Source of the DNA: Gossypium raimondii
Taxonomy: Eukaryota; Streptophyta; Magnoliopsida; Malvales; Malvaceae
DNA length: 64,000 bases
NCBI RefSeq assembly: GCF_025698545.1
Contig: NC_068571.1
Coordinates: 34,319,733 to 34,383,732, forward strand
Reading direction: 5' to 3'
Shown here piece after piece: positions 1 through 64,000 of this stretch. The first letter of the stretch is position 1, and every line of letters starts with the position of its first letter. The notes beneath the pieces are model-generated. The model saw only the letters and a program-made list of their open reading frames with translations, was not told where the DNA came from and ran no database searches. Made by a program: the position numbers and the translations under genes.

Positions 1-1158
1 TTGTACTTGAACTTGAACTATGATACAAGATTTCAATAATGGAGAAGAACACGTGTTTGATCGTATTAAAATACAAGTTTATTATTATTTTATTTATATT
101 CATTATTAAATAAATTAAAAAATATTTTTAATGTAAAATATTTTCTTGTGACAAAATTACTATTATTATAAAATCAATTACATCTGAAACATACATTTTA
201 ATTAATAGTTTTCTTAAACATCATCGATATCAACATTGTACTTTTTCACATTTTAATTGATTTTCCGTAATTTTATTATTGATTAAATTAACCATATTGA
301 ACTAAATTGATCCAAAATATATGAAGGAAAAGCATATATAACATATAACAATAAGAAAACGTGTGAGACATTTTATAAGACATTCTGTTAATGTCTTAAT
401 AATAATATTCAGAAGTTTTGAGCAATTTCTTTTCATAACATTTGACCATGTCTATTAGGGTGGCATGGAAAGGTGTCCATGACTACACGTACATTAAATT
501 TAGGTGAAATTCTTGTAGTTTTAGTATCTATACTTTAATTTGATTAATTTTATTTTCTATACTTTTAAATTTTGAAATTTTAGTCTTGACTTAATAGTAA
601 CAATTAAATCTCTTGGTTAAATTATGTCATTAATCTTGTATTATGCCTAAAGTTATAGATTTAGCCAGTTCACCAATTGGATAATTCTTAGTGACTATAT
701 TTTTTAATTTCAAAATTTTAGTCTTAGTGCAAACGTCAATAATTAAATCTATTAACTGATTTTTTGTGAGTAATATGTGAAAATAACAAATAAACATATC
801 ATTACACATGTGAGAATATGTTTGACACATCAAATTTAAAAAATAATAAAACTTAATGAATTTAATAATTATCATTTGATTAGGACTAAAATTTTTAAAT
901 TCTAAAAATACAAGGACTAATAGTGACTAAACTAAAATACAAGTACTAAATTCACTATTTAGGGAAAGCATAAAGTCTAATAACACAACTTCATCTTAAA
1001 TTTAAATTTAGACTATTTGGGTAATGGTAGCCAAGTCTGCAAATGACAACGGGATCGTGCACCCAACTTTTCTACACTGTTTATTATTAATTTCCTGCCT
1101 ATAATCTTAATTACTCAAAGATAATCATCGGTAAGGTATGCTTATGCTTGACCAATTT
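1..1158. other. AT-rich intergenic DNA upstream of first gene
   Basis: No coding potential was recognised. The stretch is AT-rich and contains the inverted-repeat element listed at about 518-950. Its last 100 bases grade into the promoter of the Ole e 1 gene that starts at 1243. Confidence 0.6.
518..950. repeat. MITE-like inverted-repeat element
   Basis: The left part (about 518-595, with TTTTAGTATCTATACTTTAA and TTTTGAAATTTTAGTC) is an imperfect reverse complement of the right part (about 875-950, with GGACTAAAATTTTTAAATT and ACTAAAATACAAGTACTAAA). Sequences of this 'tttagtcc...tatacttt' type are common non-autonomous foldback repeats of dicot genomes. Boundaries are by eye and no TSD was established. 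Similar arms occur at about 30650-31000. Confidence 0.5.
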
Positions 1159-1161
1159 CCA

Positions 1162-1169
1162 TATAAATA
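1162..1169 (+). promoter_or_regulatory. TATA box of the first Ole e 1 gene
   Basis: TATAAATA lies about 80 nt upstream of the ATG at 1243, a normal plant spacing for a TATA element followed by a short 5' leader. The leader contains a pyrimidine-rich stretch typical of highly expressed cell-wall protein genes. Confidence 0.6.
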
Positions 1170-1242
1170 GGCAACGTTGTGAGCCCCTTTCTTCATCCAC
1201 TCATATTTCTTTCTTGGTTCTTATAATAATTACTGCATTGCA

Positions 1243-2268
1243 ATGGCTCTCTCACGTCTCTCCTTGGCGTTCTCCTTGTACTGTCATTGCTCGTTATTGC
1301 TTCGGCTGGCGATCATGCTGATGCTTCAGCTAAATATGGTTTCGACGGAATACCGGCAGACAGCCCTCAGGCAAAGCCAGATGAGGCAGAAAAGCCTCAT
1401 TATGGCACCAAACCAGACTACTACAAGCCCCAACCTGTATACAATGACAAGTCTGAGGAAAATGAAAAGCCTGCAGGTTACTACGCAAAACCATACGTTG
1501 TTAAACCAAAGCCAGAAGGAGAAGAGAAGCCTCATTACAAGCCTAAACCTGAAGAAAAAGAAAATTCGGGTTACAACAGAAACTCGCACGTTGTTAAACC
1601 AAAACCAGAAGAAGAAAATCATTATTATGGCAGTAAACCAGACAACTACAAGCAAACAAAGCCAAGTGAAAAACCCGAATATGAAAGAAAACCATACGTC
1701 GTTAAACCAGAGCCAAAAGGTGAAGAAAAGTCTTACGATGGCACGAAACCAGAAGAAATGAATAATCGTCTCTCCATTGCTGTTCAAGGGCTTGTTTTAT
1801 GTAAAACAGGTTCCAAGTATTACCCAATTCAAGGTAATGTACTCAGACAGTCCTAATACTCCCTTTATGTATTTTGTATTGATTGAGTGTAATTGGCTTC
1901 TTAATTTCTCTCATTTATTGGCATGAGCAGGGGCTTCTGCAACGATAACATGTAAAGCTGTTGATGAGGTAGGGGCCGAGAGAACTGTCTCCATTTGCAG
2001 CAAAGCAACTGATGCAAAAGGTTACTTCTTTGCTACATTGTCCGACCAAGGTCGCGACAAGTTGAAGCTTAAAGAGTGCAAGGCGTACCTTAAAAGCTCT
2101 CCATTGGAGTCCTGCAATGTTCCCACTAATGTCAACAAAGCCATTGAGGGTGCTCTTCTTTCTGCTTTCCGTGTTCTAAAGGAGAAGAAGGCAAAATTGT
2201 ATTCTGTGGGACCTTTCTTCTACACCTCCCAATCTAAACTAGCGGCATCCCCTCAATATGGTTACTAA
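1243..2268 (+). CDS. Proline-rich/Ole e 1-domain cell-wall protein with frameshifted signal peptide
   Basis: Two exons, 1243-1833 and 1931-2268, joined by a 97-nt GT-AG intron (1834-1930, phase 1). The mature protein has a Lys/Pro/Tyr/Glu-rich region with recurring KPYVVKP and KPKPE motifs. A C-terminal Ole e 1 domain follows, with Cys in LVLCKTG, TITCKAVDE, SICSKATD, LKECKAYL and LESCNVP, ending in VGPFFYT plus a short tail. This layout matches the plant PRP/Ole e 1 wall proteins, which are secreted. Oddity: the ATG at 1243 reads into a meaningless frame. The hydrophobic signal peptide (LLGVLLVLSLLVIASA) lies in the frame of the mature protein, which has an upstream stop at 1227 and no ATG before 1758. 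The cause looks like one extra TC in TCTCTCC near 1256-1262. Without those two bases the two exons total 927 nt, or 308 aa. It is either a recent pseudogene or a sequencing error. Confidence 0.85.
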
Positions 2269-2479
2269 AGTTGAATCCTTTCTTCTTGACTACACAATCA
2301 AATTTCCTCCCCCATTTTGATATTCTGTTTTGAAGTTTCAGATGGCAACTAGAGTTGATTCTTTCCGTGTTATTTCCCCCTCTTTTTTAACTGAATTTTG
2401 TTGTTTGATTTGATGATTTTATGGGCTTGCTCCGGTAGCAGATTCTGTCATTGATTTGGATCTTGTAATCAAATTTGCT

Positions 2480-2500
2480 CAATCAATAAGAAATAAATAT
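2480..2500 (+). terminator. Polyadenylation-signal region of first Ole e 1 gene
   Basis: Overlapping CAATAAG and AATAAATA motifs lie about 215-230 nt past the stop codon, downstream of a T-rich 3' UTR. This is the usual layout of a plant near-upstream poly(A) element. Confidence 0.45.
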
Positions 2501-3159
2501 CTATCTATTTATCTATGCAATAGAAGTTATTCGGTTTAGTTTTTAGGCTTTATAAAGGAGTTAAAAGTACTCTATATTTCCACCACCCCTAGTGCTTCGA
2601 GCTCGCACAGCAGTTCTATGAGTTATATTTCCGCCTGAAGGTATTTATGGTTGTACTATCTCCGATCTCCTATGTCGCCAAATAGTCTCAGACAACCGCT
2701 TTGCCTCTCCAAACTGGACGTTGGTAGCGAAGATGATGATTAAGAGTTTAGGACTGTTGATGTTTTTTGGTGCGTGGATAAAGTTCACGTAACGACTCGA
2801 TTGTTGTTGATATCGGAAAACCAGTTCAAGATTGGATTTCTTAAATCGAGTAATTTAAAATTTGAAAATCGAGAAATTAGTAAGTTGGATGTGGGATTAA
2901 TAAATAGAACCGAAGTAAATAAATTAAATTGTCTTATAATAATTAGGGGACTTAAATGTAGAGCAAGTACAATGAAAAAGTTTAATTGAAACTTTGTCAT
3001 GTCCTTGATTAGCGAATTGTCATGTCCTTAAAAATAAATATTCCATAATCAAAATAGGCTTAGTGGTCTGGAATGATCTTAACCATTAATTGCCACTAAT
3101 TTTGACGTGAGATGTTAATGAGCATTAGATTTGTAAATTTTTAGTTAAATAATAAAATT
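2501..3159. other. Gene-less stretch, possible left end of a decayed LTR
   Basis: No gene recognised. From 2761 (TGTTTTTTGG, preceded by GTTGA at 2756-2760) the composition is LTR-like. The same GTTGA follows an LTR-like end at 22758, so this may be the left end of a large element later split by the LINE, the gag-protease element and the inverted repeat. That link is weak. Confidence 0.3.
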
Positions 3160-3171
3160 AAGTATAATTAT
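3160..3171. repeat. Left candidate TSD of LINE
   Basis: AAGTATAATTAT, identical to 8896-8907 and directly before the 5' end of the LINE. Confidence 0.55.
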
Positions 3172-3439
3172 ATATAATAATCATCCATTAGATATCTAGA
3201 CTCTCTGCTCCCAAGAGTGCTTTACGTAGAGTCCTAGAGAAAGCAGTAACTGCTGCGGCTTGGGATGGAGGAAAGCGGTGGCGAGGATAGAGAGGGGAGG
3301 GACAAAATTCTAAACCAACGCTGATATGCACAGTTTGGACAGAAAAGCTATACAACCCAGAAAGTTTTAGGGCGCAAATGAAAAGTATATGGAAGACAAG
3401 GAAAAAGTTTGAGATCCAAATGGTGGGACAAAATTTATT

Positions 3440-4445
3440 TTTGATAGTGTTTGATTTGGAAGAAGATCTGGAGTCGATTATGGAGGGGAACCTTGGCTTT
3501 TTCGTAAAAGTATTATTTTATTTAATAGGTTAATTCAGGCGGTGGAAAGAGATCAGATTAGACTCAATTCATCACCGTTTTGGATAAAAATTGATTCGTA
3601 TTTACCAGAATTCGATAAGAAGGATCTCCTGCATGCAATTGGTGTTACGTTTGGGGGGTTCTCAGATCCGAAATTAACGAAGCTTGCTGTCGGCTCAGAA
3701 TCAATTTGGATGTTTGGAAATCACTACGCCGAGGTATTTTTGTCTCTAGTAATCATGTTAATAAAATGTGGGTTCCTTTCAAGTACGAGAATCTACCGAT
3801 ATTTTGTTTTGGAAGTGGAAGAATGGGGCACGGGATAAAAGATCGCACTCAAATAATACCTGCAAGGAAAAGCAAAATTAGTGTTGATCCACCTTATACG
3901 TTGGCTTTAAAAGCAGAATCAAAATTAGCTGGAAAAGAAAGTATGAAATTTAATGCTATGATGAAGAAGGTGGGGGTTCAAAGTTCTTACACAGGAGGCA
4001 AAGTAGTGTTGAGAGAAAGTTCTAAAACAATAGAAAAAGAGAATAACGAGATTCAGGTTGAATAGGAGTATGTGGAATTGATGGGAGGGAAGTAGATGAT
4101 AAAGGAACAGGGATGTATATATGGGATAGAGGAGGCCGAGAAGTCAAATGGCAGCAAGGTACAAGAGTGTAAAAACGTAAATCCTAAAAAGAAAACGAGC
4201 TGGAAAAGAATAAAACCAATGGCCACAGCGATACAAACAAAGGCTAAGAATAGTACGAGGAAGAGGAAGTCCTCAGAAGGAGGTCTTGCAAGGAGTGATA
4301 AGGAAGATATTGAGGTGGATGGAACTAAAAGATTGAAACAAGATGATTTTGAGGGCTGCAAAAGAGCTTTCTCAGAGGTGATGTTAGACAGTTCTGAGCA
4401 ATTTGATATAAAAAATTTCTTGAGATCGGCGGCTGCCAAGAGGTA
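3440..4445 (+). pseudogene. LINE ORF1 (DUF4283/zinc-knuckle gag-like protein), broken
   Basis: Fragments typical of plant LINE ORF1 appear in two frames. First comes SSPFWIKIDSYLPEFDKKDL (about 3565-3625). After a frameshift near 3700-3710 follow RRGIFVSSNHVNKMWVPF and the zinc-knuckle region FCFGSGRMGHG (about 3805-3840). The second and last Cys of the usual CCHC knuckle read as Ser and Arg, so this copy could not bind zinc normally. A lysine-rich C-terminal part continues to about 4443 after another frame change. In the family ORF1 is an RNA-binding protein that coats the element transcript. Confidence 0.7.
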
Positions 4446-4460
4446 AGCCTACCGGACGCA

Positions 4461-7400
4461 ATGAAAATCATAAGTTGGAATGTTCATGGATTGGGAAGTC
4501 CACGGGCAGTAAGGAGGCTGTGTTTTTTCTGAAAACAGCACAATCCCCATATGGTCTTCTTATTGGAGACAAAGCTAGATAAGCAACGCATGGAAAAATT
4601 CAAAAGGAGATGCAGTTTTACTAATGGAATTGATATTGAAGCAGAAGGTTCGCGAGGAGGATTATGCTTAGCATGGAAAGGAAACACTAGAATAATCTTA
4701 CAAAGTTATTCTAGGAACCACATTGATGTTATGGTTAAAGAAGGCAAGGATGAAGAAGAATGGAGACTCACAAGGTTCTATGGTTCACCCTATGTTAATA
4801 ATAGGAGTGCTACGTGGAATCTGCTAAAGAAATTGGGGCAAGATAGAAGTCATCCATGGTTGGTAAGTGGTGATTTTAATGAGATCATGTATTCTTATGA
4901 AAAATGTGGGGGTGTACCTAGGGAAGAGAGTAGAATGGAGGCCTTCCGAGAGGTTTTAGAAGAATGCCTATTAGAATACTTGGGATATTCGGGGATTTGG
5001 TTTACTTGGGAAAGGGGAAATTTTCCAAAGACAAATATTAGAGAAAGACTTGATAGGAGAGTGGCAAATGATAAATGGAGGCAGATATTTCCAACAGGTA
5101 ACATCAAACATCTAACACACTCAATGTCTGATCATTGCCCACTTCTTATAAACACAAAATGTGAAAATTCTCATAAGGGCAATTCAAAATTTAAATTTGA
5201 GGCGTGGTGGCTCATGGAGGAAACGATTGAAAAAGTAGTTAAAGAATCTTGGGAATCAGGAATAGGCACAGTTGCTGAAAAACTCGAAAGGTTACAAGCA
5301 GACTTAAAGATATGGGCAAGATCAATAAAAGAGTGGCGAGAGGGATTAAAGAAAAAGCTTACGAAGCAACTTGATACGTTAATGGCACAAGAAAGGACTG
5401 ACGAAACAATGGCAAAAGTTATTGATACCAAAATTCACCTGAATATGGAAATTGATAAAGATGAAGCTTATTGGGAACAAAGGACAAAGGCAAATTGGCT
5501 TAAAGCAGGGGATAGGAATTCAGCTTTTTTCCATAGGTTTGCCACTTATCAAAGTTAGAACTTGATGGAAGAGGAGAGGCTAATGAAGTAAATGAGATTA
5601 ATGAAGCTGCTACTATGTACTTTCAGAAGTTATTCATGTCAAATGGAGTAGGAGATCCTTCTTATCTTCTAACGGGCATTGAAAGTAATATTCCGATAGA
5701 TATCAACAGAGATTTACTGTTAAAATATACAGCAGAAGAAGTCTATGAGGCTTTGAAATGAATGGGACCCACTAAAGCACCAGGACATGATGGTTTTCCA
5801 GCAATCTTCTTTCAGAAATATTGTCACATTGTAGGTAAGGAAATTGCTAACTTTTGTTTGGGAATACTAAATAATGGTGAAAATTTTGGTCCTTTAAACC
5901 AAACAGAGATCGTGTTGATTCCAAAAATCCCTAATCCCACTAGCGTAGCTAACTTCAGACCCATTAGTTTGTGCTCAGTTATTTATAAAATGGTGGCAAA
6001 AATAATTGCAAATCGACTACAAGTAGGTATTGAGAGATGTATTGAGGTGGCTCAAAGTGCGTTCGTCCGGGAAGGCTAATTTCAGACAATGTGCTTCTAG
6101 CTTATGAGATTTTGCATACTTTTCGAAAAAAACACATGGGAAAAAAAGGATACATGGCAGTAAAGCTTGACATGAGTAAAGCTTATGATAGGGTTGAATG
6201 GGGCTATATAATAGAAGTCATGTTAAGAATGGGTTTTGCAAAGGACTGAGTGGAGTTGGTTATGAAATGTATATCCACAACGTCCTATGTAGTCAATACA
6301 AATGGAGGTAGTGGACAAAGCTTTAAGTCGACAAGAAGATTGCGACAGGGAGATCCCCTAAGTCTTTTTTTATTTTTAATGTGTAGCGAGGGATTATCAT
6401 CTTTGATGAGATTGGCATTGAAGGAAGGATCGTTAAGAGGTGCAAAGGCAAGTAGAAGAGGCCCAAAAATTTCACATTTACTTTTTATAGATGACTGTAT
6501 TCTGTTTGGGGAAGCATCAGACAGGGGGCAAGGGTGCTAAAAGAAATCTTGAAGATGTATGGAAAGTGTTCTGGCCAATGTGTAATTTCAATAAATTTAC
6601 AATTTTTTTAGCACGAACACTACAGAAGTAAAAAAGGAAGAAGTCTCGGCAACTTTGGGGGTAATGACCTCAACAAATATGGAAAGATATTTAGGTCTCC
6701 CGAATGTGGTTGGTAGACGGAAAAAAGAATCTTTTTAGCATCTCAAAGAGAAAATACACACCAGAATTGAAGGATGGAGTGCCAAAATGTTATCGCAAGG
6801 AGGCAAGGAAGTATTTCTAAAGTCGGTACTTCAGGCTATTCCAACCTATGCTATGTCTTGTTTCTTATTACCAAAGTTGCTTTGTAGAGATATAGAAAGC
6901 CTTTTTGCTAAATTCTGGTGGCAAAAAGCCCACGGGAGAAGAGGAATTCATTGGTGTCAATGGAATATTTGTGTCGGTCAAAAGAAGAAGGTGGTTTGGG
7001 TTTTAGAGATATGACTCAATTTAATGTCTCATTACTAGCCAAACAGGGGTGGAGAATCTTGAACAATCCAGATTCCTTACTAGCTCAAGTTTTAAAAGCA
7101 AAATATTTTTGGAATGTTAATTTCTTAGATTCACGATTGGGGAAGAATGCTTTGTATACATGGAAAAGCATTTGGCCTACAAAGGGTACTTTAGGCGAAG
7201 GTTTGTGTTGGAAAATGGGAAGGGGTACGCATATTTCAATTAGTAATGATTTTTGGATCCCAAATGTGAAAAAGAGCAGGTTATCAGCTTTAATTACGGA
7301 TTTGAATTATTTTAAAGTTGCCTAATTAATTAATCAAAGTAACAGAACATGGAAGAAAGAGTTGATAGCTTCTACCTTTCCGAAGGATGTAGCCGATAAG

Positions 7401-8515
7401 ATTATTGGCATCCCGTTGGCAGAAGAACCTCATGACGATTTTTGGGTCTGGAGTGCAGAGGCGTCGGGCGAATTCACAGTACGAAGCGCCTATAAACTAT
7501 TACAAAGTATTGAAGATGATCCTAGAGCTTACGCTTTACAAGACGGCTATAAGGAATTTTACAAAAAATTATGGCTTCTGAACCTTCCTTCAAAAATTAA
7601 AATTACAATCTGGAAGATATCATGGAATTTCCTAGCTACACGAGTTAATATGCTTCAAAAAAAGCTAACAAACACAACAGTATGCCCATATTGTGGAGTA
7701 GGATCAGAGAACATGGACCATCTTTTCCGTGAATGTCCTATTTCAACTTCAATATGGAGGGAATTACCATGCCAAGTTTTTTGCAAGAAAGTCAGTTGGA
7801 GTTTGTACAGTGGCTAACCTGGGTATTTGCGAAGAACTCAGCATCACAGTGTAGGATATTCTGTTGTGCATTATGGGCAATTTAGGGAGATAGGAATGAT
7901 AGAGTGCACAAAAAAAGTGAGTGAATCTGTAAAAGCATTAGGGAGATTTGTTAATAGTTATATATCAGAATTGAATGATATCGACAAAAACAAATCACAA
8001 TCTTTTATAACTATTAAAAAGTGGAGGAAGCCACTTGACCAGATCGTGAAGATCAATTTTGACGCAGCCTACGATAGAAAGTATAATCAAGCGACTGTAG
8101 GGGTTGTGGCTAGAGACAGTGAAGGCAAGGTTCTTTTATCATGCTCGAAGATCTATAAACAGGTGACATTAGCCTTTGCGGCTGAGGCGCTCACGTGCCG
8201 GAGAGCGACCCAAATCGGCATAGACATGAAATAGGAAAAAATCATTATTGAAGGAGACTCATTATCAAGAATAAAAAAGTGCAAGTCAAGTATCCCAGAT
8301 AAATCATAGGTATATGCCTACATTCACGATATTCATAAGCTACTATCAAATTACAAGGAGTGCAGATTTGAATGTATCCCAAGAGCAGTTAACAGTCTTG
8401 CACATACGTTAGCAAAAAAAACGATAAAGAATAAAATAACAGTGTACCTGGTTGGGGGTGTCCTTGAATATGCAGAAGATCAAGAGGAAAGGGATAGAGT
8501 GAGAGAGCCGAATTG
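4461..8515 (+). pseudogene. LINE ORF2: endonuclease, reverse transcriptase, RNase H (broken)
   Basis: The start at 4461 reads MKIISWNVHGLGSP, the classic APE endonuclease N-terminus. An in-frame stop follows about 25 codons later. Endonuclease residues persist: Asn in SWNVHG, Glu in LLETKL, Asp/Asn in SGDFNE and SDH in MSDHCPL (about 4465-5140). Reverse transcriptase follows at 5760-6540 with [33 protein letters not shown] and the catalytic block as FIDD. A zf-RVT module with Cys/His (CPYCG, MDHLFRECP) lies at 7440-7760. An RNase H module (INFDAAYDR, GVVARDSEGK) starts about 8055. Stops at 5556, 5760, 6078, 6247, 6537, 7323, 7815 and 8232, plus frameshifts, show a dead copy. Confidence 0.85.
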
Positions 8516-8895
8516 ATCAGAAAGGGAGAATATAAAATGGGGTGAATCTAAATGAGGGCTGGTAAGGAAAGGTTGAAATTAATGTTCCCTCGGGAGTGTG
8601 TATGTGTCTTGAAGAAGAAATGGCAGATGAAGTGACAAGGTGGTGAAGAGTCATCTTGTTGATTGGGCAAAAACAAAAACAACATTAAACGGATCCAGAA
8701 ACTTCTGCCTCTATTTTATTCTGTTGTTTTTTAGGCTGAATTAGGATTTATTTTGATGTCCATAGTTTTATTATTTCTTTGTTTATTCTGTTGCTGGGCC
8801 AAGACTTATAACCGGACCCTTTCTTTTCTAGGAAATTAGTTATGTACTTTTGAATTTATTAATAAAGCCCAATTTGTAGTTTAATTTTTTTAAAA

Positions 8896-8907
8896 AAGTA
8901 TAATTAT
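8896..8907. repeat. Right candidate TSD of LINE
   Basis: AAGTATAATTAT follows the T-rich/A-run 3' end of the LINE and repeats 3160-3171. Confidence 0.55.
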
Positions 8908-9080
8908 GTATATGTTAAAGGGAGAGAGAATAAAATTTGCTTGATTATTTGTTCTTTTTCACTGTCCCTAACAAAGAAAAGAAAGAAAAAAGTTTAGGTA
9001 TTTTCGTCCATTGCGGTGAGCTTCCAAAGTTTATTGGTGAGTATTTTTCTTGTAAATTTTTAGTAGATTATTAGTATATG
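8908..9080. other. Short LTR-like spacer between LINE and gag-protease element
   Basis: No gene. The composition resembles Gypsy LTR sequence and this is the target into which the element at 9085 inserted. It is possibly contiguous in origin with 18498-19029. Confidence 0.35.
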
Positions 9081-9084
9081 CTAG

Positions 9085-9683
9085 TGTCACGGGCCGCGGA
9101 TCAAAGTCTATGACCATTATGCATAGAATACCCCATAAGGTCAACTTATTAAATGAGACTCTTTTAACCCACATGAATTGGCCCGATTCTTGGAACCCGT
9201 GGAAAGAACCCATCTACTTGAAGTCTTGGTGGCCTAATGAAGCACTCTAGTAAAATAAGAGTTACCAGAGTAAATAGTGTAAATCCTAAAAGGATAAGAT
9301 TGTATATAGTTTAAATCATTTAGGACTCTTAATTGTAGGTGGGAACTAATCTTAACCATTGATGTAAATTGGTCTATACCGTTGGATTTGGGGAGCTCAA
9401 GTATAAATAAGGGCTTCCCACTTCATTTGTAATCATTTCATTCTTTCCAAATTAATATATTGAGAGCATTTAGTCAAACAGTTGTTATGCACTCTCTTTT
9501 TGTGGCTTTCTTTGTTCATAGCTTGTTCTTTTTCAGAATTTGCTTTCGCTTTACTTCGGTGCCTTAAAGGAATTTTGCGAGAATCCTCACATTGTGAGAG
9601 TTAGGGTGACATAGGCACATTTGAAACAAAGAAATCGTCTAAGGCTATGCGGTTTACGAGATAAAAAGTCTAGCCCCATGATA
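9085..9683 (+). repeat. 5' LTR of gag-protease element
   Basis: The 599-nt repeat is matched by 12150-12330 plus 18079-18493. It contains a TATA-like AAGTATAAATAAGG (about 9400-9413), giving a plausible U3/R boundary. It is followed at once by a primer binding site. Confidence 0.8.
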
Positions 9684-9685
9684 GT

Positions 9686-9697
9686 TGGTATCAGAGC
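9686..9697 (+). promoter_or_regulatory. Primer binding site (initiator tRNA-Met)
   Basis: TGGTATCAGAGC, the standard plant retrotransposon sequence complementary to the 3' end of initiator tRNA-Met, two nt after the 5' LTR. Confidence 0.85.
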
Positions 9698-9720
9698 TAG
9701 TGTTCGAAGGCGTCGATTAA

Positions 9721-11470
9721 AATGTTAAAAAAAGTTACCGAGCAGAATGAGCCTATAGAGACCCGTGGGAAGGGCAAGAAAGCTAATAGCTCGAGGGATA
9801 TGCTTTTAGCTTTGGAAGGCAAATCTGTCAGACTGAAAGGCTCCACAAGGTATATGAGGGAGACCCTTGAGCTAGTCGAAAGGTGCACCGATTAGTTAGA
9901 CAAGATGAAAGAACAACACAATGAGTATGTGAATGAGGCTCTTAACGACAATTGAAATGTGATGAAAGAAGTCATCAATATCGTCAAGAGTGACCAGGCC
10001 TAGAAGAATGAAGCTCTTGAAGCCATGATAACAACTTTGAAAGAATATGTTGTGGAGCTCAAGGGGGAGCTTACTATTTGTAAAGCTACTTTGGGTAGTG
10101 GGATGTTGGTTTTGGCTCCTAGGTAGTGCAGTATAGATGTTCCCAAACCGAAGGAGTTCAAGGGGCAAGGTCTGGAAAAGACATGGACAATTTTCTTTGA
10201 AAGATGGAATTATACTTTTGTGCCATAAGCATTGAGGATAATGCCACTAAGGTAAACACTACTGCTATTTACTTTACTGATGTCACTTTATTATGGTGGT
10301 GTTATAGGTCCACAGATGAAAGATGAGGTGGAACCAAAATCAGAACTTGGGAGGAGTTCCAAAAGGAGCTAAAAAGTAGTTTTACTTGTAGTATGCCGAG
10401 AATGAGGCTTGGGTTAAGCTACGCTGGCTTACGCAATGAGGACCGTCTGAGAGTATGTACGAGAGTTTAGTGAGTTGATGCTTCAAATCTTTGACTTGAG
10501 TGAGAATGAAGCTTTCTATTGGTTTGAAGATGGGTTGAAGCCTTGGGCGAAGTAAGAGTTGCATCAACATTGTATCACTAAGCTTATTATAGCCATGGTC
10601 AAGGCAAAGTCCTTTGTTAAGCTTGGTTTGAGGAAAGACAAGTTTGATTCTTCCAAGCCCAAAGAGACGGGCAATGGTGGGGGAGACCATAAGGGAGAAG
10701 AAGATGAAGAAGGCAACAATGACAATAGTAAGAATGATGGTAATGGGAAACCACGTAATGAGAAGTGGAATCCCAATAACAAAATGAAGGGGCGAGTAAA
10801 GTACTTCCTGTGTGATGGTCTGCATTGAGTAGAGATTGTCTAAAAAAGTCTGCATTCTCTACCATCGAGTTGGATGATGAGCCAGATAAAGCATCGATGA
10901 GACTAGGTTCAATTGTACGGTTTATTAAAGCAAAGAGAGTCAAGAAAATGAGAAGAAGTCAATGAAATGCTTCTTATGTTGTGGTCCACATAGGGTGCGG
11001 GACTGTCCAGAGCGATCTAAGCTGTCTGTAGTCACTAAAAAAGTTGAAGCGAAGCCTATCAATGATAAGGTATTAGAGCTTGGATTAATGATTCTCAAAT
11101 TTGTTAAAATAAAGACGGATCAGAAGCAGAAAGGGTTGATGTATGTAGACATTAGCATTTCAGGTTAGATGAAGAGTGCTCTTATTGATATAGGGGCATT
11201 AGACCTGTTCATATCGAAAAAAAACCATGGGAAAACTTGGTTTCTCAATGAGTGAGTCAACTAAGAAGATCAAGACTGTTAATTCTAAAGAGATCCTGAC
11301 TGTGGGGGTAACACAAGAAGTTGAGCTATAGATTGGACAATGGAAAGGCAATGAAGACTTCGAGGTAATCCACTTGGGTGATTACACATTTGTTCTTTAC
11401 TTGAATTTCTGTAATAAGATTAATGTTCTTGTGGTTTCTTTTGCCAACTATATTTGCATCCTAGATACTC
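9721..11470 (+). pseudogene. Gag and aspartic protease of Ty3-type element, broken
   Basis: A start at 9721 opens a gag-like frame with a Lys-rich N-terminus, interrupted by TAG/TGA codons (for example about 9893 and 9952). The Retrotrans_gag domain is visible around 10200-10610. It includes TWEEFQKELKS-like coding (about 10348-10376), SELMLQI-like coding near 10469 and the stretch ending KSFVKLGLRKDK (10639). A CCHC knuckle follows (CFLCCGPHRVRDCPE, about 10965-11010). A protease active-site remnant reads ALIDIGALDLF (about 11172-11204), where the family normally has DTGA(S/T). Gag packages the RNA and the protease matures the polyprotein. This copy cannot make either. Confidence 0.75.
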
Positions 11471-12149
11471 GAAAAAAATAATGTGTTGTGCCGTGATCGA
11501 GACATGAAGGGTGAAATGAAGGTATTGTCGGCAATCCAGCTAGCCAAGGATATTCTGTATGGTAGGAATATTGACTTGATAGATGTGAGTGCTATGCAGA
11601 CCCTCTTGGAAATGCTAAAGGGGCAGTAAACCTATATGAAGTCTATTGAGTCATTAAAGAGGCTACCATCTAAGAGAGAGGTGGGTTGTGCATCAAACTT
11701 TAGGGGTAAAATAGTGATGCAAACTGGTATTTTTTTATTTTGACTTACCATTGACTTGGTAAAAATACATGAGTCCTTTCAAAAATCTGAAGCGGATAAG
11801 TCGAGGGGCTTACAAACTAAAGTTAGTAGGAAGACTTAATGTGAACTCGGTGTTTAATATGGGGCATACCTAAGCTTATTTGTGTAGATCAAAAGGATCC
11901 CAATCAATGTAAGTCACAATGGGGGTAGGTAAGAGCGATGGCCTCTTACAATCAAGATGTACAGAAGAGAACAATTTGAATTAGGCGACAACGAAGACAT
12001 AAGTTGAGACAAATTCTTCGAGGAGCAGGACTACCCAATAGATAGACTAGCTGAGAATCATCCAAGGCATTGTGACCATTCCAAGACGAGTCAAATCAGT
12101 GTCATTATGAGGACGTGGCAAGGGCATCGCTAGAATGGGTGGGGGAGAA
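11471..12149 (+). other. Internal region without RT/integrase, ending in polypurine tract
   Basis: The region between the protease remnant and the 3' LTR shows no RT or integrase motif. It ends in GGGTGGGGGAGAA (12138-12150 area), a polypurine tract directly before the 3' LTR start TGTCATGGG. The last codons resemble the normal polyprotein end, so the loss is internal, not a 3' truncation. Confidence 0.6.
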
Positions 12150-12330
12150 TGTCATGGGCTGCAGATTGTAGCCCGAGACCACTGTATACAAAATGCCCCA
12201 TAGAGGTCAACTTATTAAATAAGGCTCATTTGACCCATATGAATTGACCCGATTTGTGAAAACCATAGAAAAACCCATCTACTTAAAACCTTTGTGGCCT
12301 AATGAAATACTCCAGTAAAACTAGAGTTAT
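12150..12330 (+). repeat. 3' LTR of gag-protease element, first part
   Basis: Matches the first 180 nt of the 5' LTR (shared GGTCAACTTATTAAAT and GTGGCCTAATGAA) until it is cut by TGTAACACCC at 12331. Confidence 0.8.
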
Positions 12331-12455
12331 TGTAACACCCAATTATCTTCATTGGCCCAAAATTTTAAGACAAATAGGGCTAAATTGAAAGGATTAACAA
12401 ATGGTCAGGCTCTACCGGGAAATTAAAAAGTTTTAGTGGCCAAATTGAGATTATT

Positions 12456-12645
12456 TGGATCTCAATTCTAGTTCTCTTAGGATGGAACTGGCTGGTTCCA
12501 AAGTAGAAGACAAAATGATTAAGGATGGAACTGGCTGGTTCCAAAGTAGAAGACAAAATTGAGATTATTTGGATCTCAATTCTAGTTCCCTTAGGATGGA
12601 ACTGGCTGGTTCCAAAGTAGAAGACAAAATGATTAAGGATTGAGG
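12456..12645 (+). repeat. Internal tandem duplication in giant LTR
   Basis: A block holding GATTATTTGGATCTCAATTC and GGAACTGGCTGGTTCCAAAG is present in two consecutive copies. A third copy of the GGAACTGGCTGG segment lies between them. The self-complementary GGAACTGGCTGGTTCC core could form a hairpin. Confidence 0.7.
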
Positions 12646-13254
12646 GTTGTGATGGCTAGTGAAGACCGTGCCTAGGGAGTATTTATAGGTGGTGTGAAGA
12701 AAGAATTTTCTTAATTTTGTTTATGATTCTTATTGTTTCCATAACATCATTTTCTTTAGACACTCTAAAGAAGTAGAAGATATAGCTGAAGGAAGCTCTA
12801 CATGTTGCAATATTTGTGAAAATTGAAGCCTAATAATAGAAAAATTTAGGAATTGATAAGCTTCCTTGCCTCTTTGTACTTATAGTTTGAAGAAAAAAGT
12901 GAAGTAGTAACTTTTAAAAGCTCCTACGTAATTTTGGATTCTGGGTTTTTAAGGGTTGGATACCTTTAGTTTAACCAATGAATGATTGTCATGCTTAGCT
13001 ACCAGGACGAAGAAGGCTCTGGCGTTTGGACAAGCTAAGCTGATGAGGATAAAAGAATCCAAGTGAGTTTTTGTACTTCATTTAATGGAATGTTTAGTAG
13101 TTGACTTGATTTTGTATTAAGTTCTATGATGATTAATGAAATTTGTTGATTGTGAATGATAAGTCTGCATAAAATTGCTTGATATATGGGTATCTACCAA
13201 TGTATTTCAAGTGCATGAAATATTTAGGCTTTCAAGTTTAAAAAGATGCACGAA

Positions 13255-13545
13255 TGAGAATTTCTGTTAGATATCGTCATACGGTGTTGTCGAGTGCAAA
13301 CTGTGATGTGGAAACCTCCAGGGCTTGCGGAAGAGACACTATGGTATTCAAGCATTAAGGTTAGGAATGACAAAATGGAGGAATGGGCAGAGGAATAGGG
13401 AAAATGAAATTCCGTTAAGATACCGCCATACGGTATTGCTGAATGCAAACCATGATATGCGAAGCTCCAGACCTTGCGGGGAGGGGGACACTTCAGAGTT
13501 TGAGCATCAAGGTGAAATGGGAAATAGGTCCTTTAGGATGACACC
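13255..13545 (+). repeat. Imperfect tandem pair, about 135 nt units
   Basis: Two diverged units share GTTAGATA/GTTAAGATACCG, CATACGGT, GAGTGCAAAC/GAATGCAAAC, CTCCAG..CTTGCGG and GCATTAAGGT/GCATCAAGGT. They lie within the giant LTR and directly precede the minisatellite. Confidence 0.55.
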
Positions 13546-13661
13546 GTGACGACAGTTATTAGGTTCCATAGAGTAACACCAAAATGGTGGTCAGCAAGCT
13601 CTATACAGCAACATCGCAATGGTAGTAAGATCCTAGTGGGCTACTTTTCGAAAGAGGTCTA

Positions 13662-13965
13662 ATGTGTAAACATAGAGTAGTCTACCGAGACAATAAACAC
13701 AGGGTAGTCTATCGGTACAGTAAACACATGGTAGTCCACCGGAACAGTAAACATGGGGTAGTTCACCGGGACAGTAAACACAGGGTAGTCTGTCGGTACA
13801 GTAAACATATGGTAGTCCATCGGAACAGTAAACATGGGGTAGTTCACCGGGACAGTAAATACAGGGTAGTCCACCAAGACAGTAAACACGGGGTAATCCG
13901 TTGGGATAGTAAACATGGGAAAGTCCTCCATGACATTAAAAATGGGTAGCTCAATTGGAAAGTTT
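13662..13965 (+). repeat. 27-nt minisatellite
   Basis: About eleven imperfect copies of a 27-nt unit of the type ACAGTAAACA-GGGGTAGTC-CACCGGG. Because 27 is a multiple of three, long open frames occur on both strands by arithmetic. These are not considered genes. Confidence 0.85.
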
Positions 13966-14451
13966 ACTGTCTAGGAGGAACGCTAAGGGTGAAGGTAGAG
14001 TTTGCGATGTGACTGGTACGATAAGTCACAAGAATGAATGAGCTTGGCATGTTTGAGGAACATAGACTATTGAGATAATGAGAGAATTAGCCAAAGATGG
14101 TGAATGGGGCCAAGAGAACGTCTCAACCCTAGTTAGGATGAAAAGAGGAAGAGACTCCTTAGATAAGGAGGTATACATAATGTACATCAAAACTAGTCCG
14201 TCGGGGGAGCTATGGGTCCCATATGGTTTAAGCTGACACAGAATAGGCTGTACCATAATACAATCATAAATTGTAAGTCAACAAAGAGTCAGCCAAAAGG
14301 TTGGGTAGGCTGATAAGAGTCTTCGTGGGAGGAAACGACTGCTCAAGGTTGAATGGTCAGTAAAGTTCGATGAAGAATAATGGATAACGGAGGTTCGTCC
14401 GAACCATGGGAAAATAGTAGAGATATTCTTGCTCTACCTAAGGTAGGAGCC

Positions 14452-17268
14452 TGTAACTCCCCTAACCCATATCGGTCGCTAAAATAAGGTTACAGAGCAT
14501 TACCAGAGTTTACAGATCAAACAGGAAAAATTTCAAATATTTCATATCATATAATATTTCGGTCAGAAACCAATCAACTTATACATATTTTCCCTTATTC
14601 AAGCCATCGAGACCCAAAATACATGTTAGAAACAAATCGGAACTAATTCAGAAACTCAAGAAAATTTTTGGATTACAATAAAAAAAATTCAAAGCTGCAG
14701 GGTTCACACGGCCGTGGGGTTAGGCCGTGTGACTCACACGGCCAAGAGACACGCCCGTGTCTTAGACCGTGTAACTTTCTGACTTGGGTCACACAGCCAA
14801 GCCACATGCCTGTGTGCCAGACCGTGTGCCCTTTCGAAATGACCTCGCACGCCCATGTGCTAGCCGTGTGTCTCACATGGCCAAGTCACACGCCCATGTG
14901 TCTGGCCGTGTGAACTCAAAATATACCTTATACAACAGGTTTACCATTCCCTGCAAGCTTGGACATTAAGTAATTCAAAAATCATTCGTCTAACCTGTTC
15001 AAAACACGATCAAACACATCCAAAACATATCAAAACAATCATCCTAGGTGCCTAACCAATATACCCTTATTGGTACCACAATTATATCATCAAATTATAT
15101 TATCAAAACATCATTCAACTTCAAATTATAAACATACCTAATTCAATCCATTTTGCCTAGTTTATGAGAACTTAAACATAAAATTAAATTCACATGCACC
15201 TATTTAGTTTTGGTTCAATTTACCATGCCAGTATATAACTTCAAACACAAACACAAACACATATTCATATGTATATACCAAACCAATATTAAACTTATAA
15301 CCTCATTTACAATCAAACCACAAAATAACTATTATTTAGACACTCTAGGTACATGCTGACACAAGGATAAACATCACCACATTTGAGTTCGGGATCGTTG
15401 TTGGATGCTGAATCAGTGATCAAAAGTTAAGTACCTAACCTGCACATGGAAAACAAAACTGTATGCTGAGTAAAACTCAGTGGTATTTCTATAATCTGAA
15501 TATTTAAAGACAAAATAATATAATAGGCACAATTAAATATTAAGCACAATTATATATTTAAAACCCACATTTATTTATATAATAGCATTAACCATTCCAT
15601 ACTCAACTCATAAATACATCATTTTATACCATACTCTATTCTCATCACTTGTTATATAATAGTTCTTCACAATTTGAACCTCATATCATTTGAAACAATA
15701 ACAATATCCAATTCTTGAATACATAATTCATGTGTCTCATTTTCATGTTTCAATTCACTATCCCATTTTCAATTCACATACAACATCATCCAATATCAAT
15801 CATAGTACCGTTTTATTTAATCACCCCTATTAACACGACTTAGACTCGGACGGATACACGGATCCAACCAACATACCAGTTTGCCACCCAGTGCCTCATC
15901 GGATAAATCTGAAGTAATAATTGTGTCTAGCGCTATATAAATTGACACCCAGTGTCTCATCGGTTAAACCGAAGTAAATTGGCACCCAGTGCCTCTTCGA
16001 CTCAAAGTCGAAAAAATCCCTGAACTCTTCCAATCTTATGGTATGCCATCTAAATCCGACTCAGCCCGATACAGTTAATAGGGTTCCAATTTACTTTCCA
16101 AATACAACAAATATCCAATATCCAATATCCAATATCCAAATTTCACATTAACACATATATTCATTTCAGTTCAGTAATCAATACATTCAATATGTATCTA
16201 CCAATACAATCCATTTCAATCGATTATCAAATGTCAATTACTCACATCAACACTTACCATATGCATTAAATTGAATTACAACAATTAACAACTAAGTTCA
16301 GATTATAGAAATACAAACCAGGAATTCCGAGCTATTCCACGTCAACTTTATCTTTCCCCTTTTTAGTTGAGGATTCCGATACGACGTTAGCTATGAAATT
16401 AAAACAATTAAAATTCATCAATACAACACAATTCAATTTCATATTGAATATTTCAATTTTTACTCAATATTTGTTTAAATTCTAATTTAGTCCCTAAACC
16501 GAGACTAATTTTTATTCTTCAAATTTAATTCTTTATTTTCATGCAAATTTCACTTTAAACCAAATTAACTCCTATTTTCACTTAATCCCTAAATTTCAAA
16601 ATTTCCACAATTTAGTCCCTATTACTCAAAATTTACAATTTATTCTACAATTCAATCCTTTTTCATTTCTAACTTTTAAACCTATCAATTTAACCCCTAA
16701 TACTAAAATTATTCAACATTAACAACATTTAAAAACTCAATAATTGCTAAAATTTCGACATGATTCGGGTAGCACTTAACACCGGGATTCCAAAAACATA
16801 AAAATTACATGAAAAAGGGACTAAATTGACTAACCAATTGAATTTGGAAACTTTGAAACCCCTAAGCCTTACGTTTCTTCTTTCTTTCCCTTTTTTCTTT
16901 CTGCTTCGTTTGGCTTTTTTCTTTTTTTCTTTTATTCATTCATTCTTTTATTACTTTTGTTTTATTATAATGATATAATATATATAAATACTTAATACTT
17001 AAGATTTTATATTATAATATATATTAAATTTATAAATATCTTACCTAATGCTGCTTCATTAAAGAACAATGACATAATTGCTTCTTTAGTCCTTTTAATT
17101 GTTCTTATACCTAATTATTCTTAATTCATGCAAATTCTCTTAACCAAAACCTAATTAACTACACAACTAGATTCGTAAATATTTATAATAAATATTTACA
17201 AATCTGATTTACGGGAATGGAGTCCTAGAAATATACTTTTCGACACCCTCGACTATCAAGTTGTTACA
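14452..17268 (-). mobile_element. Innermost solo LTR (Gypsy-type), inverted
   Basis: Begins TGTAACTCCCC and ends AAGTTGTTACA, flanked by GAGCC (14447-14451) and AAGCC (17269-17273), a one-mismatch TSD. Motif order (CACCCAGTGCCTCATCGG repeats at 15890-15990, C/G-rich ACGGCCGTGTG palindromes at 14700-14920, U5-like end on the left) indicates minus orientation. No coding region or second LTR is seen, so it is a solo LTR of 2.8 kb. Confidence 0.75.
14705..14915. repeat. Palindromic ACGGCCGTGTG cluster
   Basis: Repeated self-complementary motifs (CACACGGCC, GGCCGTGTG, ACACGCCCGTGT) at short intervals in the LTR. A very similar cluster lies at 38935-39195 in solo LTR B. Confidence 0.8.
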
Positions 17269-18078
17269 AAGCCATATGTATGCATGATGAAGCATTTTAA
17301 GGAATGGACGAAAAGGGTGGGTGCAATAGGGGTCACATTGTAAGCATCATTTCCTCAAGGAAAAGAGAATGTATTCGGGTATGGACCTGTGTTTACAACA
17401 ATGATTTGGGTATCGCTGAGTGTCGCCAGCCAGGAGAATTGAATACAAGAATCAGAGAGGTGGGTCAGTGATAAATAGGGTCAGACCCCACTAAGAAATC
17501 ATGATTATAGCCAAATAAGGGATCTAAGTCCACCAATAAATGGTTCAAAATGCCTAGGGCATGGGCCTTGCCAACTAGGTTCGCGAAATCTCCTATGAAA
17601 GCTAGGGAGTTTAATTTTGAACCAGAATACTTAATTTCTTAAAAAATTATAGGATCTTATACGTATACATGTATGGATCTCACTAAGTTCTCTCGAACTT
17701 ATAAAATTAAAGCTTGAATGCAGGTTAGATAGTGACCCGGACAAATCAAAAAGGACAAAGCCAAACCCAGCCAAAGTTAAGTGGTGTGCAGTAGTTGTTC
17801 ATGTATATAGAAAGACACCCGTGGAGGTCTCACCTCATGGTCTAAGTTGATTATACACGTTATCGAGCCTCAATCCAGAAATTATAAATATTTGTTGGAA
17901 TCCAAGTCTTAAGAATTTATTACCAGTTTTGTACAATTTGTATTAACAACTAGAATTTTAAAAGTTGAGTTGTTTAAGTATGAAATTAAATTGGAAATCA
18001 AAATTTCGTTAAGTCCTTCGGGTTAGTGTACCATCCAGTACCCGGACCCGGTGATCAGGTAAGGTATAAGGTGTTACA

Positions 18079-18493
18079 GTTACTAGGGTAAATAGTGTAA
18101 ATCCTAAAGAGATAAAATTATATAGAGTTTAAATCCCTTAGGAATCTTAATTGTAGATGGGAACTAATCTTATTTGTTGATGTAAATCGATCTGTACCGT
18201 TGGATTTCGGAGAGCTCAACTATAAATAGAGGCATCCCCCTTCATTTGTAATCACTTTATTCTTTCTGAGTTAATATATTAAGAGCATTTAGTGGTCTGC
18301 ACTCTCTTTTTGTGGCTTTTTTTGTTCGTAGCTTCTTCCTTTTCAAAGTTTACTTATGTTTTCCTTCAGTGCCTTAGAGGAATTCTACGAGAATCCTCAC
18401 ATTACGAGAGTTAGGCTGACTTAGGCACATTTAAAGTGAAAGAATCGCCTAAGGCCACGCTGTTTGCAAGATGAAAAGTCTATCCCTGTGACA
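18079..18493 (+). repeat. 3' LTR of gag-protease element, second part
   Basis: Resumes the 5' LTR match after the nested insert (GGTAAATAGTGTAAATCCTA, TGTAATCA...TTCATTCTTT and the terminal AAGTCTA-CCC--GTGACA). It contains the TATA-like ACTATAAATAGAGG. Confidence 0.8.
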
Positions 18494-18497
18494 CTAG

Positions 18498-19029
18498 TAG
18501 ATAATTACAACTCAAGCCATGAATTTAGAAGTTGTTTAGTTTTACTTAGATAAAATTTGATAGAAAGTTTGGTTATGTTTGGGTTTATAGATTTAGATTC
18601 ATGCAAGCTAACATGAATTAAGTTTATGGTAGAATAAGTTAATATTATAGTAGAAAATGTCAATTTAAGCTTAAGTTAAGCTTAAATTTATTTAGTTAAT
18701 TTTATGTCATTAAGGATCAAATTGCATAAACTGAAAGTTGTTAAAATTTTTTCTATAGAATGGAAGTATGAGGTCCCTAGTGACTAAATTCAAAGTCAGA
18801 TTTCAAATCGATAATGAATATCGAAATATACAAGCATTTTGAATAATAGAGTTTATAGGGACTAAATTAAATAAATGCATATCAGGTTTAAATTGAATGT
18901 GTGATTAGTTTAATGTGTGGTTTTAACTTTGTATTAATGTTTTAATCTGTCGAGAAATAAAGGGAAGGTGAAAATCATCGAAAACTAGCTATTTTGGTTT
19001 GTACTATCATAATTTGTTTTACCACCAAA
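18498..19029. other. Gene-less LTR-like flank
   Basis: No coding region. AT-rich, with phrases such as GGGACTAAATTAAATAAATG that are usual in cotton Gypsy LTRs. It is interrupted at 19030 by the inverted-repeat element and may continue after 21079. Confidence 0.4.
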
Positions 19030-21079
19030 TGTAATACCCCATATACGGCCTAGACATTACACACAGATTATGGAGGTTACGTCTTACAAGCATAAGAGAC
19101 AAATGTTTAATTTTCTTGAAAACCAATTTTAATGGAAAGAAAAGTAATTAAAATAAATTTTTGAAAACATAGTAATTGTCTAAAACCACAGCTTATATCA
19201 TATTACTAAAACCAAAACCAATTTATTGGTACATTTGCGAGATAAATCACTTTAAGAAATTTCAATTAAACTAGCAGCGAAAAACCTTACAGCATACCGT
19301 TTGTAAAATCATGATTCTTTTTCTTTTAATTATCTTAAATTTAACGTCATTAAAAAGGAAAAAGGCTTTTGTGTAATAAAAACCAAAAAGGTCTTAATGA
19401 TCTAAACAAATCATAAAATGTCCAAAAATAAAAAAAAACCCCCAAGAAAAGTCCAGAATGTCCATATTAACAAGAAAAATAAGTGAAATCCATAGTACTA
19501 AAACCAAAACCGTAAAACCTTAGCTCCAGAGTCGCCGTCCTATCCTAAGTCGGAGGATCACCTGAAACAGACCCACCAGATTTTATAGAATTTGATTTAA
19601 ACTCAACATCCAACATATAGCAAGTAACAAAAATATTCCACGTTTGCGCAGCACAAGATTCGAACACTAAACCTAAAGGGTAAGTCACTGGGCAATTTTG
19701 AAACTGCCCATGTTTTCGCAATTTTATCAAATTTTGAAAAAGTTCTTGGGGCATTTTCACATACATGATTACCGGTTTGATGAAACCCGCAACAAACACA
19801 CTCCAAATCCTACATATAATGTCAAACGAACTGATTGCAACTCAAATAAATTCCAAAATCTTACTCGAAACTACCCTTTTTTCCTTAAAGAAACAATCCC
19901 AAATTCATAATTGTATACTTCACACAAAATAGCAAACAAACGCAACGATCACCCCGTGGAAGGATCTTGATTCGTAACCTCTTCACCTAATAAGAACAAC
20001 CAATCGAAAACTTAACAGTGTATAACACGAAAACAACACTAAAACTCATCCTTAAAAATATGTATGCATGATATATGATTATGATTTTTTTATGTTTAGG
20101 GGTGGGATATGATATGATGGAGGAAGTGCTATATGTCAGTTTACACGGCAAATATGGTTGCTAGACTGCAAATTTATATATGGCAGCTCAACTGCAATTA
20201 TATGATGGCACATCACCACATACTGGCGTGATTGGATGGATGGACTCTAATAATCCTATATGGTGTGATTGGGTGGACAGAGATGGTGTGTTGCAGATGG
20301 GGGTAGGACATGATATGATATGTTATGTTACGGTATGACATGATATGATATGATACATTATAATATGTTATGATATGATATGCTATGTTACGTTACGATA
20401 TGATATGATACATTATAATATGTTTTGTTATGATATGATTTGGTTTGAATTCTAATATGTTATGAGATGAATTGATAATTATAACTACTTATATTCGAAT
20501 TGTAGGCCAAAACACACACTGGCCTTTAAGCTCTCACCTTTGTTGCTTTACTTTAGGTGATCCTCTGACTTAGGATAGGACAACGATTCTGGAGCTCGAG
20601 TTTCACGTTTGTGGTTTTAGTACTATGGATTTCACTTATTTTTCTTGTTAATATGGACATTCTGGACTTTTCTTGAGTTTTGTTTATTTTTAGACATTTT
20701 ATGATTTGTTTAGATCATTAGGACCTTTCTGGTTTTTATTACACAAAAGCCTTTTCCTTTTTAATGACACTTAACTTAAGAAAACTAAAAAAAAGGGAAT
20801 CGTGTTTTTAAAAACGAAATGCTGTAAGTTTTTTCGCTGCAAGTTTAATTGAAATTTCTTAAAGTGATTTATCTTGCAAATGTACTAATAAATTGGTTTT
20901 GGTTTTAGTAACATGATATAAGCTGTGGTTTCAAAAAATTTCTATGTTTTCAAAAAGTTATTTTAATTACTTTTCTTTTCGCTAAAATTGGTTTTCAACA
21001 AAATTAAACATTTGTTTCTTATGCTTGTACGATGTAATCTCCATAATCCGATTGTAACGTCTAACGGGTAAGTTTGACA
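19030..21079. repeat. Large foldback structure with about 540-nt inverted arms
   Basis: 19030-19570 and about 20545-21079 are imperfect reverse complements over their whole length. Examples are TCCTAAGTCGGAGGATCACC on the left against GGTGATCCTCTGACTTAGGA on the right, and ACAAGCATAAGAGACAAATG against CATTTGTTTCTTATGCTTGT. The outer ends read TGTAATACC and GTTTGACA. Neither a TSD nor a transposase was found. It could be a foldback transposon, or two LTR copies in opposite orientation. The transcript would form a long hairpin. Confidence 0.75.
20080..20470. repeat. TATGATATGATA microsatellite-like tract
   Basis: Irregular repeats of ATATGATATGAT, TGTTATG and CATTATAATATG inside the loop of the inverted repeat. 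No gene recognised. Confidence 0.7.
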
Positions 21080-22758
21080 GGTACGTATATGTATATGAAA
21101 TTCGTTATAATGCTAAAATAATTACCTACTTGGTTGTCAAATTGAGAAGTATGTGGAAATACATGTATTAATATTGAAAAAGTATGAGTTTTCCCTATTA
21201 AACAATGCTAGACATAGCCAGAGTATAGTTGGCATGCCACATGATTTGTATATGTATTAGTGGGAGCATTCTAGCACTACGATGCAATTCATTTTGGATC
21301 TACGGTGCAATTCATTTTGGCACATTGGTGCATTACATTCTGTGGAGTGTTAGGGGGATCATTGCATTTATGCCTAATCAACACTTCGATGCTTATTGTG
21401 GAGTGTTAGGGGATTAATTTGCATACCCATACTTGTGTCTACATCCAGTTAATAGAGGCTAAAAAGAAATGTTTAATATGCCATTCTGATTATGGAAATG
21501 ATATTATATCTAGATTCGTTGATAAAAGATCATTCAAAGTTTAATATACGAAGATAATCATGTTGAAATGATTGTAAGATAATTTTGATATTGGAATTGT
21601 TGCAAAGAAGTGATATATTGAGATTATTAATATTTGATTTAATGTATTCGTTGTATGTTACTAGTTTAATAGTTTATATTTGAATTCAAATTATGTTAGT
21701 TTCACTGAGTATGTGATACTCAACACACAAATTGGTTTACTTCTGTGCCCAAGATCTATTTAGGTTTCTAGAATGGGTTAGAATTTGCCAACATTCAAGT
21801 CTTCAACTCTCAGCTCATCAAATCCTTGTAATGATCTTGTTTTGTTATGAAATATATATGTGGCATGTACCTAGGTCTTTTGGAGTATTTTGAAGTCCTT
21901 ATAATGTTTTGAGTTGTAAATATTTTAATGGTGTTTGTGTTGGTAATATGGTGAACTTAAATTGCTTAGTTTGGTTAGTTTAAACTATGTTTTAGTTTAC
22001 TTTACTATTTAGCCATATTTGATATAAGTTGGTGTTTACAATGCATGAATTTAAGTTATTGGAATTTTTATAAGCTAAGTAAATATACTTTAGGTTGGTA
22101 TGATATTAGCATGTTTTAGGTGACAATTAGGTACCATTTTTATGCTTGAAATATTGCATTTTTAAACCATTTGGTACATTGGTCTCGATACATATAGATC
22201 ATGTCTCGAGACACTATGAGCAAAAATGACCAATTTATGCATTTCTAGGTAAATGTCTCGAGCCATGTTCAACAGGTCTCAAGACAATGAATTGTAGACC
22301 TCGAGATAAGTACTCAATGGTCTCAAGACGAGTAAACATTGAACCTAAATAAGTTTTGCCCTATTCTAGGTCTCAAGACATCCAAACATTGAAGCTAAAA
22401 TGGCGAAACAGGGGAGGCTTGTCTCAAGAGTGACATCATCGAAGCAAAATTTCTAAACATAAATTACAGTCTGTCTCGAGACATGAAGACCCCTATATCG
22501 AGACATCATGCTAAACTTTTATGAATAGAGTTTTGATTCGAATCTTAACTCTATCAAATGTAATCTTGTAATCCTATTTATAGAATTATATAACATTGAA
22601 TCATCATGTTTATGTTGATAATTGTGATTGTATGAGCTTTTTATGAATTGATATCAAATTGTTTGAAAAAATTACTTGAAATAGTTTAGTTGCTTCGATA
22701 ATGTAATGTGATGTCGCGCACTCAGATCTGACAAGCGGATCAAGTGTAGGGTGCCACA
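21080..22758 (+). repeat. LTR-like sequence ending in GGTGCCACA
   Basis: No coding region. Contains GGTGCAATTCATTTTGG/GATGCAATTCATTTTGG duplicates near 21280-21320, a cluster of CTCGAGACA palindromes (22180-22510) and a GC-rich end AGGGTGCCACA at 22758. These are typical of a Gypsy LTR. Its left end is unclear because of the adjoining inverted repeat. Confidence 0.45.
22185..22510. repeat. CTCGAGACA palindrome cluster
   Basis: TGTCTCGAGACA-like and GTCTCAAGACA-like motifs recur about a dozen times in 330 nt. The core TCTCGAGA is self-complementary. Confidence 0.75.
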
Positions 22759-22763
22759 GTTGA

Positions 22764-22995
22764 AGAGTTGTCTGGTCTACTCCTGTTTCTTCTAATTTAT
22801 TTTGTTATTTGTTGGCCTTTTGTTTAAGGTTGGTTGTGACCTTTGCTGAAAGGCCGTTAGTGTCTTTTTTTTACTTTGTCGGATCTGGCTATTGTTCACT
22901 CGATTACTTATTTTCGAGTTTGGTTTGACCTTGCGATGGTCTTATTGTTTCCTTTCCTTATTATGGAATTTCCTTAATGATGTTATAATAGTTGC

Positions 22996-23038
<43 letters not shown>

Positions 23039-24010
23039 TTGATGATAATAATAATAGTAATAAAGACTAGATTATGACCTGTTGGATGATTTTAGTTAAA
23101 GCAGTAAAATTCAATGTTTAAAACTAGTTAAAATCTTATCATGTATGAAAATTTACCAATTTTATATAAAATATCTTAAAAAATAAAAACACCATCATAA
23201 TAATATGACTTATTTTATAATAAAAATAATGAGTTTTATTCATTTTAATCGAGTCGATGTATGCTTGATTTGCGATACAAATTGAATAGAATGTTTAAAT
23301 AATAGTATAGATAACACGTCTTCCTTAAAATTATTTTAATTACTTCTAATAATTAACTGCAATTCTGCAGAATAATAGCACAAACTCAAATGTCACCTGG
23401 TTGAACTTAGTTGCAGAACATAATTTAGAGCTTAATTAGGATTTTGGTTTAACCTTAGTTCACCAGGGACCAGACCATATGAGGATTTGCAGAGCCATTG
23501 CTCTAACCAATTATAGTGTTTTAAGAATGTATTAAATAAATAATATATACTAAAGAAACTAATGTTAATTTTAAGTTTTTGTTTAAGTTGTTTTATTTGA
23601 AGTTTTTATTATTATTATAAAATATTAATAATATTTATCTTTTAATAGTTTTAAAAGTTTTTATTTATTAACTTATTACTAGAAGTTTTACAACGATATA
23701 TGAATGTAATTGGATAGATGTGTGAAGCTGTCAAATAATTGTTCACATAATAAATTAATACTGGTAAAGCATCTTTCCAACGAAGAGAATCTATACCAAG
23801 AAATCTACGCCTCTTCTCCCTGTTGACAATGGATTTTATACCACGTTATGGGTATGTGGATAACAACTCTTTGGAAGAACCATTCACGTTCAGTTTTTGC
23901 CATCAGATGGCCTACATTTCCTATGCTTCTTGTCGTGCAAGCAACCAAGTCCATCTCCATTTCGATCCTGTTCTTTATACCATGTAATGGAGTGATCGGT
24001 ATCTTTTTCT
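22764..24010. other. Intergenic DNA upstream of second Ole e 1 gene
   Basis: No gene recognised. 22764-22980 is T-rich, then comes a GAT microsatellite, then AT-rich DNA. The last 250 nt (from about 23760) are the likely promoter. Confidence 0.5.
22996..23037 (+). repeat. (GAT)n microsatellite
   Basis: Fourteen uninterrupted GAT triplets, followed by GTTGATGATAATAATAATAG. It encodes a run of Met in one frame, which is not a gene. Confidence 0.95.
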
Positions 24011-24011
24011 C

Positions 24012-24020
24012 TATATAAAG
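24012..24020 (+). promoter_or_regulatory. TATA box of second Ole e 1 gene
   Basis: TATATAAAG, 53 nt before the ATG at 24073, preceded by CTTTTTCTC. Confidence 0.65.
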
Positions 24021-24072
24021 TGAGGCTAGTTACATATTTCCCAGTTTTCAATTTCATAGTATTGAAATTAAC

Positions 24073-24683
24073 ATGGTTCCCACCCCTTTCTTCTTTGCAG
24101 CCACTCTGCTGCTTTTTTCATCACTTGTCATTGTGGCTGCCATTGATTACAGTCAAGGGTCAGAGTCTGTTGGCAAATCAATGCCAAAGGCAAAAGAGAA
24201 GCCACTTCCCATTGGAGTTGAAGGACACATTCTATGTAAATCGGGCACTTCATCAGCGGTACCGATTCAAGGTAATATCTACAATCTGAAAACCACTTGT
24301 ATATTACAATTCTAAAGTTGTAGCTGATACTGATTTTTCTTCGTAATTTATTTATTTATTTATTTATTTGTGTTTTAGGAGCTGTTGCAAGGATAACATG
24401 TGTAGCTGTTGATGAGTTTGGTTATGAGACAGCACCTTTCTCTTTCTCGAGCGATGCAACTGATGAAAATGGGTATTTCTTTGCAACCTTGACTCCTCCT
24501 GAGATCAATGATAAGATGCAGCTTAGAGAATGCAAAGCGTTCCTGGAAAACTCTCCATTAGAGGCTTGTAAAGTTCCAACAGATGTGAACAAAGGGATTC
24601 GGGGTGCCATCCTTAATTCTCACCGTGTACTAGACCAAAGGAAAATGAGGCTGTACTGGGTCGGCCCTTTCTTCTACACATAG
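24073..24683 (+). CDS. Ole e 1-domain secreted protein, intact, 167 aa
   Basis: Exons 24073-24271 and 24379-24683, with a 107-nt GT-AG intron (24272-24378) in phase 1. A clear signal peptide (FFFAATLLLFSSLVIVAA) is followed by a short Lys/Pro-containing linker and the Ole e 1 domain. Conserved Cys lie in HILCKSG, RITCVAVDE, LRECKAFL and LEACKVP, and the protein ends in WVGPFFYT. In the family these proteins are secreted to the wall. The molecular function is not settled. It lacks the long KPxP repeat region of the gene at 1243 but shares its intron position and phase (after IQ|G). The two are evidently an old tandem pair, now 21.8 kb apart because of inserted elements. A TTTA microsatellite lies in the intron. 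The frame is complete and looks functional. Confidence 0.9.
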
Positions 24684-24979
24684 AATCAGATGGCTATTAA
24701 CATTGAATTTTATCCTTCTACTATAACACCTAAACATGTTTTATTTCTCTTCCAAACATTAATTAGCCAACTATATATGGACCGTGGTTGATTATGCTAT
24801 TGGTTTTGGGGTGATTTTATTGTATACTTTGGATTTGTTGTAAGAGGAATGTAGTAAGCTTCAACGACTATGATAGTTCAGTTAATCTATTTCGCATTTG
24901 GATAATTTGAGCGCCTGGTTTTGATGCAAGCATGGTTGAATATCTGGTGCCACCCACCAGTCCAGTAACGATGCGCTCT
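24684..24979. other. 3' UTR and spacer before CACTA element 1
   Basis: Contains the 3' UTR of the Ole e 1 gene. Nothing else recognised. The CTC at 24980-24982 is the left TSD of CACTA element 1. Confidence 0.5.
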
Positions 24980-25150
24980 CTCCACTATACCAAAACAGGT
25001 TTTTAGCGCCGTTGTTGACAACGTCGCTAACATTTGCGGCGCTTTTCCCACAAACGCCGCTAAAGATCATGACTTTTTGCGATGCTTCTACCACAAACGC
25101 CACTATAAAGAATGACCTTTAGCGATGCTTTTTCACAAACGCCGCTAAAA

Positions 25151-25340
25151 ACATGACTTTTTAAAAAAAATTAATTAAATAATATTTATTTCTATCATAA
25201 ATAATATATTATGTTTTATTTTTGAAATTTAAACTTTAAACTATATACTTTTAAGGATAAAAAATATTAAATTAAAATTTCTATTAAAATTTTAACTTAA
25301 AGCTAAATATAAAAATTAATGAATTTAAATTAAGAAAATT
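25151..25340 (-). repeat. Conserved AT-rich 3' segment of CACTA family
   Basis: The reverse complement of this stretch aligns with 46000-46230 of element 2 (shared TAAATTCATTAAT, GTTAAAATTTT, TTATCCTTAAAA, GAAATAAATATTATTTAA). This shows that both elements share this segment inside the terminal array. Confidence 0.75.
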
Positions 25341-25582
25341 AAAACAAGATGCATTCTATATTAGAATTACATAAGAAAATTGTTTACATTCTATATTAGA
25401 ATTACATAAGTTTTGTGACCGCATTTAGTATAGTTCTTTAATCTTAAAATATTTCAAAAGACAACAATTTAGCAAAAAAGGGTACAATATTTAATATAAG
25501 TGCAACAACAAGCACATTATTTATCATAACCTTCTCCAGGCTCTATACATCCTCCAAGCTGGAAATCCATCTCAATTCTGAA

Positions 25583-25662
25583 ATCTTAAACGCCAAAACT
25601 GGTCATCAGCATGCAAACAACGTGGCTGTATAACTTCAGCAATAAGTTCTGCTGTCATCAAA
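25583..25662 (-). pseudogene. Unidentified exon-like fragment in CACTA 1
   Basis: On the minus strand an open stretch reads SLMTAELIAEV-IQPRCLHADDQFW and is followed by RLRFQN and a stop. The codon usage looks exonic and unlike the AT-rich surroundings. I do not recognise the source gene. It could be a third captured fragment or part of one of the two recognised ones. Confidence 0.35.
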
Positions 25663-26350
25663 CTATGCCTCAAATCAAAGATATAGGTTACCCATCCACA
25701 TAGAGAAATGCATGTATCTCATTCTGCCAAATACATTAGACAATTTGTGGTGAGGAGAAACCAAAAAAATCATAAATTCTAAGAACAGATTATGCCTGGA
25801 CTATATGCTTCTATGCCACCTTAACTAGAAACTATTTCACAGGATTGATTGCCAAATACTCAAGCATACACTTAGACATCAAGTTTTGAACCAAAAAAAT
25901 TGGAGCCAAGAGAATAGGAACAATAAATCTTCTCATAATCAGCATATGGTGATTTAGGAACAAAAAAATATATAGATTTTAAACAACTGAACTCAGGACC
26001 CAATATAAAGTCCTCAGTTAATCATGGATTTCTAAAGAACTTCAAGGAATAAACATGAAACTAAGATCGAAGCATTGTTTATCTTTTCTATGGCTCTAAA
26101 CATGAAGGGAATAGTAGCAACCATATTAGTTATTGTAAGGCAGGGAAATTAAAGCAAGCATAGAAATTGAAGCAAATGAAAAATAGCATCCACATTTACA
26201 GGCAAATCAAGAATAACTTATTACTTATAAGGCATCAAAACTGGACAGTTCACATTTTCTTCATATTTGCACATGCATCCTTTTCTTTGTTATTATTATT
26301 TCCATGAGCAACCTACTACTTAAGCATTAGGATAACACAGAATTACATAC

Positions 26351-27095
26351 CATGGCCAAGAAGATGAGCCAGATAATCTTCTGGTTTCTTCAGATACGCT
26401 TGCAAAAGACAAGGCAGTGCCCACCTTAATTCAAGGATATGGACATCCTTAACTGCCTCTAACCTGTAAAGTTTACCAGCTTTCCAGACAGGACCTTCCA
26501 CCTTAAACTCTGGCTTTCCTTGAGAACCTTGTCTGATTTCAGAAAATAATTCAACAACCCAGTGCTGAAGTATATCCAAAGACTCTGCACCATCAAGAAG
26601 TATTATCATGATTATGCTATTAAAGATGTAAACAAATAATTTAGATAACAATTACACCTTAATTTTCTTCCAACTGACATATGTACAATAAGCACTGAAA
26701 TTCCTTCAAAAAGTTAGAATAAAATGCTTAAGTATGTTTAAGCTTTTCATGGAAAAGTTATAAACTTAAAAAATAATAGTTAAAAAATCAGCTGTCTAAA
26801 CAAGGTAAAATGGATATGAAAAATAAAACAAAATTTTGGACAGAAATGGAGGAAAAAAAAGGCAGTGAAAATAAATGCCATCCAAGTTAAAAGCACTGTT
26901 GCCCTCAGAGACTAGAAAGAGAGAGTAAACAATGGCCAAAAATCTAGAGAATCACAACAAAGTAACTTACCACCACCAATTACCACTAACTTCATCAGTC
27001 CGCCATGGTAATAATCATTATACAGTTCTAGTATTTGTTTGCGTAGATCAATCCCTTTCTCAATAGCATCAACCAGGCTCTTCTTGTTTCCTTCT
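26351..27095 (-). pseudogene. Captured nardilysin-like (M16 peptidase) gene fragment
   Basis: Two exons on the minus strand. Exon A (about 27095-26971) encodes NKKSLVDAIEKGIDLR...YYHGGLMKLVVIGG. Exon B (26584-26351) encodes SLDILQHWVVELFSEI...WKAGKLYRLEAVKDVHILEL...LAHLLGHG. This is the region downstream of the catalytic domain in plant nardilysin-like insulinases (family M16), as recalled from the family. The intervening sequence has donor GGTG|GTAAGT and acceptor TGCAG|AG, and the split Glu codon is restored on joining. The exon-intron structure of the donor gene was therefore captured as genomic DNA. It lacks the HxxEH zinc site and both ends of the gene, so it cannot make a peptidase. Confidence 0.85.
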
Positions 27096-27207
27096 ATTTA
27101 AGACGAGGAAAATTCCCATTTTTCATGCCAGTAGACATAAATGAGTTAAAAGTGAACAAATATCAATTGGATGCAGAAACTAGTAGTTAATGGAATAAGC
27201 AGATTAC

Positions 27208-27685
27208 CATGTCAACATTGAATCGTTCAATCCCAGCCAGAATCTGTGGTGCTAGAAACAGATCTGCTTGCAAACAAAGTCAACAGGCCATATTTATGTA
27301 TTATTCAGAACATTTCAAAATAAATAGTTTCAGATATTTCTTATTCTACAGTACATTAGGAGTGAACTTCTAAAAGGGTTTCATAACAAGCAACAGAAGA
27401 TGATATTAACCAAGTCAAACAGAACTTAGATCTATGGCTAACTCATTTCATCTGAAATCCAAAGGCATATATAGTTCAGGGGCAGAATGGCATCTAGATG
27501 ATGCCTGATTTACATTTTCTTAATCACATATTGCTGCAGGAAGCACCCCCTAAAAAAATAAAAATAAAAATAAAATCAAACCACATTAATTCAAAGGCAT
27601 GTATAAACAGGAGAGAATGAAACCATGGAAAATTCATCTCCAATGGCATATTTTCCAGCATGATCTTTTAACAGCTTCTCAAGTA
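27208..27685 (-). pseudogene. Captured zeta-class GST (maleylacetoacetate isomerase) fragment
   Basis: Two exons on the minus strand. The first (27685-27624) encodes LEKLLKDHAGKYAIGDEFSM and ends at a GT donor. The second (about 27272-27208) encodes ADLFLAPQILAGIERFNVDM and ends ATG|GTAATC. In order they match the C-terminal domain of plant zeta-class glutathione transferases, where GKYA-GDEV is followed by ADLFLAPQ. The family isomerises maleylacetoacetate in tyrosine breakdown. The N-terminal thioredoxin-fold half is absent. The fragment lies upstream of the nardilysin fragment in the same transcriptional direction, so one transcript could join both. Confidence 0.8.
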
Positions 27686-27759
27686 CTGAAACAAAGAAGC
27701 ATTAATCAAATTGATATGCTAGATCTATTAGAGGAAACAATAATCCTGATGGCATTTAA

Positions 27760-28320
27760 TCTTAGTAAAAGAGTAAAAGTAGAAAACTATGAGACCCAAG
27801 AATAACTTGAAAATTGTAGAACAAAACAAAAAGAAAACAAAAAGAAAAATGAGGAAAATAACATTCTATCTTTACCCTTTGTTTGGTCAGTAGGAAAATG
27901 TGAAACAAAAAGAAAATCAACAAAGCAAAACCCAAAACTTTCAACTACTTTTTTCCTACACTTCCCACTTGATTTCACCACACCAGATGAAGGTAAAATT
28001 ACACTTGAAGTAAACGAAAGCATAGCTTCTTCGTTGCTCCCTCTTGAATTAGGCGACCTCTTCTTCTTCTCCACGAAGAACTGGAGAGTTTCCTGTGAAC
28101 AAATTCCCATTCCCACTTCTCTTACTCTCACCAAAATTCAATATCTCTCCGGATTCAGGTTTCAACAAATGAGAAGATGAATTCCCATTCCTCACACTGC
28201 TACTCTCGTCAAAGAAGATGAATCGTCTTTGGTGCCTCCATTTTAGGGGGAAATTTGGGATTTTTTCGTTTTTGGGTTTTAGGGGGGAAATTTGGGGAAA
28301 ATCAGCACCAATTTTTTTAA
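27760..28320 (-). other. Cargo leader region of CACTA 1
   Basis: This stretch is upstream of the captured GST exons on the minus strand. It has exon-like composition (Ser/Lys/Glu-rich open frames, for example about 28130-27790) and could be a 5' UTR/first exon of a captured gene. No family was recognised. Its outer edge (28240-28310) holds AAATTTCCCCC on the minus strand, which is also found at the corresponding junction in element 2 (42850-42915). Confidence 0.4.
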
Positions 28321-28324
28321 GTAA

Positions 28325-28680
28325 AACGAATTTTGAAAAACGCCGCAAAAAAATATTTCATTTGGAATAAAACGACACTGTTTTGCTATGTAAAATGGCG
28401 CTATTTTTTTAAAGTAAAATTATTTTTTGTGGCGTTTTTAAACGCCGCTATTGCTTACGCAAAAATTATTTCATTTGGAATAAAACGATACTATTTTGCT
28501 ATATAAAATGGTGCTATTTTTTATAGTAAAATTATTTTTTGTGGCGTTTTTTATAAAACGCCGCTATTGCTTACCTTTTGCGGTGTTTTTATGAAAAACG
28601 CCACAAAAAATTATTTCATTTGGAATAAAACGACACTGTTTTGCTATGCTAAAAATTTTTTTGTGTCGCTAAAATTATTA
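28325..28680 (-). repeat. Internal CGCC/GGCG repeat block of CACTA 1
   Basis: Several copies of a unit with AAAACGCCGCTATT or GGCGTTTTT, ATTTCATTTGGAATAAAACG and CACTGTTTTGCTATG. The block corresponds to 42090-42840 in element 2 (TAGCATAGCAAAACGGCGTC, TCATTTTGTT-AAATGAAA). Confidence 0.75.
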
Positions 28681-29096
28681 GTTAAGTAATTTTATAAAAC
28701 ATTTATTATTACTATTTTTATAAATTTATTTTTATAAAATTAAAAAACTAAGTACTCTCAAAATAAATATTTTATATTTTAATAAGAAAACAAATGATAA
28801 AATGACTGTAATTAATTATTAAGTTAGAATTATCCAATGTAAGTAATCAATCTCTCACATATCAAATTTCTATTAAAGATTGAGACGTTAATCATGATTT
28901 TAAATTATTCTTTTCCGATTAATCTCCATTTTATTGGAGATATCTTTTCTAACTAAAATATAATTACTATTATTTTGCTTTTATTTATTTATTTATCAAT
29001 AAAGAGTTACCTATCCATATCAATATGTTGCTTTTATTTATTTATTTATCAATGCTTTTTTTAAATCTAATATTTAAATATATAAATTAAAAAACA

Positions 29097-29665
29097 CCAA
29101 TTAATCTAACCCCTAACCCATATCTCCTAAACCCTAAATTATAAAACATAAACCCTAAACCCCTAACCACTAACCCTTAACCCCTAACCTCTAACCCCTA
29201 ACCCCTCTTTTACAATTATATAAGAACTTAATTGATATATAAATTAAAAAATACTAATTAATCTAAACCTTAAACCTTAACCCGACCCTAAATCTTTAAA
29301 CCCTAAATTACTAACTCTTAACCTCTAACCCCTAACCCCAAACCCCTAACCCCTAACTACTAACCCCCAACCCCTAACCCCTAACTACTAACCCCCAACC
29401 CCTAACCCCTAAACATTATTTAATATAAATTAAAAAACACTAATTAATCTAAACCTTAAACCCTAACCTAACATCAAATCTACAAACCCTAAATTAATCC
29501 TTAACTCTTAATCTCTAACCCCTAACCCCTACCCCCTAAATCACAACCCTTAAACCAGAATCCCTAATCCATAATCCTTAATTCCATAATCTATAAACCT
29601 TAAAATTGTAACTCCTAAACCGGCCTTAAATCCTAAATTAACCATATACCCTAAACCATATATAT
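29097..29665. repeat. Degenerate telomere-like tract (CCCTAAC type) in CACTA 1
   Basis: Dense AACCCCTA, ACCCTAAA and TAACCCCTAACC units, mixed with AT-rich spacers such as TTAATCTAAACCTTAAA. The plant telomere unit is CCCTAAA. Here the common unit is CCCCTAA, so the tract is telomere-like rather than true telomere. It is matched in the opposite orientation at 41030-41490 in element 2. Confidence 0.85.
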
Positions 29666-29989
29666 TAAACCCTAAACTATAATGATAATTAATTAAATAT
29701 TTTAAAATTAATACTATCGTATCTTTTACAATTATATATGAAATTATTTAATATATAAATTAAAAATCAATCAGTCATGTACCCAAAAAAATTTTAAAAT
29801 TATTTTAAATAATAGTATTTTAATTTTTCCAATTTTAACAAATATTTTTCTATGTTTTTTATAAATAAACAAATTATTTCTACGTGTCATTATTTCAAAT
29901 TTATCCATTTTTAACAAATATTCAATTAAAAATAAATTGAATTTTAATTAATATAAATAAACAAATTAAATAGTAAATAGACAGATAAA

Positions 29990-30355
29990 ATGTTTTTGCG
30001 GCGCTTTTTTAAAAACGCCGCTAAATCTTGAGCATTAGCGACGCTTTTCCAAAAAACGCCGCTAAAGCTCTGAGCATTAGCAGCGCTTTTCCAAAAACGC
30101 CGCTAAAGCTTTGAGCATTAGCGACGTTTTTTCAAAAACGCGGCTAAAGCCCCGAAAGGTCAAAAAACGATGTTGTTGGAATTAGGTTTTTTGCGGCGCT
30201 TTTCTAAGAAAAGCCGCTAATGCTCATTTTTAGCGGCGTTTTTCAAAAAGCGCCACTAATGCTCGATCTTTAGCGGTGTTTTTTTAAAAGCGTCGCTAAT
30301 GCTTGATTTTTAGCGGTGTTTTTTTATCCAAACGCCGCTAAAAGCCTATTTTGGT
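29990..30355 (-). repeat. Subterminal GC-rich repeat array, CACTA 1 5' side
   Basis: Alternating AGCGGCGTTTTT and AAACGCCGCTAA copies, each pair able to form a hairpin. About one copy of the inner unit CCTAA--CCAACGACGCCGTTTT is present in degenerate reverse-complement form (30145-30190). Confidence 0.85.
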
Positions 30356-30364
30356 GTTGTGCTC

Positions 30365-31463
30365 CATCGTGCAGCCAAGGCTTTTCCAAGTAAATATCAA
30401 ATCAACAATGCTTGAGGGTAATTCCCCACCCTAGCAGGCTAGCACCTCATTCATTCGCTAAAGTAAAATTCTATCCATTAGAACGACATTTCAGATGTAC
30501 CTCAGGTTAATTGGAAAAACTATATATAATTACCTGTAATATTTACACCCCAAAGACTATTTTTTTTATACAATATTAGTTCTTGGATTGGGTAACACGG
30601 CTTGAACTCATATCAAATGGGTGTTTGACAAGACTTTTAATTGTTGCTCCATTTAAGTCCACGTATTCTTCACAAATTTGGATCTTAGTCTCTATACTTT
30701 TATTTTCATAAATTTAATCCTTCTATTTTTCATATTTTAAAATTTAGGTCCAACTGTTGACATAGTTAATTTTTTGTTTGTTAAACTTGGTGTGACATTT
30801 TGAAAAAAATTCACTTGATAGCTATGTAACAAAAAAAATGTTCTAATGAACCTAGGTTTAACAAAATAATCTTAACATTGTTAACAGTTTTAATGAACTT
30901 GAATTTAGAAATCGAAAAGTAGAGGACTAAATTGCTAGAAATAAAAGTACAAGGATTCAATTTCAAATTTTCAAGAATAAAAGGACTTATGGAAAATTTT
31001 AACCTATTTTTAAAAAATATTTATATTATTTTTAATTTAATATTTAATATTTAATAATTTTATGTTTTTTCATTTATTAAACTATTACATATAATCATCC
31101 TAACCTTTTTTTTATTGTTTACATCATATGAGTGAGTATTTGATACATTGATAGTGCACTTTTTAATCCCACAAATAGAGTTATTTCGTTTAATTTTTAT
31201 ATATATCCTATATACACTTGTCATCTCTTCAACTTGTATATTTATGTTAAATTCTACCAGTAATCTATCAAATACTTTTTCATTATATATTACTATAGAT
31301 TTAATTTTTTATTATTAATTACATATATAATATAATATATTACAAACTTATCCTATTTTTTAGGGTTTTATTAAATTTTTGTATGAATTTTTAGTATTTG
31401 ATAATCACATTGAATCTTAACTAAATTTAGAATTAAATTAAGTTGAGTTAATTAAATTTGTTA
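30365..31463. other. Intergenic AT-rich DNA with inverted repeat at 30650-31000
   Basis: No gene. 30650-30740 (TTTAGTCC-like CTTAGTCTCTATACTTTTA) and 30905-31000 (GAGGACTAAATTG, AAAAGTACAAGGA) form imperfect inverted arms of a MITE-like element. The rest is AT-rich without recognised features. Confidence 0.5.
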
Positions 31464-31841
31464 TGTCGATCGTTAAGGAAAATAAATTGATGTTGACATA
31501 TCTATGTTGAAATTCTTAAACATGTGATTTTGATATTTTAAATTACCAAATAAGTATTTCGAAAAAAAGATTCTATGGCGAAAAAGTTATGTATGTAATT
31601 TAGGACTATAACCCTACTATGTAACTTTATACATTTACCTTAATTGCTAATTAGTCCATCATCAATTAGAAACTATTTACTAGAGTATCTACACATATTA
31701 AGTCAATATTTTATTTGATAACTCAAGCCCAAATAACTTTAACCGTGTTAGATTGTTTTTAATTTGTGTTAACCTTTTATCATAATAAGTAAATGATACG
31801 TAATTATTCTTATTATATATATGTGACATCCAAATCCAACA
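31464..31841 (-). repeat. Copia 3' LTR
   Basis: In minus orientation the LTR begins TGTTGGATTTGGATGTCAC (at 31841) and ends at 31464. It is homologous to 47507-47927. Confidence 0.7.
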
Positions 31842-32299
31842 ATCTATCATTTTGATCATATATTTAGACACTCGTCACCTTACCATTACATGTCGCTTTG
31901 TAACTGTATGACTTCAAAATTTTACTATCATAACCAAAATGTATTCCAAACAACTTTGTCCATCAATTGTGTTGACATAGAACCAAAGCTACTTTTGCTA
32001 CATATATCGTAAATAAATTCATCTCTAATATGTATGTTAACATAAGTAAATAACATAGATCAAGTATGGGTGTGTAGCATAAAAATTACTTTCAATGTGA
32101 TCTAAGTATGTCTGTTTCCAATTGATATTCTTTAAACCTCAATGAGATCAAAACATGCCAAAGCTAGGGTGTGAATAAACCAAAATAAACATTATTTATA
32201 TAAAAAAATCTCCTTAAAATATATGTAAACTAAAACAACATAAAATTTACCTATAATATAAACACATTTAAAATTACAACTTTCAATTAAAATTGAATA

Positions 32300-33779
32300 T
32301 TCTCAAATGACATTACACGTATATGAGCAATGTACTGATTAAAGATCGTGGGTGGTAGTTCTTTAGTAAGTGAATCCGCAATGATCATGAGGCTTATCCT
32401 AATATGTTCTATAGACATTTGACCACATTGAACTATTTCTTCAACAACAAAAAAAATTAATGTCTATGTGCTTCAACTTTGATAAGCTCTTATTTTTATT
32501 GGAATTTTTCAACCATAATTCACAGTGTAGTGAAAATTTTCATATCCATATTCCAACAAAATCAGAGTCTATATACTTGATGATCTCAAACTTATCAAAC
32601 CTCCCATATGTAAGCATGTATTTAGTTTCTTGTTGATACCAGATGACTTGTTTAGCTAGTTTTTAATAATTCATACCCAAATTTCTTAAATATTCTTCCA
32701 ACACCTCTACAATGTATGCAATATTTAAATGTGTATAAACTTGAGCATCCATTAGATTCCCTACAGTTGAAGCATAAGATTTTTTTATTTTGCATCTTTT
32801 TTAACATCAACGATTATTCTTGGGGCCTTGATCAATATTGAACTTGCCTCGTTTAGCAATGGGGATATTACTTAGTTTATAATTTTGCATGTCAGAACTC
32901 TTTAATATATTTTTTATATATGCCCTCTATGATAATCCATGAATACCTTGAAAGCAATCTCAACGTATTTGATCCCTAGTATAAAATTTGTGTCACCAAT
33001 AACCTTCATCTCAAAATTTCTTACTAGAAATCTCTTCATTTCATGTAAGATGCTTATATTGTTATTGGAGAATAATATGCCATTGACATATGAGGCCAAA
33101 AAATATGCTTACTCCTACTAAACTTGCAATATATACAATCATCAACCAAATTCATCTCAAAATCGAATGAGACAATCACTTGGTAAAATTTGTAATACCA
33201 TTGATGAGAGATCTAAGCCCATAAAAGGATTGCTTTAATAATATTTGAAAATTGGACTTTGCATTATCGGATACAAAGTTTTTTGGTTTCACCATATAAA
33301 TTGACTTAACAATATCATTATTGAGAAAACACAATCTTGACATCCATCTAATATAGTTGAAGGTTAAAATATGTTACTAAAGTTGTTATAATTTTGAAGG
33401 ATTTTTTTGATGCAATTAGGGAAAAAAGCCTCTTTATAACCAATGCTTTCTTTTGTTTAAAAGCCTTTGGAAGAAAACATGCATTGCATCTCTCCACATT
33501 ACCTTTTGAATCTCTTTTAATTTTAAATATCCATTTGCAATTAATGGATTTCATAGCTTCTAGCAATGGAACAATGTCACATATATCATTGTCTTTCATG
33601 GACTTAATCCCCTTTTGAGAATTAAAACTTTAAATAGACTGATGGAAGTTGATTGGATCATATTTCATTACTCCAATGACAACTTTATGTTTGAGAAACA
33701 CGATATAATCATCTAGTATTGCACTTCTCCTTCCTCAAGTTGATCTTCTTAGTGGTATTGGTTCTGGAGATTGTAAACC
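32300..33779 (-). pseudogene. Copia reverse transcriptase-RNase H remnant
   Basis: On the minus strand: RRSAILDDYIVFL (about 33690-33730), MKDNDICDIVPL and NCKWIFKIKRDSKGNVE (33599-33500), YVNGILFSNN (family: YVDDILL) and FEMKVIGDTNFILGIKY (33090-32940). Near 32400-32310 the C-terminal ADPLTKELPP motif is present. The catalytic YVDD reads YVNG and several frameshifts and stops occur, so it is dead. Confidence 0.8.
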
Positions 33780-34128
33780 ATATTTGTAACACCATTTTCC
33801 CAACCCAATCATCAAGTCCAAGCTATAGGATGCCACATTCGTTGCCAGAGCAACTACCATCAAATACACAGTAAAAAAATCATTAAAACATATAATCGTG
33901 TCCTAAAAACATTCACATTATGATACACAATTAAATTCGAGCCTTGATCGAGCTTACAAAAGCTCTTTTGTTAACCCGAGCATGAAATATTACCAAACTA
34001 TAAAGTTTTAAAATTTCAAGGCTGATGTCAGACATCATTTCTTCCACGTCGTGACGTCGCCAAATAGTTTGTCACGTCGTGAGCTGAGGCCACTTAACGT
34101 TGCAACGTGACTCATTGTCGATCGACAT

Positions 34129-36000
34129 GTTGGAAAAACGGGTTTAGAAACTGCAACGAAAAATAAGTTTAAGGGAAAAATAGAGTTTTAATTTTTTTTC
34201 CAAAACTAGAAATTGGTTGTGATATCTAAAGTAATAAACATTTTCGATTCGTCTAGGATGAATGTTTCGGTTGAGTAGTCTTCTCCGCTATCTTCAAGCT
34301 CACGTTTGTTGAGTGTAGGCTCGCTTCGAATTAGAAAATTTTCCACAAAATTACCAGTGGGATAATTTCGTATTTTCTCTAAAGTTTTGAGCCAAGTTGT
34401 AAATAAGAAAAATATCTCTAGAAATTTTTTGAAATAATTTCTTCAAGAAAATTTTCTTTCTGTAACTTTCTCTTGAATTCAAGTGTATGAAAAATAATGA
34501 CTCATGACTCTTTTTCTATAGAGAGAGTTTAAAGAGTTCAACTATAATTAAACTTAATTACTTTAATATTAAAATAATATAATATTTTTCTATAGTGGGA
34601 TAAATATTAAATTTAACTTAATATTAAATCTATTAAAATAATATTATTTTTGGAATAGTTAATTTGAAATTAAATTATCTCAGTAGGAGTGTGATTCCTC
34701 CACTGCTCAATTGTTGAATGCATAGGCGAATCCAGGGGGGTTGGCAGGGGCCACAGCCCCCCCTAAAATGGAAAATTGTTGTTTTGGCCCTTTAGAAAAT
34801 TTTAAAAATTTAAATTAGTAAATGTAAAATTGCATTTTGCCCCCCTAAAATTATGAAAATTTAATTTAATCCTTTAAAAATTATAAAGAAATAGACTATT
34901 AAGAATTGAAATTTCATTTCAGCCCCCCTAAAAAAAATTTCTGGCTTCGCCCCTGACCGAATGACCACCCACTGGCCATCGAAATGTCGCCATCACAGCC
35001 GCCGGTACCATTTTTCCCGGTGGTGCAGGTGTGACACCCTACAGCACCCCGAGTCGATTCGGTTCGGGTCAGTGATGGCCCAACCGATCTAGTTCAGCCA
35101 TCGGTTAGACCGTCAATCCGGTCTCACATACCAGGCCCGGGTCACCTAGTTTTTGGGTTTTGGCCTTGGTTTTGGATTCTCGGGCCCAATTTTCAATCTT
35201 AGGTCCAATTTTAAAGTTCAATTACCCATTAGGTCAATTTTCTGACTTAAAAATTAATTGCCAAAAATATTATATTAATTTTAATTAATTTGATTAATTT
35301 AATTTTACTTGATCAAAATTAATTTTCCCAAAAATCACTAAGATTTTCCAAATTAATTTTTCAAGAAAATTCTTTAATCAAATTCTCTAGTTGAACAATT
35401 CTCACGACTGTCTAAATTAATTCCACATCGAATAAATCGACTCAATTAAATTATATCCAAAGTCATAGAATTTTCTTCTAATTCAAATGCAATTTGATCG
35501 AGCTTTTGTTGAGCTAGTGGAGGGATTAATCGGGCATATACAATTAGGCTCGAGTAATTGCAATTATGTCCAGAAGCATTGTTCCATTATTTTGCAATTT
35601 ACTTAATCATCGAGACAGTTCACAAGAAGTGTCCTAATTGAAAACTCCTTACTGTATACTCTTTATGAACGCAATTCATCCAACTGCTTTGTCTAATGAC
35701 CTCGTCATGTGTGTGTTACCCTCAAATGATATCCTTGGTTTTTTGAGTTGAATTGAATCACTCAATACAATCCTATTTTATCTCATTGTCACTATTGTGT
35801 CTTCTTAATGATTAATATGATCACTATCAATTAATGATTGTGATAAATTGCTTGTTTGAGGACAAACAACCCGTGACCACATTCCATATTTATCAATCCA
35901 CTCAATGCCAATGAGAAGATGTCGTTAACTCTTTAATCGAGCTATGAATTCTATTGTTTCTAGTAAAGCCATGTCATACACAAGTCATGTACCCAACATA
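34129..36000 (+). repeat. Copia-like LTR sequence inside LTR A (boundaries uncertain)
   Basis: Starts TGTTGGAAAAACGGG and has long AT-rich LTR-like sequence running to about CATGTACCCAACA (35999). No coding region and no matching TSD were found. It may be more than one insertion; a TGTGACACCC start at about 35028 could mark another element. Confidence 0.4.
34731..34956. repeat. MITE-like element with C-run interior
   Basis: Ends GGCGAATCCAGGGGGG on the left and CTGGCTTCGCCCCTG on the right, which are imperfect inverted repeats. The interior has CAGCCCCCCCTAAAATGG and GCCCCCCTAAAA. This layout recurs widely in plant genomes as small non-autonomous elements. Confidence 0.55.
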
Positions 36001-37906
36001 TTGGCTACAGGCTCGATCATCTTTAGAGCATAAGCATCCACTTATATCAAAGCACATAAGTTATATATGCATTGCCGGTGACTAACTTAGGATTTAGGTA
36101 AATAACACCATAAACGTCACAAGTGAATTAATTGTACCACCTATTCAACCATTAAACATATCATTCCAATACCATGGTATTCAAACCAAACCATTTGATA
36201 ATTTCCAAACATTTACCTATCTCAAACTTCTTAAAACATACTAAATTATCCCATTTATGCCATTTCAATTTGCCACCACATATCTCAACATATTATCAAA
36301 AAATACATATACAATTAGGCATTAACCTTACCAAAATCAAACATTAGTAAAGTTTCAAACTAAAACTATTATTCCAAGTTAACATATACAAACACCTATG
36401 CACATGCCACAAAATCGAACTTTAAAATGATTGAAAAGCTACTGAATCAATAACAGGATAGTGTGAGCTTCTCGTTGATTCGCATGACATGTTCTGCAAG
36501 TTGACCTTCTACAAGGAAAGGGAAAATAGCAGGGTAAGCATATTGAATGCTTAGTAAGCTCATATGAAATTTACTTAACTTACCTTGACATCACAACAAA
36601 CTAAACATTTAAACACTTTGGCATTCAATATGGCATCCCTTGGCATACTTTATAGTATCATATGCATATCAACAAATACAACTGATAGGTTAGTCCACTT
36701 ACATATCAAAACTTATAACACAAGTCATATATGCACAACAATTCAATTAATAACATGTACCAACCAATTAATATTCAATTTGAAAGCATATGTAATTCAA
36801 TTCATATTCAAATCATTTCAACAATTTCATTTTCATTAGGTTATCAATTTCGCCCGAAAGAACCTTAGTAAATTGAACTTAGATGCATGGGATTATAGTG
36901 CTCACACAAGCTGACAGTGATCAAAGTTGCTCACACAAACTGATGTTTATGAATTTGCTCACATAAGCTAACAACGTATCGAGATTATCAGTCCAAGCTA
37001 AACCAACGATACATATAAATCAAGAATCCACAACAAATGTTGGATCTCGTGTAACCATGTAAATCTCTGATCATTTTCATATTTGACCCTAATGGCTGCC
37101 ATACGTATCCTAATCATTTACTAAGTTCACACGGGTATTATTACTGTAATCGTATCATTTCAAACCCTGTAACAGTATATACATGTCTTATTGATCTTAT
37201 AAACATTCTATTTCCATTTTGGTACCTTATACATGTTCATAAATACTATATATTTCTCACTTCACAATTTAGTCCAATTGATGCAAAAAATCACCAAATT
37301 CACATTTAAATAAACTAATAAGAAAAGTAAACACAATTAAATCATAACATGATATAAAATACTAAGTTCCATATGAACTTACCTAGCAAAACAACAAACA
37401 AACAAGTCTTTAAGGACTAATCAACAATTTTGACTTTTCCTCGATATCTTTGGTTTGGTTCAATTCTCGATCTATACAATAATTCAGTTCAATTTATCAA
37501 TTCTAAACATTTTATAACATCCCATTATATGCATGAACCAATTCAATCTCATTTTCTGAATGCCCCTAAAGTTTTTCATTTTATTCAATTTAGTCCCTAA
37601 AACCAAAATTGTTATACTTTTCAATTTTGAGCTTTGATTTTGAAACTAATTTCAATTACATCCTTTTAGGACTCTCTACTATCTATAATTACAGAAATTT
37701 CACATCAAATATTCAATTTATACACTTTAGCCCTTTTTGGCAAAACTAGTAATTAAACATTACAATCTGGTCTTTTTTTCACATCTAAGCTTAAAATCTA
37801 ACAATTTAATACCAATTTCTTCAGGAAATCATTAATGTAAACTTTCAAAAACTTTAACAGTTTTGCAAATTGGTACATGAGCTAGCTAAATCAAGCTTCC
37901 ATGACA
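36001..37906 (-). other. LTR A sequence, no genes
   Basis: AT-rich LTR interior. CTCACACAAGCTGACAGTGA and related CTCACACAAACTGA repeats lie at 36900-36970, and TTTAGTCCCTAAAACC-like phrases at 37590. No coding region recognised. Confidence 0.45.
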
Positions 37907-38934
37907 TCAAATGTAACACCCCAACCTGACCTAGATGTTATGGCCGAATCTGGAGATGTTACATAGAAGGATTTTGAAAATAGAGTCATTTTGATAAATT
38001 ATCCAAGTTTTATAACCCATATTCGTTTATGACTATTACTGAAAGTGTTATTTAATTAATTCATTTGCCAAAACATAATTTATAGCGGAGGTCTTAGAAA
38101 CCGTTATATTTTAGAAATCCAGTTCGTATTTTCAGAAAAACCTTTGAATTCGTAAAAACCATGTTTCCAATCAACCATCATAAATAAAGAGTCAAAACGA
38201 AATAGAAAACCAAAATAAAAACCAAACAGTTTGGAGAGTCCAATAATTACAAAAACTACAAAAAATAATCCTTAAATAACTAAAAACCATATTTAAAGTC
38301 AATTCACAAACTTGTGGTCACCGTGAGACTCCGTCGCACCAATCCGCCTAAGTCTGTGGATTACCTGAACAGAACAGACAAACAGGTGTAGGTTTTCGTA
38401 AACTCAGTGAGTAACCCAATAGAAATAGACATGCAACATACACAGATTTTATAATCAGTCAAATATAGATTTGGAACTAAGTCATAATAGATGCAGTTAT
38501 CAAAATCAAATAAATAGAACAGATACAGTGGGTCCTAGCCCCATCCTTTACACACCATCTCTGACCATCCCATCATACCATGTGGGGTTAAAAACATCCA
38601 CCCATCCCTACACAACATATAGTGTTGATGTGATACATTACAGATAATATGTAGTCAAGCTGCTAGTTATATAGGCGAAGTGTCGCCGTACAGATCACTT
38701 CCTCCACATATACCAAAACCCACCCCAAGCACAGATACAAAATACAGATACGGAATTAACGGATTTAACATACTTATATACAGACAACATGCATACTTAA
38801 ACAGTATGATCAGACATACATATAGTATCCTACTCAGATCAGTTTATCAGAATATCCTAGCATACAAAATAGGGTTTGGTTAGCTCTTACTGACCCTACG
38901 ATAGGTCCATAGTCGATTGAAACGACCCGTGTGA

Positions 38935-39195
38935 CCCTAGGGAAAATTTTAGAGTTATGGGCCCACATGCTCGTGTGGCCCACACACCCAGATTGGCCTT
39001 ATTCGTTTGGCCCACGCGGCTTGGCCCAAAACCCACATGCTCGTGTGGCCCACACGCCCAATATGGCTTAGCCCGTGTGGCCCACACGGCCACACTCACA
39101 CTATCACACGGCCATGTCTTGCGCACAGCCGCACCTTCGTCAGACACACAGCCGTGCCTCGCACACGGCCAACCACACGGCCAGGCACACACCCA
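38935..39195. repeat. Palindromic GGCCGTGTG cluster in LTR B
   Basis: GTGTGGCCCACACGGCC-like units at short intervals, the same motif class as 14705-14915. Several overlapping open frames here are side effects of the GC-rich repeat. Confidence 0.8.
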
Positions 39196-40034
39196 TATGG
39201 CGTTGACAGAAAGATTTTTTAGCTTTCGTTGAAACTCGATTTTTTACATTTTGGGAACACACCTGGTACGGTTTTGATGCGAAAACTCTCCCGAGCCACT
39301 CAGCACCTAAAATTGACCGATAAATCACTAAATTATTCACTTAGATCGATACTAAAACCGAAACCAAGTCGCTCCACTCATTCCATTAACAACCAAACCC
39401 TTACCTTCTATCGAACAACGGTAGCTCCACACAACTAAGTCACCGCCAGATGATTTCGAGCCTCTTGATCTTCCCCTAAATGGCATTAACGAGAACCATC
39501 AAGAAGAATCACCAACCAAAAGTAATAACTACACCTACTCAGACTTACCGAATCAAATCGTAATCGAGAATTGGGACAGAATAAAGTGACAAGTGCACCA
39601 CAATGCCGATCAACCAACAAAACACACGGTTTAATAAAAATCAAGGATTGAAGGATGGAGAGAAAAGAAATTTACTCAGGAGAGAAAAAAATAAAGGAGA
39701 AGAGAAGAAGAAGAAGAAAAAAGTCAGACAGAGGAAATTTTGAAAAAACAAAATAAATAAAAACAAATAAATTAAAATCAAAATTAACAACCCCCTCACT
39801 CCATCCACTGACCACCTTAACCCCCTAGAATTTCACTTTCTCCAAACCTCAAACACCCGACACAAAAATTATCACCCTTGCTCACATAGGGATTCAAACA
39901 CAAAACCTCCAACACAGTAATTCCTTACCACTTAAACCAATAGGCTCATTTTGATATGAATTTACTAAAGACAAAATATAACCCAACCCACCAAGAACAA
40001 GGCTTGAGTAAAAAATAACAAAGTTTCACTACAC

Positions 40035-40800
40035 CAAAACAGACTTTTAGCGGCGTTTGGATAAAAAACGCAGCTAAAGATCGATCATTAGCGGCGCTTT
40101 AAGGAAATCACCGCTGAAAATAAGTCAAAAGCGCCGCAAAAAAAACTAAGCCCAACGACGCCGTTTTGTGAGCTTTTCTTGATTTAGCGGCGTTTTTAAG
40201 AAAGCGCCGCTAATGCTCAGGGCTTTAGCGGCGTTTTGGAGGAAGTGCCGCAAAAAAATCTAAGCCCAACGACGTCGTTTTGTGAGCTTTCGGAGCGCCG
40301 CTAATGTTCAGGCCTTTAGCGGCATTTTTGGGGAAGCGCCGCAAAAAAACCTAAGCCCAACGACGCCATTTCCTGAGCTTTCGAGGATTTAGCGGCGTTT
40401 TTAAGAAAGCGCCGCTAATGTTCAGAGCTTTAGCGGCGTTTTTGGGAAAGCGCCGCAAAATCACCTCAGTCCAACGACGCCGTTTTCTGAGCTTTTGAAA
40501 ATTTAGCGGTGTTTTTATGAAAGCGCCGCTAATGCTCAGGGCTTTAGCGGCGTTTTCGGGAAAGCGCCGCAAAATCACCTCAGTCCAACGACGCCGTTTT
40601 ATGAGCTTTCGGGGATTTAGCGGCGTTTTTATGAAAGCGCCGCTAATGCTTAGGGCTTTAGCGGCATTTTTGGGAAAGCGCCGCAAAATCACCTCAGTCC
40701 AATGACGCCGTTTTATGAGCTTTCAGGGATTTAGCGGCGTTTTTATGAAAGTGCCGCTAATGCGCAGGTCTTTAGCGGCGTTTTTCGGAAAGCGCTGCTA
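40035..40800 (+). repeat. Tandem array of about 114-nt units in 5' subterminal region of CACTA 2
   Basis: Units start at about 40146, 40261, 40351, 40465, 40579 and 40692. Each contains CCAACGACGCCGTTTT, TGAGCTTT, TTTAGCGGCGTTTTT, GAAAGCGCCGCTAATG and CTTTAGCGGCG. One unit is shortened to about 90 nt. AGCGGCG/CGCCGCT pairs form hairpins and are candidate transposase-binding repeats. Confidence 0.9.
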
Positions 40801-41029
40801 AAAATATTTTATCTTAATTGGTTTATTCATATTAAATAAAATTCAATTTATTTCTAATTGAATATTTAAAATCTTCAGAAAAAAGTAATGACACGTAGAA
40901 ATAATTTGAAATAAAACACACGGAAAAATTAAAATGCTATTATTTAAAATAATTGTAAGAGAGATAATTATAAATTTGTTTACGGTTTTTGGTTTAGGGT
41001 ATATGATTTATTTAAGATTTAAGGCCGGT

Positions 41030-41495
41030 TTAGGAGTTCATATTTTAAGGTTTAGGGAGTATGGGTTTAGGGATTATGGATTAGGGGTTGGTATTTAAGG
41101 TTTAGGGGTTAGAGGGTTAGGGGTTTAGGGGTTAGACGTGCTAGGGGTTAAAAGTTAGGGATTCAGGGGTCGAGTTAGGGTTTTGGGTTTAGATTAATTA
41201 TTTTTTAATTTATATTTTAAATATGTTCTTATATAATTGTAAAAGAGATAATAATAAATTTGTTTAGGGTTTTTAGTTCAGGGTATATGATTAATTTAAG
41301 ATTTAAGGCCAGTTTAATAACTAATATTTTAAGAATTAGGGTGTATGGATTTAGGGATTATGAATTAGGGATTATGGTTTAAGGGTTGGGATTTAATGTT
41401 TAGGGGTTAGGGGTTTAGGGGTTAGATGCTAAGGGTTAGGGGTTTAGGGATTTAAGGTTTAGGGATTCAGGGGTCGAGTTAAGGTTTTGAGTTTA
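41030..41495. repeat. Degenerate telomere-like tract (TTAGGGG type) in CACTA 2
   Basis: TTAGGGGTTAGGGG and TTTAGGG units alternate with AT-rich text in two related sub-blocks (about 41040-41200 and 41330-41490). It is the reverse complement of the tract at 29097-29665. Confidence 0.85.
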
Positions 41496-42089
41496 GATTA
41501 ATTATTTTTTTAATTTATATTTTAAATATGTTCTTATATAATTGTAAAATAGATAATAATAAATCAAATATATTGAAATTATGAGTATTGTTTAAATTAT
41601 TTAAGAGATATATAATAGATAGACTTTATATGTATTGAATGGTTAATTTAGAGGGTTTAAGGTTAAGGTTTACTTGAGATTTGTTAAATGATAAAATTTT
41701 ATTCAATTAATTAATGCTTTTATATTTAAAAAATTTAATCTAAATCATTTGATATATTTAAATATTAGTTTAAATAGAATTAATAAATAAGTTAAAAAAG
41801 TAATAGATTGATATGGATATTTATGCATAATTATTTATTTTGGAGAGGACCAAATTATAAGAAAAAATACAAAAATAAAATGAATAAAATGATATGGATA
41901 TATAGGTAATTATTTAATTTAGATAATTCTAAGTTAATAATTAATTACAACCATTTTATCATTTGTTTTCTTATTAAAATGTTTATTTTGAGAGTACTTG
42001 TTTTTTATAAAAATTATTTTGTTCAAAATAAATCAATTAATAAAAATCAAAATAGCAAAACAAGCGTCATTTTGTTCAAAATGAAATAG

Positions 42090-42840
42090 CTAAAAACGCA
42101 AAAAATAAATCAATATATAAAAAAAAATAGCGTCATTTTGTTCAAAATGAAAAAAATTAAAATAAAAAATAGCAATAGCGGCGCTTTTATAAATAAATCA
42201 ATTTATAAAAAATTAAAATAAAAAATTTTTAGCATAGCAAAACGGCGTCATTTTGTTCCAAATGAAAAAAAATTTTGCGGCGTTTTTTGGAAAACGGTGA
42301 GCAAAAAATAAATCAATTTATTTAAAAAATAAAATAAAAAATTTTAAGCATAACAAAACGGCATCATTTTGTTTAAAGTGAAATAGCGGCGTTTTAAAAA
42401 AAAACGCCGCAAAAATAAATCAATTTATAAAAAAACAAAATAAAAAAATTTAGAATAGCAAAATGGCGTCATTTTGTTCAAAATGAAAAAAATTTTGAGG
42501 CGTTTTCGAGAAAAACGCCACTAAAGGTAAGCAATAGCGGCACTTTTATAAAAGGGCCACAAAAAGTAAATCAATTTATAAAAAATTAAAATAAAAAATT
42601 TTTAGCATAGCAAAACGGCGTCATTTTGTTTTGAAATGAAAAATTTTTTGCGGTAAAAAAACGCCGCTAATAGTGAGCAATAGCGGCGTTTTATAAAAAA
42701 ATGCCGCAAAAAATAAATTAATTTATTAAAAAAATAAAATAAAAAATTTTAAGTATAACAAAACGGCATCATTTTGTTTAAAGTGAAATAACGACATTTT
42801 TATAAAAAACGCTACAAAAAACATTTCTTTAAAAAAATTA
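42090..42840 (+). repeat. Internal AACGGCGTC/CGCC repeat block of CACTA 2
   Basis: At least six copies of a unit with AGCATAGCAAAACGGCGTC, CATTTTGTTCAAAATGAAA and CGCCGCAAAAA-TAAATCAAT, separated by about 120 nt. Confidence 0.8.
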
Positions 42841-42995
42841 GCACCATTTTATAAAAATTCCCCCTCCGAAATCCCCAACTTTCCCCCTAAAATTCCTAAT
42901 CCCAACTTTCCCCCCTCCGAAACGTCTTTTTCTTGTTCCTTACTAATGCAACATATTATGTTTTTTATATGATTAATTTTTTCGAAAACACTGTC

Positions 42996-43555
42996 ATGGC
43001 TATGCAAACCGGAGTAGGTTTGTCGAAGATCTTGATCTTAGCCGGCGCCGGTACCGTTCCAACTGAATTTCTTACTTCAATTCTTCTTTTTTATTTTTCT
43101 TACTGTTTTAATTTTGACTTCAACTTGTTAATTTCGTTTTCAGGTTATACGGGTACTGTCCTCCTGAAAAACGGTAAATTATTGGACATATTAGGCGAAT
43201 TGCAGGTTAGTTTTGATCGTTTTGTTTGTTTTGATTTGCTAGTTTCTCCCTGCCGTATGATTCAAATATTTTTCCTTTGGATTTTGTGTTGATTGACTAG
43301 GTTTCTACTTTTCATTCTTTTTCGTCTATTAATTTTAGCTTTTAACTCCTTTTTTCCTGATTTGGCAGTCACTGGTGAAGGGACTCGAAAAATCGGGGGA
43401 GCAAGCTAATGATTCAGATGCACTTCTAGCTCAGGTATATGAGGAAATAGAGCTTAAAGTTTAAATCTTTTGGTTGTAATATTGATCTTTTTCTATCAAT
43501 TTGTAGGTGCGTCGTTTGTCAACGGGAATGGGGATTCTGGCGGTATTTTCTTAAT
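42996..43555 (+). pseudogene. Captured DUF1664 gene fragment in CACTA 2
   Basis: Exon-like pieces on the plus strand, separated by introns with GT-AG ends: MAMQTGVGLSKILILAGAG (from 42996), YTGTVLLKNGKLLDILGELQ (43144-43206), SLVKGLEKSGEQANDSDALL (43369-43434) and VRRL plus an altered NGN-SGG region (from 43507). From memory of the family, this is the N-terminus of plant DUF1664 proteins, of unknown function, with the donor gene's start codon, early exons and introns. Downstream coding is absent, and SBE exons follow instead. If transcribed, it would supply the start codon of a chimeric mRNA. Confidence 0.8.
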
Positions 43556-44016
43556 TATATTTGCTTAAATAGTAGTTCTTTTAGGCGCATATATGTGAAA
43601 CCAGTTTATAATTGCATTAACGGGATTAGATGAACCATTTTCTAAGTGGATTTGCTTTGGTTGTATTAGTAATACAGAGACCTCGCAGGTAATTTAACCA
43701 AATAATTTAACCAAAAAGCAATTTAAGTATTTGAATTTTGGTTCTCAAAAGAAAAAAATAGTGATTTTAATGTTAATGGAGTGTTTCACATAGTAAATAG
43801 TTAATAAAAATAAGCATAAATTCTGTGTTTTGTTTTAATGTCAATGGAGTGTTTTTAAGAAAACAATTTCAGTTGGTTCACTTTCATATATAAGTCAGTT
43901 TCTAAATTACATTCTTTCTCTTCCAGTTTAATTGCTGCACGGCAAGATCAACTTAGTTCAGTCTGCTATATGTGTCTTTTATCTTTTTGTTACTAATGAT
44001 GTTGCTCTTGTGACAG

Positions 44017-44100
44017 GAAAAGTACGTATTCAAACACACCCGGCCAAAAAGACTAAAATCACTTAGAATTTATGAGTCACATGTTGGAATGAGTAGCCCA
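44017..44100 (+). pseudogene. Captured starch-branching enzyme exon (first of two)
   Basis: After the acceptor GTGACAG, the exon encodes [20 protein letters not shown] and SHVGMSSP, ending before GTATGC. This matches the segment just before the catalytic barrel of plant 1,4-alpha-glucan branching enzymes (family: KYVFKH-QPK-PKSLRIYE-HVGMSS). The enzyme makes alpha-1,6 branches in starch. Only this exon and the one at 45802 are present. Confidence 0.85.
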
Positions 44101-45182
44101 GTATGCATCTCCCTTTTCCTTGGCATGTAGCAAATTGTTAGTCAACTCTTCCACAAGTTCAGTTGCATATGGTTTTTCTAATTGTGAAGGAGGATCATAA
44201 TAAGTTCTATAAAATCTTCATTCAATGCTATAATATGTGGGATCTTATTTTATATTCTATTTCTTTCTAGACTTGTTAGAATAAATCTTCCTCCTAGGCA
44301 TTAGGACTGAAAGTAAAGTAGTAGTTTTTTAATAAAATACATTTTACAGGAGAAGGTTTCTTTACATGTGCAGTCTTCTATTCGTCAAAGTTGAGCATCC
44401 TGTTTCTTTCTCTTCACTATATGAATTGTTCTGTTTACAGGATGAAGATTCATTTATGATATGTATAAGGTGATTGTTGTGCATTTTAATTTCCTAACTA
44501 TGAGTAGTTGATATTTAATTTTGTGATAATCACACTAGATCTTTCTTTATACTAGTTTTGGTGGTGATGGCATTTCTTAATAAGCAGAGAATATTTCTAA
44601 AGTTTAGGTTTTAGCTTCGGTGACATTTTCAAGAATTAACCTTGAAGCTTTGTTTTAGCTACTAGTTAGTTCTCCTGCAATTTTTTCGAGTTTTCTTGAT
44701 GATGGATTGAAAAAGATACGAAACATTGCAAAATTTGTTTGTTCTCAAATGTTCGCCTCTATTCTGTTCTTTGCAAGTGATGACTGCTGCGTTGTGTTTA
44801 ATGTTTGTATCTTAAGACTGATCATTAGGATAGCATGGCTCTGAATGGAATTGAGGCTGGTTATTTTGAGCTATAGATCTAGTTGCCTTATTTACTCTTC
44901 TTTCAACAGTGTGCGAAGAGGTTACCTGCTCGGATGACTAGTTAGATCAGATAGCTTTCTTGATTTTTACTTAAACAACATTGTGAAGTTGATTGTTCTG
45001 GCAATTATCATCTTTGAAATCGACGGCAAGGATTTACATTAGTTAAAAAAGTAAACCTATTTGTCATTCACCATTTGAGCCCTGCATCATTTTTTATCTT
45101 TCCTTTTTTTTATTTTTTAGTTTTTATTATATTGATTTTTGGGCAGCTATAATAGAAACTCCTCTTTTTTTTTTCCTGGCAG

Positions 45183-45264
45183 GGATTAGGACCTTATTCA
45201 ACCAGCATAAAAAAAGTTGAAAAGGAGATCAAGGAGATGGCAAAGAAAGTAAACGATTTATGTG
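45183..45264 (+). pseudogene. Captured RPT1 (26S proteasome AAA-ATPase subunit) exon
   Basis: After the acceptor CTGGCAG, the exon encodes [20 protein letters not shown] then KKVNDLCG and ends at a GTATGT donor. This matches the N-terminal coiled-coil part of plant RPT1 (regulatory subunit 7 of the 26S proteasome), as recalled from the family. The AAA ATPase domain is absent. The exon is flanked on both sides by starch-branching enzyme exons, so it was acquired by a separate event or a complex rearrangement. Confidence 0.85.
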
Positions 45265-45801
45265 GTATGTGTTTCTACTTTTTCTAGTGCTTATGTTTAC
45301 GAATCCATTTGCTGGCTTTATTTTTCTGTTTTCACTTATTATTTGGAGTTAGACATAGGATTGTGTTTAGGCATATATTTTGGCTTGTTTTTTTTATGTT
45401 TTTCTTTACAGCATCTTGAATGCAATAAGATACATTTCTATGTACTATATGCATCTTTGCCCGAAAAGAAAAAAAAAGGGGGGTCTATAAATGTTTATAT
45501 TTCCATGTAATAATCTGCGCAAACGGTTAATGTTGATCAAGCGTAAGCTAGCTGCCTGGGAAATATACAACCTTCTTGTCTCTAAATTCTATAATTTGCA
45601 GTATCTAACCAGTTTTGAATTGGAAATGCTTCCCTAATGCCATTGGCACATTTGTACAATCTCTCTACCTTTCGTTCTGCTTTCTCTCTATAGCATTAGG
45701 TGTTATTGTCACACTAAGCTATTTCTTAATGAATAGCTTGTTTAAAGATTTTGGCTTCCTCCCTTCCAGTTGTAAATATTATTTCTTAATTGTTGCTTTA
45801 G

Positions 45802-45900
45802 GTACTGATGTATCTTCTTTCAAATGCAAGATGGTGGCTGGAGGAGTATAAGTTTTATGGGTACAGATTTGATGGTGTGACTTCAATGATGTACAAGATT
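45802..45900 (+). pseudogene. Captured starch-branching enzyme exon (second)
   Basis: After TTTAG the exon encodes [17 protein letters not shown] and [13 protein letters not shown]. This matches the catalytic-barrel strand of plant branching enzymes that carries the nucleophile Asp in [10 protein letters not shown]. The usual DGFRFDG reads YGYRFDG here. The donor gene's intermediate exons are missing. The sequence then turns AT-rich and continues into the shared 3' segment. Confidence 0.85.
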
Positions 45901-46239
45901 TTCTTGATTAAGTAAATGTATTATATCTTTTATTACCAAGATTTACTTGATTAAGAAAATGAATTGTATGTTTTATTATCTTGCATATGTATTATTTATT
46001 TTAGTTTTGATTCTAAATTTTATTTTTACTTAAGAGTTCTAACTTTTGGATTTTAATTGTGTTATTAATTTATTATTTTAAATTCTAAATTTAAATTCAT
46101 TAATATTTAGTTTTAAAGTTAAAATTTTCGTAGAAAATTTCATTTAAATAATATTTTTATTTATCCTTAAAACATAATATAATATTTATCATAGAAATAA
46201 ATATTATTTAAAAAAAATATTTTTTTTAAAGATATGTTT

Positions 46240-46545
46240 TTAGCGGCGTTTGTGTGAAAAGCGCCGCTAAAGCTCTTGATCTATAGCGGCGTTTGTGGAG
46301 AAAGCGCCGCTAAAGGTCTTGAGCTATAGCGGCGTTTGTGTCGAAAGCGCCGCTAAAGGTATTGATCTATAGCGGCGTTTGTGTGAAAAGCGTTGCTAAA
46401 GGTATTGATCTATAGCGGCATTTGTGGAAAAATCGCCGCTAAATGTCCTGATCTATAGCGGCGCCGCAAACGTTTGTGGCAATTGCAACAGCGGCGCTTT
46501 TAAAAAAGCCGCAAATACTTTTAGCGGCGCTCTGTTTTGGTGTAG
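46240..46545 (+). repeat. 3' subterminal array of CACTA 2
   Basis: About six copies of CTATAGCGGCGTTTGTG-GAAAGCGCCGCTAAAG, about 50 nt apart. These differ from the 5' array, which has the longer 114-nt unit. Confidence 0.9.
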
Positions 46546-47187
46546 TGTTTTGGCATGAGGAGACTTGAACCCAAAACCTCATATACACACCTAAAATACT
46601 TAGCCACTAAAACAAATATACATTTTTGTTAAATACTTACAAAAATAGAAATAAATTATTTAGAACGTTACATCAAAAACATAAAAATGACTTGAATTAC
46701 TTTAGAATTTAAAGACCGAAAGCTTTGAAGCTTTAACAATGGCTTCTAGGTTTTCTTTTGTTTTCATTCGATGGAGCAGGAAGAAATAAAAGATGGCAAT
46801 CATCATTTTCTTTATATACTTTGTTTAACTTTTAATTAATCACATTTAACTTAATTAATATTTAATTAATTATTTTTAATCTTAATTAGGCAAAGTTAGT
46901 GGATGGCAACGTCCATTTCCACTATTGAATAAAACAAAATGATTTAATTACCATTTTGATCTCTTTGCAATTTAAAAATTTATAATGATGAGACTTTTAC
47001 AATTTAGCTCCTGTACCTTAATTAACTATCAATTCAACAAATTTACTAGGTCAAACTTTAATATATTTCTATATTAACCTTGTATTTATTAAATATTAAA
47101 TATTGAAATTTATAGAGCCAGTTTATGAAAATGAGGTTCCGAAATTGTCGTTTCCGACACCATTAAAAATCGGGCTATTACAATATT

Positions 47188-47506
47188 CTTCTAAAATGAT
47201 TTCTTATACTTGAACGGAAGTTCAATGAGATTGTCTTGATCTAAAGTTATTGTCTGAACAATATCAAGGACAATAGATTGTGGAATTTAATACATTGACA
47301 CGTTAACTAAGAAAGAATCACTAGACTTGTGAAATATGAAACTTTAAGTTCACTTTAAGAGATGAATCTTTCACAATGCAAGTCTTGCTTGGAATATAAA
47401 TTGACCATGAGATCTTTTAATGCCAAAGTATAAAGGTAAATCAACTACTAAAACTTGTGTATGTAGATATACGAGGCCTCATAAAACATTAGTGTGCGAG
47501 GAGGTA
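47188..47506 (-). pseudogene. Copia internal remainder beyond LTR A
   Basis: On the minus strand the end nearest LTR A reads IVQTITLDQDNLIELP, like the acidic linker between integrase and RT in plant Copia polyproteins. The rest is not recognisable. It abuts the 5' LTR without a visible primer binding site, which indicates a deletion. Confidence 0.5.
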
Positions 47507-47927
47507 TGTCATATTAGATCATCAAGAAAAATAAATTGATGTGAAAGCATATTTAAATCTATTGGCATGTTGAAATCCTTAAAACGTGTGATTTTGATCT
47601 CAAAATTAGCAAATAAGTTTTTTTTCCTTTTTGCATAAAAGACTCTTTCCTACGTAGGAGATGTCAAAAATTTACGTTATATATAATTTAAGTACCATAA
47701 TATTATTATGTAATTTTAAATATTTAGCTTCTTGTCTAACTAGCTTATCATAATTAAAATATAGTTACTAGAATATTTACACATATTTCACTCATATTTT
47801 ATTTGATAATTCAAAAGTAAATAACTTTAACCGTATTATATCATTTTTAATTTAAGCTAACTTTTAATAATAAATAAATAATAACTTATAATTTTTCTTG
47901 TTATAAACGTGACATCCAAATCTAACA
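47507..47927 (-). repeat. Copia 5' LTR
   Basis: Homologous to 31464-31841. In minus orientation it starts TGTTAGATTTGGATGTCACG at 47927. Confidence 0.65.
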
Positions 47928-48550
47928 CAAAGTTCCAAGTCGAAATTTTTCTTTTCACTTTACTCAATAAACATCAGCTAATTCAATTTCTATTAATAAA
48001 ATATTCGTAACTTCAAGAAAGAACAAATTAATATACATCCATTCGAGTACCTCCCCGACTTTTCCAAGCAGTCATACTCTTGAGCATGCCTCACATGAAA
48101 ATTGTGTGCTGCACCGACGGTTAGTTTTTTTTTTTTTTTTGGAGGGTGATCGTATTGAATTGTTGAAAATGTTAGGTAAAGTTATTTGTTCTCATACCAA
48201 CTACAGTTGGAGCAATTGGTGCCCTGCCTGCCTTATTATTTTATTTTCCTAGAGATAATGAATGGGCAGTTTGACCTCAACGGTTTACGTGTTGTTTTGA
48301 GAGGGTAAGCGTAAAACCAAGGGAATCTCAAAGAGTGGAACGGGTGTGAAGCAAAATTAAGATGCTGAATTGCCAAATCAGGAGGTAATGTCCGCTTCAA
48401 GCTCCGATTTTGATACTTCACTCTTTCCTAGGTCAATCCCTTCTCTCTCTATCTCTATTCCTCTCTTCAAGAATAGAATCCCTTTCCCACTTTGCCTTCT
48501 AATCACAACGCCATAGCAAGATAAAAAATTTTAAAAATAAAAAAAATCTT
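47928..48550. other. Intergenic DNA and promoter of the acidic-protein gene
   Basis: No coding region. The final part has a CT-rich leader (CTTCTCTCTCTATCTCTATT at about 48439-48465), typical of plant 5' UTRs. No clear TATA box was seen. Confidence 0.5.
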
Positions 48551-50264
48551 ATGGAGGAGAAGCAGAATGGGAGTTGTCGGCAGGGTAGAAAGAAAGCTTG
48601 GTTAATAAGCATGAGTAGCGGTGGTGGGGGTATCGAAAGGGTGGTTGCCTTGGGTGGAGCCTTGGCTGTTGCAAGCCTCATTGCTGCATTTTCGATCAAG
48701 AAAAGTAGTTGTAGTAAGAAAGATATTAGCACCAATAAGGAGGAGACGGCGAATGTGGAAGCTACCGACTCTTGCAAAGAAGAAGATGCAGGTGAAGGGC
48801 TACGTTTTATCCTTCAGGATTCCTCTTCAACTCTACATCATAATTCATGGTTAGTATTTCAAATCATAATATTCGATCTTATAAAATGGAATTGATGGTA
48901 ATCTGTTCATGGGAATATCAATTCGATCATTGTTATTATTATTATTATTATTATTAATTTTTTTTTTGCAGTTGTGCAAATCATGGAACATCAAAGATCG
49001 GTGTTGCTGAAATTGAAACTTCCAAATTGGTCTTCACCCAAAGTTTGATCACACTGGTAAAGAAAAGCCCATATCGCCTTTGCTGCCTTTGGAATTTATT
49101 TTTCTATGTTAATTCGTAATATGTTTTTCTTTATTTCTTATAATATCTGCCCCAAAGCACAGCTATGAAACAGTGTAACATTAACATTCTAGGTTCTTTA
49201 TCACCTTTACATGTTTTATTCAGGAAGAGAATACGATTGAGTGCGAAAGAAAGGAGTCTGTAAGTGGTCAGGAAGAGACTCTCATCCATGATGCAGAGCA
49301 AGAAAGCAATGCAATGACCGGTGGCTACGGCGATATTGAAGAGCTTTCACTTTCAGTAGGTGACACTGAGAATAATCCAATGAATGGGGTGGAGAATGAG
49401 AGCAATGCCTCTTTGGAGATGGAAACCATTGAAATAACGATAGAGGATGAAGCAGTGGATCATGTAGATGCAAAGCAGCCAATGGCTGAAGAAAGTTCAA
49501 CACTGCAATCGTCTTTGTCATCAAAAGAAGACGATAAATCATCAATTTCAGCAGGGGAAGAAGATTATGAAGAATATCCTTTGATGGAATCATTATATCC
49601 AGCAGAAGAAAACGAAGAATATCCATTGATGGAATCATTACATCCAGCAGAAGAAAACGAAGATGAAGAAGAATATTCACCACTAAGATCGTCATTTTCG
49701 GTGGAAGATAACCGAATTGATGAAGAAGAAGAAGAAGAAGAAGATGATGATGACGATGGAGAGTATTCAACAAAGGAATCATCATTTTCAACAGAAGAAG
49801 AAAAAGACTCATTGTTGCAATCACCACTTTCAACAGAAGATGAGAATGGTGAAAATGTTGCAGGGATGGAAGAAGAAAGCTCAGAAGGAGCATGGAGCTC
49901 TTCCCCAGAACCTAACACGGAGGTAATTTGGCCAGCAGAGATGATGGGGGTCCTGTCACCTGAATCCAAAGAGAATGAGATGAATGTTAGCTATCTAGAA
50001 TACCAAATGAAATCCAAGGAGGAACCCAAAACAGCCAAGATAGAAACATATCATTATTTGGCTAAAACCAAGTTTGACGAAAAGAAGAAGATAGCAACTG
50101 AGGAGCTTGTCGTGATGGATGTTCGAAAACAACATTCAGCAGCAAAGAGACAGATTTGGTTTTGGTTAGGTTTGGTGGTACTGCTGCTAGCTTTGCTTGT
50201 CAATTCCTTACTCCAATCCAATTATGTCTCTAACAGTGTTTCTTTTGTTTTTCCCATGAAATAA
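48551..50264 (+). CDS. Unrecognised acidic protein with two hydrophobic segments, 474 aa
   Basis: Exons 48551-48849, 48972-49056 and 49224-50264, with GT-AG introns of 122 and 167 nt (phases 2 and 0). All junctions keep frame and the total is 1425 nt. The N-terminus is basic, then a hydrophobic stretch (VVALGGALAVASLIAAFSI) at about residues 30-50. The middle is long and very acidic, rich in Glu/Asp/Ser, with repeats of EEYPLMESL-PAEEN and SSFS-EEE, partly encoded by a (GAA)n-like tract at about 49720-49756. A clear C-terminal membrane segment (WFWLGLVVLLLALLVNSLL) precedes a short tail. It may be a membrane-anchored, disordered protein. No catalytic motif was seen and I do not recognise the family. 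AATAAA follows at 50320. Intact and plausibly expressed. Confidence 0.8.
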
Positions 50265-50325
50265 GAATAGAATCATCCGCACTGATGGACAGGTGCCAGA
50301 AAATTTAATTAATTAATTAAATAAA

Positions 50326-50930
50326 CCAAGTTTGTAGATTTCATTTAACTGAAGTATTTTTGAACGTTAATAAATTCGCCACCAACCTTGTAAAAGGATA
50401 CAAATATGGTCGAACGTGAGAAACAAAGATTACTTGCTTCCAAAAATTTGCTTTTCCAATGTTTTTTTTAGACTCCATTCCTCCTTTGAGGTAAAAGTTT
50501 TTATTTTCAGTTTTATTCGATATTTGTTTAATGTAAATATAGGATGATTAACAAAAAAGGTTTTTCAGTCAATATAAAATTATTCTTTTATCCCCGTAAA
50601 ATGCCTTACCAATTTTTTTTCGGTAAGACATTTTTCAAACTGATAATGCTCTGTTTATCAAAATGTCTTCGGACATTTTTCAGTTGGCGTTAGTTACAGA
50701 TTAACATAAAACATATAGCACTATCAATAATCAACAAATTCACATTCAATTATCAATTTATACAAATTTTGTAATTTATTCAATTTAGTCCCTAAAATCA
50801 GGACTAACATAACTTTCGTTTTAAAGCTTCAAATTGAATTCTGATTTCACTACTATACATTAGGGACCTCTTGTTTCTTATTTTTACAGTCAATTTTACA
50901 TTTTATTCAGTTTAGTCCATAATGGAAAAA
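50326..50930. other. Intergenic AT-rich DNA
   Basis: No gene. 50600-50690 has inverted TGCCTTACC/GGTAAGACA-type copies. 50740-50930 resembles inverted Gypsy LTR text (ATTTAGTCCCTAAAATCAGG). Confidence 0.45.
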
Positions 50931-52835
50931 ATTATCAATTAAGCTTTACAAATTAAAACATGATAAGTGTGAAAGTGCTCATTTGGCCAGTGCCTCTAAA
51001 GAAAACAACTTACATTTTGAATAGAATACCCATTAAAGCAGTTGCAAAAACACCTTATGAGCTTTGGACAAGTCAAAAACCTAGTCTAAAGTATTTTCAC
51101 ATTTGGGGATGTCCACTTGAGGCAATGCCATATAAGTCACATTAAAAAAAATTGGACTCCAAAACAGTAAAAAGCTACTTTGTTGGTTATTTTGAGCGAT
51201 CTAGGAGCTATGAGTTTTATGATCTCACAATAAGGAATATTTTTTGAGGATGTTGAGTTTGGAAGGAGAAATAAAGTTAGAGATATTGTTTTTGAGGAGG
51301 AATTGAATTCTAACTCAGTTCATGCTATCACTTTTGACGATGTTCTAGTTCTCATACCTATTATTGATCAGGAAGTGAATCCAGAACCTCAATAAGACAA
51401 TGTTGAACAACTCCCTATTCAAGATAAGGTAATTGCTCTAGAAAAACAAACTCAAGAACGAATGTCATTAAAAAATGTCCATTAGAGAAAGGATTATAAT
51501 GGATTTAGTGGAATATTTTGACCTTAAGCTGCATCAAATGAATATTAAGTTAATGGTTTCTCAATGGTAACATTGATCATACATTTATATGGTACAACTA
51601 GAAAACTTTGTGTCTAATGATGCAAAGTTAATGATTTGCAAATTAAAGAACTTCATCTATGGGCTTAAGCAGACTTCTCATCAATAGTATTACAAGTTTT
51701 ACCAAATGATTATCTCATTCAGTTTAGAGATGAGTTTGGTCGATAATTGTATATACCACAAGTTCAGTGGGAGTAAGGTTCTATATTTGATTTTATATGT
51801 TAATGACATACTGCTTGTCAATAATAAGTTAAGTCTCGACCAATACAAGAATGATTTTGAGATTAAAGAAATGCATAAAATTCCCTACGTCTCAAGAGTA
51901 GAGTCTAATGTATGCTCAAGTATGTATGCGTACGGGCATTGCGTACATTTTTGGGATGTTAGGCAGATATTTAAGCAACCTTGGTATGAACCATTGGTTA
52001 GCAAGCAAGAGGGTTATGAGGTATCTTCAGAGAACAAAAGATTACATGCTCACATATCGGAGGTCTGATAAGTTAGAGATCATCAAGTATATAGACTTAA
52101 TTTTGATGGAATATTGATGCAAAATTTTGTCACTAGGGTGCAAATTGTGACAATAATTTGTAGTCATTTATTCCAATAGCAACAAGAGCACATGAAAGTC
52201 AAAACACATAGACTTTAAGTTCCTAGTTGTTAAAGTAAAAGTTTAGAGTGGTTAAGTGCCTATAAAGCATATTAGGGTAAAATCCATGATTGCGGATCCG
52301 CTTACTAAGGGACTACACCCAAGGTTTTTCATGAGCACATTACTCATATGGGTGTAATATATCATTTAAGGATATTTGATTTTAGTGAGAGTTTGTACTT
52401 TTAAATTCTTTTATGTTATAGACACATTTTTAGTTATTTCAGTTTACGGATATTAAGTTTATTTCTGCAGAAATAAAATTTATTTGGTTTATTCACACTC
52501 TGGTTTTGGTAAGGTTTGATCTCACTAAGGTTTAAGGAGGACCAATTGGAAATAGACATGTTTAGATTGTATTGCATGTAATTTCCATGCTATACATCCA
52601 TACTTGATCTATGTCATTTGGTTGTGTTAATATACGTGATCAGGGATGGATTTAGTTATGATATATGTAACAAAAGCGCATTGGTTCTATGTTAACATAA
52701 TTAATGGACGAGATTGTTTGGAATACTTTTTGGATATACTAGTAAAATTTTGAGCTCATAAGGTTATATAATGATATATAATTATAAAGTAATTAATATA
52801 TATATGTGGTCCAAGTGGGAGATTGTTGAAAAATA
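50931..52835 (+). mobile_element. Decayed Copia fragment, plus strand
   Basis: From left: integrase C-terminal part TYILNRIPIKAVAKTPYELW and KYFHIWGCPLEA (50990-51120), RT remnants with LYLILYVNDILLVNN (51780-51830) and FEIKEMH, then RNase H-side MYAQVCMRTGIAYIFGM and VMRYLQRTKDYMLTYRRSD (51908-52070). A C-terminal SMIADPLTKGLHP-like sequence lies near 52285-52325. A purine tract AAGTGGGAGA (about 52815) followed by TTGTTGAAA marks the likely start of a truncated 3' LTR. Frameshifts and stops throughout. The 5' end is missing. Confidence 0.8.
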
Positions 52836-53024
52836 TAGACATTACAATATGTTTAATAGATTGAATGCAAGGCGGGAATCACTACTAGTACTGGAAGGGC
52901 AAGTCTCAGATGAATTGCCAAGGAGTTGTATAAACAAAGCAAAATCATTTATTTGAAAATAAAAAATTAATTCTAGTAGATTGACATACAAATAACTTGA
53001 AAAGAAGGAAAGTGACGTTTAGCT
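52836..53024. other. Spacer and 3' UTR of PME gene (minus strand)
   Basis: Holds the start of a truncated Copia LTR and, on the minus strand, an AATAAA signal (52948-52953) about 75 nt after the PME stop codon. Confidence 0.45.
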
Positions 53025-56000
53025 CTAAAGTATCAAACCGAGAGAAAATGGAATATCAGTTGAATTTAACCAATCATTTCCCTGTATAAACGCCCCAGCA
53101 GTGAACTGATCTGCCTCAGTGGAACTATTGATGACCCTATAACCAGGCCAAGTTACCCTTGCACTCGTATTTGACCCGGCCCCCCTATTCAAATACTCCC
53201 CATAATAAAGGGTACTCAAGGCAAATGTCCCATTCCATTCTAACCATCCAGCAGGATCCACCGAATCATCAATGTAGGAACGCATAATAACAGTCCTGGA
53301 AAACTCTTTCCAGGGTCGCCCCAAATACGTCTTGAACGATGATTTTAGTGGTATTAAATCCGCAGCAGCAGCAATCTTACTGTTCAGAATCGAAATCCCA
53401 GTGTTCTGGTTAGGGTCTTCTCTTCCTTGCGCTGTGAAAATGTTCTTTTGGTTGGGATTAGGTTTCCGAGCATATAAATTGCAGGCTTGGAAAACCGCAG
53501 CTGCGTTTCCAAAGATGAAGTCAACGGTGCCGTATATGTCACATTCGCGATAGAATTGCCTAAGGGAATGGACGTAGAGTGTGTCTTGGTAGGCAACGAA
53601 GCTGCACTTGTAAAAGGCAGAAAGGTCAGAGCCACTCCTTAAAGCCACCGCTTGGTGTTTGCTTGGACCTGCTGAGTTCTCAATGGTTATCCCTTTGGCT
53701 ATGAATCCGTTTCCCACCACAGCTGAGGCAGATTCAAACAAAAAAAAAAAAACAAAGACGGAAAAAGAAAGTTGACTTTTAATAGGGAGGCTGCTCAATG
53801 ATTAAAGCAAATTAAAAAAAGGCAATGAACAGGCCCACTTAGCACGTGAGAAACTGTTTCGTTAAAGTTTTAAAGATCCCCGACGACATCAATAGTTAAC
53901 GCACTTGGTTTTGTCTGGAACGCACGGGCATCAGGAGATGCGTGTTCTAATCCTACGCCACCGACATATTTATAAAAAAAATTAAGAAAAAGATCGGCTT
54001 AATTCACTGATTTACCCTTTCAATTATATATATTCCTCCATTTATTACTTAATTTTCTTTTTATTTTACTGTTTGAACTATAATTTTTACTTCATTTTAT
54101 CTTAAAATTACCCACATCTAATAAAAATATTATTATATTGTTATTGCTAATTCTTTTTGAATAAACTGAGACCAAAATAATAGTACAAGAATAAAATGGG
54201 AACTAAGGTAAAAATAGGTATCATTAAGAGACTAAATAATAGCCAAATTTTTTTATAAACCATCCTCTGTGCAAATTTTAAAATTTTATTTCTTATTATT
54301 GGTAAAAAATAAAAATTTATTTCAGCCGTCAGAATTGATTTTTTAACTTTAACTTTTATTATTTTAAATATGCTAATTTATTAAATTTTATAAGAAATAT
54401 ATTCAAAATTACTACATTCAATTTTTTAAATTTTTATAGACAATATATTTAAAATAAAAAATCAAAGTTAAAAATTTGGCCACTAGAAAGTCAAAATCTA
54501 ACGAGTTTTTGAGATAGAGACAATATATATTTAAAAATTTTGAAATAATATCAAATTTAATTGTTAGATTTTTTTTGTTAATTTGAATTTTACTTTTTTA
54601 TGTTAAATTTGATTATCAATATTTTAATTAGAACGAGATCATTTTGTTTTAAATGGAAATGTTGACTAAAGCATTGTTTTTAAACAATATTGACATGACA
54701 ACCCGTGTGGTAGTTCATGTGTATTTCATATTGATATAGTATTATTTGTCTTATATATCATGTCAATAAATAATTTAAATTTTATTAAAATTTAAAAAAT
54801 AGCATGAAGTACACATGATTTGCAATGTTGGTTGCCATGTTTAAAATGATAATGTTTAAGTCTGCATTACAATTAAAAAAATAATTTAATTTTTTTAAAA
54901 GGTTCATAGTCAAATTCTACACCTTTTAAAAGGTTGATGACTAAATTTAACTAAAAAATAAGTGCAAGGTTGTTTGAACCGGATTGGATCGACTAATTGG
55001 ACTAGTTGGATCGGGAGCCGATTGGGGTACTAATTCGCAGAAGGGCATTGAACTATTTTACTCGAGAACCAGTATAGATAAGTTGAATAGGCAAAAATCG
55101 ATTGAACTGGGCTTTTAATCATTTTTTATGAATTTTTAAAGATTTATTTAATTAAACCAAACGGATTGGTTGGATTGACAAACTGGTGGCTTAACCGATT
55201 CGACCACCGGTTTGATTTTAAAAACCTTAAATAAGGACTTAATTTGATAAAAGATGTAAATGTTAAGTGTTAAATTTATCATTATTCTTAAAAAATATGT
55301 GAATAACTTCTAATATATTTTGTAAATTTTAATTAATTAATTAAAATATTTATAATATTAACTCAAAATTTTTTAAAATGACAAAAAAATTACTATAGAA
55401 GTTAAGGGCAGGTAATGACGTTGGTAAAATGAGATAACTGTAAATTTAGGCTTTTAGAATAATTAGTTACTTAATTTAAGTTTTTAACCCACTAATTAGT
55501 GAAAAATTTATATTGCCGACCCCTCCAAAAAATTAAGATTTTAGTTTAAACCCTTTTATTTTTTTACATAATTTAAACCGGCTTTTAACAAAATCGTATT
55601 CAACTAAAAAAATTTTATCTCGATTCTGTAAAAAGTTATGGTATATTTTTATGGTAAATAATTGATAGCGTATAATTTACGTTTTTAAAATTCTATTTAA
55701 AAATGTGAGGTGAAAAAAAAAATAGAGTGACACGTCAGAATGGCAGTCCACTTCTGATTGGACAGGATCGAGTGTCCAATAAGTGAGTAGATCCAAATCC
55801 GTAAGGATTCTCCCACTCGTGAGGGAAGCATTATAGTGAAGGAAAAAATGAAAAATGAAAATTATATGAAACTTACCGACTGTCGCAGAGCGGAAAGTGG
55901 TAAAGCCATCAACAACATTTCTGCTAGCCTTCACCACTGTCTTCCCGATCCCATCTCCCACAAACATCAGCATTGTCTTCTTCCTATCGACCTCTACATT

Positions 56001-56956
56001 TTCGAAGTAAGCGCCGGCTTTTATATATATCACAAACCTAGCTAATTCAACAAACCAGCTCATTAGCCACTTCATTAATTAATTCATTTTCCCAATTTCA
56101 AACCATATCAAACGCAGCATAAAATTAACCTTGTGTCACTGTTGTTTGGAGCAGCGGAAACAGCGTCGGTGATGTTGGTGAAGTTTCCAGTGCCGTCCTT
56201 GGCAACTATCAGATCGAACTTGGTTTCATTTAATGAAGCCTGTAGAAGTTTTCGATCTCTCCGAGATAGCCATGTTGGGAACCCATTTTTCACGCGTCCA
56301 TATCCAGGGAAAACCTCGGGTTTCGATTTGTTGACTCCAGGGACTTTGTTGAGCATCACAAGAGAGTTGCTCACATGATGAGAGATATTGTGCAGGCCCT
56401 TTTTTATAATGCTCCTAACATTTCCGCTGCTACGAGCGAACCCATCGAGACACGTCTGCTGGTTCGTCATCGCCGCGCTTAAAAATGTCTGCAGGTCGTG
56501 GTAGTTTTCGGAGACTGATGATCCCTTCGGGCCGAGACCGGAGCGGACCACTTTCAGCTCCGCCATTGTATTATCAAAAAGCTCAAGGCAATCATTTATG
56601 GCCGCCTCTTCCAATGTGTTGTAACTTTTGAGCTTCTTCTCAATGTTGGTAATGTTGGCAGAGGAGAGTCTGACCTCGTGCATTGTTTGGTTCAAGGTTG
56701 CAGAGATGAGTTCCGGGAGGGATTTGGAGGCGAGATCTGGAAGAACGGAAATGGTGGAGACGCAAAGTTCGGGATACAAAGTGCCATCGCAAGCTGAGGA
56801 AGCTCTTTGGAGATGATTGTGGACGTGAAAATGCCCGATTTGTGTGGTTTTGGGGCTCTTTTTTAGAATTACTGCGGACGAAAGTAAGACTAAGACGAAC
56901 GCTGAAATGGGAAAAAGAAGGAGAAATGCCCTAAAGCTTACTCTAGGGTTGTGCAT
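53025..56956 (-). CDS. PME: Pectin methylesterase with inhibitor-like pro-region, 561 aa
   Basis: Exon 1 56956-56130, exon 2 56037-55877, exon 3 53722-53025; the introns are 92 and 2154 nt and all joints keep frame. Product: N-terminal membrane/signal segment ([20 protein letters not shown]), then a PMEI-like pro-region (about residues 50-210; Cys in [12 protein letters not shown] and INDCLELF, then QQTCLDG). An RRDRKLLQ processing site follows, then the pectinesterase domain. Catalytic motifs are all present: [29 protein letters not shown] and LGRPW. It removes methyl esters from cell-wall homogalacturonan. The pro-region is cut off in the Golgi in this family. Splice joints are exact (T-R-FVIY and TV-A-VVGNG). 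The length is normal for a type I (group 2) PME. The large second intron contains repeat insertions. The gene looks intact. Confidence 0.93.
53865..53975 (+). repeat. SINE-like (tRNA-derived) sequence in PME intron 2
   Basis: AGTTAACGCACTTGG resembles a pol III A box. GTGTTCTAATCCTACG, about 50 nt later, resembles a B box (GGTTCGAATCC). They are followed by an A-rich end (AAAAAAATTAAGAAAA). It is weak because both boxes are mutated. Confidence 0.4.
54640..54790. repeat. Dispersed AT-rich repeat, copy 1
   Basis: Shares order and wording with 57445-57590: GTTGACTAAA-CATT, AACAATA-TG--ATG-CAA, CCGTGTGGTA/CCGCGTGGTA and CTTATAT-T-ATCAA. Possibly two copies of one small element on both sides of the PME promoter. 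Confidence 0.5.
54963..55230. repeat. MITE-like element with CCGGTTTGA/TTGAACCGG ends in PME intron 2
   Basis: The left end GTTTGAACCGGATTGGATCG and the right end ACCACCGGTTTGATTTTAAA are imperfect inverted repeats. The middle has several AACCG/CGGTT motifs. It resembles a widely dispersed plant repeat class. Confidence 0.5.
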
Positions 56957-57116
56957 GTTTGATGCAGCTAGCTAGTTTTTGATGATGGAAATGAAAGGGA
57001 GTAGAAACCAGAGGAAATAGCTTGGATACTGACAGGGGCGAAGAGACAAACCGCTTGCTAACCTCTTAAATGGTTGTCGACGACGGCGGATCATTTAAGG
57101 AGCCCATATTTACATG

Positions 57117-57128
57117 AGTATATATAAT
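57117..57128 (-). promoter_or_regulatory. Possible TATA box of PME gene
   Basis: On the minus strand TATATATACTC lies about 165 nt upstream of the ATG (56956). The spacing is acceptable for a long leader but other AT-rich sites exist. Confidence 0.35.
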
Positions 57129-57129
57129 A

Positions 57130-59496
57130 TTGAATTAAATTAACTAGTCCTTTAAATCATATATATTATTCTAAAGTATGGATCTTAAGCATTTGAGGAA
57201 ACTTTGAATTTTAAGTTATTCAAAATATTTTTTAATTATTACTCTATAATTTTTATCCTTAATTAATAATAAATAATTTATCATAACTTTTATCCTTAAC
57301 AAATAATATATAATATATAATATATAATAGGCATAATAATAAATCTACCCCTCAAGATTTACATCTTTTGTCAACTTGGTCTTTATCTGTTTGTTTAGCT
57401 AAATTTAGCCATTAATTTTTTAAAAAGAATCAAATCATTTTTCTAACGATACGTTGACTAAAACATTAATTTTTTAACAATACTGGTGTGGCAATCCGCG
57501 TGGTAATCCACATGCACTTCATACTTCATGCTAATATACATGACACTATTTATCTTATATGTTATATCAACAAATAATTCAAAAATTCATCTACCCTATG
57601 AATAATCAGGTTCAAATTATCATTGCACAAAAAAATTTGTGAATATTTTTTAAAACCAATGGATTAACCATCACAAGATATTAATATATTAGCACTTCTA
57701 GAGCTTTCAACTAATTTTGTACTACCAAATATTGGAATAATGGTTTTTATTTTCTTTTATGATTTCGTTCACTTCAGGGAATGCAATAGATTTATTAGGA
57801 CGAACTTATAAACGTCCCAATAGATTCTTTATTTCATAATCACCATCGTAAATATTCGTAGATTTCAAATCAGAATCTATTTATTCACGCTGTCATGATT
57901 AGTCTCCAATTATAATAAACATGATATAATAAATAAATCATAGTAAAATATACCTAAAGATCTTTAACATCATTGTCATCACCCACATAAGGATTATATA
58001 AATTTCTTTGGATAATGATTACCCATAGTGCGCAGGCCTCAATTTGAAGACTGAAATTGCAATAGCTCTAGAAGACAATCGATAACAACTTGAGCAACAG
58101 ATTTGGAGTGACCGTATTATAAAATAAAAGAGAATCGTACTGATAATATAAAATAAAAAGACAGAAAGTAAAGAACAAATAAAATAGGAGAGCAAAAGAG
58201 AGAGCGTATTTTATTGATCAATGAGAATATTTACAATGCTTCTCCAAAGTCTATATTTATAGACATACGAAATATAAATGAAATAGAACTCTACTTCTAA
58301 TGACTATTAGAATTTAAAGTATATCAAAACCTATCTAGATCTTGATGAACATCCACTTAATAAAATATTCATAACAAATATTTATTTTTCTTGTCAACTT
58401 TTTTTTCTTTTTGAATAAATTATTATGTAAAAAATATTTATGGAGTATGAACTTTTATTTACATTACTTATAAACTTATTATTTTCATTTTATTAATATT
58501 TATTTTTATAATTAAATTAGTTAAAATGAATTTTATACAACCTAATATATAGTTTACCTACAACAAGTGTTGTTTGCAGTGATAAGACACATTGCATTCT
58601 AAAAAAGAAATGTAGGATCGAACCTTGGAGATGACATTATTAGAAGGGACAACCACAAACCTCAAATATGAACTTTCATAAAACAAATCTGGAGAATACC
58701 AAAAAAAAAAAATTTACCTACTTTTATTTGCATTTATTATAAACAAATAATAAGATAAAAAGTATAATAAAAATTTTAAATATACATATTTTAAAGTTTT
58801 ATAAGCCAATAAATTTATTTAGTTTTGTTCTAGTTTGAAGTAGAATATTATTTCGAAAAAGAATAATAGGAAGAAAGAAAATAAGCATTATTAAATTATA
58901 AACTATCTTATTACTTTTTAAAAAGTAGTTTGTTAATTTTAAAATAATTTTAATAAAATTATTTTTATTTATATAAACAAGAAAAGGAAATTAAAAATCA
59001 AAATATTTTTATACTACAATTAAATAATATTATAATTAATTATAAATCTAAAATTATTCTAATTATAGCATAAATTATTATTTGTTTGTATTTGTATTTA
59101 CTTATGAAAAGGAATAAAAATAATTAAAAGGAAAAAGAATAAAGTTTTATTTGTTTACTAAAATACTTTCAAAAAAGGATTGATTTTATGAAAAAAAACT
59201 AACATTTTGAGTATTTGAATAGATCTAGGTAAAATATTTTATTTTGTTAGGCAAATTTTACTAAAACCATTTTTAAACCTTAAATATTTTATATTACAAC
59301 AATCATTTACTATCATATTTAAATAAATCAATTTTAAAAGATTAAATATTTAAATTGTAAACTTATTTATACTAATCCCTAAAATTTTGTTGATTACAAT
59401 TTATTTAAGTAATTAAAAACAGCTATTCTTTTTGCCATATAATATTGCTTTATACAAATCCCTATAATAAACTGCCATATTCAAAAGATTCACGGT
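57130..59496. other. Gene-less AT-rich intergenic DNA
   Basis: No gene recognised. Contains the second copy of the dispersed repeat (57445-57590), an LTR-like segment (58028-58376) and a tRNA-like motif pair at 58580-58630. The rest is AT-rich. Confidence 0.5.
58028..58376 (-). repeat. Copia-type LTR-like sequence (minus)
   Basis: In minus orientation it starts TGTTATGAATATTTTATTAA (58376), has a TATA-like CTATAAATATAG (about 58250) and a polypyrimidine R/U5 (CGCTCTCTCTTTTGCTCTCC), and may end GGCCTGCGCA (58028). The end is uncertain and no TSD was found. Probably a solo LTR. Confidence 0.5.
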
Positions 59497-59529
59497 ATAC
59501 ACTACACCAAAACAGACTTTTAGCGGCGT

Positions 59530-60295
59530 TTTTAGCAGCGGTTGGATAAAAAACGCCGCTAAAGATCGATCATTAGCGGCGCTTCATGGAAAACGCTGCT
59601 GAAAATAAGCATTAGCGGCGTTTTCCAGAAAGCGCCGCAAAATACCTAAGCCCAACGACGCCGTTTTTCGAGCTTTTGGGGATTTAGCGGCGTTTTTAAG
59701 AAAGCACCGCTAATGCTCAGGGCTTTAGCGGCGTTTTTGAGAGAAGCGCCACAAAAAAACCTAAGCCCAACGACGCCATTTTCTGAGCTTTCGGGGATTT
59801 AGTGGCGTTTTTAAGTAAACACCGCTAATGCTCAGGGCTTTAGCGGCGTTTTTAGGAAAGCGTTGCAAAAAAAACCTAAGCCCAACGATGCCGTTTTCTG
59901 AGCTTTCGGGGATTTAGTGGCGTTTTTAAGTAAGCGCCGCTAATGCTTAGGGCTATAGCGGCGTTTTTGGGAAAGCGCCGCAAAAATACCTAAGCCCAAC
60001 GACGCCGTTTTCTGAGCTTTCGGGGATTTAGTGGCGTTTTTATGTAAGCGCCGCTAATGCTTAGGGTTTTAGCGACGTTTTTGGTAAAGCGCCGCAAAAA
60101 TACCTAAGCCCAACGACGCCGTTTTCTGAGCTTTCGGGGATTTAGTGGCGTTTTTAAGTAAGCGCCGCTAAAGCTCAGGGCTTTAGCGCCGTTTTTGGGA
60201 AAGCGCCACAAAAATACTTAATCCCAACGACACCGTTTTCTGAGCTTTCGGGGATTTAGTGGCGTTTTTAAGTAAGCGCCGCTAATACTCAGGGA
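59530..60295 (+). repeat. Tandem array of 114-115-nt units in CACTA 3
   Basis: CCTAAGCCCAACGACGCC starts units at 59645, 59760, 59875, 59989 and 60103, with a degenerate sixth at 60217. Spacing is 114-115 nt. Each unit has TTTAG-GGCGTTTTTAAG and AGCGCCGCTAATGCT, giving a regular chain of hairpins. Confidence 0.92.
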
Positions 60296-60688
60296 TTTAA
60301 AATAATTTAAATATTTGTTAAAAATGGATAAATTAAAATACTATTATTTAAAATAATTTAAAGTTTTTTGGATACATTACTGATTTTTTTAGTTTATATA
60401 TTAAATAATTTCTTATATAATCGTAAAAGAGATAGTATTAATTTTAAAATATTGAATTAATTACTATTTAATTTGTTTATTTTCATTAATTAAAATTCAA
60501 TTTAATTTTAAATGAATATTTGTTAAAAATGGATTAATTTGAAATAATGACACGTAGAAATAAATTGACTCACACAGCCGGGTCGAGAAGTTTTGCATGT
60601 GTAGCTGAGGCGGAGGTATTTTTAATTTTTTAATATTGACAAATATGTATAACTTTCGATTAATAATATTTTTACTACTATATTGTAG

Positions 60689-61500
60689 GAATAGTCGTCC
60701 GGTCAAAAAGTTGGACGCCTTCAACTTTTTGAAATTACACATAGGAAGAAAGATGGATCTACTATGACTCCTGAAGCTGGTGAAATTATGGTACGTTTAC
60801 TTAATACGATTTGACTTGTTTTAGTTATTTATAGTGTTTATTTTCTAATGGTTTAATTCATTACTTGTAATGCGACTATTGTTATGTTGCATTTGTTTTT
60901 TTAATATATATTGCGTTCCTAACTATGTGATTTATTTATTAGGAAAAACTAAAGGATAAAAAGGCGGAGTACGAAGCGATTGCTTCTAGTGATAGTTCTG
61001 TTCATCTAGAAGACATTGATAACCGGATTATTATTGAAGTTTTGGGTCCTGAAAGGTATGGTCGGGTTCGATTTCAAGGATCTTTTGTTAGTCCAACCCA
61101 ACATTTTGGATTCAGCTCGCAGCAATACATGGCTTCGGGGAGTCAGGCTCAAGCTGAAGTTCAGAGGTTAAAAGACCAGATGGCTCAGATGCAAGCGACC
61201 ACATTTGAGGTTCAAAGGAAATATGAAGAACTCCAGCTACAACTTAAAGTAGAGGCGGCAACGAGGGAAGCAGAGGTCTGCTGAGAAGCAGAGGCTGCAA
61301 TGAGAGAAGCGAGAGGTCATAGCATGAGAAGCAAGAGAAGCGAGAGGTTCAAAAGAAATATGAAGAACTCCAGCTACAACTTAAAGCATATGCGGCATCG
61401 AGAGAAGCGAGAAGCGAGCAAAAAATCGACGAACTTCAAGCAGACTTCATTATGATGAAGATGTTTCAAAGATTCGCAACTTCCGTCGTCATAGTGCATT
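60689..61500 (+). pseudogene. Plant En/Spm transposase-like (Transposase_24) fragment
   Basis: Exon 60689-60790 encodes GRLQLFEITHRKKDGS and PEAGEIM, after the acceptor TTGTAG and before a GTACG donor. The next exon from 60943 encodes EKLKDKKAEYEAIAS, DNRIIIEVLGPERYGRVRF, then GSFVSPTQHFG and a Gln/Glu/Ala-rich coiled coil (QAQAEVQRLKDQMAQMQ) up to a stop at 61282. After the stop, repeated REA-, KYEELQLQL- and MMKMFQ-like coding continues in other frames to about 61490. This matches the C-terminal half of the plant 'Ptta/En/Spm' protein family, which accompanies CACTA elements. It ties the terminal repeats to this superfamily. Truncated at both ends. Confidence 0.8.
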
Positions 61501-61714
61501 GCATAAATATTTTATCATTTTAACTTTTAACATTTTTGTAAAGAAAAGTATGAATTCACTTTTATTTATTGATAATAATATTATTTTATTCGTTTAATTT
61601 GAAATATTATATAATTTTATTGTTTTTGGCTGGTTTAGATCTGGTTGCTTTTGATTTGTTGTTACAGGAGGGCTGCTAAAATGGAAAATTTTATTTTACA
61701 AAAATCTCAAAATT

Positions 61715-61990
61715 AGTGGCGTTTTTTATAAAAGCGCAGCTAAAGAACATTACTTTTCGCGGCGTTCGTGATGAAAGCGCCGCTAAAGAACATGATCTAT
61801 AGCGGCGTTTTTTTACCAAGCGTCGCTAAAGAACATGATCTTTAGCGGCGTTTTTATTTAAGCGCCGCTGAAGAACATTATCTTTAGCGGCGTCTTTTTT
61901 TTAAGTAAACGCTGCAAAAGTTAGCAACGTTGTCGTTAGTGGCATTTTTTGCGCCGCTAAAGGCCTAAAAAAACGCCGCTAAAAACCTGT
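61715..61990 (+). repeat. 3' subterminal array of CACTA 3
   Basis: Five to six copies of GCGGCGTTTTT-AAGCGCCGCTAAAGAACAT, about 50 nt apart, as in the 3' end of CACTA 2. Confidence 0.88.
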
Positions 61991-62005
61991 TCTGGTTTAG
62001 TGATA

Positions 62006-62842
62006 ATTAAAAGAATGAATATTTTTATAATCTTTAAATAAATAAATTGTAAATTTTGCACATACTTAGCTCAAATATATAAAATTGTGAAAACATTGTT
62101 GAATTTTTTTCGCTTTTTTTATAAATTTAAATTCCAAAATTATTTTGTAAATATATATTTAAAATTTGAAAAAAAAAGTTAAGTAATAGATTCTTTTAAT
62201 GGTAAATTTGACAATGTATTAAATATAAAAGTCTTAAAAGCAAAAAAGTCCTCAGCAAAAAATCAATTAAGTCTTCATAAAAATTATGCACCTGAGCCCT
62301 TAAATATAAAAAGTTAATCAATGAAGTCTCACTGTTAATGTTGACCAAGTTTGATTGTTAAATTTTACTATCATGGTTGACAAACCAATTAGACGATGAC
62401 ACATGGCATCCATATGCACATATTTTAAAAATAAAAACCCTAAAATAAATAATTTTTTAAAAATCACCTTTAGCATGAACTTAGAAAAATGTGAATTTTA
62501 AATAATTATTTAAAATAATAAAATAATATAAAATTATTAGGAATTATAAAAAATTATTAATTTTAGTAAAAATAAAAGATATTTAAAAATATTAAATGGT
62601 TGTCCATGTCCAAATGCACCAAGACAATCACTTGTCTAGGTTCATTCCAAGAATTTTTTTTAATAATTTTTAAATATTTTTACTTTTAAATAAATTTTAT
62701 AATTTCTTATAATTTTAAAAGTTTTGAATAATTATTTAACTTTTCGTAATTTTTCAAATATTTATTTAAAATCACATCTAAGATGAACTCGGACAAATGG
62801 TTGTCCAAGTTCAAATGAATTTGGATAACACTTGTCCAAGTT
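62006..62842. other. Gene-less AT-rich DNA
   Basis: No gene. 62585-62640 and 62790-62845 carry similar phrases (GGTTGTCCA-GT-CAAATG-A, CACTTGTC-A), so a degenerate direct repeat is present. Confidence 0.45.
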
Positions 62843-63426
62843 TGTCACATCCCAAAAATCATGTTAGTAGAACCGGGTTAGTGAATCCTGGTTAGTGAAC
62901 CGGATATCCGATCCGGATTTCGGAATAAGGATTAGTGATTAACTAAATAAAAAATCATAAAATAATAATTAAGACTAAAATTTAGGTTAGAAAATTTAAA
63001 ATTTAGTGTTCGATTATTAATTTTCTTAAAATGAATTTTAAAAAAGAAACCATATTTGAAAATAATTAAATAAATGAGTTTTAATTTGAATTAAAGGACT
63101 AATTTGAAAAAGGGTGGAGACTGAAAGGGGACAAAAGAGTAATTCCCAATTTCTAAAAATTGGTTTGCCTATTTAAACCACCTATGTCTCTTTCCCTCCA
63201 TTTATCTTTCCATTTGAAATTTTTTCTAAAATAAAAAAAAACTGAGTTTTCTCTCAAATTAACTCATCCCTACCGATTTTCTAATATTCCAAACACCAAT
63301 TCTTCCTTTAATTTTAAAGAAAATTCCTGTATTCTTCATCAATTTCGTTATTGTTCTTCAAACATTTTTCACCGAATTAGATCTAAAACCCGTCGTTCTT
63401 TTGAAATTGAGGTAACATTTTGATTC
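62843..63426 (+). repeat. LTR-like sequence (Gypsy-type), 5' part
   Basis: Begins TGTCACATCCC. It has a TATA-like CTATTTAAACC (about 63170) followed by a pyrimidine-rich leader (CTCTTTCCCTCC), then is cut by a second LTR-like start at 63427. No coding region. Confidence 0.45.
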
Positions 63427-64000
63427 TGTCACACCCAATTATCCCAAATACCAGAACTCAAAGAAGAGTCGGGATCTAATTGAATAGGAATAGAAATTCA
63501 TGGGCACTAATAAGGCACTTAGAAACTTAAGTAGCTAGTTAGGGAAAGTTAAATCTCAAAACTAGTTTGGTTAGATTAGAACAGGCTGATTCTATAGTGG
63601 AAGACACAATAATTAGGGCTGAGTGATAGCAATGGCCTGTGGAGATCGTGCTAAGGGAGTATAAATAGGACGAGTTGGAAACAAAATTCTCCATAATTCT
63701 GTTCACCCATATTCTCCTTCTCTAAACCAAGTATCATCTTCAAACAATCTGAAGAAGAGGGGGATATAGTTGTAGAAGGCTTTGCATGTTGTTACCATCA
63801 TAAGAAGCCAGGTCTAATAGTAGAGAAAAAGGAACTACTACCAGGACAAGGGAGGATCTAGTAAATTTGACGAGCTGAGCTACTAAGGATAAGGAAACAA
63901 GGTGAGATTCTATACTCCAACACGGCTGGTATGATCTCTATATTGGGTTAGTATGACATGTATGCATGGTAACATGAGTATTCGTCAATGCATGTCAGTA
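63427..64000 (+). repeat. Second Gypsy-type LTR start, runs off the window
   Basis: Begins TGTCACACCCAATTATCCC and is clearly related to the giant solo LTR at 12331. Shared features are the ACACCCAATTATC start, GGCTG-TTC--AGT-GAAGACA, GGGAGTAT--ATAGG, AGAAG----GATATAG and CTACCAGGAC. It extends beyond the right edge. Confidence 0.65.

Follow-up and report, generated by a model that had tools for sequence, protein, structure and literature searches.

The window, a 64,000-nucleotide stretch of Gossypium raimondii DNA, contains two complete non-autonomous CACTA elements, E1 (24983-30361, minus strand; 5,379 bp) and E2 (40027-46547, plus strand; 6,521 bp). E1 starts with CACAACACC, in which the CACTA is mutated, finishes with GGTATAGTG and is flanked by the target site duplication GAG/GAG, while E2 starts with CACTACACC, finishes with GGTGTAGTG and is flanked by TTT/TTT. 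The coordinates proposed for the two elements in the initial annotation are exact, since the termini and the 3-bp duplications lie at those limits. E3 (59500-62002, plus strand), overlooked in the initial annotation, is a third member with the family ends, a 5' array and the duplication ATA/ATA; in place of the frame and cargo described below, its interior holds the remains of a reading frame for a CACTA transposase, with a Pfam Transposase_24 match (5.1e-05) that falls below the curated cut-off. All three carry the CACTA terminal inverted repeats, with CACAA at one end of E1, and subterminal AGCGGCG arrays are present at both element ends.

From the window's own genome, 20 relatives were fetched by their 5' end, with cargo disregarded. 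Both terminal repeats are present in 13 of them, and a 3-bp target site duplication in 12 of the 20 fetched loci, plus L033 and L036; L023 has both ends, with no matching duplication found, and for seven fetched loci no recognised 3' end was found within the 10 kb examined per locus. By inspection, 11 of the 20 relatives have a C-rich leader, usually preceded by a TATA-like TTTTAT, then a variable segment absent from most other members, and then a 3' end common to other members. One relative with the same 5' end, L013, encodes a tnp2-type transposase (Pfam Transposase_21, 5.6e-52; DUF4218, 8.8e-22); its reading frame is broken into several ORFs and its 3' end lies beyond the 10 kb examined. 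In a transposase-bearing relative the transposase gene sits downstream of a similar C-rich stretch, in the space that the variable segment, or slot, occupies elsewhere. The termini, 3-bp duplications, subterminal arrays and transposase-bearing relative with the same ends place E1 and E2 in the CACTA (En/Spm) superfamily. They are also Pack-CACTA elements, with no transposase and with host-derived coding DNA between the ends, and Pack-CACTA/Tpn1-like is the best reading of the family. Some family loci lie close together on contig C7, for example the matches at 34212289 and 34228106.

The two elements share a frame, and this sharing is far beyond chance. The termini are 83% identical over 96 bp and the internal CGCC block 72% over 283 columns (E1 1701-1971 against E2 2567-2825); under permissive scoring, the 5' frames are 64% identical over 2,054 columns and the 3' ends 70% over 399 columns. 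The shared parts are collinear, as had been claimed, and since the 5' frame and the internal block align, the homology is not confined to the terminal arrays. E1 positions 2031-5015 gave no match to E2 at E <= 1e-3. The 5' frame of E1 (29017-30361, minus) comprises the terminal repeat, the AGCGGCG array and an AT-rich and telomere-like tract, with homology to E2 and other members, and is followed by the CGCC/GGCG block (28336-28722, minus) and the C-rich leader (28242-28299, minus). The E2 5' frame (40027-42846, plus) comprises the terminus, AGCGGCG array, telomere-like tract and CGCC/GGCG block. A promoter-like TTTTATAAAA and C-rich leader (42847-42922, plus) come next. TATAAA is present at 8 of 14 leaders; neither TATAAA nor TTTTAT is present at L017 or just upstream of the leader in E1. 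At the other end, the E2 3' frame (45893-46547, plus) consists of an AT-rich segment, the 3' AGCGGCG array and the terminus, and the corresponding AT-rich segment, 3' array and terminus of E1 lie, together with a remainder of older cargo, at 24983-26037 (minus).

Between leader and 3' frame, the cargo of E1 consists of a 277-bp piece, a GST piece and a nardilysin piece. The first (27964-28240, minus) is matched by seven other loci among the matches listed, which then stop; leader and first piece are common to L043 and L044 at 94-95%. The zeta-like GST piece (27139-27765, minus) has a host source at C10:9413973-9414724 (96.5%) and a weak PDB match to the GST 1e6b (E 0.069), and the nardilysin piece (26034-27141, minus) has a host source at C2:44706097-44707247 (93.5%) and matches Pfam Peptidase_M16_C. 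The cargo of E2 runs in the order DUF1664, starch branching enzyme (SBE), C11 piece, RPT1 (26S proteasome regulatory subunit 7) and a second SBE exon. Its DUF1664 piece (42982-43664, plus) starts 14 bp before the ATG and has its host source at C13:9752737-9753459 (93.5%), a later exon of which matches Pfam DUF1664 below the cut-off; the piece is also found in L033, L035 and L036, with cargo shared between L035 and L036 and between L033 and L036. SBE piece 1 (43892-44351, plus) resembles SBE-like loci at C1:50130138 (95%) and C1:33338507 (97% over part). The C11 piece (44353-45095, plus) has its source at C11:49379394-49380137 (96%) and the RPT1 piece (45088-45723, plus) at C5:11379151-11379795 (95%). 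SBE piece 2 (45721-45895, plus), from an exon further downstream in a gene of this kind, abuts the 3' frame. In L011 and L019 the first cargo piece occupies element positions 2108-2790 and 2821-4588, respectively. Hence the genes named in the initial annotation are all present, but its cargo lists were incomplete, lacking the 277-bp piece in E1 and the C11 piece and second SBE exon in E2.

The donors of E2 are four loci on four contigs, at 93-96% identity, and their reading frames extend past the captured piece. The cargo of both elements derives from host genes on several chromosomes. The comparison shows that fragments were copied from host loci on other contigs together with their introns, hence at the DNA level.

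Comparison with relatives suggests an order of events within the E1 cargo. E1 matches L038 and L039 at 93.6% up to E1 position 3223, and the host nardilysin locus matches E1 3221-4328; homology to L038 and L039, which were read over part of the loci, resumes at 4325 for a short stretch of 75-76 bp, and L011 lengthens the post-nardilysin match to E1 to 126-143 bp at 96-98%. Where E1 has nardilysin, L038 and L039 carry about 670 bp of their own, and an unbroken match between L038 and the GST gene of the host spans that point (query 109-855). Among the matches listed, all 10 nardilysin-bearing copies stop at query 733, and six other loci, query included, cross it. Cargo replacement is thus shown for E1: ten copies have the 1.1-kb nardilysin segment at a point across which the relatives and the GST gene of the host show no interruption, so the nardilysin came to lie within a GST cargo that was already present. 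In a parallel case, SBE-derived cargo is split by C11 and RPT1 DNA in E2 and by another segment of about 870 bp in L041 and L042. The repeated replacement suggested earlier is thus borne out by nardilysin within GST cargo and by SBE cargo interrupted in two ways.

To characterise the joins, five junctions were compared base by base. Strict microhomology amounts to 3, 1, 0, 0 and 3 bp, and at least two junctions of 3 bp or longer would arise by chance with a probability of about 0.05; values of 3, 4, 8 and 3 bp taken from BLAST overlaps were cut down by this comparison. The junction microhomology is weak and does not prove template switching.

The orientation of the cargo was assessed by comparing the ORFs of 14 slots, taken without selection, with Pfam. 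In the sense direction, 110 ORFs match eight host Pfam families; in antisense, the 92 ORFs from the same 14 slots match no host Pfam family, only copia-type retrotransposon domains. Recognised cargo in the sense direction only is an unexpected constraint, and selection or mechanism must account for the bias.

Frames and cargo were compared in 120 element pairs, 15 sharing cargo and 105 not, with frame identities expressed as medians of 100-bp windows in MAFFT alignments. L011 and L023 agree at 95-100% in 14 of the first 20 windows (lowest 78%), and no slot window reaches 95-100% in the global alignment; a stricter search is also without slot similarity, and a 373-bp slot similarity between the two from permissive BLAST disappeared in both. 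With E1, L011 agrees at 94-100% over 2.8-4.2 and 5.2-6.0 kb, whereas the median window identity of their 5' frames is 60%. The comparison shows L011 to be a join of parts of different ancestry, with an L023-like 5' frame and an E1-like cargo and 3' half, and at least one element set, L011/L023/E1, on which the case for reassortment rests, shows recombined frames and cargo. Strong discordance is seen only in pairs with E1 (L011 60%, L019 71%, L043 71%); the other 12 of the 15 cargo-sharing pairs have frames at 85-98%. An apparent exchange of frames among cargo sisters such as E2 and L033, suggested by BLAST-chain identities, was a misalignment of repeat copies, as global alignment gives about 97%.

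The initial annotation had proposed a fixed slot with acquisition at one site. The idea of a shared frame enclosing a single variable slot is supported (11/20, by inspection), but the slot's edges are zones of about 100-200 bp rather than exact positions. If cargo entered site-specifically at a true attachment site at the C-rich leader, as in a cassette system, the recurrence of the 5' edge near the leader in unrelated members would be expected, and the SBE and 3' frame segment does start at the same E2 query base, 2822, in 27 loci listed. This base is, however, E2's own RPT1 breakpoint inside SBE sequence, and L041 and L042, both among the 27, carry on beyond it with SBE sequence, so that it was rejected as an exact slot edge. 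Relative to the leader, the ends of local alignments are spread between -161 and +154 bp, new pieces lie inside older cargo, and the GST-nardilysin fusion has six different left limits among the ten copies listed. Acquisition at one site is not upheld by these joins and limits, nor do they fit an integron-like single attachment site, and we regard a cassette system as extremely improbable. Because joins lie within old cargo and the left limits vary, the constant edges seem to mark how far the indispensable parts (ends, promoter-like leader and 3' end) reach, and not an attachment site.

We consider it probable that this Pack-CACTA family diversified by template-switching repair together with element-element recombination. 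The parts kept would be the ends needed by the transposase, the 5' frame finishing in the promoter-like C-rich leader, and the short 3' end, with transposase presumably supplied by relatives such as L013 and the space between leader and 3' end holding host gene fragments. When an element suffered a break or gap, its repair would copy an ectopic template and then switch back to an element copy; such repair could account both for replacement in the cargo interior and for L011-type joins, and the mosaic would then be amplified by transposition. Sense orientation may be kept by selection, if antisense gene fragments harm the host or, alternatively, if sense fragments aid passage as a transcribed exon string. 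The Arabidopsis Pack-CACTA model, in which two close related insertions with complementary internal deletions fuse a 5' half to a 3' half and the intervening host DNA becomes cargo, is a possible but less likely origin. In the parts of the sources available, such merging is described for Pack-CACTA (PMC13317346; PMC8903248); hybrids that unite a 5' half with a 3' half, and have new DNA where the two meet, would follow from it and are seen in L011 and L019, L011-type half-swaps are equally expected from it, and family loci do lie near one another on contig C7 (34212289, 34228106). Yet with nardilysin within resident cargo and RPT1 and C11 between SBE pieces, both partners would need related cargo, E2 would have to result from several merges in turn, next to different genes, and the predicted random orientation disagrees with the zero antisense host families in 14 slots. 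Plain descent from one founder frame, with separate deletions and insertions in the cargo and no exchange between lineages, would suit the many cargo sharers with equally similar frames (E2-L033 96.7%, L018-L026 98.3%, L015-L036 96.6%, median window identity). We nevertheless judge it very unlikely: L011, whose 5' frame is almost that of L023 and whose cargo and 3' half are almost those of E1, contradicts it unless this locus is an assembly error, and five pairs without common cargo have frames at about 95% or more. Beyond the template-switching reading, we entertain only tentatively a combinatorial exon-assembly platform, in which sense host exons would be strung in a slot behind the element's own putative promoter, altered internally through ectopic repair and combined anew with different promoter frames by recombination between elements, to give an evolving set of expressed chimeric genes.

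There is no agreement on how DNA transposons acquire host genes, the printed models being merging of neighbours, gap repair and fork switching. This family gives ordered steps in one genome, with the before state, the after state and the host source of the same event, as well as a hybrid, L011, for which both parental lineages are identifiable, so that the capture mechanism becomes testable. Should the leader prove to act as a promoter, the elements would continually supply chimeric transcripts.

The arrangement resembles several known systems, here compared from the portions of their reports at hand. The frame-and-slot structure is not as novel as first supposed: the Tpn1 family of Ipomoea nil, with 339 copies identified, likewise consists of non-autonomous CACTA elements with conserved ends, subterminal repeats and 3-bp duplications, whose interior is replaced by captured host genes (PMC5105172). 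In the available text of that report, neither a long common 5' frame with a promoter-like leader, nor before/after/donor sets and frame-cargo reassortment, is described for Tpn1 (PMC5105172). Soybean Tgm-Express1 is similarly one CACTA element carrying several host gene pieces; its exons and introns come from five unrelated genes and are spliced into transcripts of the host, but it is a single element, and a family-wide frame or exchange is not described in the accessible part of its account (PMC1947982). Animal Pack-TIRs, explained by gap filling or fork-stalling template switching, also have interiors replaced by filler from elsewhere with short microhomology (PMC8277862); as far as the same source extends, they are mostly single-copy and often near their parents, whereas the cotton family is multicopy, draws on other contigs and has been shuffled more than once. 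The Pack-CACTA elements of Arabidopsis and maize (Catoni 2019, as cited; Gisby and Catoni 2022, in part) share the CACTA ends around coding DNA from one or more loci. Their capture is proposed to occur by merging of neighbouring insertions, whereas in the cotton family the interior of a resident cargo has been partly replaced by DNA from another contig.

Two complete CACTA elements of the window, E1 (24983-30361, minus strand) and E2 (40027-46547, plus strand), have their termini and 3-bp target duplications (GAG in E1, TTT in E2) at the limits proposed in the initial annotation, with one E1 terminus altered to CACAA. When both are read in the same orientation, the alignment shows, in order, shared termini, AGCGGCG arrays and an AT-rich, telomere-like tract in the 5' part and, further on, a CGCC/GGCG block, a C-rich leader and an AT-rich 3' end that carries an array of its own. 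The proposed collinear scaffold therefore holds, with homology extending beyond the terminal arrays. E1 2031-5015 (element coordinates) yields zero matches to E2 at E <= 1e-3, and under permissive scoring the 3' match begins at E1 4953 and E2 5966. A third family member of about 2.5 kb, E3 (59500-62002, plus strand; ATA duplications), keeps the family ends, and its interior is a relic instead of cargo, matching Pfam Transposase_24 under the curated cut-off. The window also contains an inverted pair of about 515 bp (19051-19566 and 20552-21063; 89% identity, about 1 kb apart) and inverted segments at 31837-33392 and 51493-52828, roughly 73% similar and 20 kb apart, which are possibly paralogous genes.

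The window is part of contig C7 in a genome of 751 Mb. The first 274 bases of E2 were searched against this genome, and the best 40 of 1,445 candidates were scored, all at E <= 1.1e-70 and with E2 and E3 among them; 20 of the other 38 best-scored loci were examined over 10 kb each. Both ends with matching 3-bp duplications are present in 12 of these 20, L023 has both ends but lacks a matching duplication, and no 3' end was recognised within 10 kb in seven. By inspection, 11 of the 20 (L010, L011, L015, L017, L018, L019, L021, L023, L024, L026 and L028) show the C-rich leader (weakly so in L023) and, 3' of it, a segment absent from most other members; their 3' ends are common to other members, the L028 type being nearer L016 and L020. 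This set of 20 loci supports the anticipated frame with one variable slot. The remaining nine are of different build: L013 carries a tnp2 transposase (Transposase_21, 5.6e-52, plus DUF4218), L025 has sequence in common with L013, L027 comprises 671 bp only, and L009, L012, L014, L016, L020 and L022 have other interiors. L033, a sister of E2, and L034, L035 and L036 joined the family through later searches. Very many matches to the CGCC/GGCG block also lie within about 12 kb at C12:32245705-32257938, as if in a tandem array of that block.

The 5' edge of the slot lies near TTTTATAAAA with CCCCC runs behind it; searched as an exact pattern, this gives 11 matches in the genome and 0 for the reversed control. 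Just 5' of the C-rich stretch, TATAAA occurs in 8 and TTTTAT in 12 of 14 members tested, E1 and L017 having neither, and the leader may represent a putative promoter. A comparable C-rich stretch also occurs in L013 and L025, suggesting that the slot matches the position of the transposase gene. The expectation that homology breaks at two exact positions was not confirmed, as the edges are inexact at both sides. Among 81 pairs of leader regions without detected shared cargo, a scoring local alignment was obtained for 49, and the 98 ends of these alignments range from -161 to +154 bp of the leader (10th-90th percentile, -129 to +52). The 3' edges of E2, L023, L015, L035, L036 and E1 are spread over several positions within about 200 bp.

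The slot of E2 holds a DUF1664 piece (host locus on contig C13, 93.5%), a starch branching enzyme (SBE)-like piece (C1, 95%), a third piece (C11, 96%) and a piece of RPT1, the 26S proteasome regulatory subunit 7 (C5, 95%). RPT1 and both SBE exons are backed by PDB sequence matches, the two exons keeping gene order on either side of the RPT1 piece. The DUF1664 identity is supported by a later exon in the host copy, with a match below the Pfam cut-off, and the piece starts 14 bp 5' of the donor ATG. E1 holds a 277-bp piece, a glutathione transferase (GST) piece (source C10) and a nardilysin piece (source C2). The latter matches Pfam Peptidase_M16_C; the GST piece matches PDB 1e6b weakly (E 0.069), its host copy matching GST_C_3 below the cut-off. 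The narrower names, nardilysin and zeta GST, are those we take to apply. Host copies have more exon-like frames beyond the captured stretch, and comparison with host loci shows that the captured pieces retain introns, indicating that host genes were copied into the slots at the DNA level. L010 (3095-3638) and L028 (3124-3666, element coordinates), with 5' frames about 97% alike and otherwise different cargos, have 544 bp in common mid-cargo at 98%.

Every ORF of at least 55 aa on both strands of 14 slots, some with common cargo, was compared with protein families at E <= 0.001. The 110 sense ORFs gave nine matches in eight host families: Peptidase_M16_C (twice, presumably E1 and L019 with the same cargo), Nse4_C, COG3_C, Syja_N, mRNA cap methyltransferase, malic enzyme, ORC2 and SRF-TF (5.7e-4). 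The 92 antisense ORFs of these slots gave no host-family match; the six family matches on that strand belong to retrotransposons of the copia type (gag, rve and RVT_2 domains). Because L015 has long antisense ORFs in its slot (5004-7862, minus), these probably reflect a nested insertion explaining its 9.5-kb length. The two-sided sign probability of eight versus none is 0.008. The named E1 and E2 pieces are also sense. A set of hand-picked ORFs and a set of ten long antisense ORFs, none of which exceeded the cut-off, agree with this but are not a fair pair, so the orientation claim rests on the unselected test.

Evidence for replacement comes from E1. Its match to L038 (C8) and L039 (C4), compared over 2.4-2.5 kb of each locus, is 93.6% identical as far as E1 3223, breaks off there, and resumes from 4325 for 75-76 bp only; against L011, which also has nardilysin, the resumption is 126-143 bp at 96-98%. 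In the interval, L038 and L039 hold about 670 bp of their own, whereas a 1.1-kb stretch of E1 aligns there with the host nardilysin locus (93.5%). The host GST gene matches L038 unbroken across the nardilysin join point (query 109-855), and six other listed loci, the query among them, likewise cross query 733, whereas in all ten listed nardilysin-bearing copies the GST match ends at 733, which implies that GST is the older cargo. These alignments, in which the states before and after and the donor are all represented, indicate that nardilysin replaced part of the GST cargo in E1. The ten fusion copies, of which E1, L011 and L019 were those read at length, have six left limits (query 1 in three, 264, 403 in two, 521, 568 in two, and 824) and several right limits. 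In a second case, the SBE-derived cargo of E2 is broken by C11 and RPT1 DNA, and that of L041 and L042, two of 27 listed loci with E2's last piece, by another segment of ~870 bp. Left of the break, E2 and L041 do not hold the same part of the SBE gene, and capture of SBE on one original occasion is therefore likely, short of proof. Of the initial proposal, the frame with repeatedly replaced cargo stands, but the single site of entry is incorrect, as the nardilysin piece sits within older cargo.

Frames and cargo also appear to have reassorted. Among 105 pairs without shared cargo, 5' frames have a median window identity of 88%, and 12 of 15 cargo-sharing pairs lie at 85-98% (E2-L033, 96.7%; L018-L026, 98.3%). 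The frames of E1 are only 60% identical to those of L011 and 71% to those of L019, though their cargo and 3' parts agree at 95-97% and 87-97%; E1-L043 frames are at 71%, with only the leader and first piece in common. The L011 5' frame nearly equals that of L023 (median 97%), whose cargo is SacI-domain, as far as a point roughly 35-100 bp short of the leader, and this indicates that L011 is a hybrid of a frame and a cargo/3' half of different ancestry. Frames of about 95% identity without shared cargo are found in L011-L018, L023-L026, L015-L019 and L010-L021. Support for exchange between elements comes mainly from the E1/L011/L019 set.

Replacement and hybrids could both arise via repair with template switching. 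Microhomology at five junctions is 3, 1, 0, 0 and 3 bp, barely above chance (0.05). Merging of neighbouring elements is a serious rival, as it can account for the hybrids. We consider template-switching repair combined with element-element recombination the best reading of the family, and a fairly probable one, our confidence being slightly lowered because the discordant frame/cargo pairs all involve E1 and because the L038/L039 resumption is short.

Among the open-access papers searched, titles and the starts of abstracts describe neither this CACTA family nor the slot or sense-only cargo. A Gossypium raimondii transposon database (PMC5467567) may hold such elements. In the parts of the cited reports consulted, five gene fragments are described in a single soybean element, Tgm-Express1 (PMC1947982), multi-locus cargo and merging in Pack-CACTA elements (PMC8903248, PMC13317346), gap filling and fork switching in animal Pack-TIRs (PMC8277862), and certain Chenopodium CACTA regions as seemingly prone to capturing extraneous DNA (PMC8978399). 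Tpn1 elements, as far as the consulted portion of PMC5105172 describes them, have interiors substituted within conserved ends, and resemble the E1/E2 family in combining conserved ends with a changed interior.
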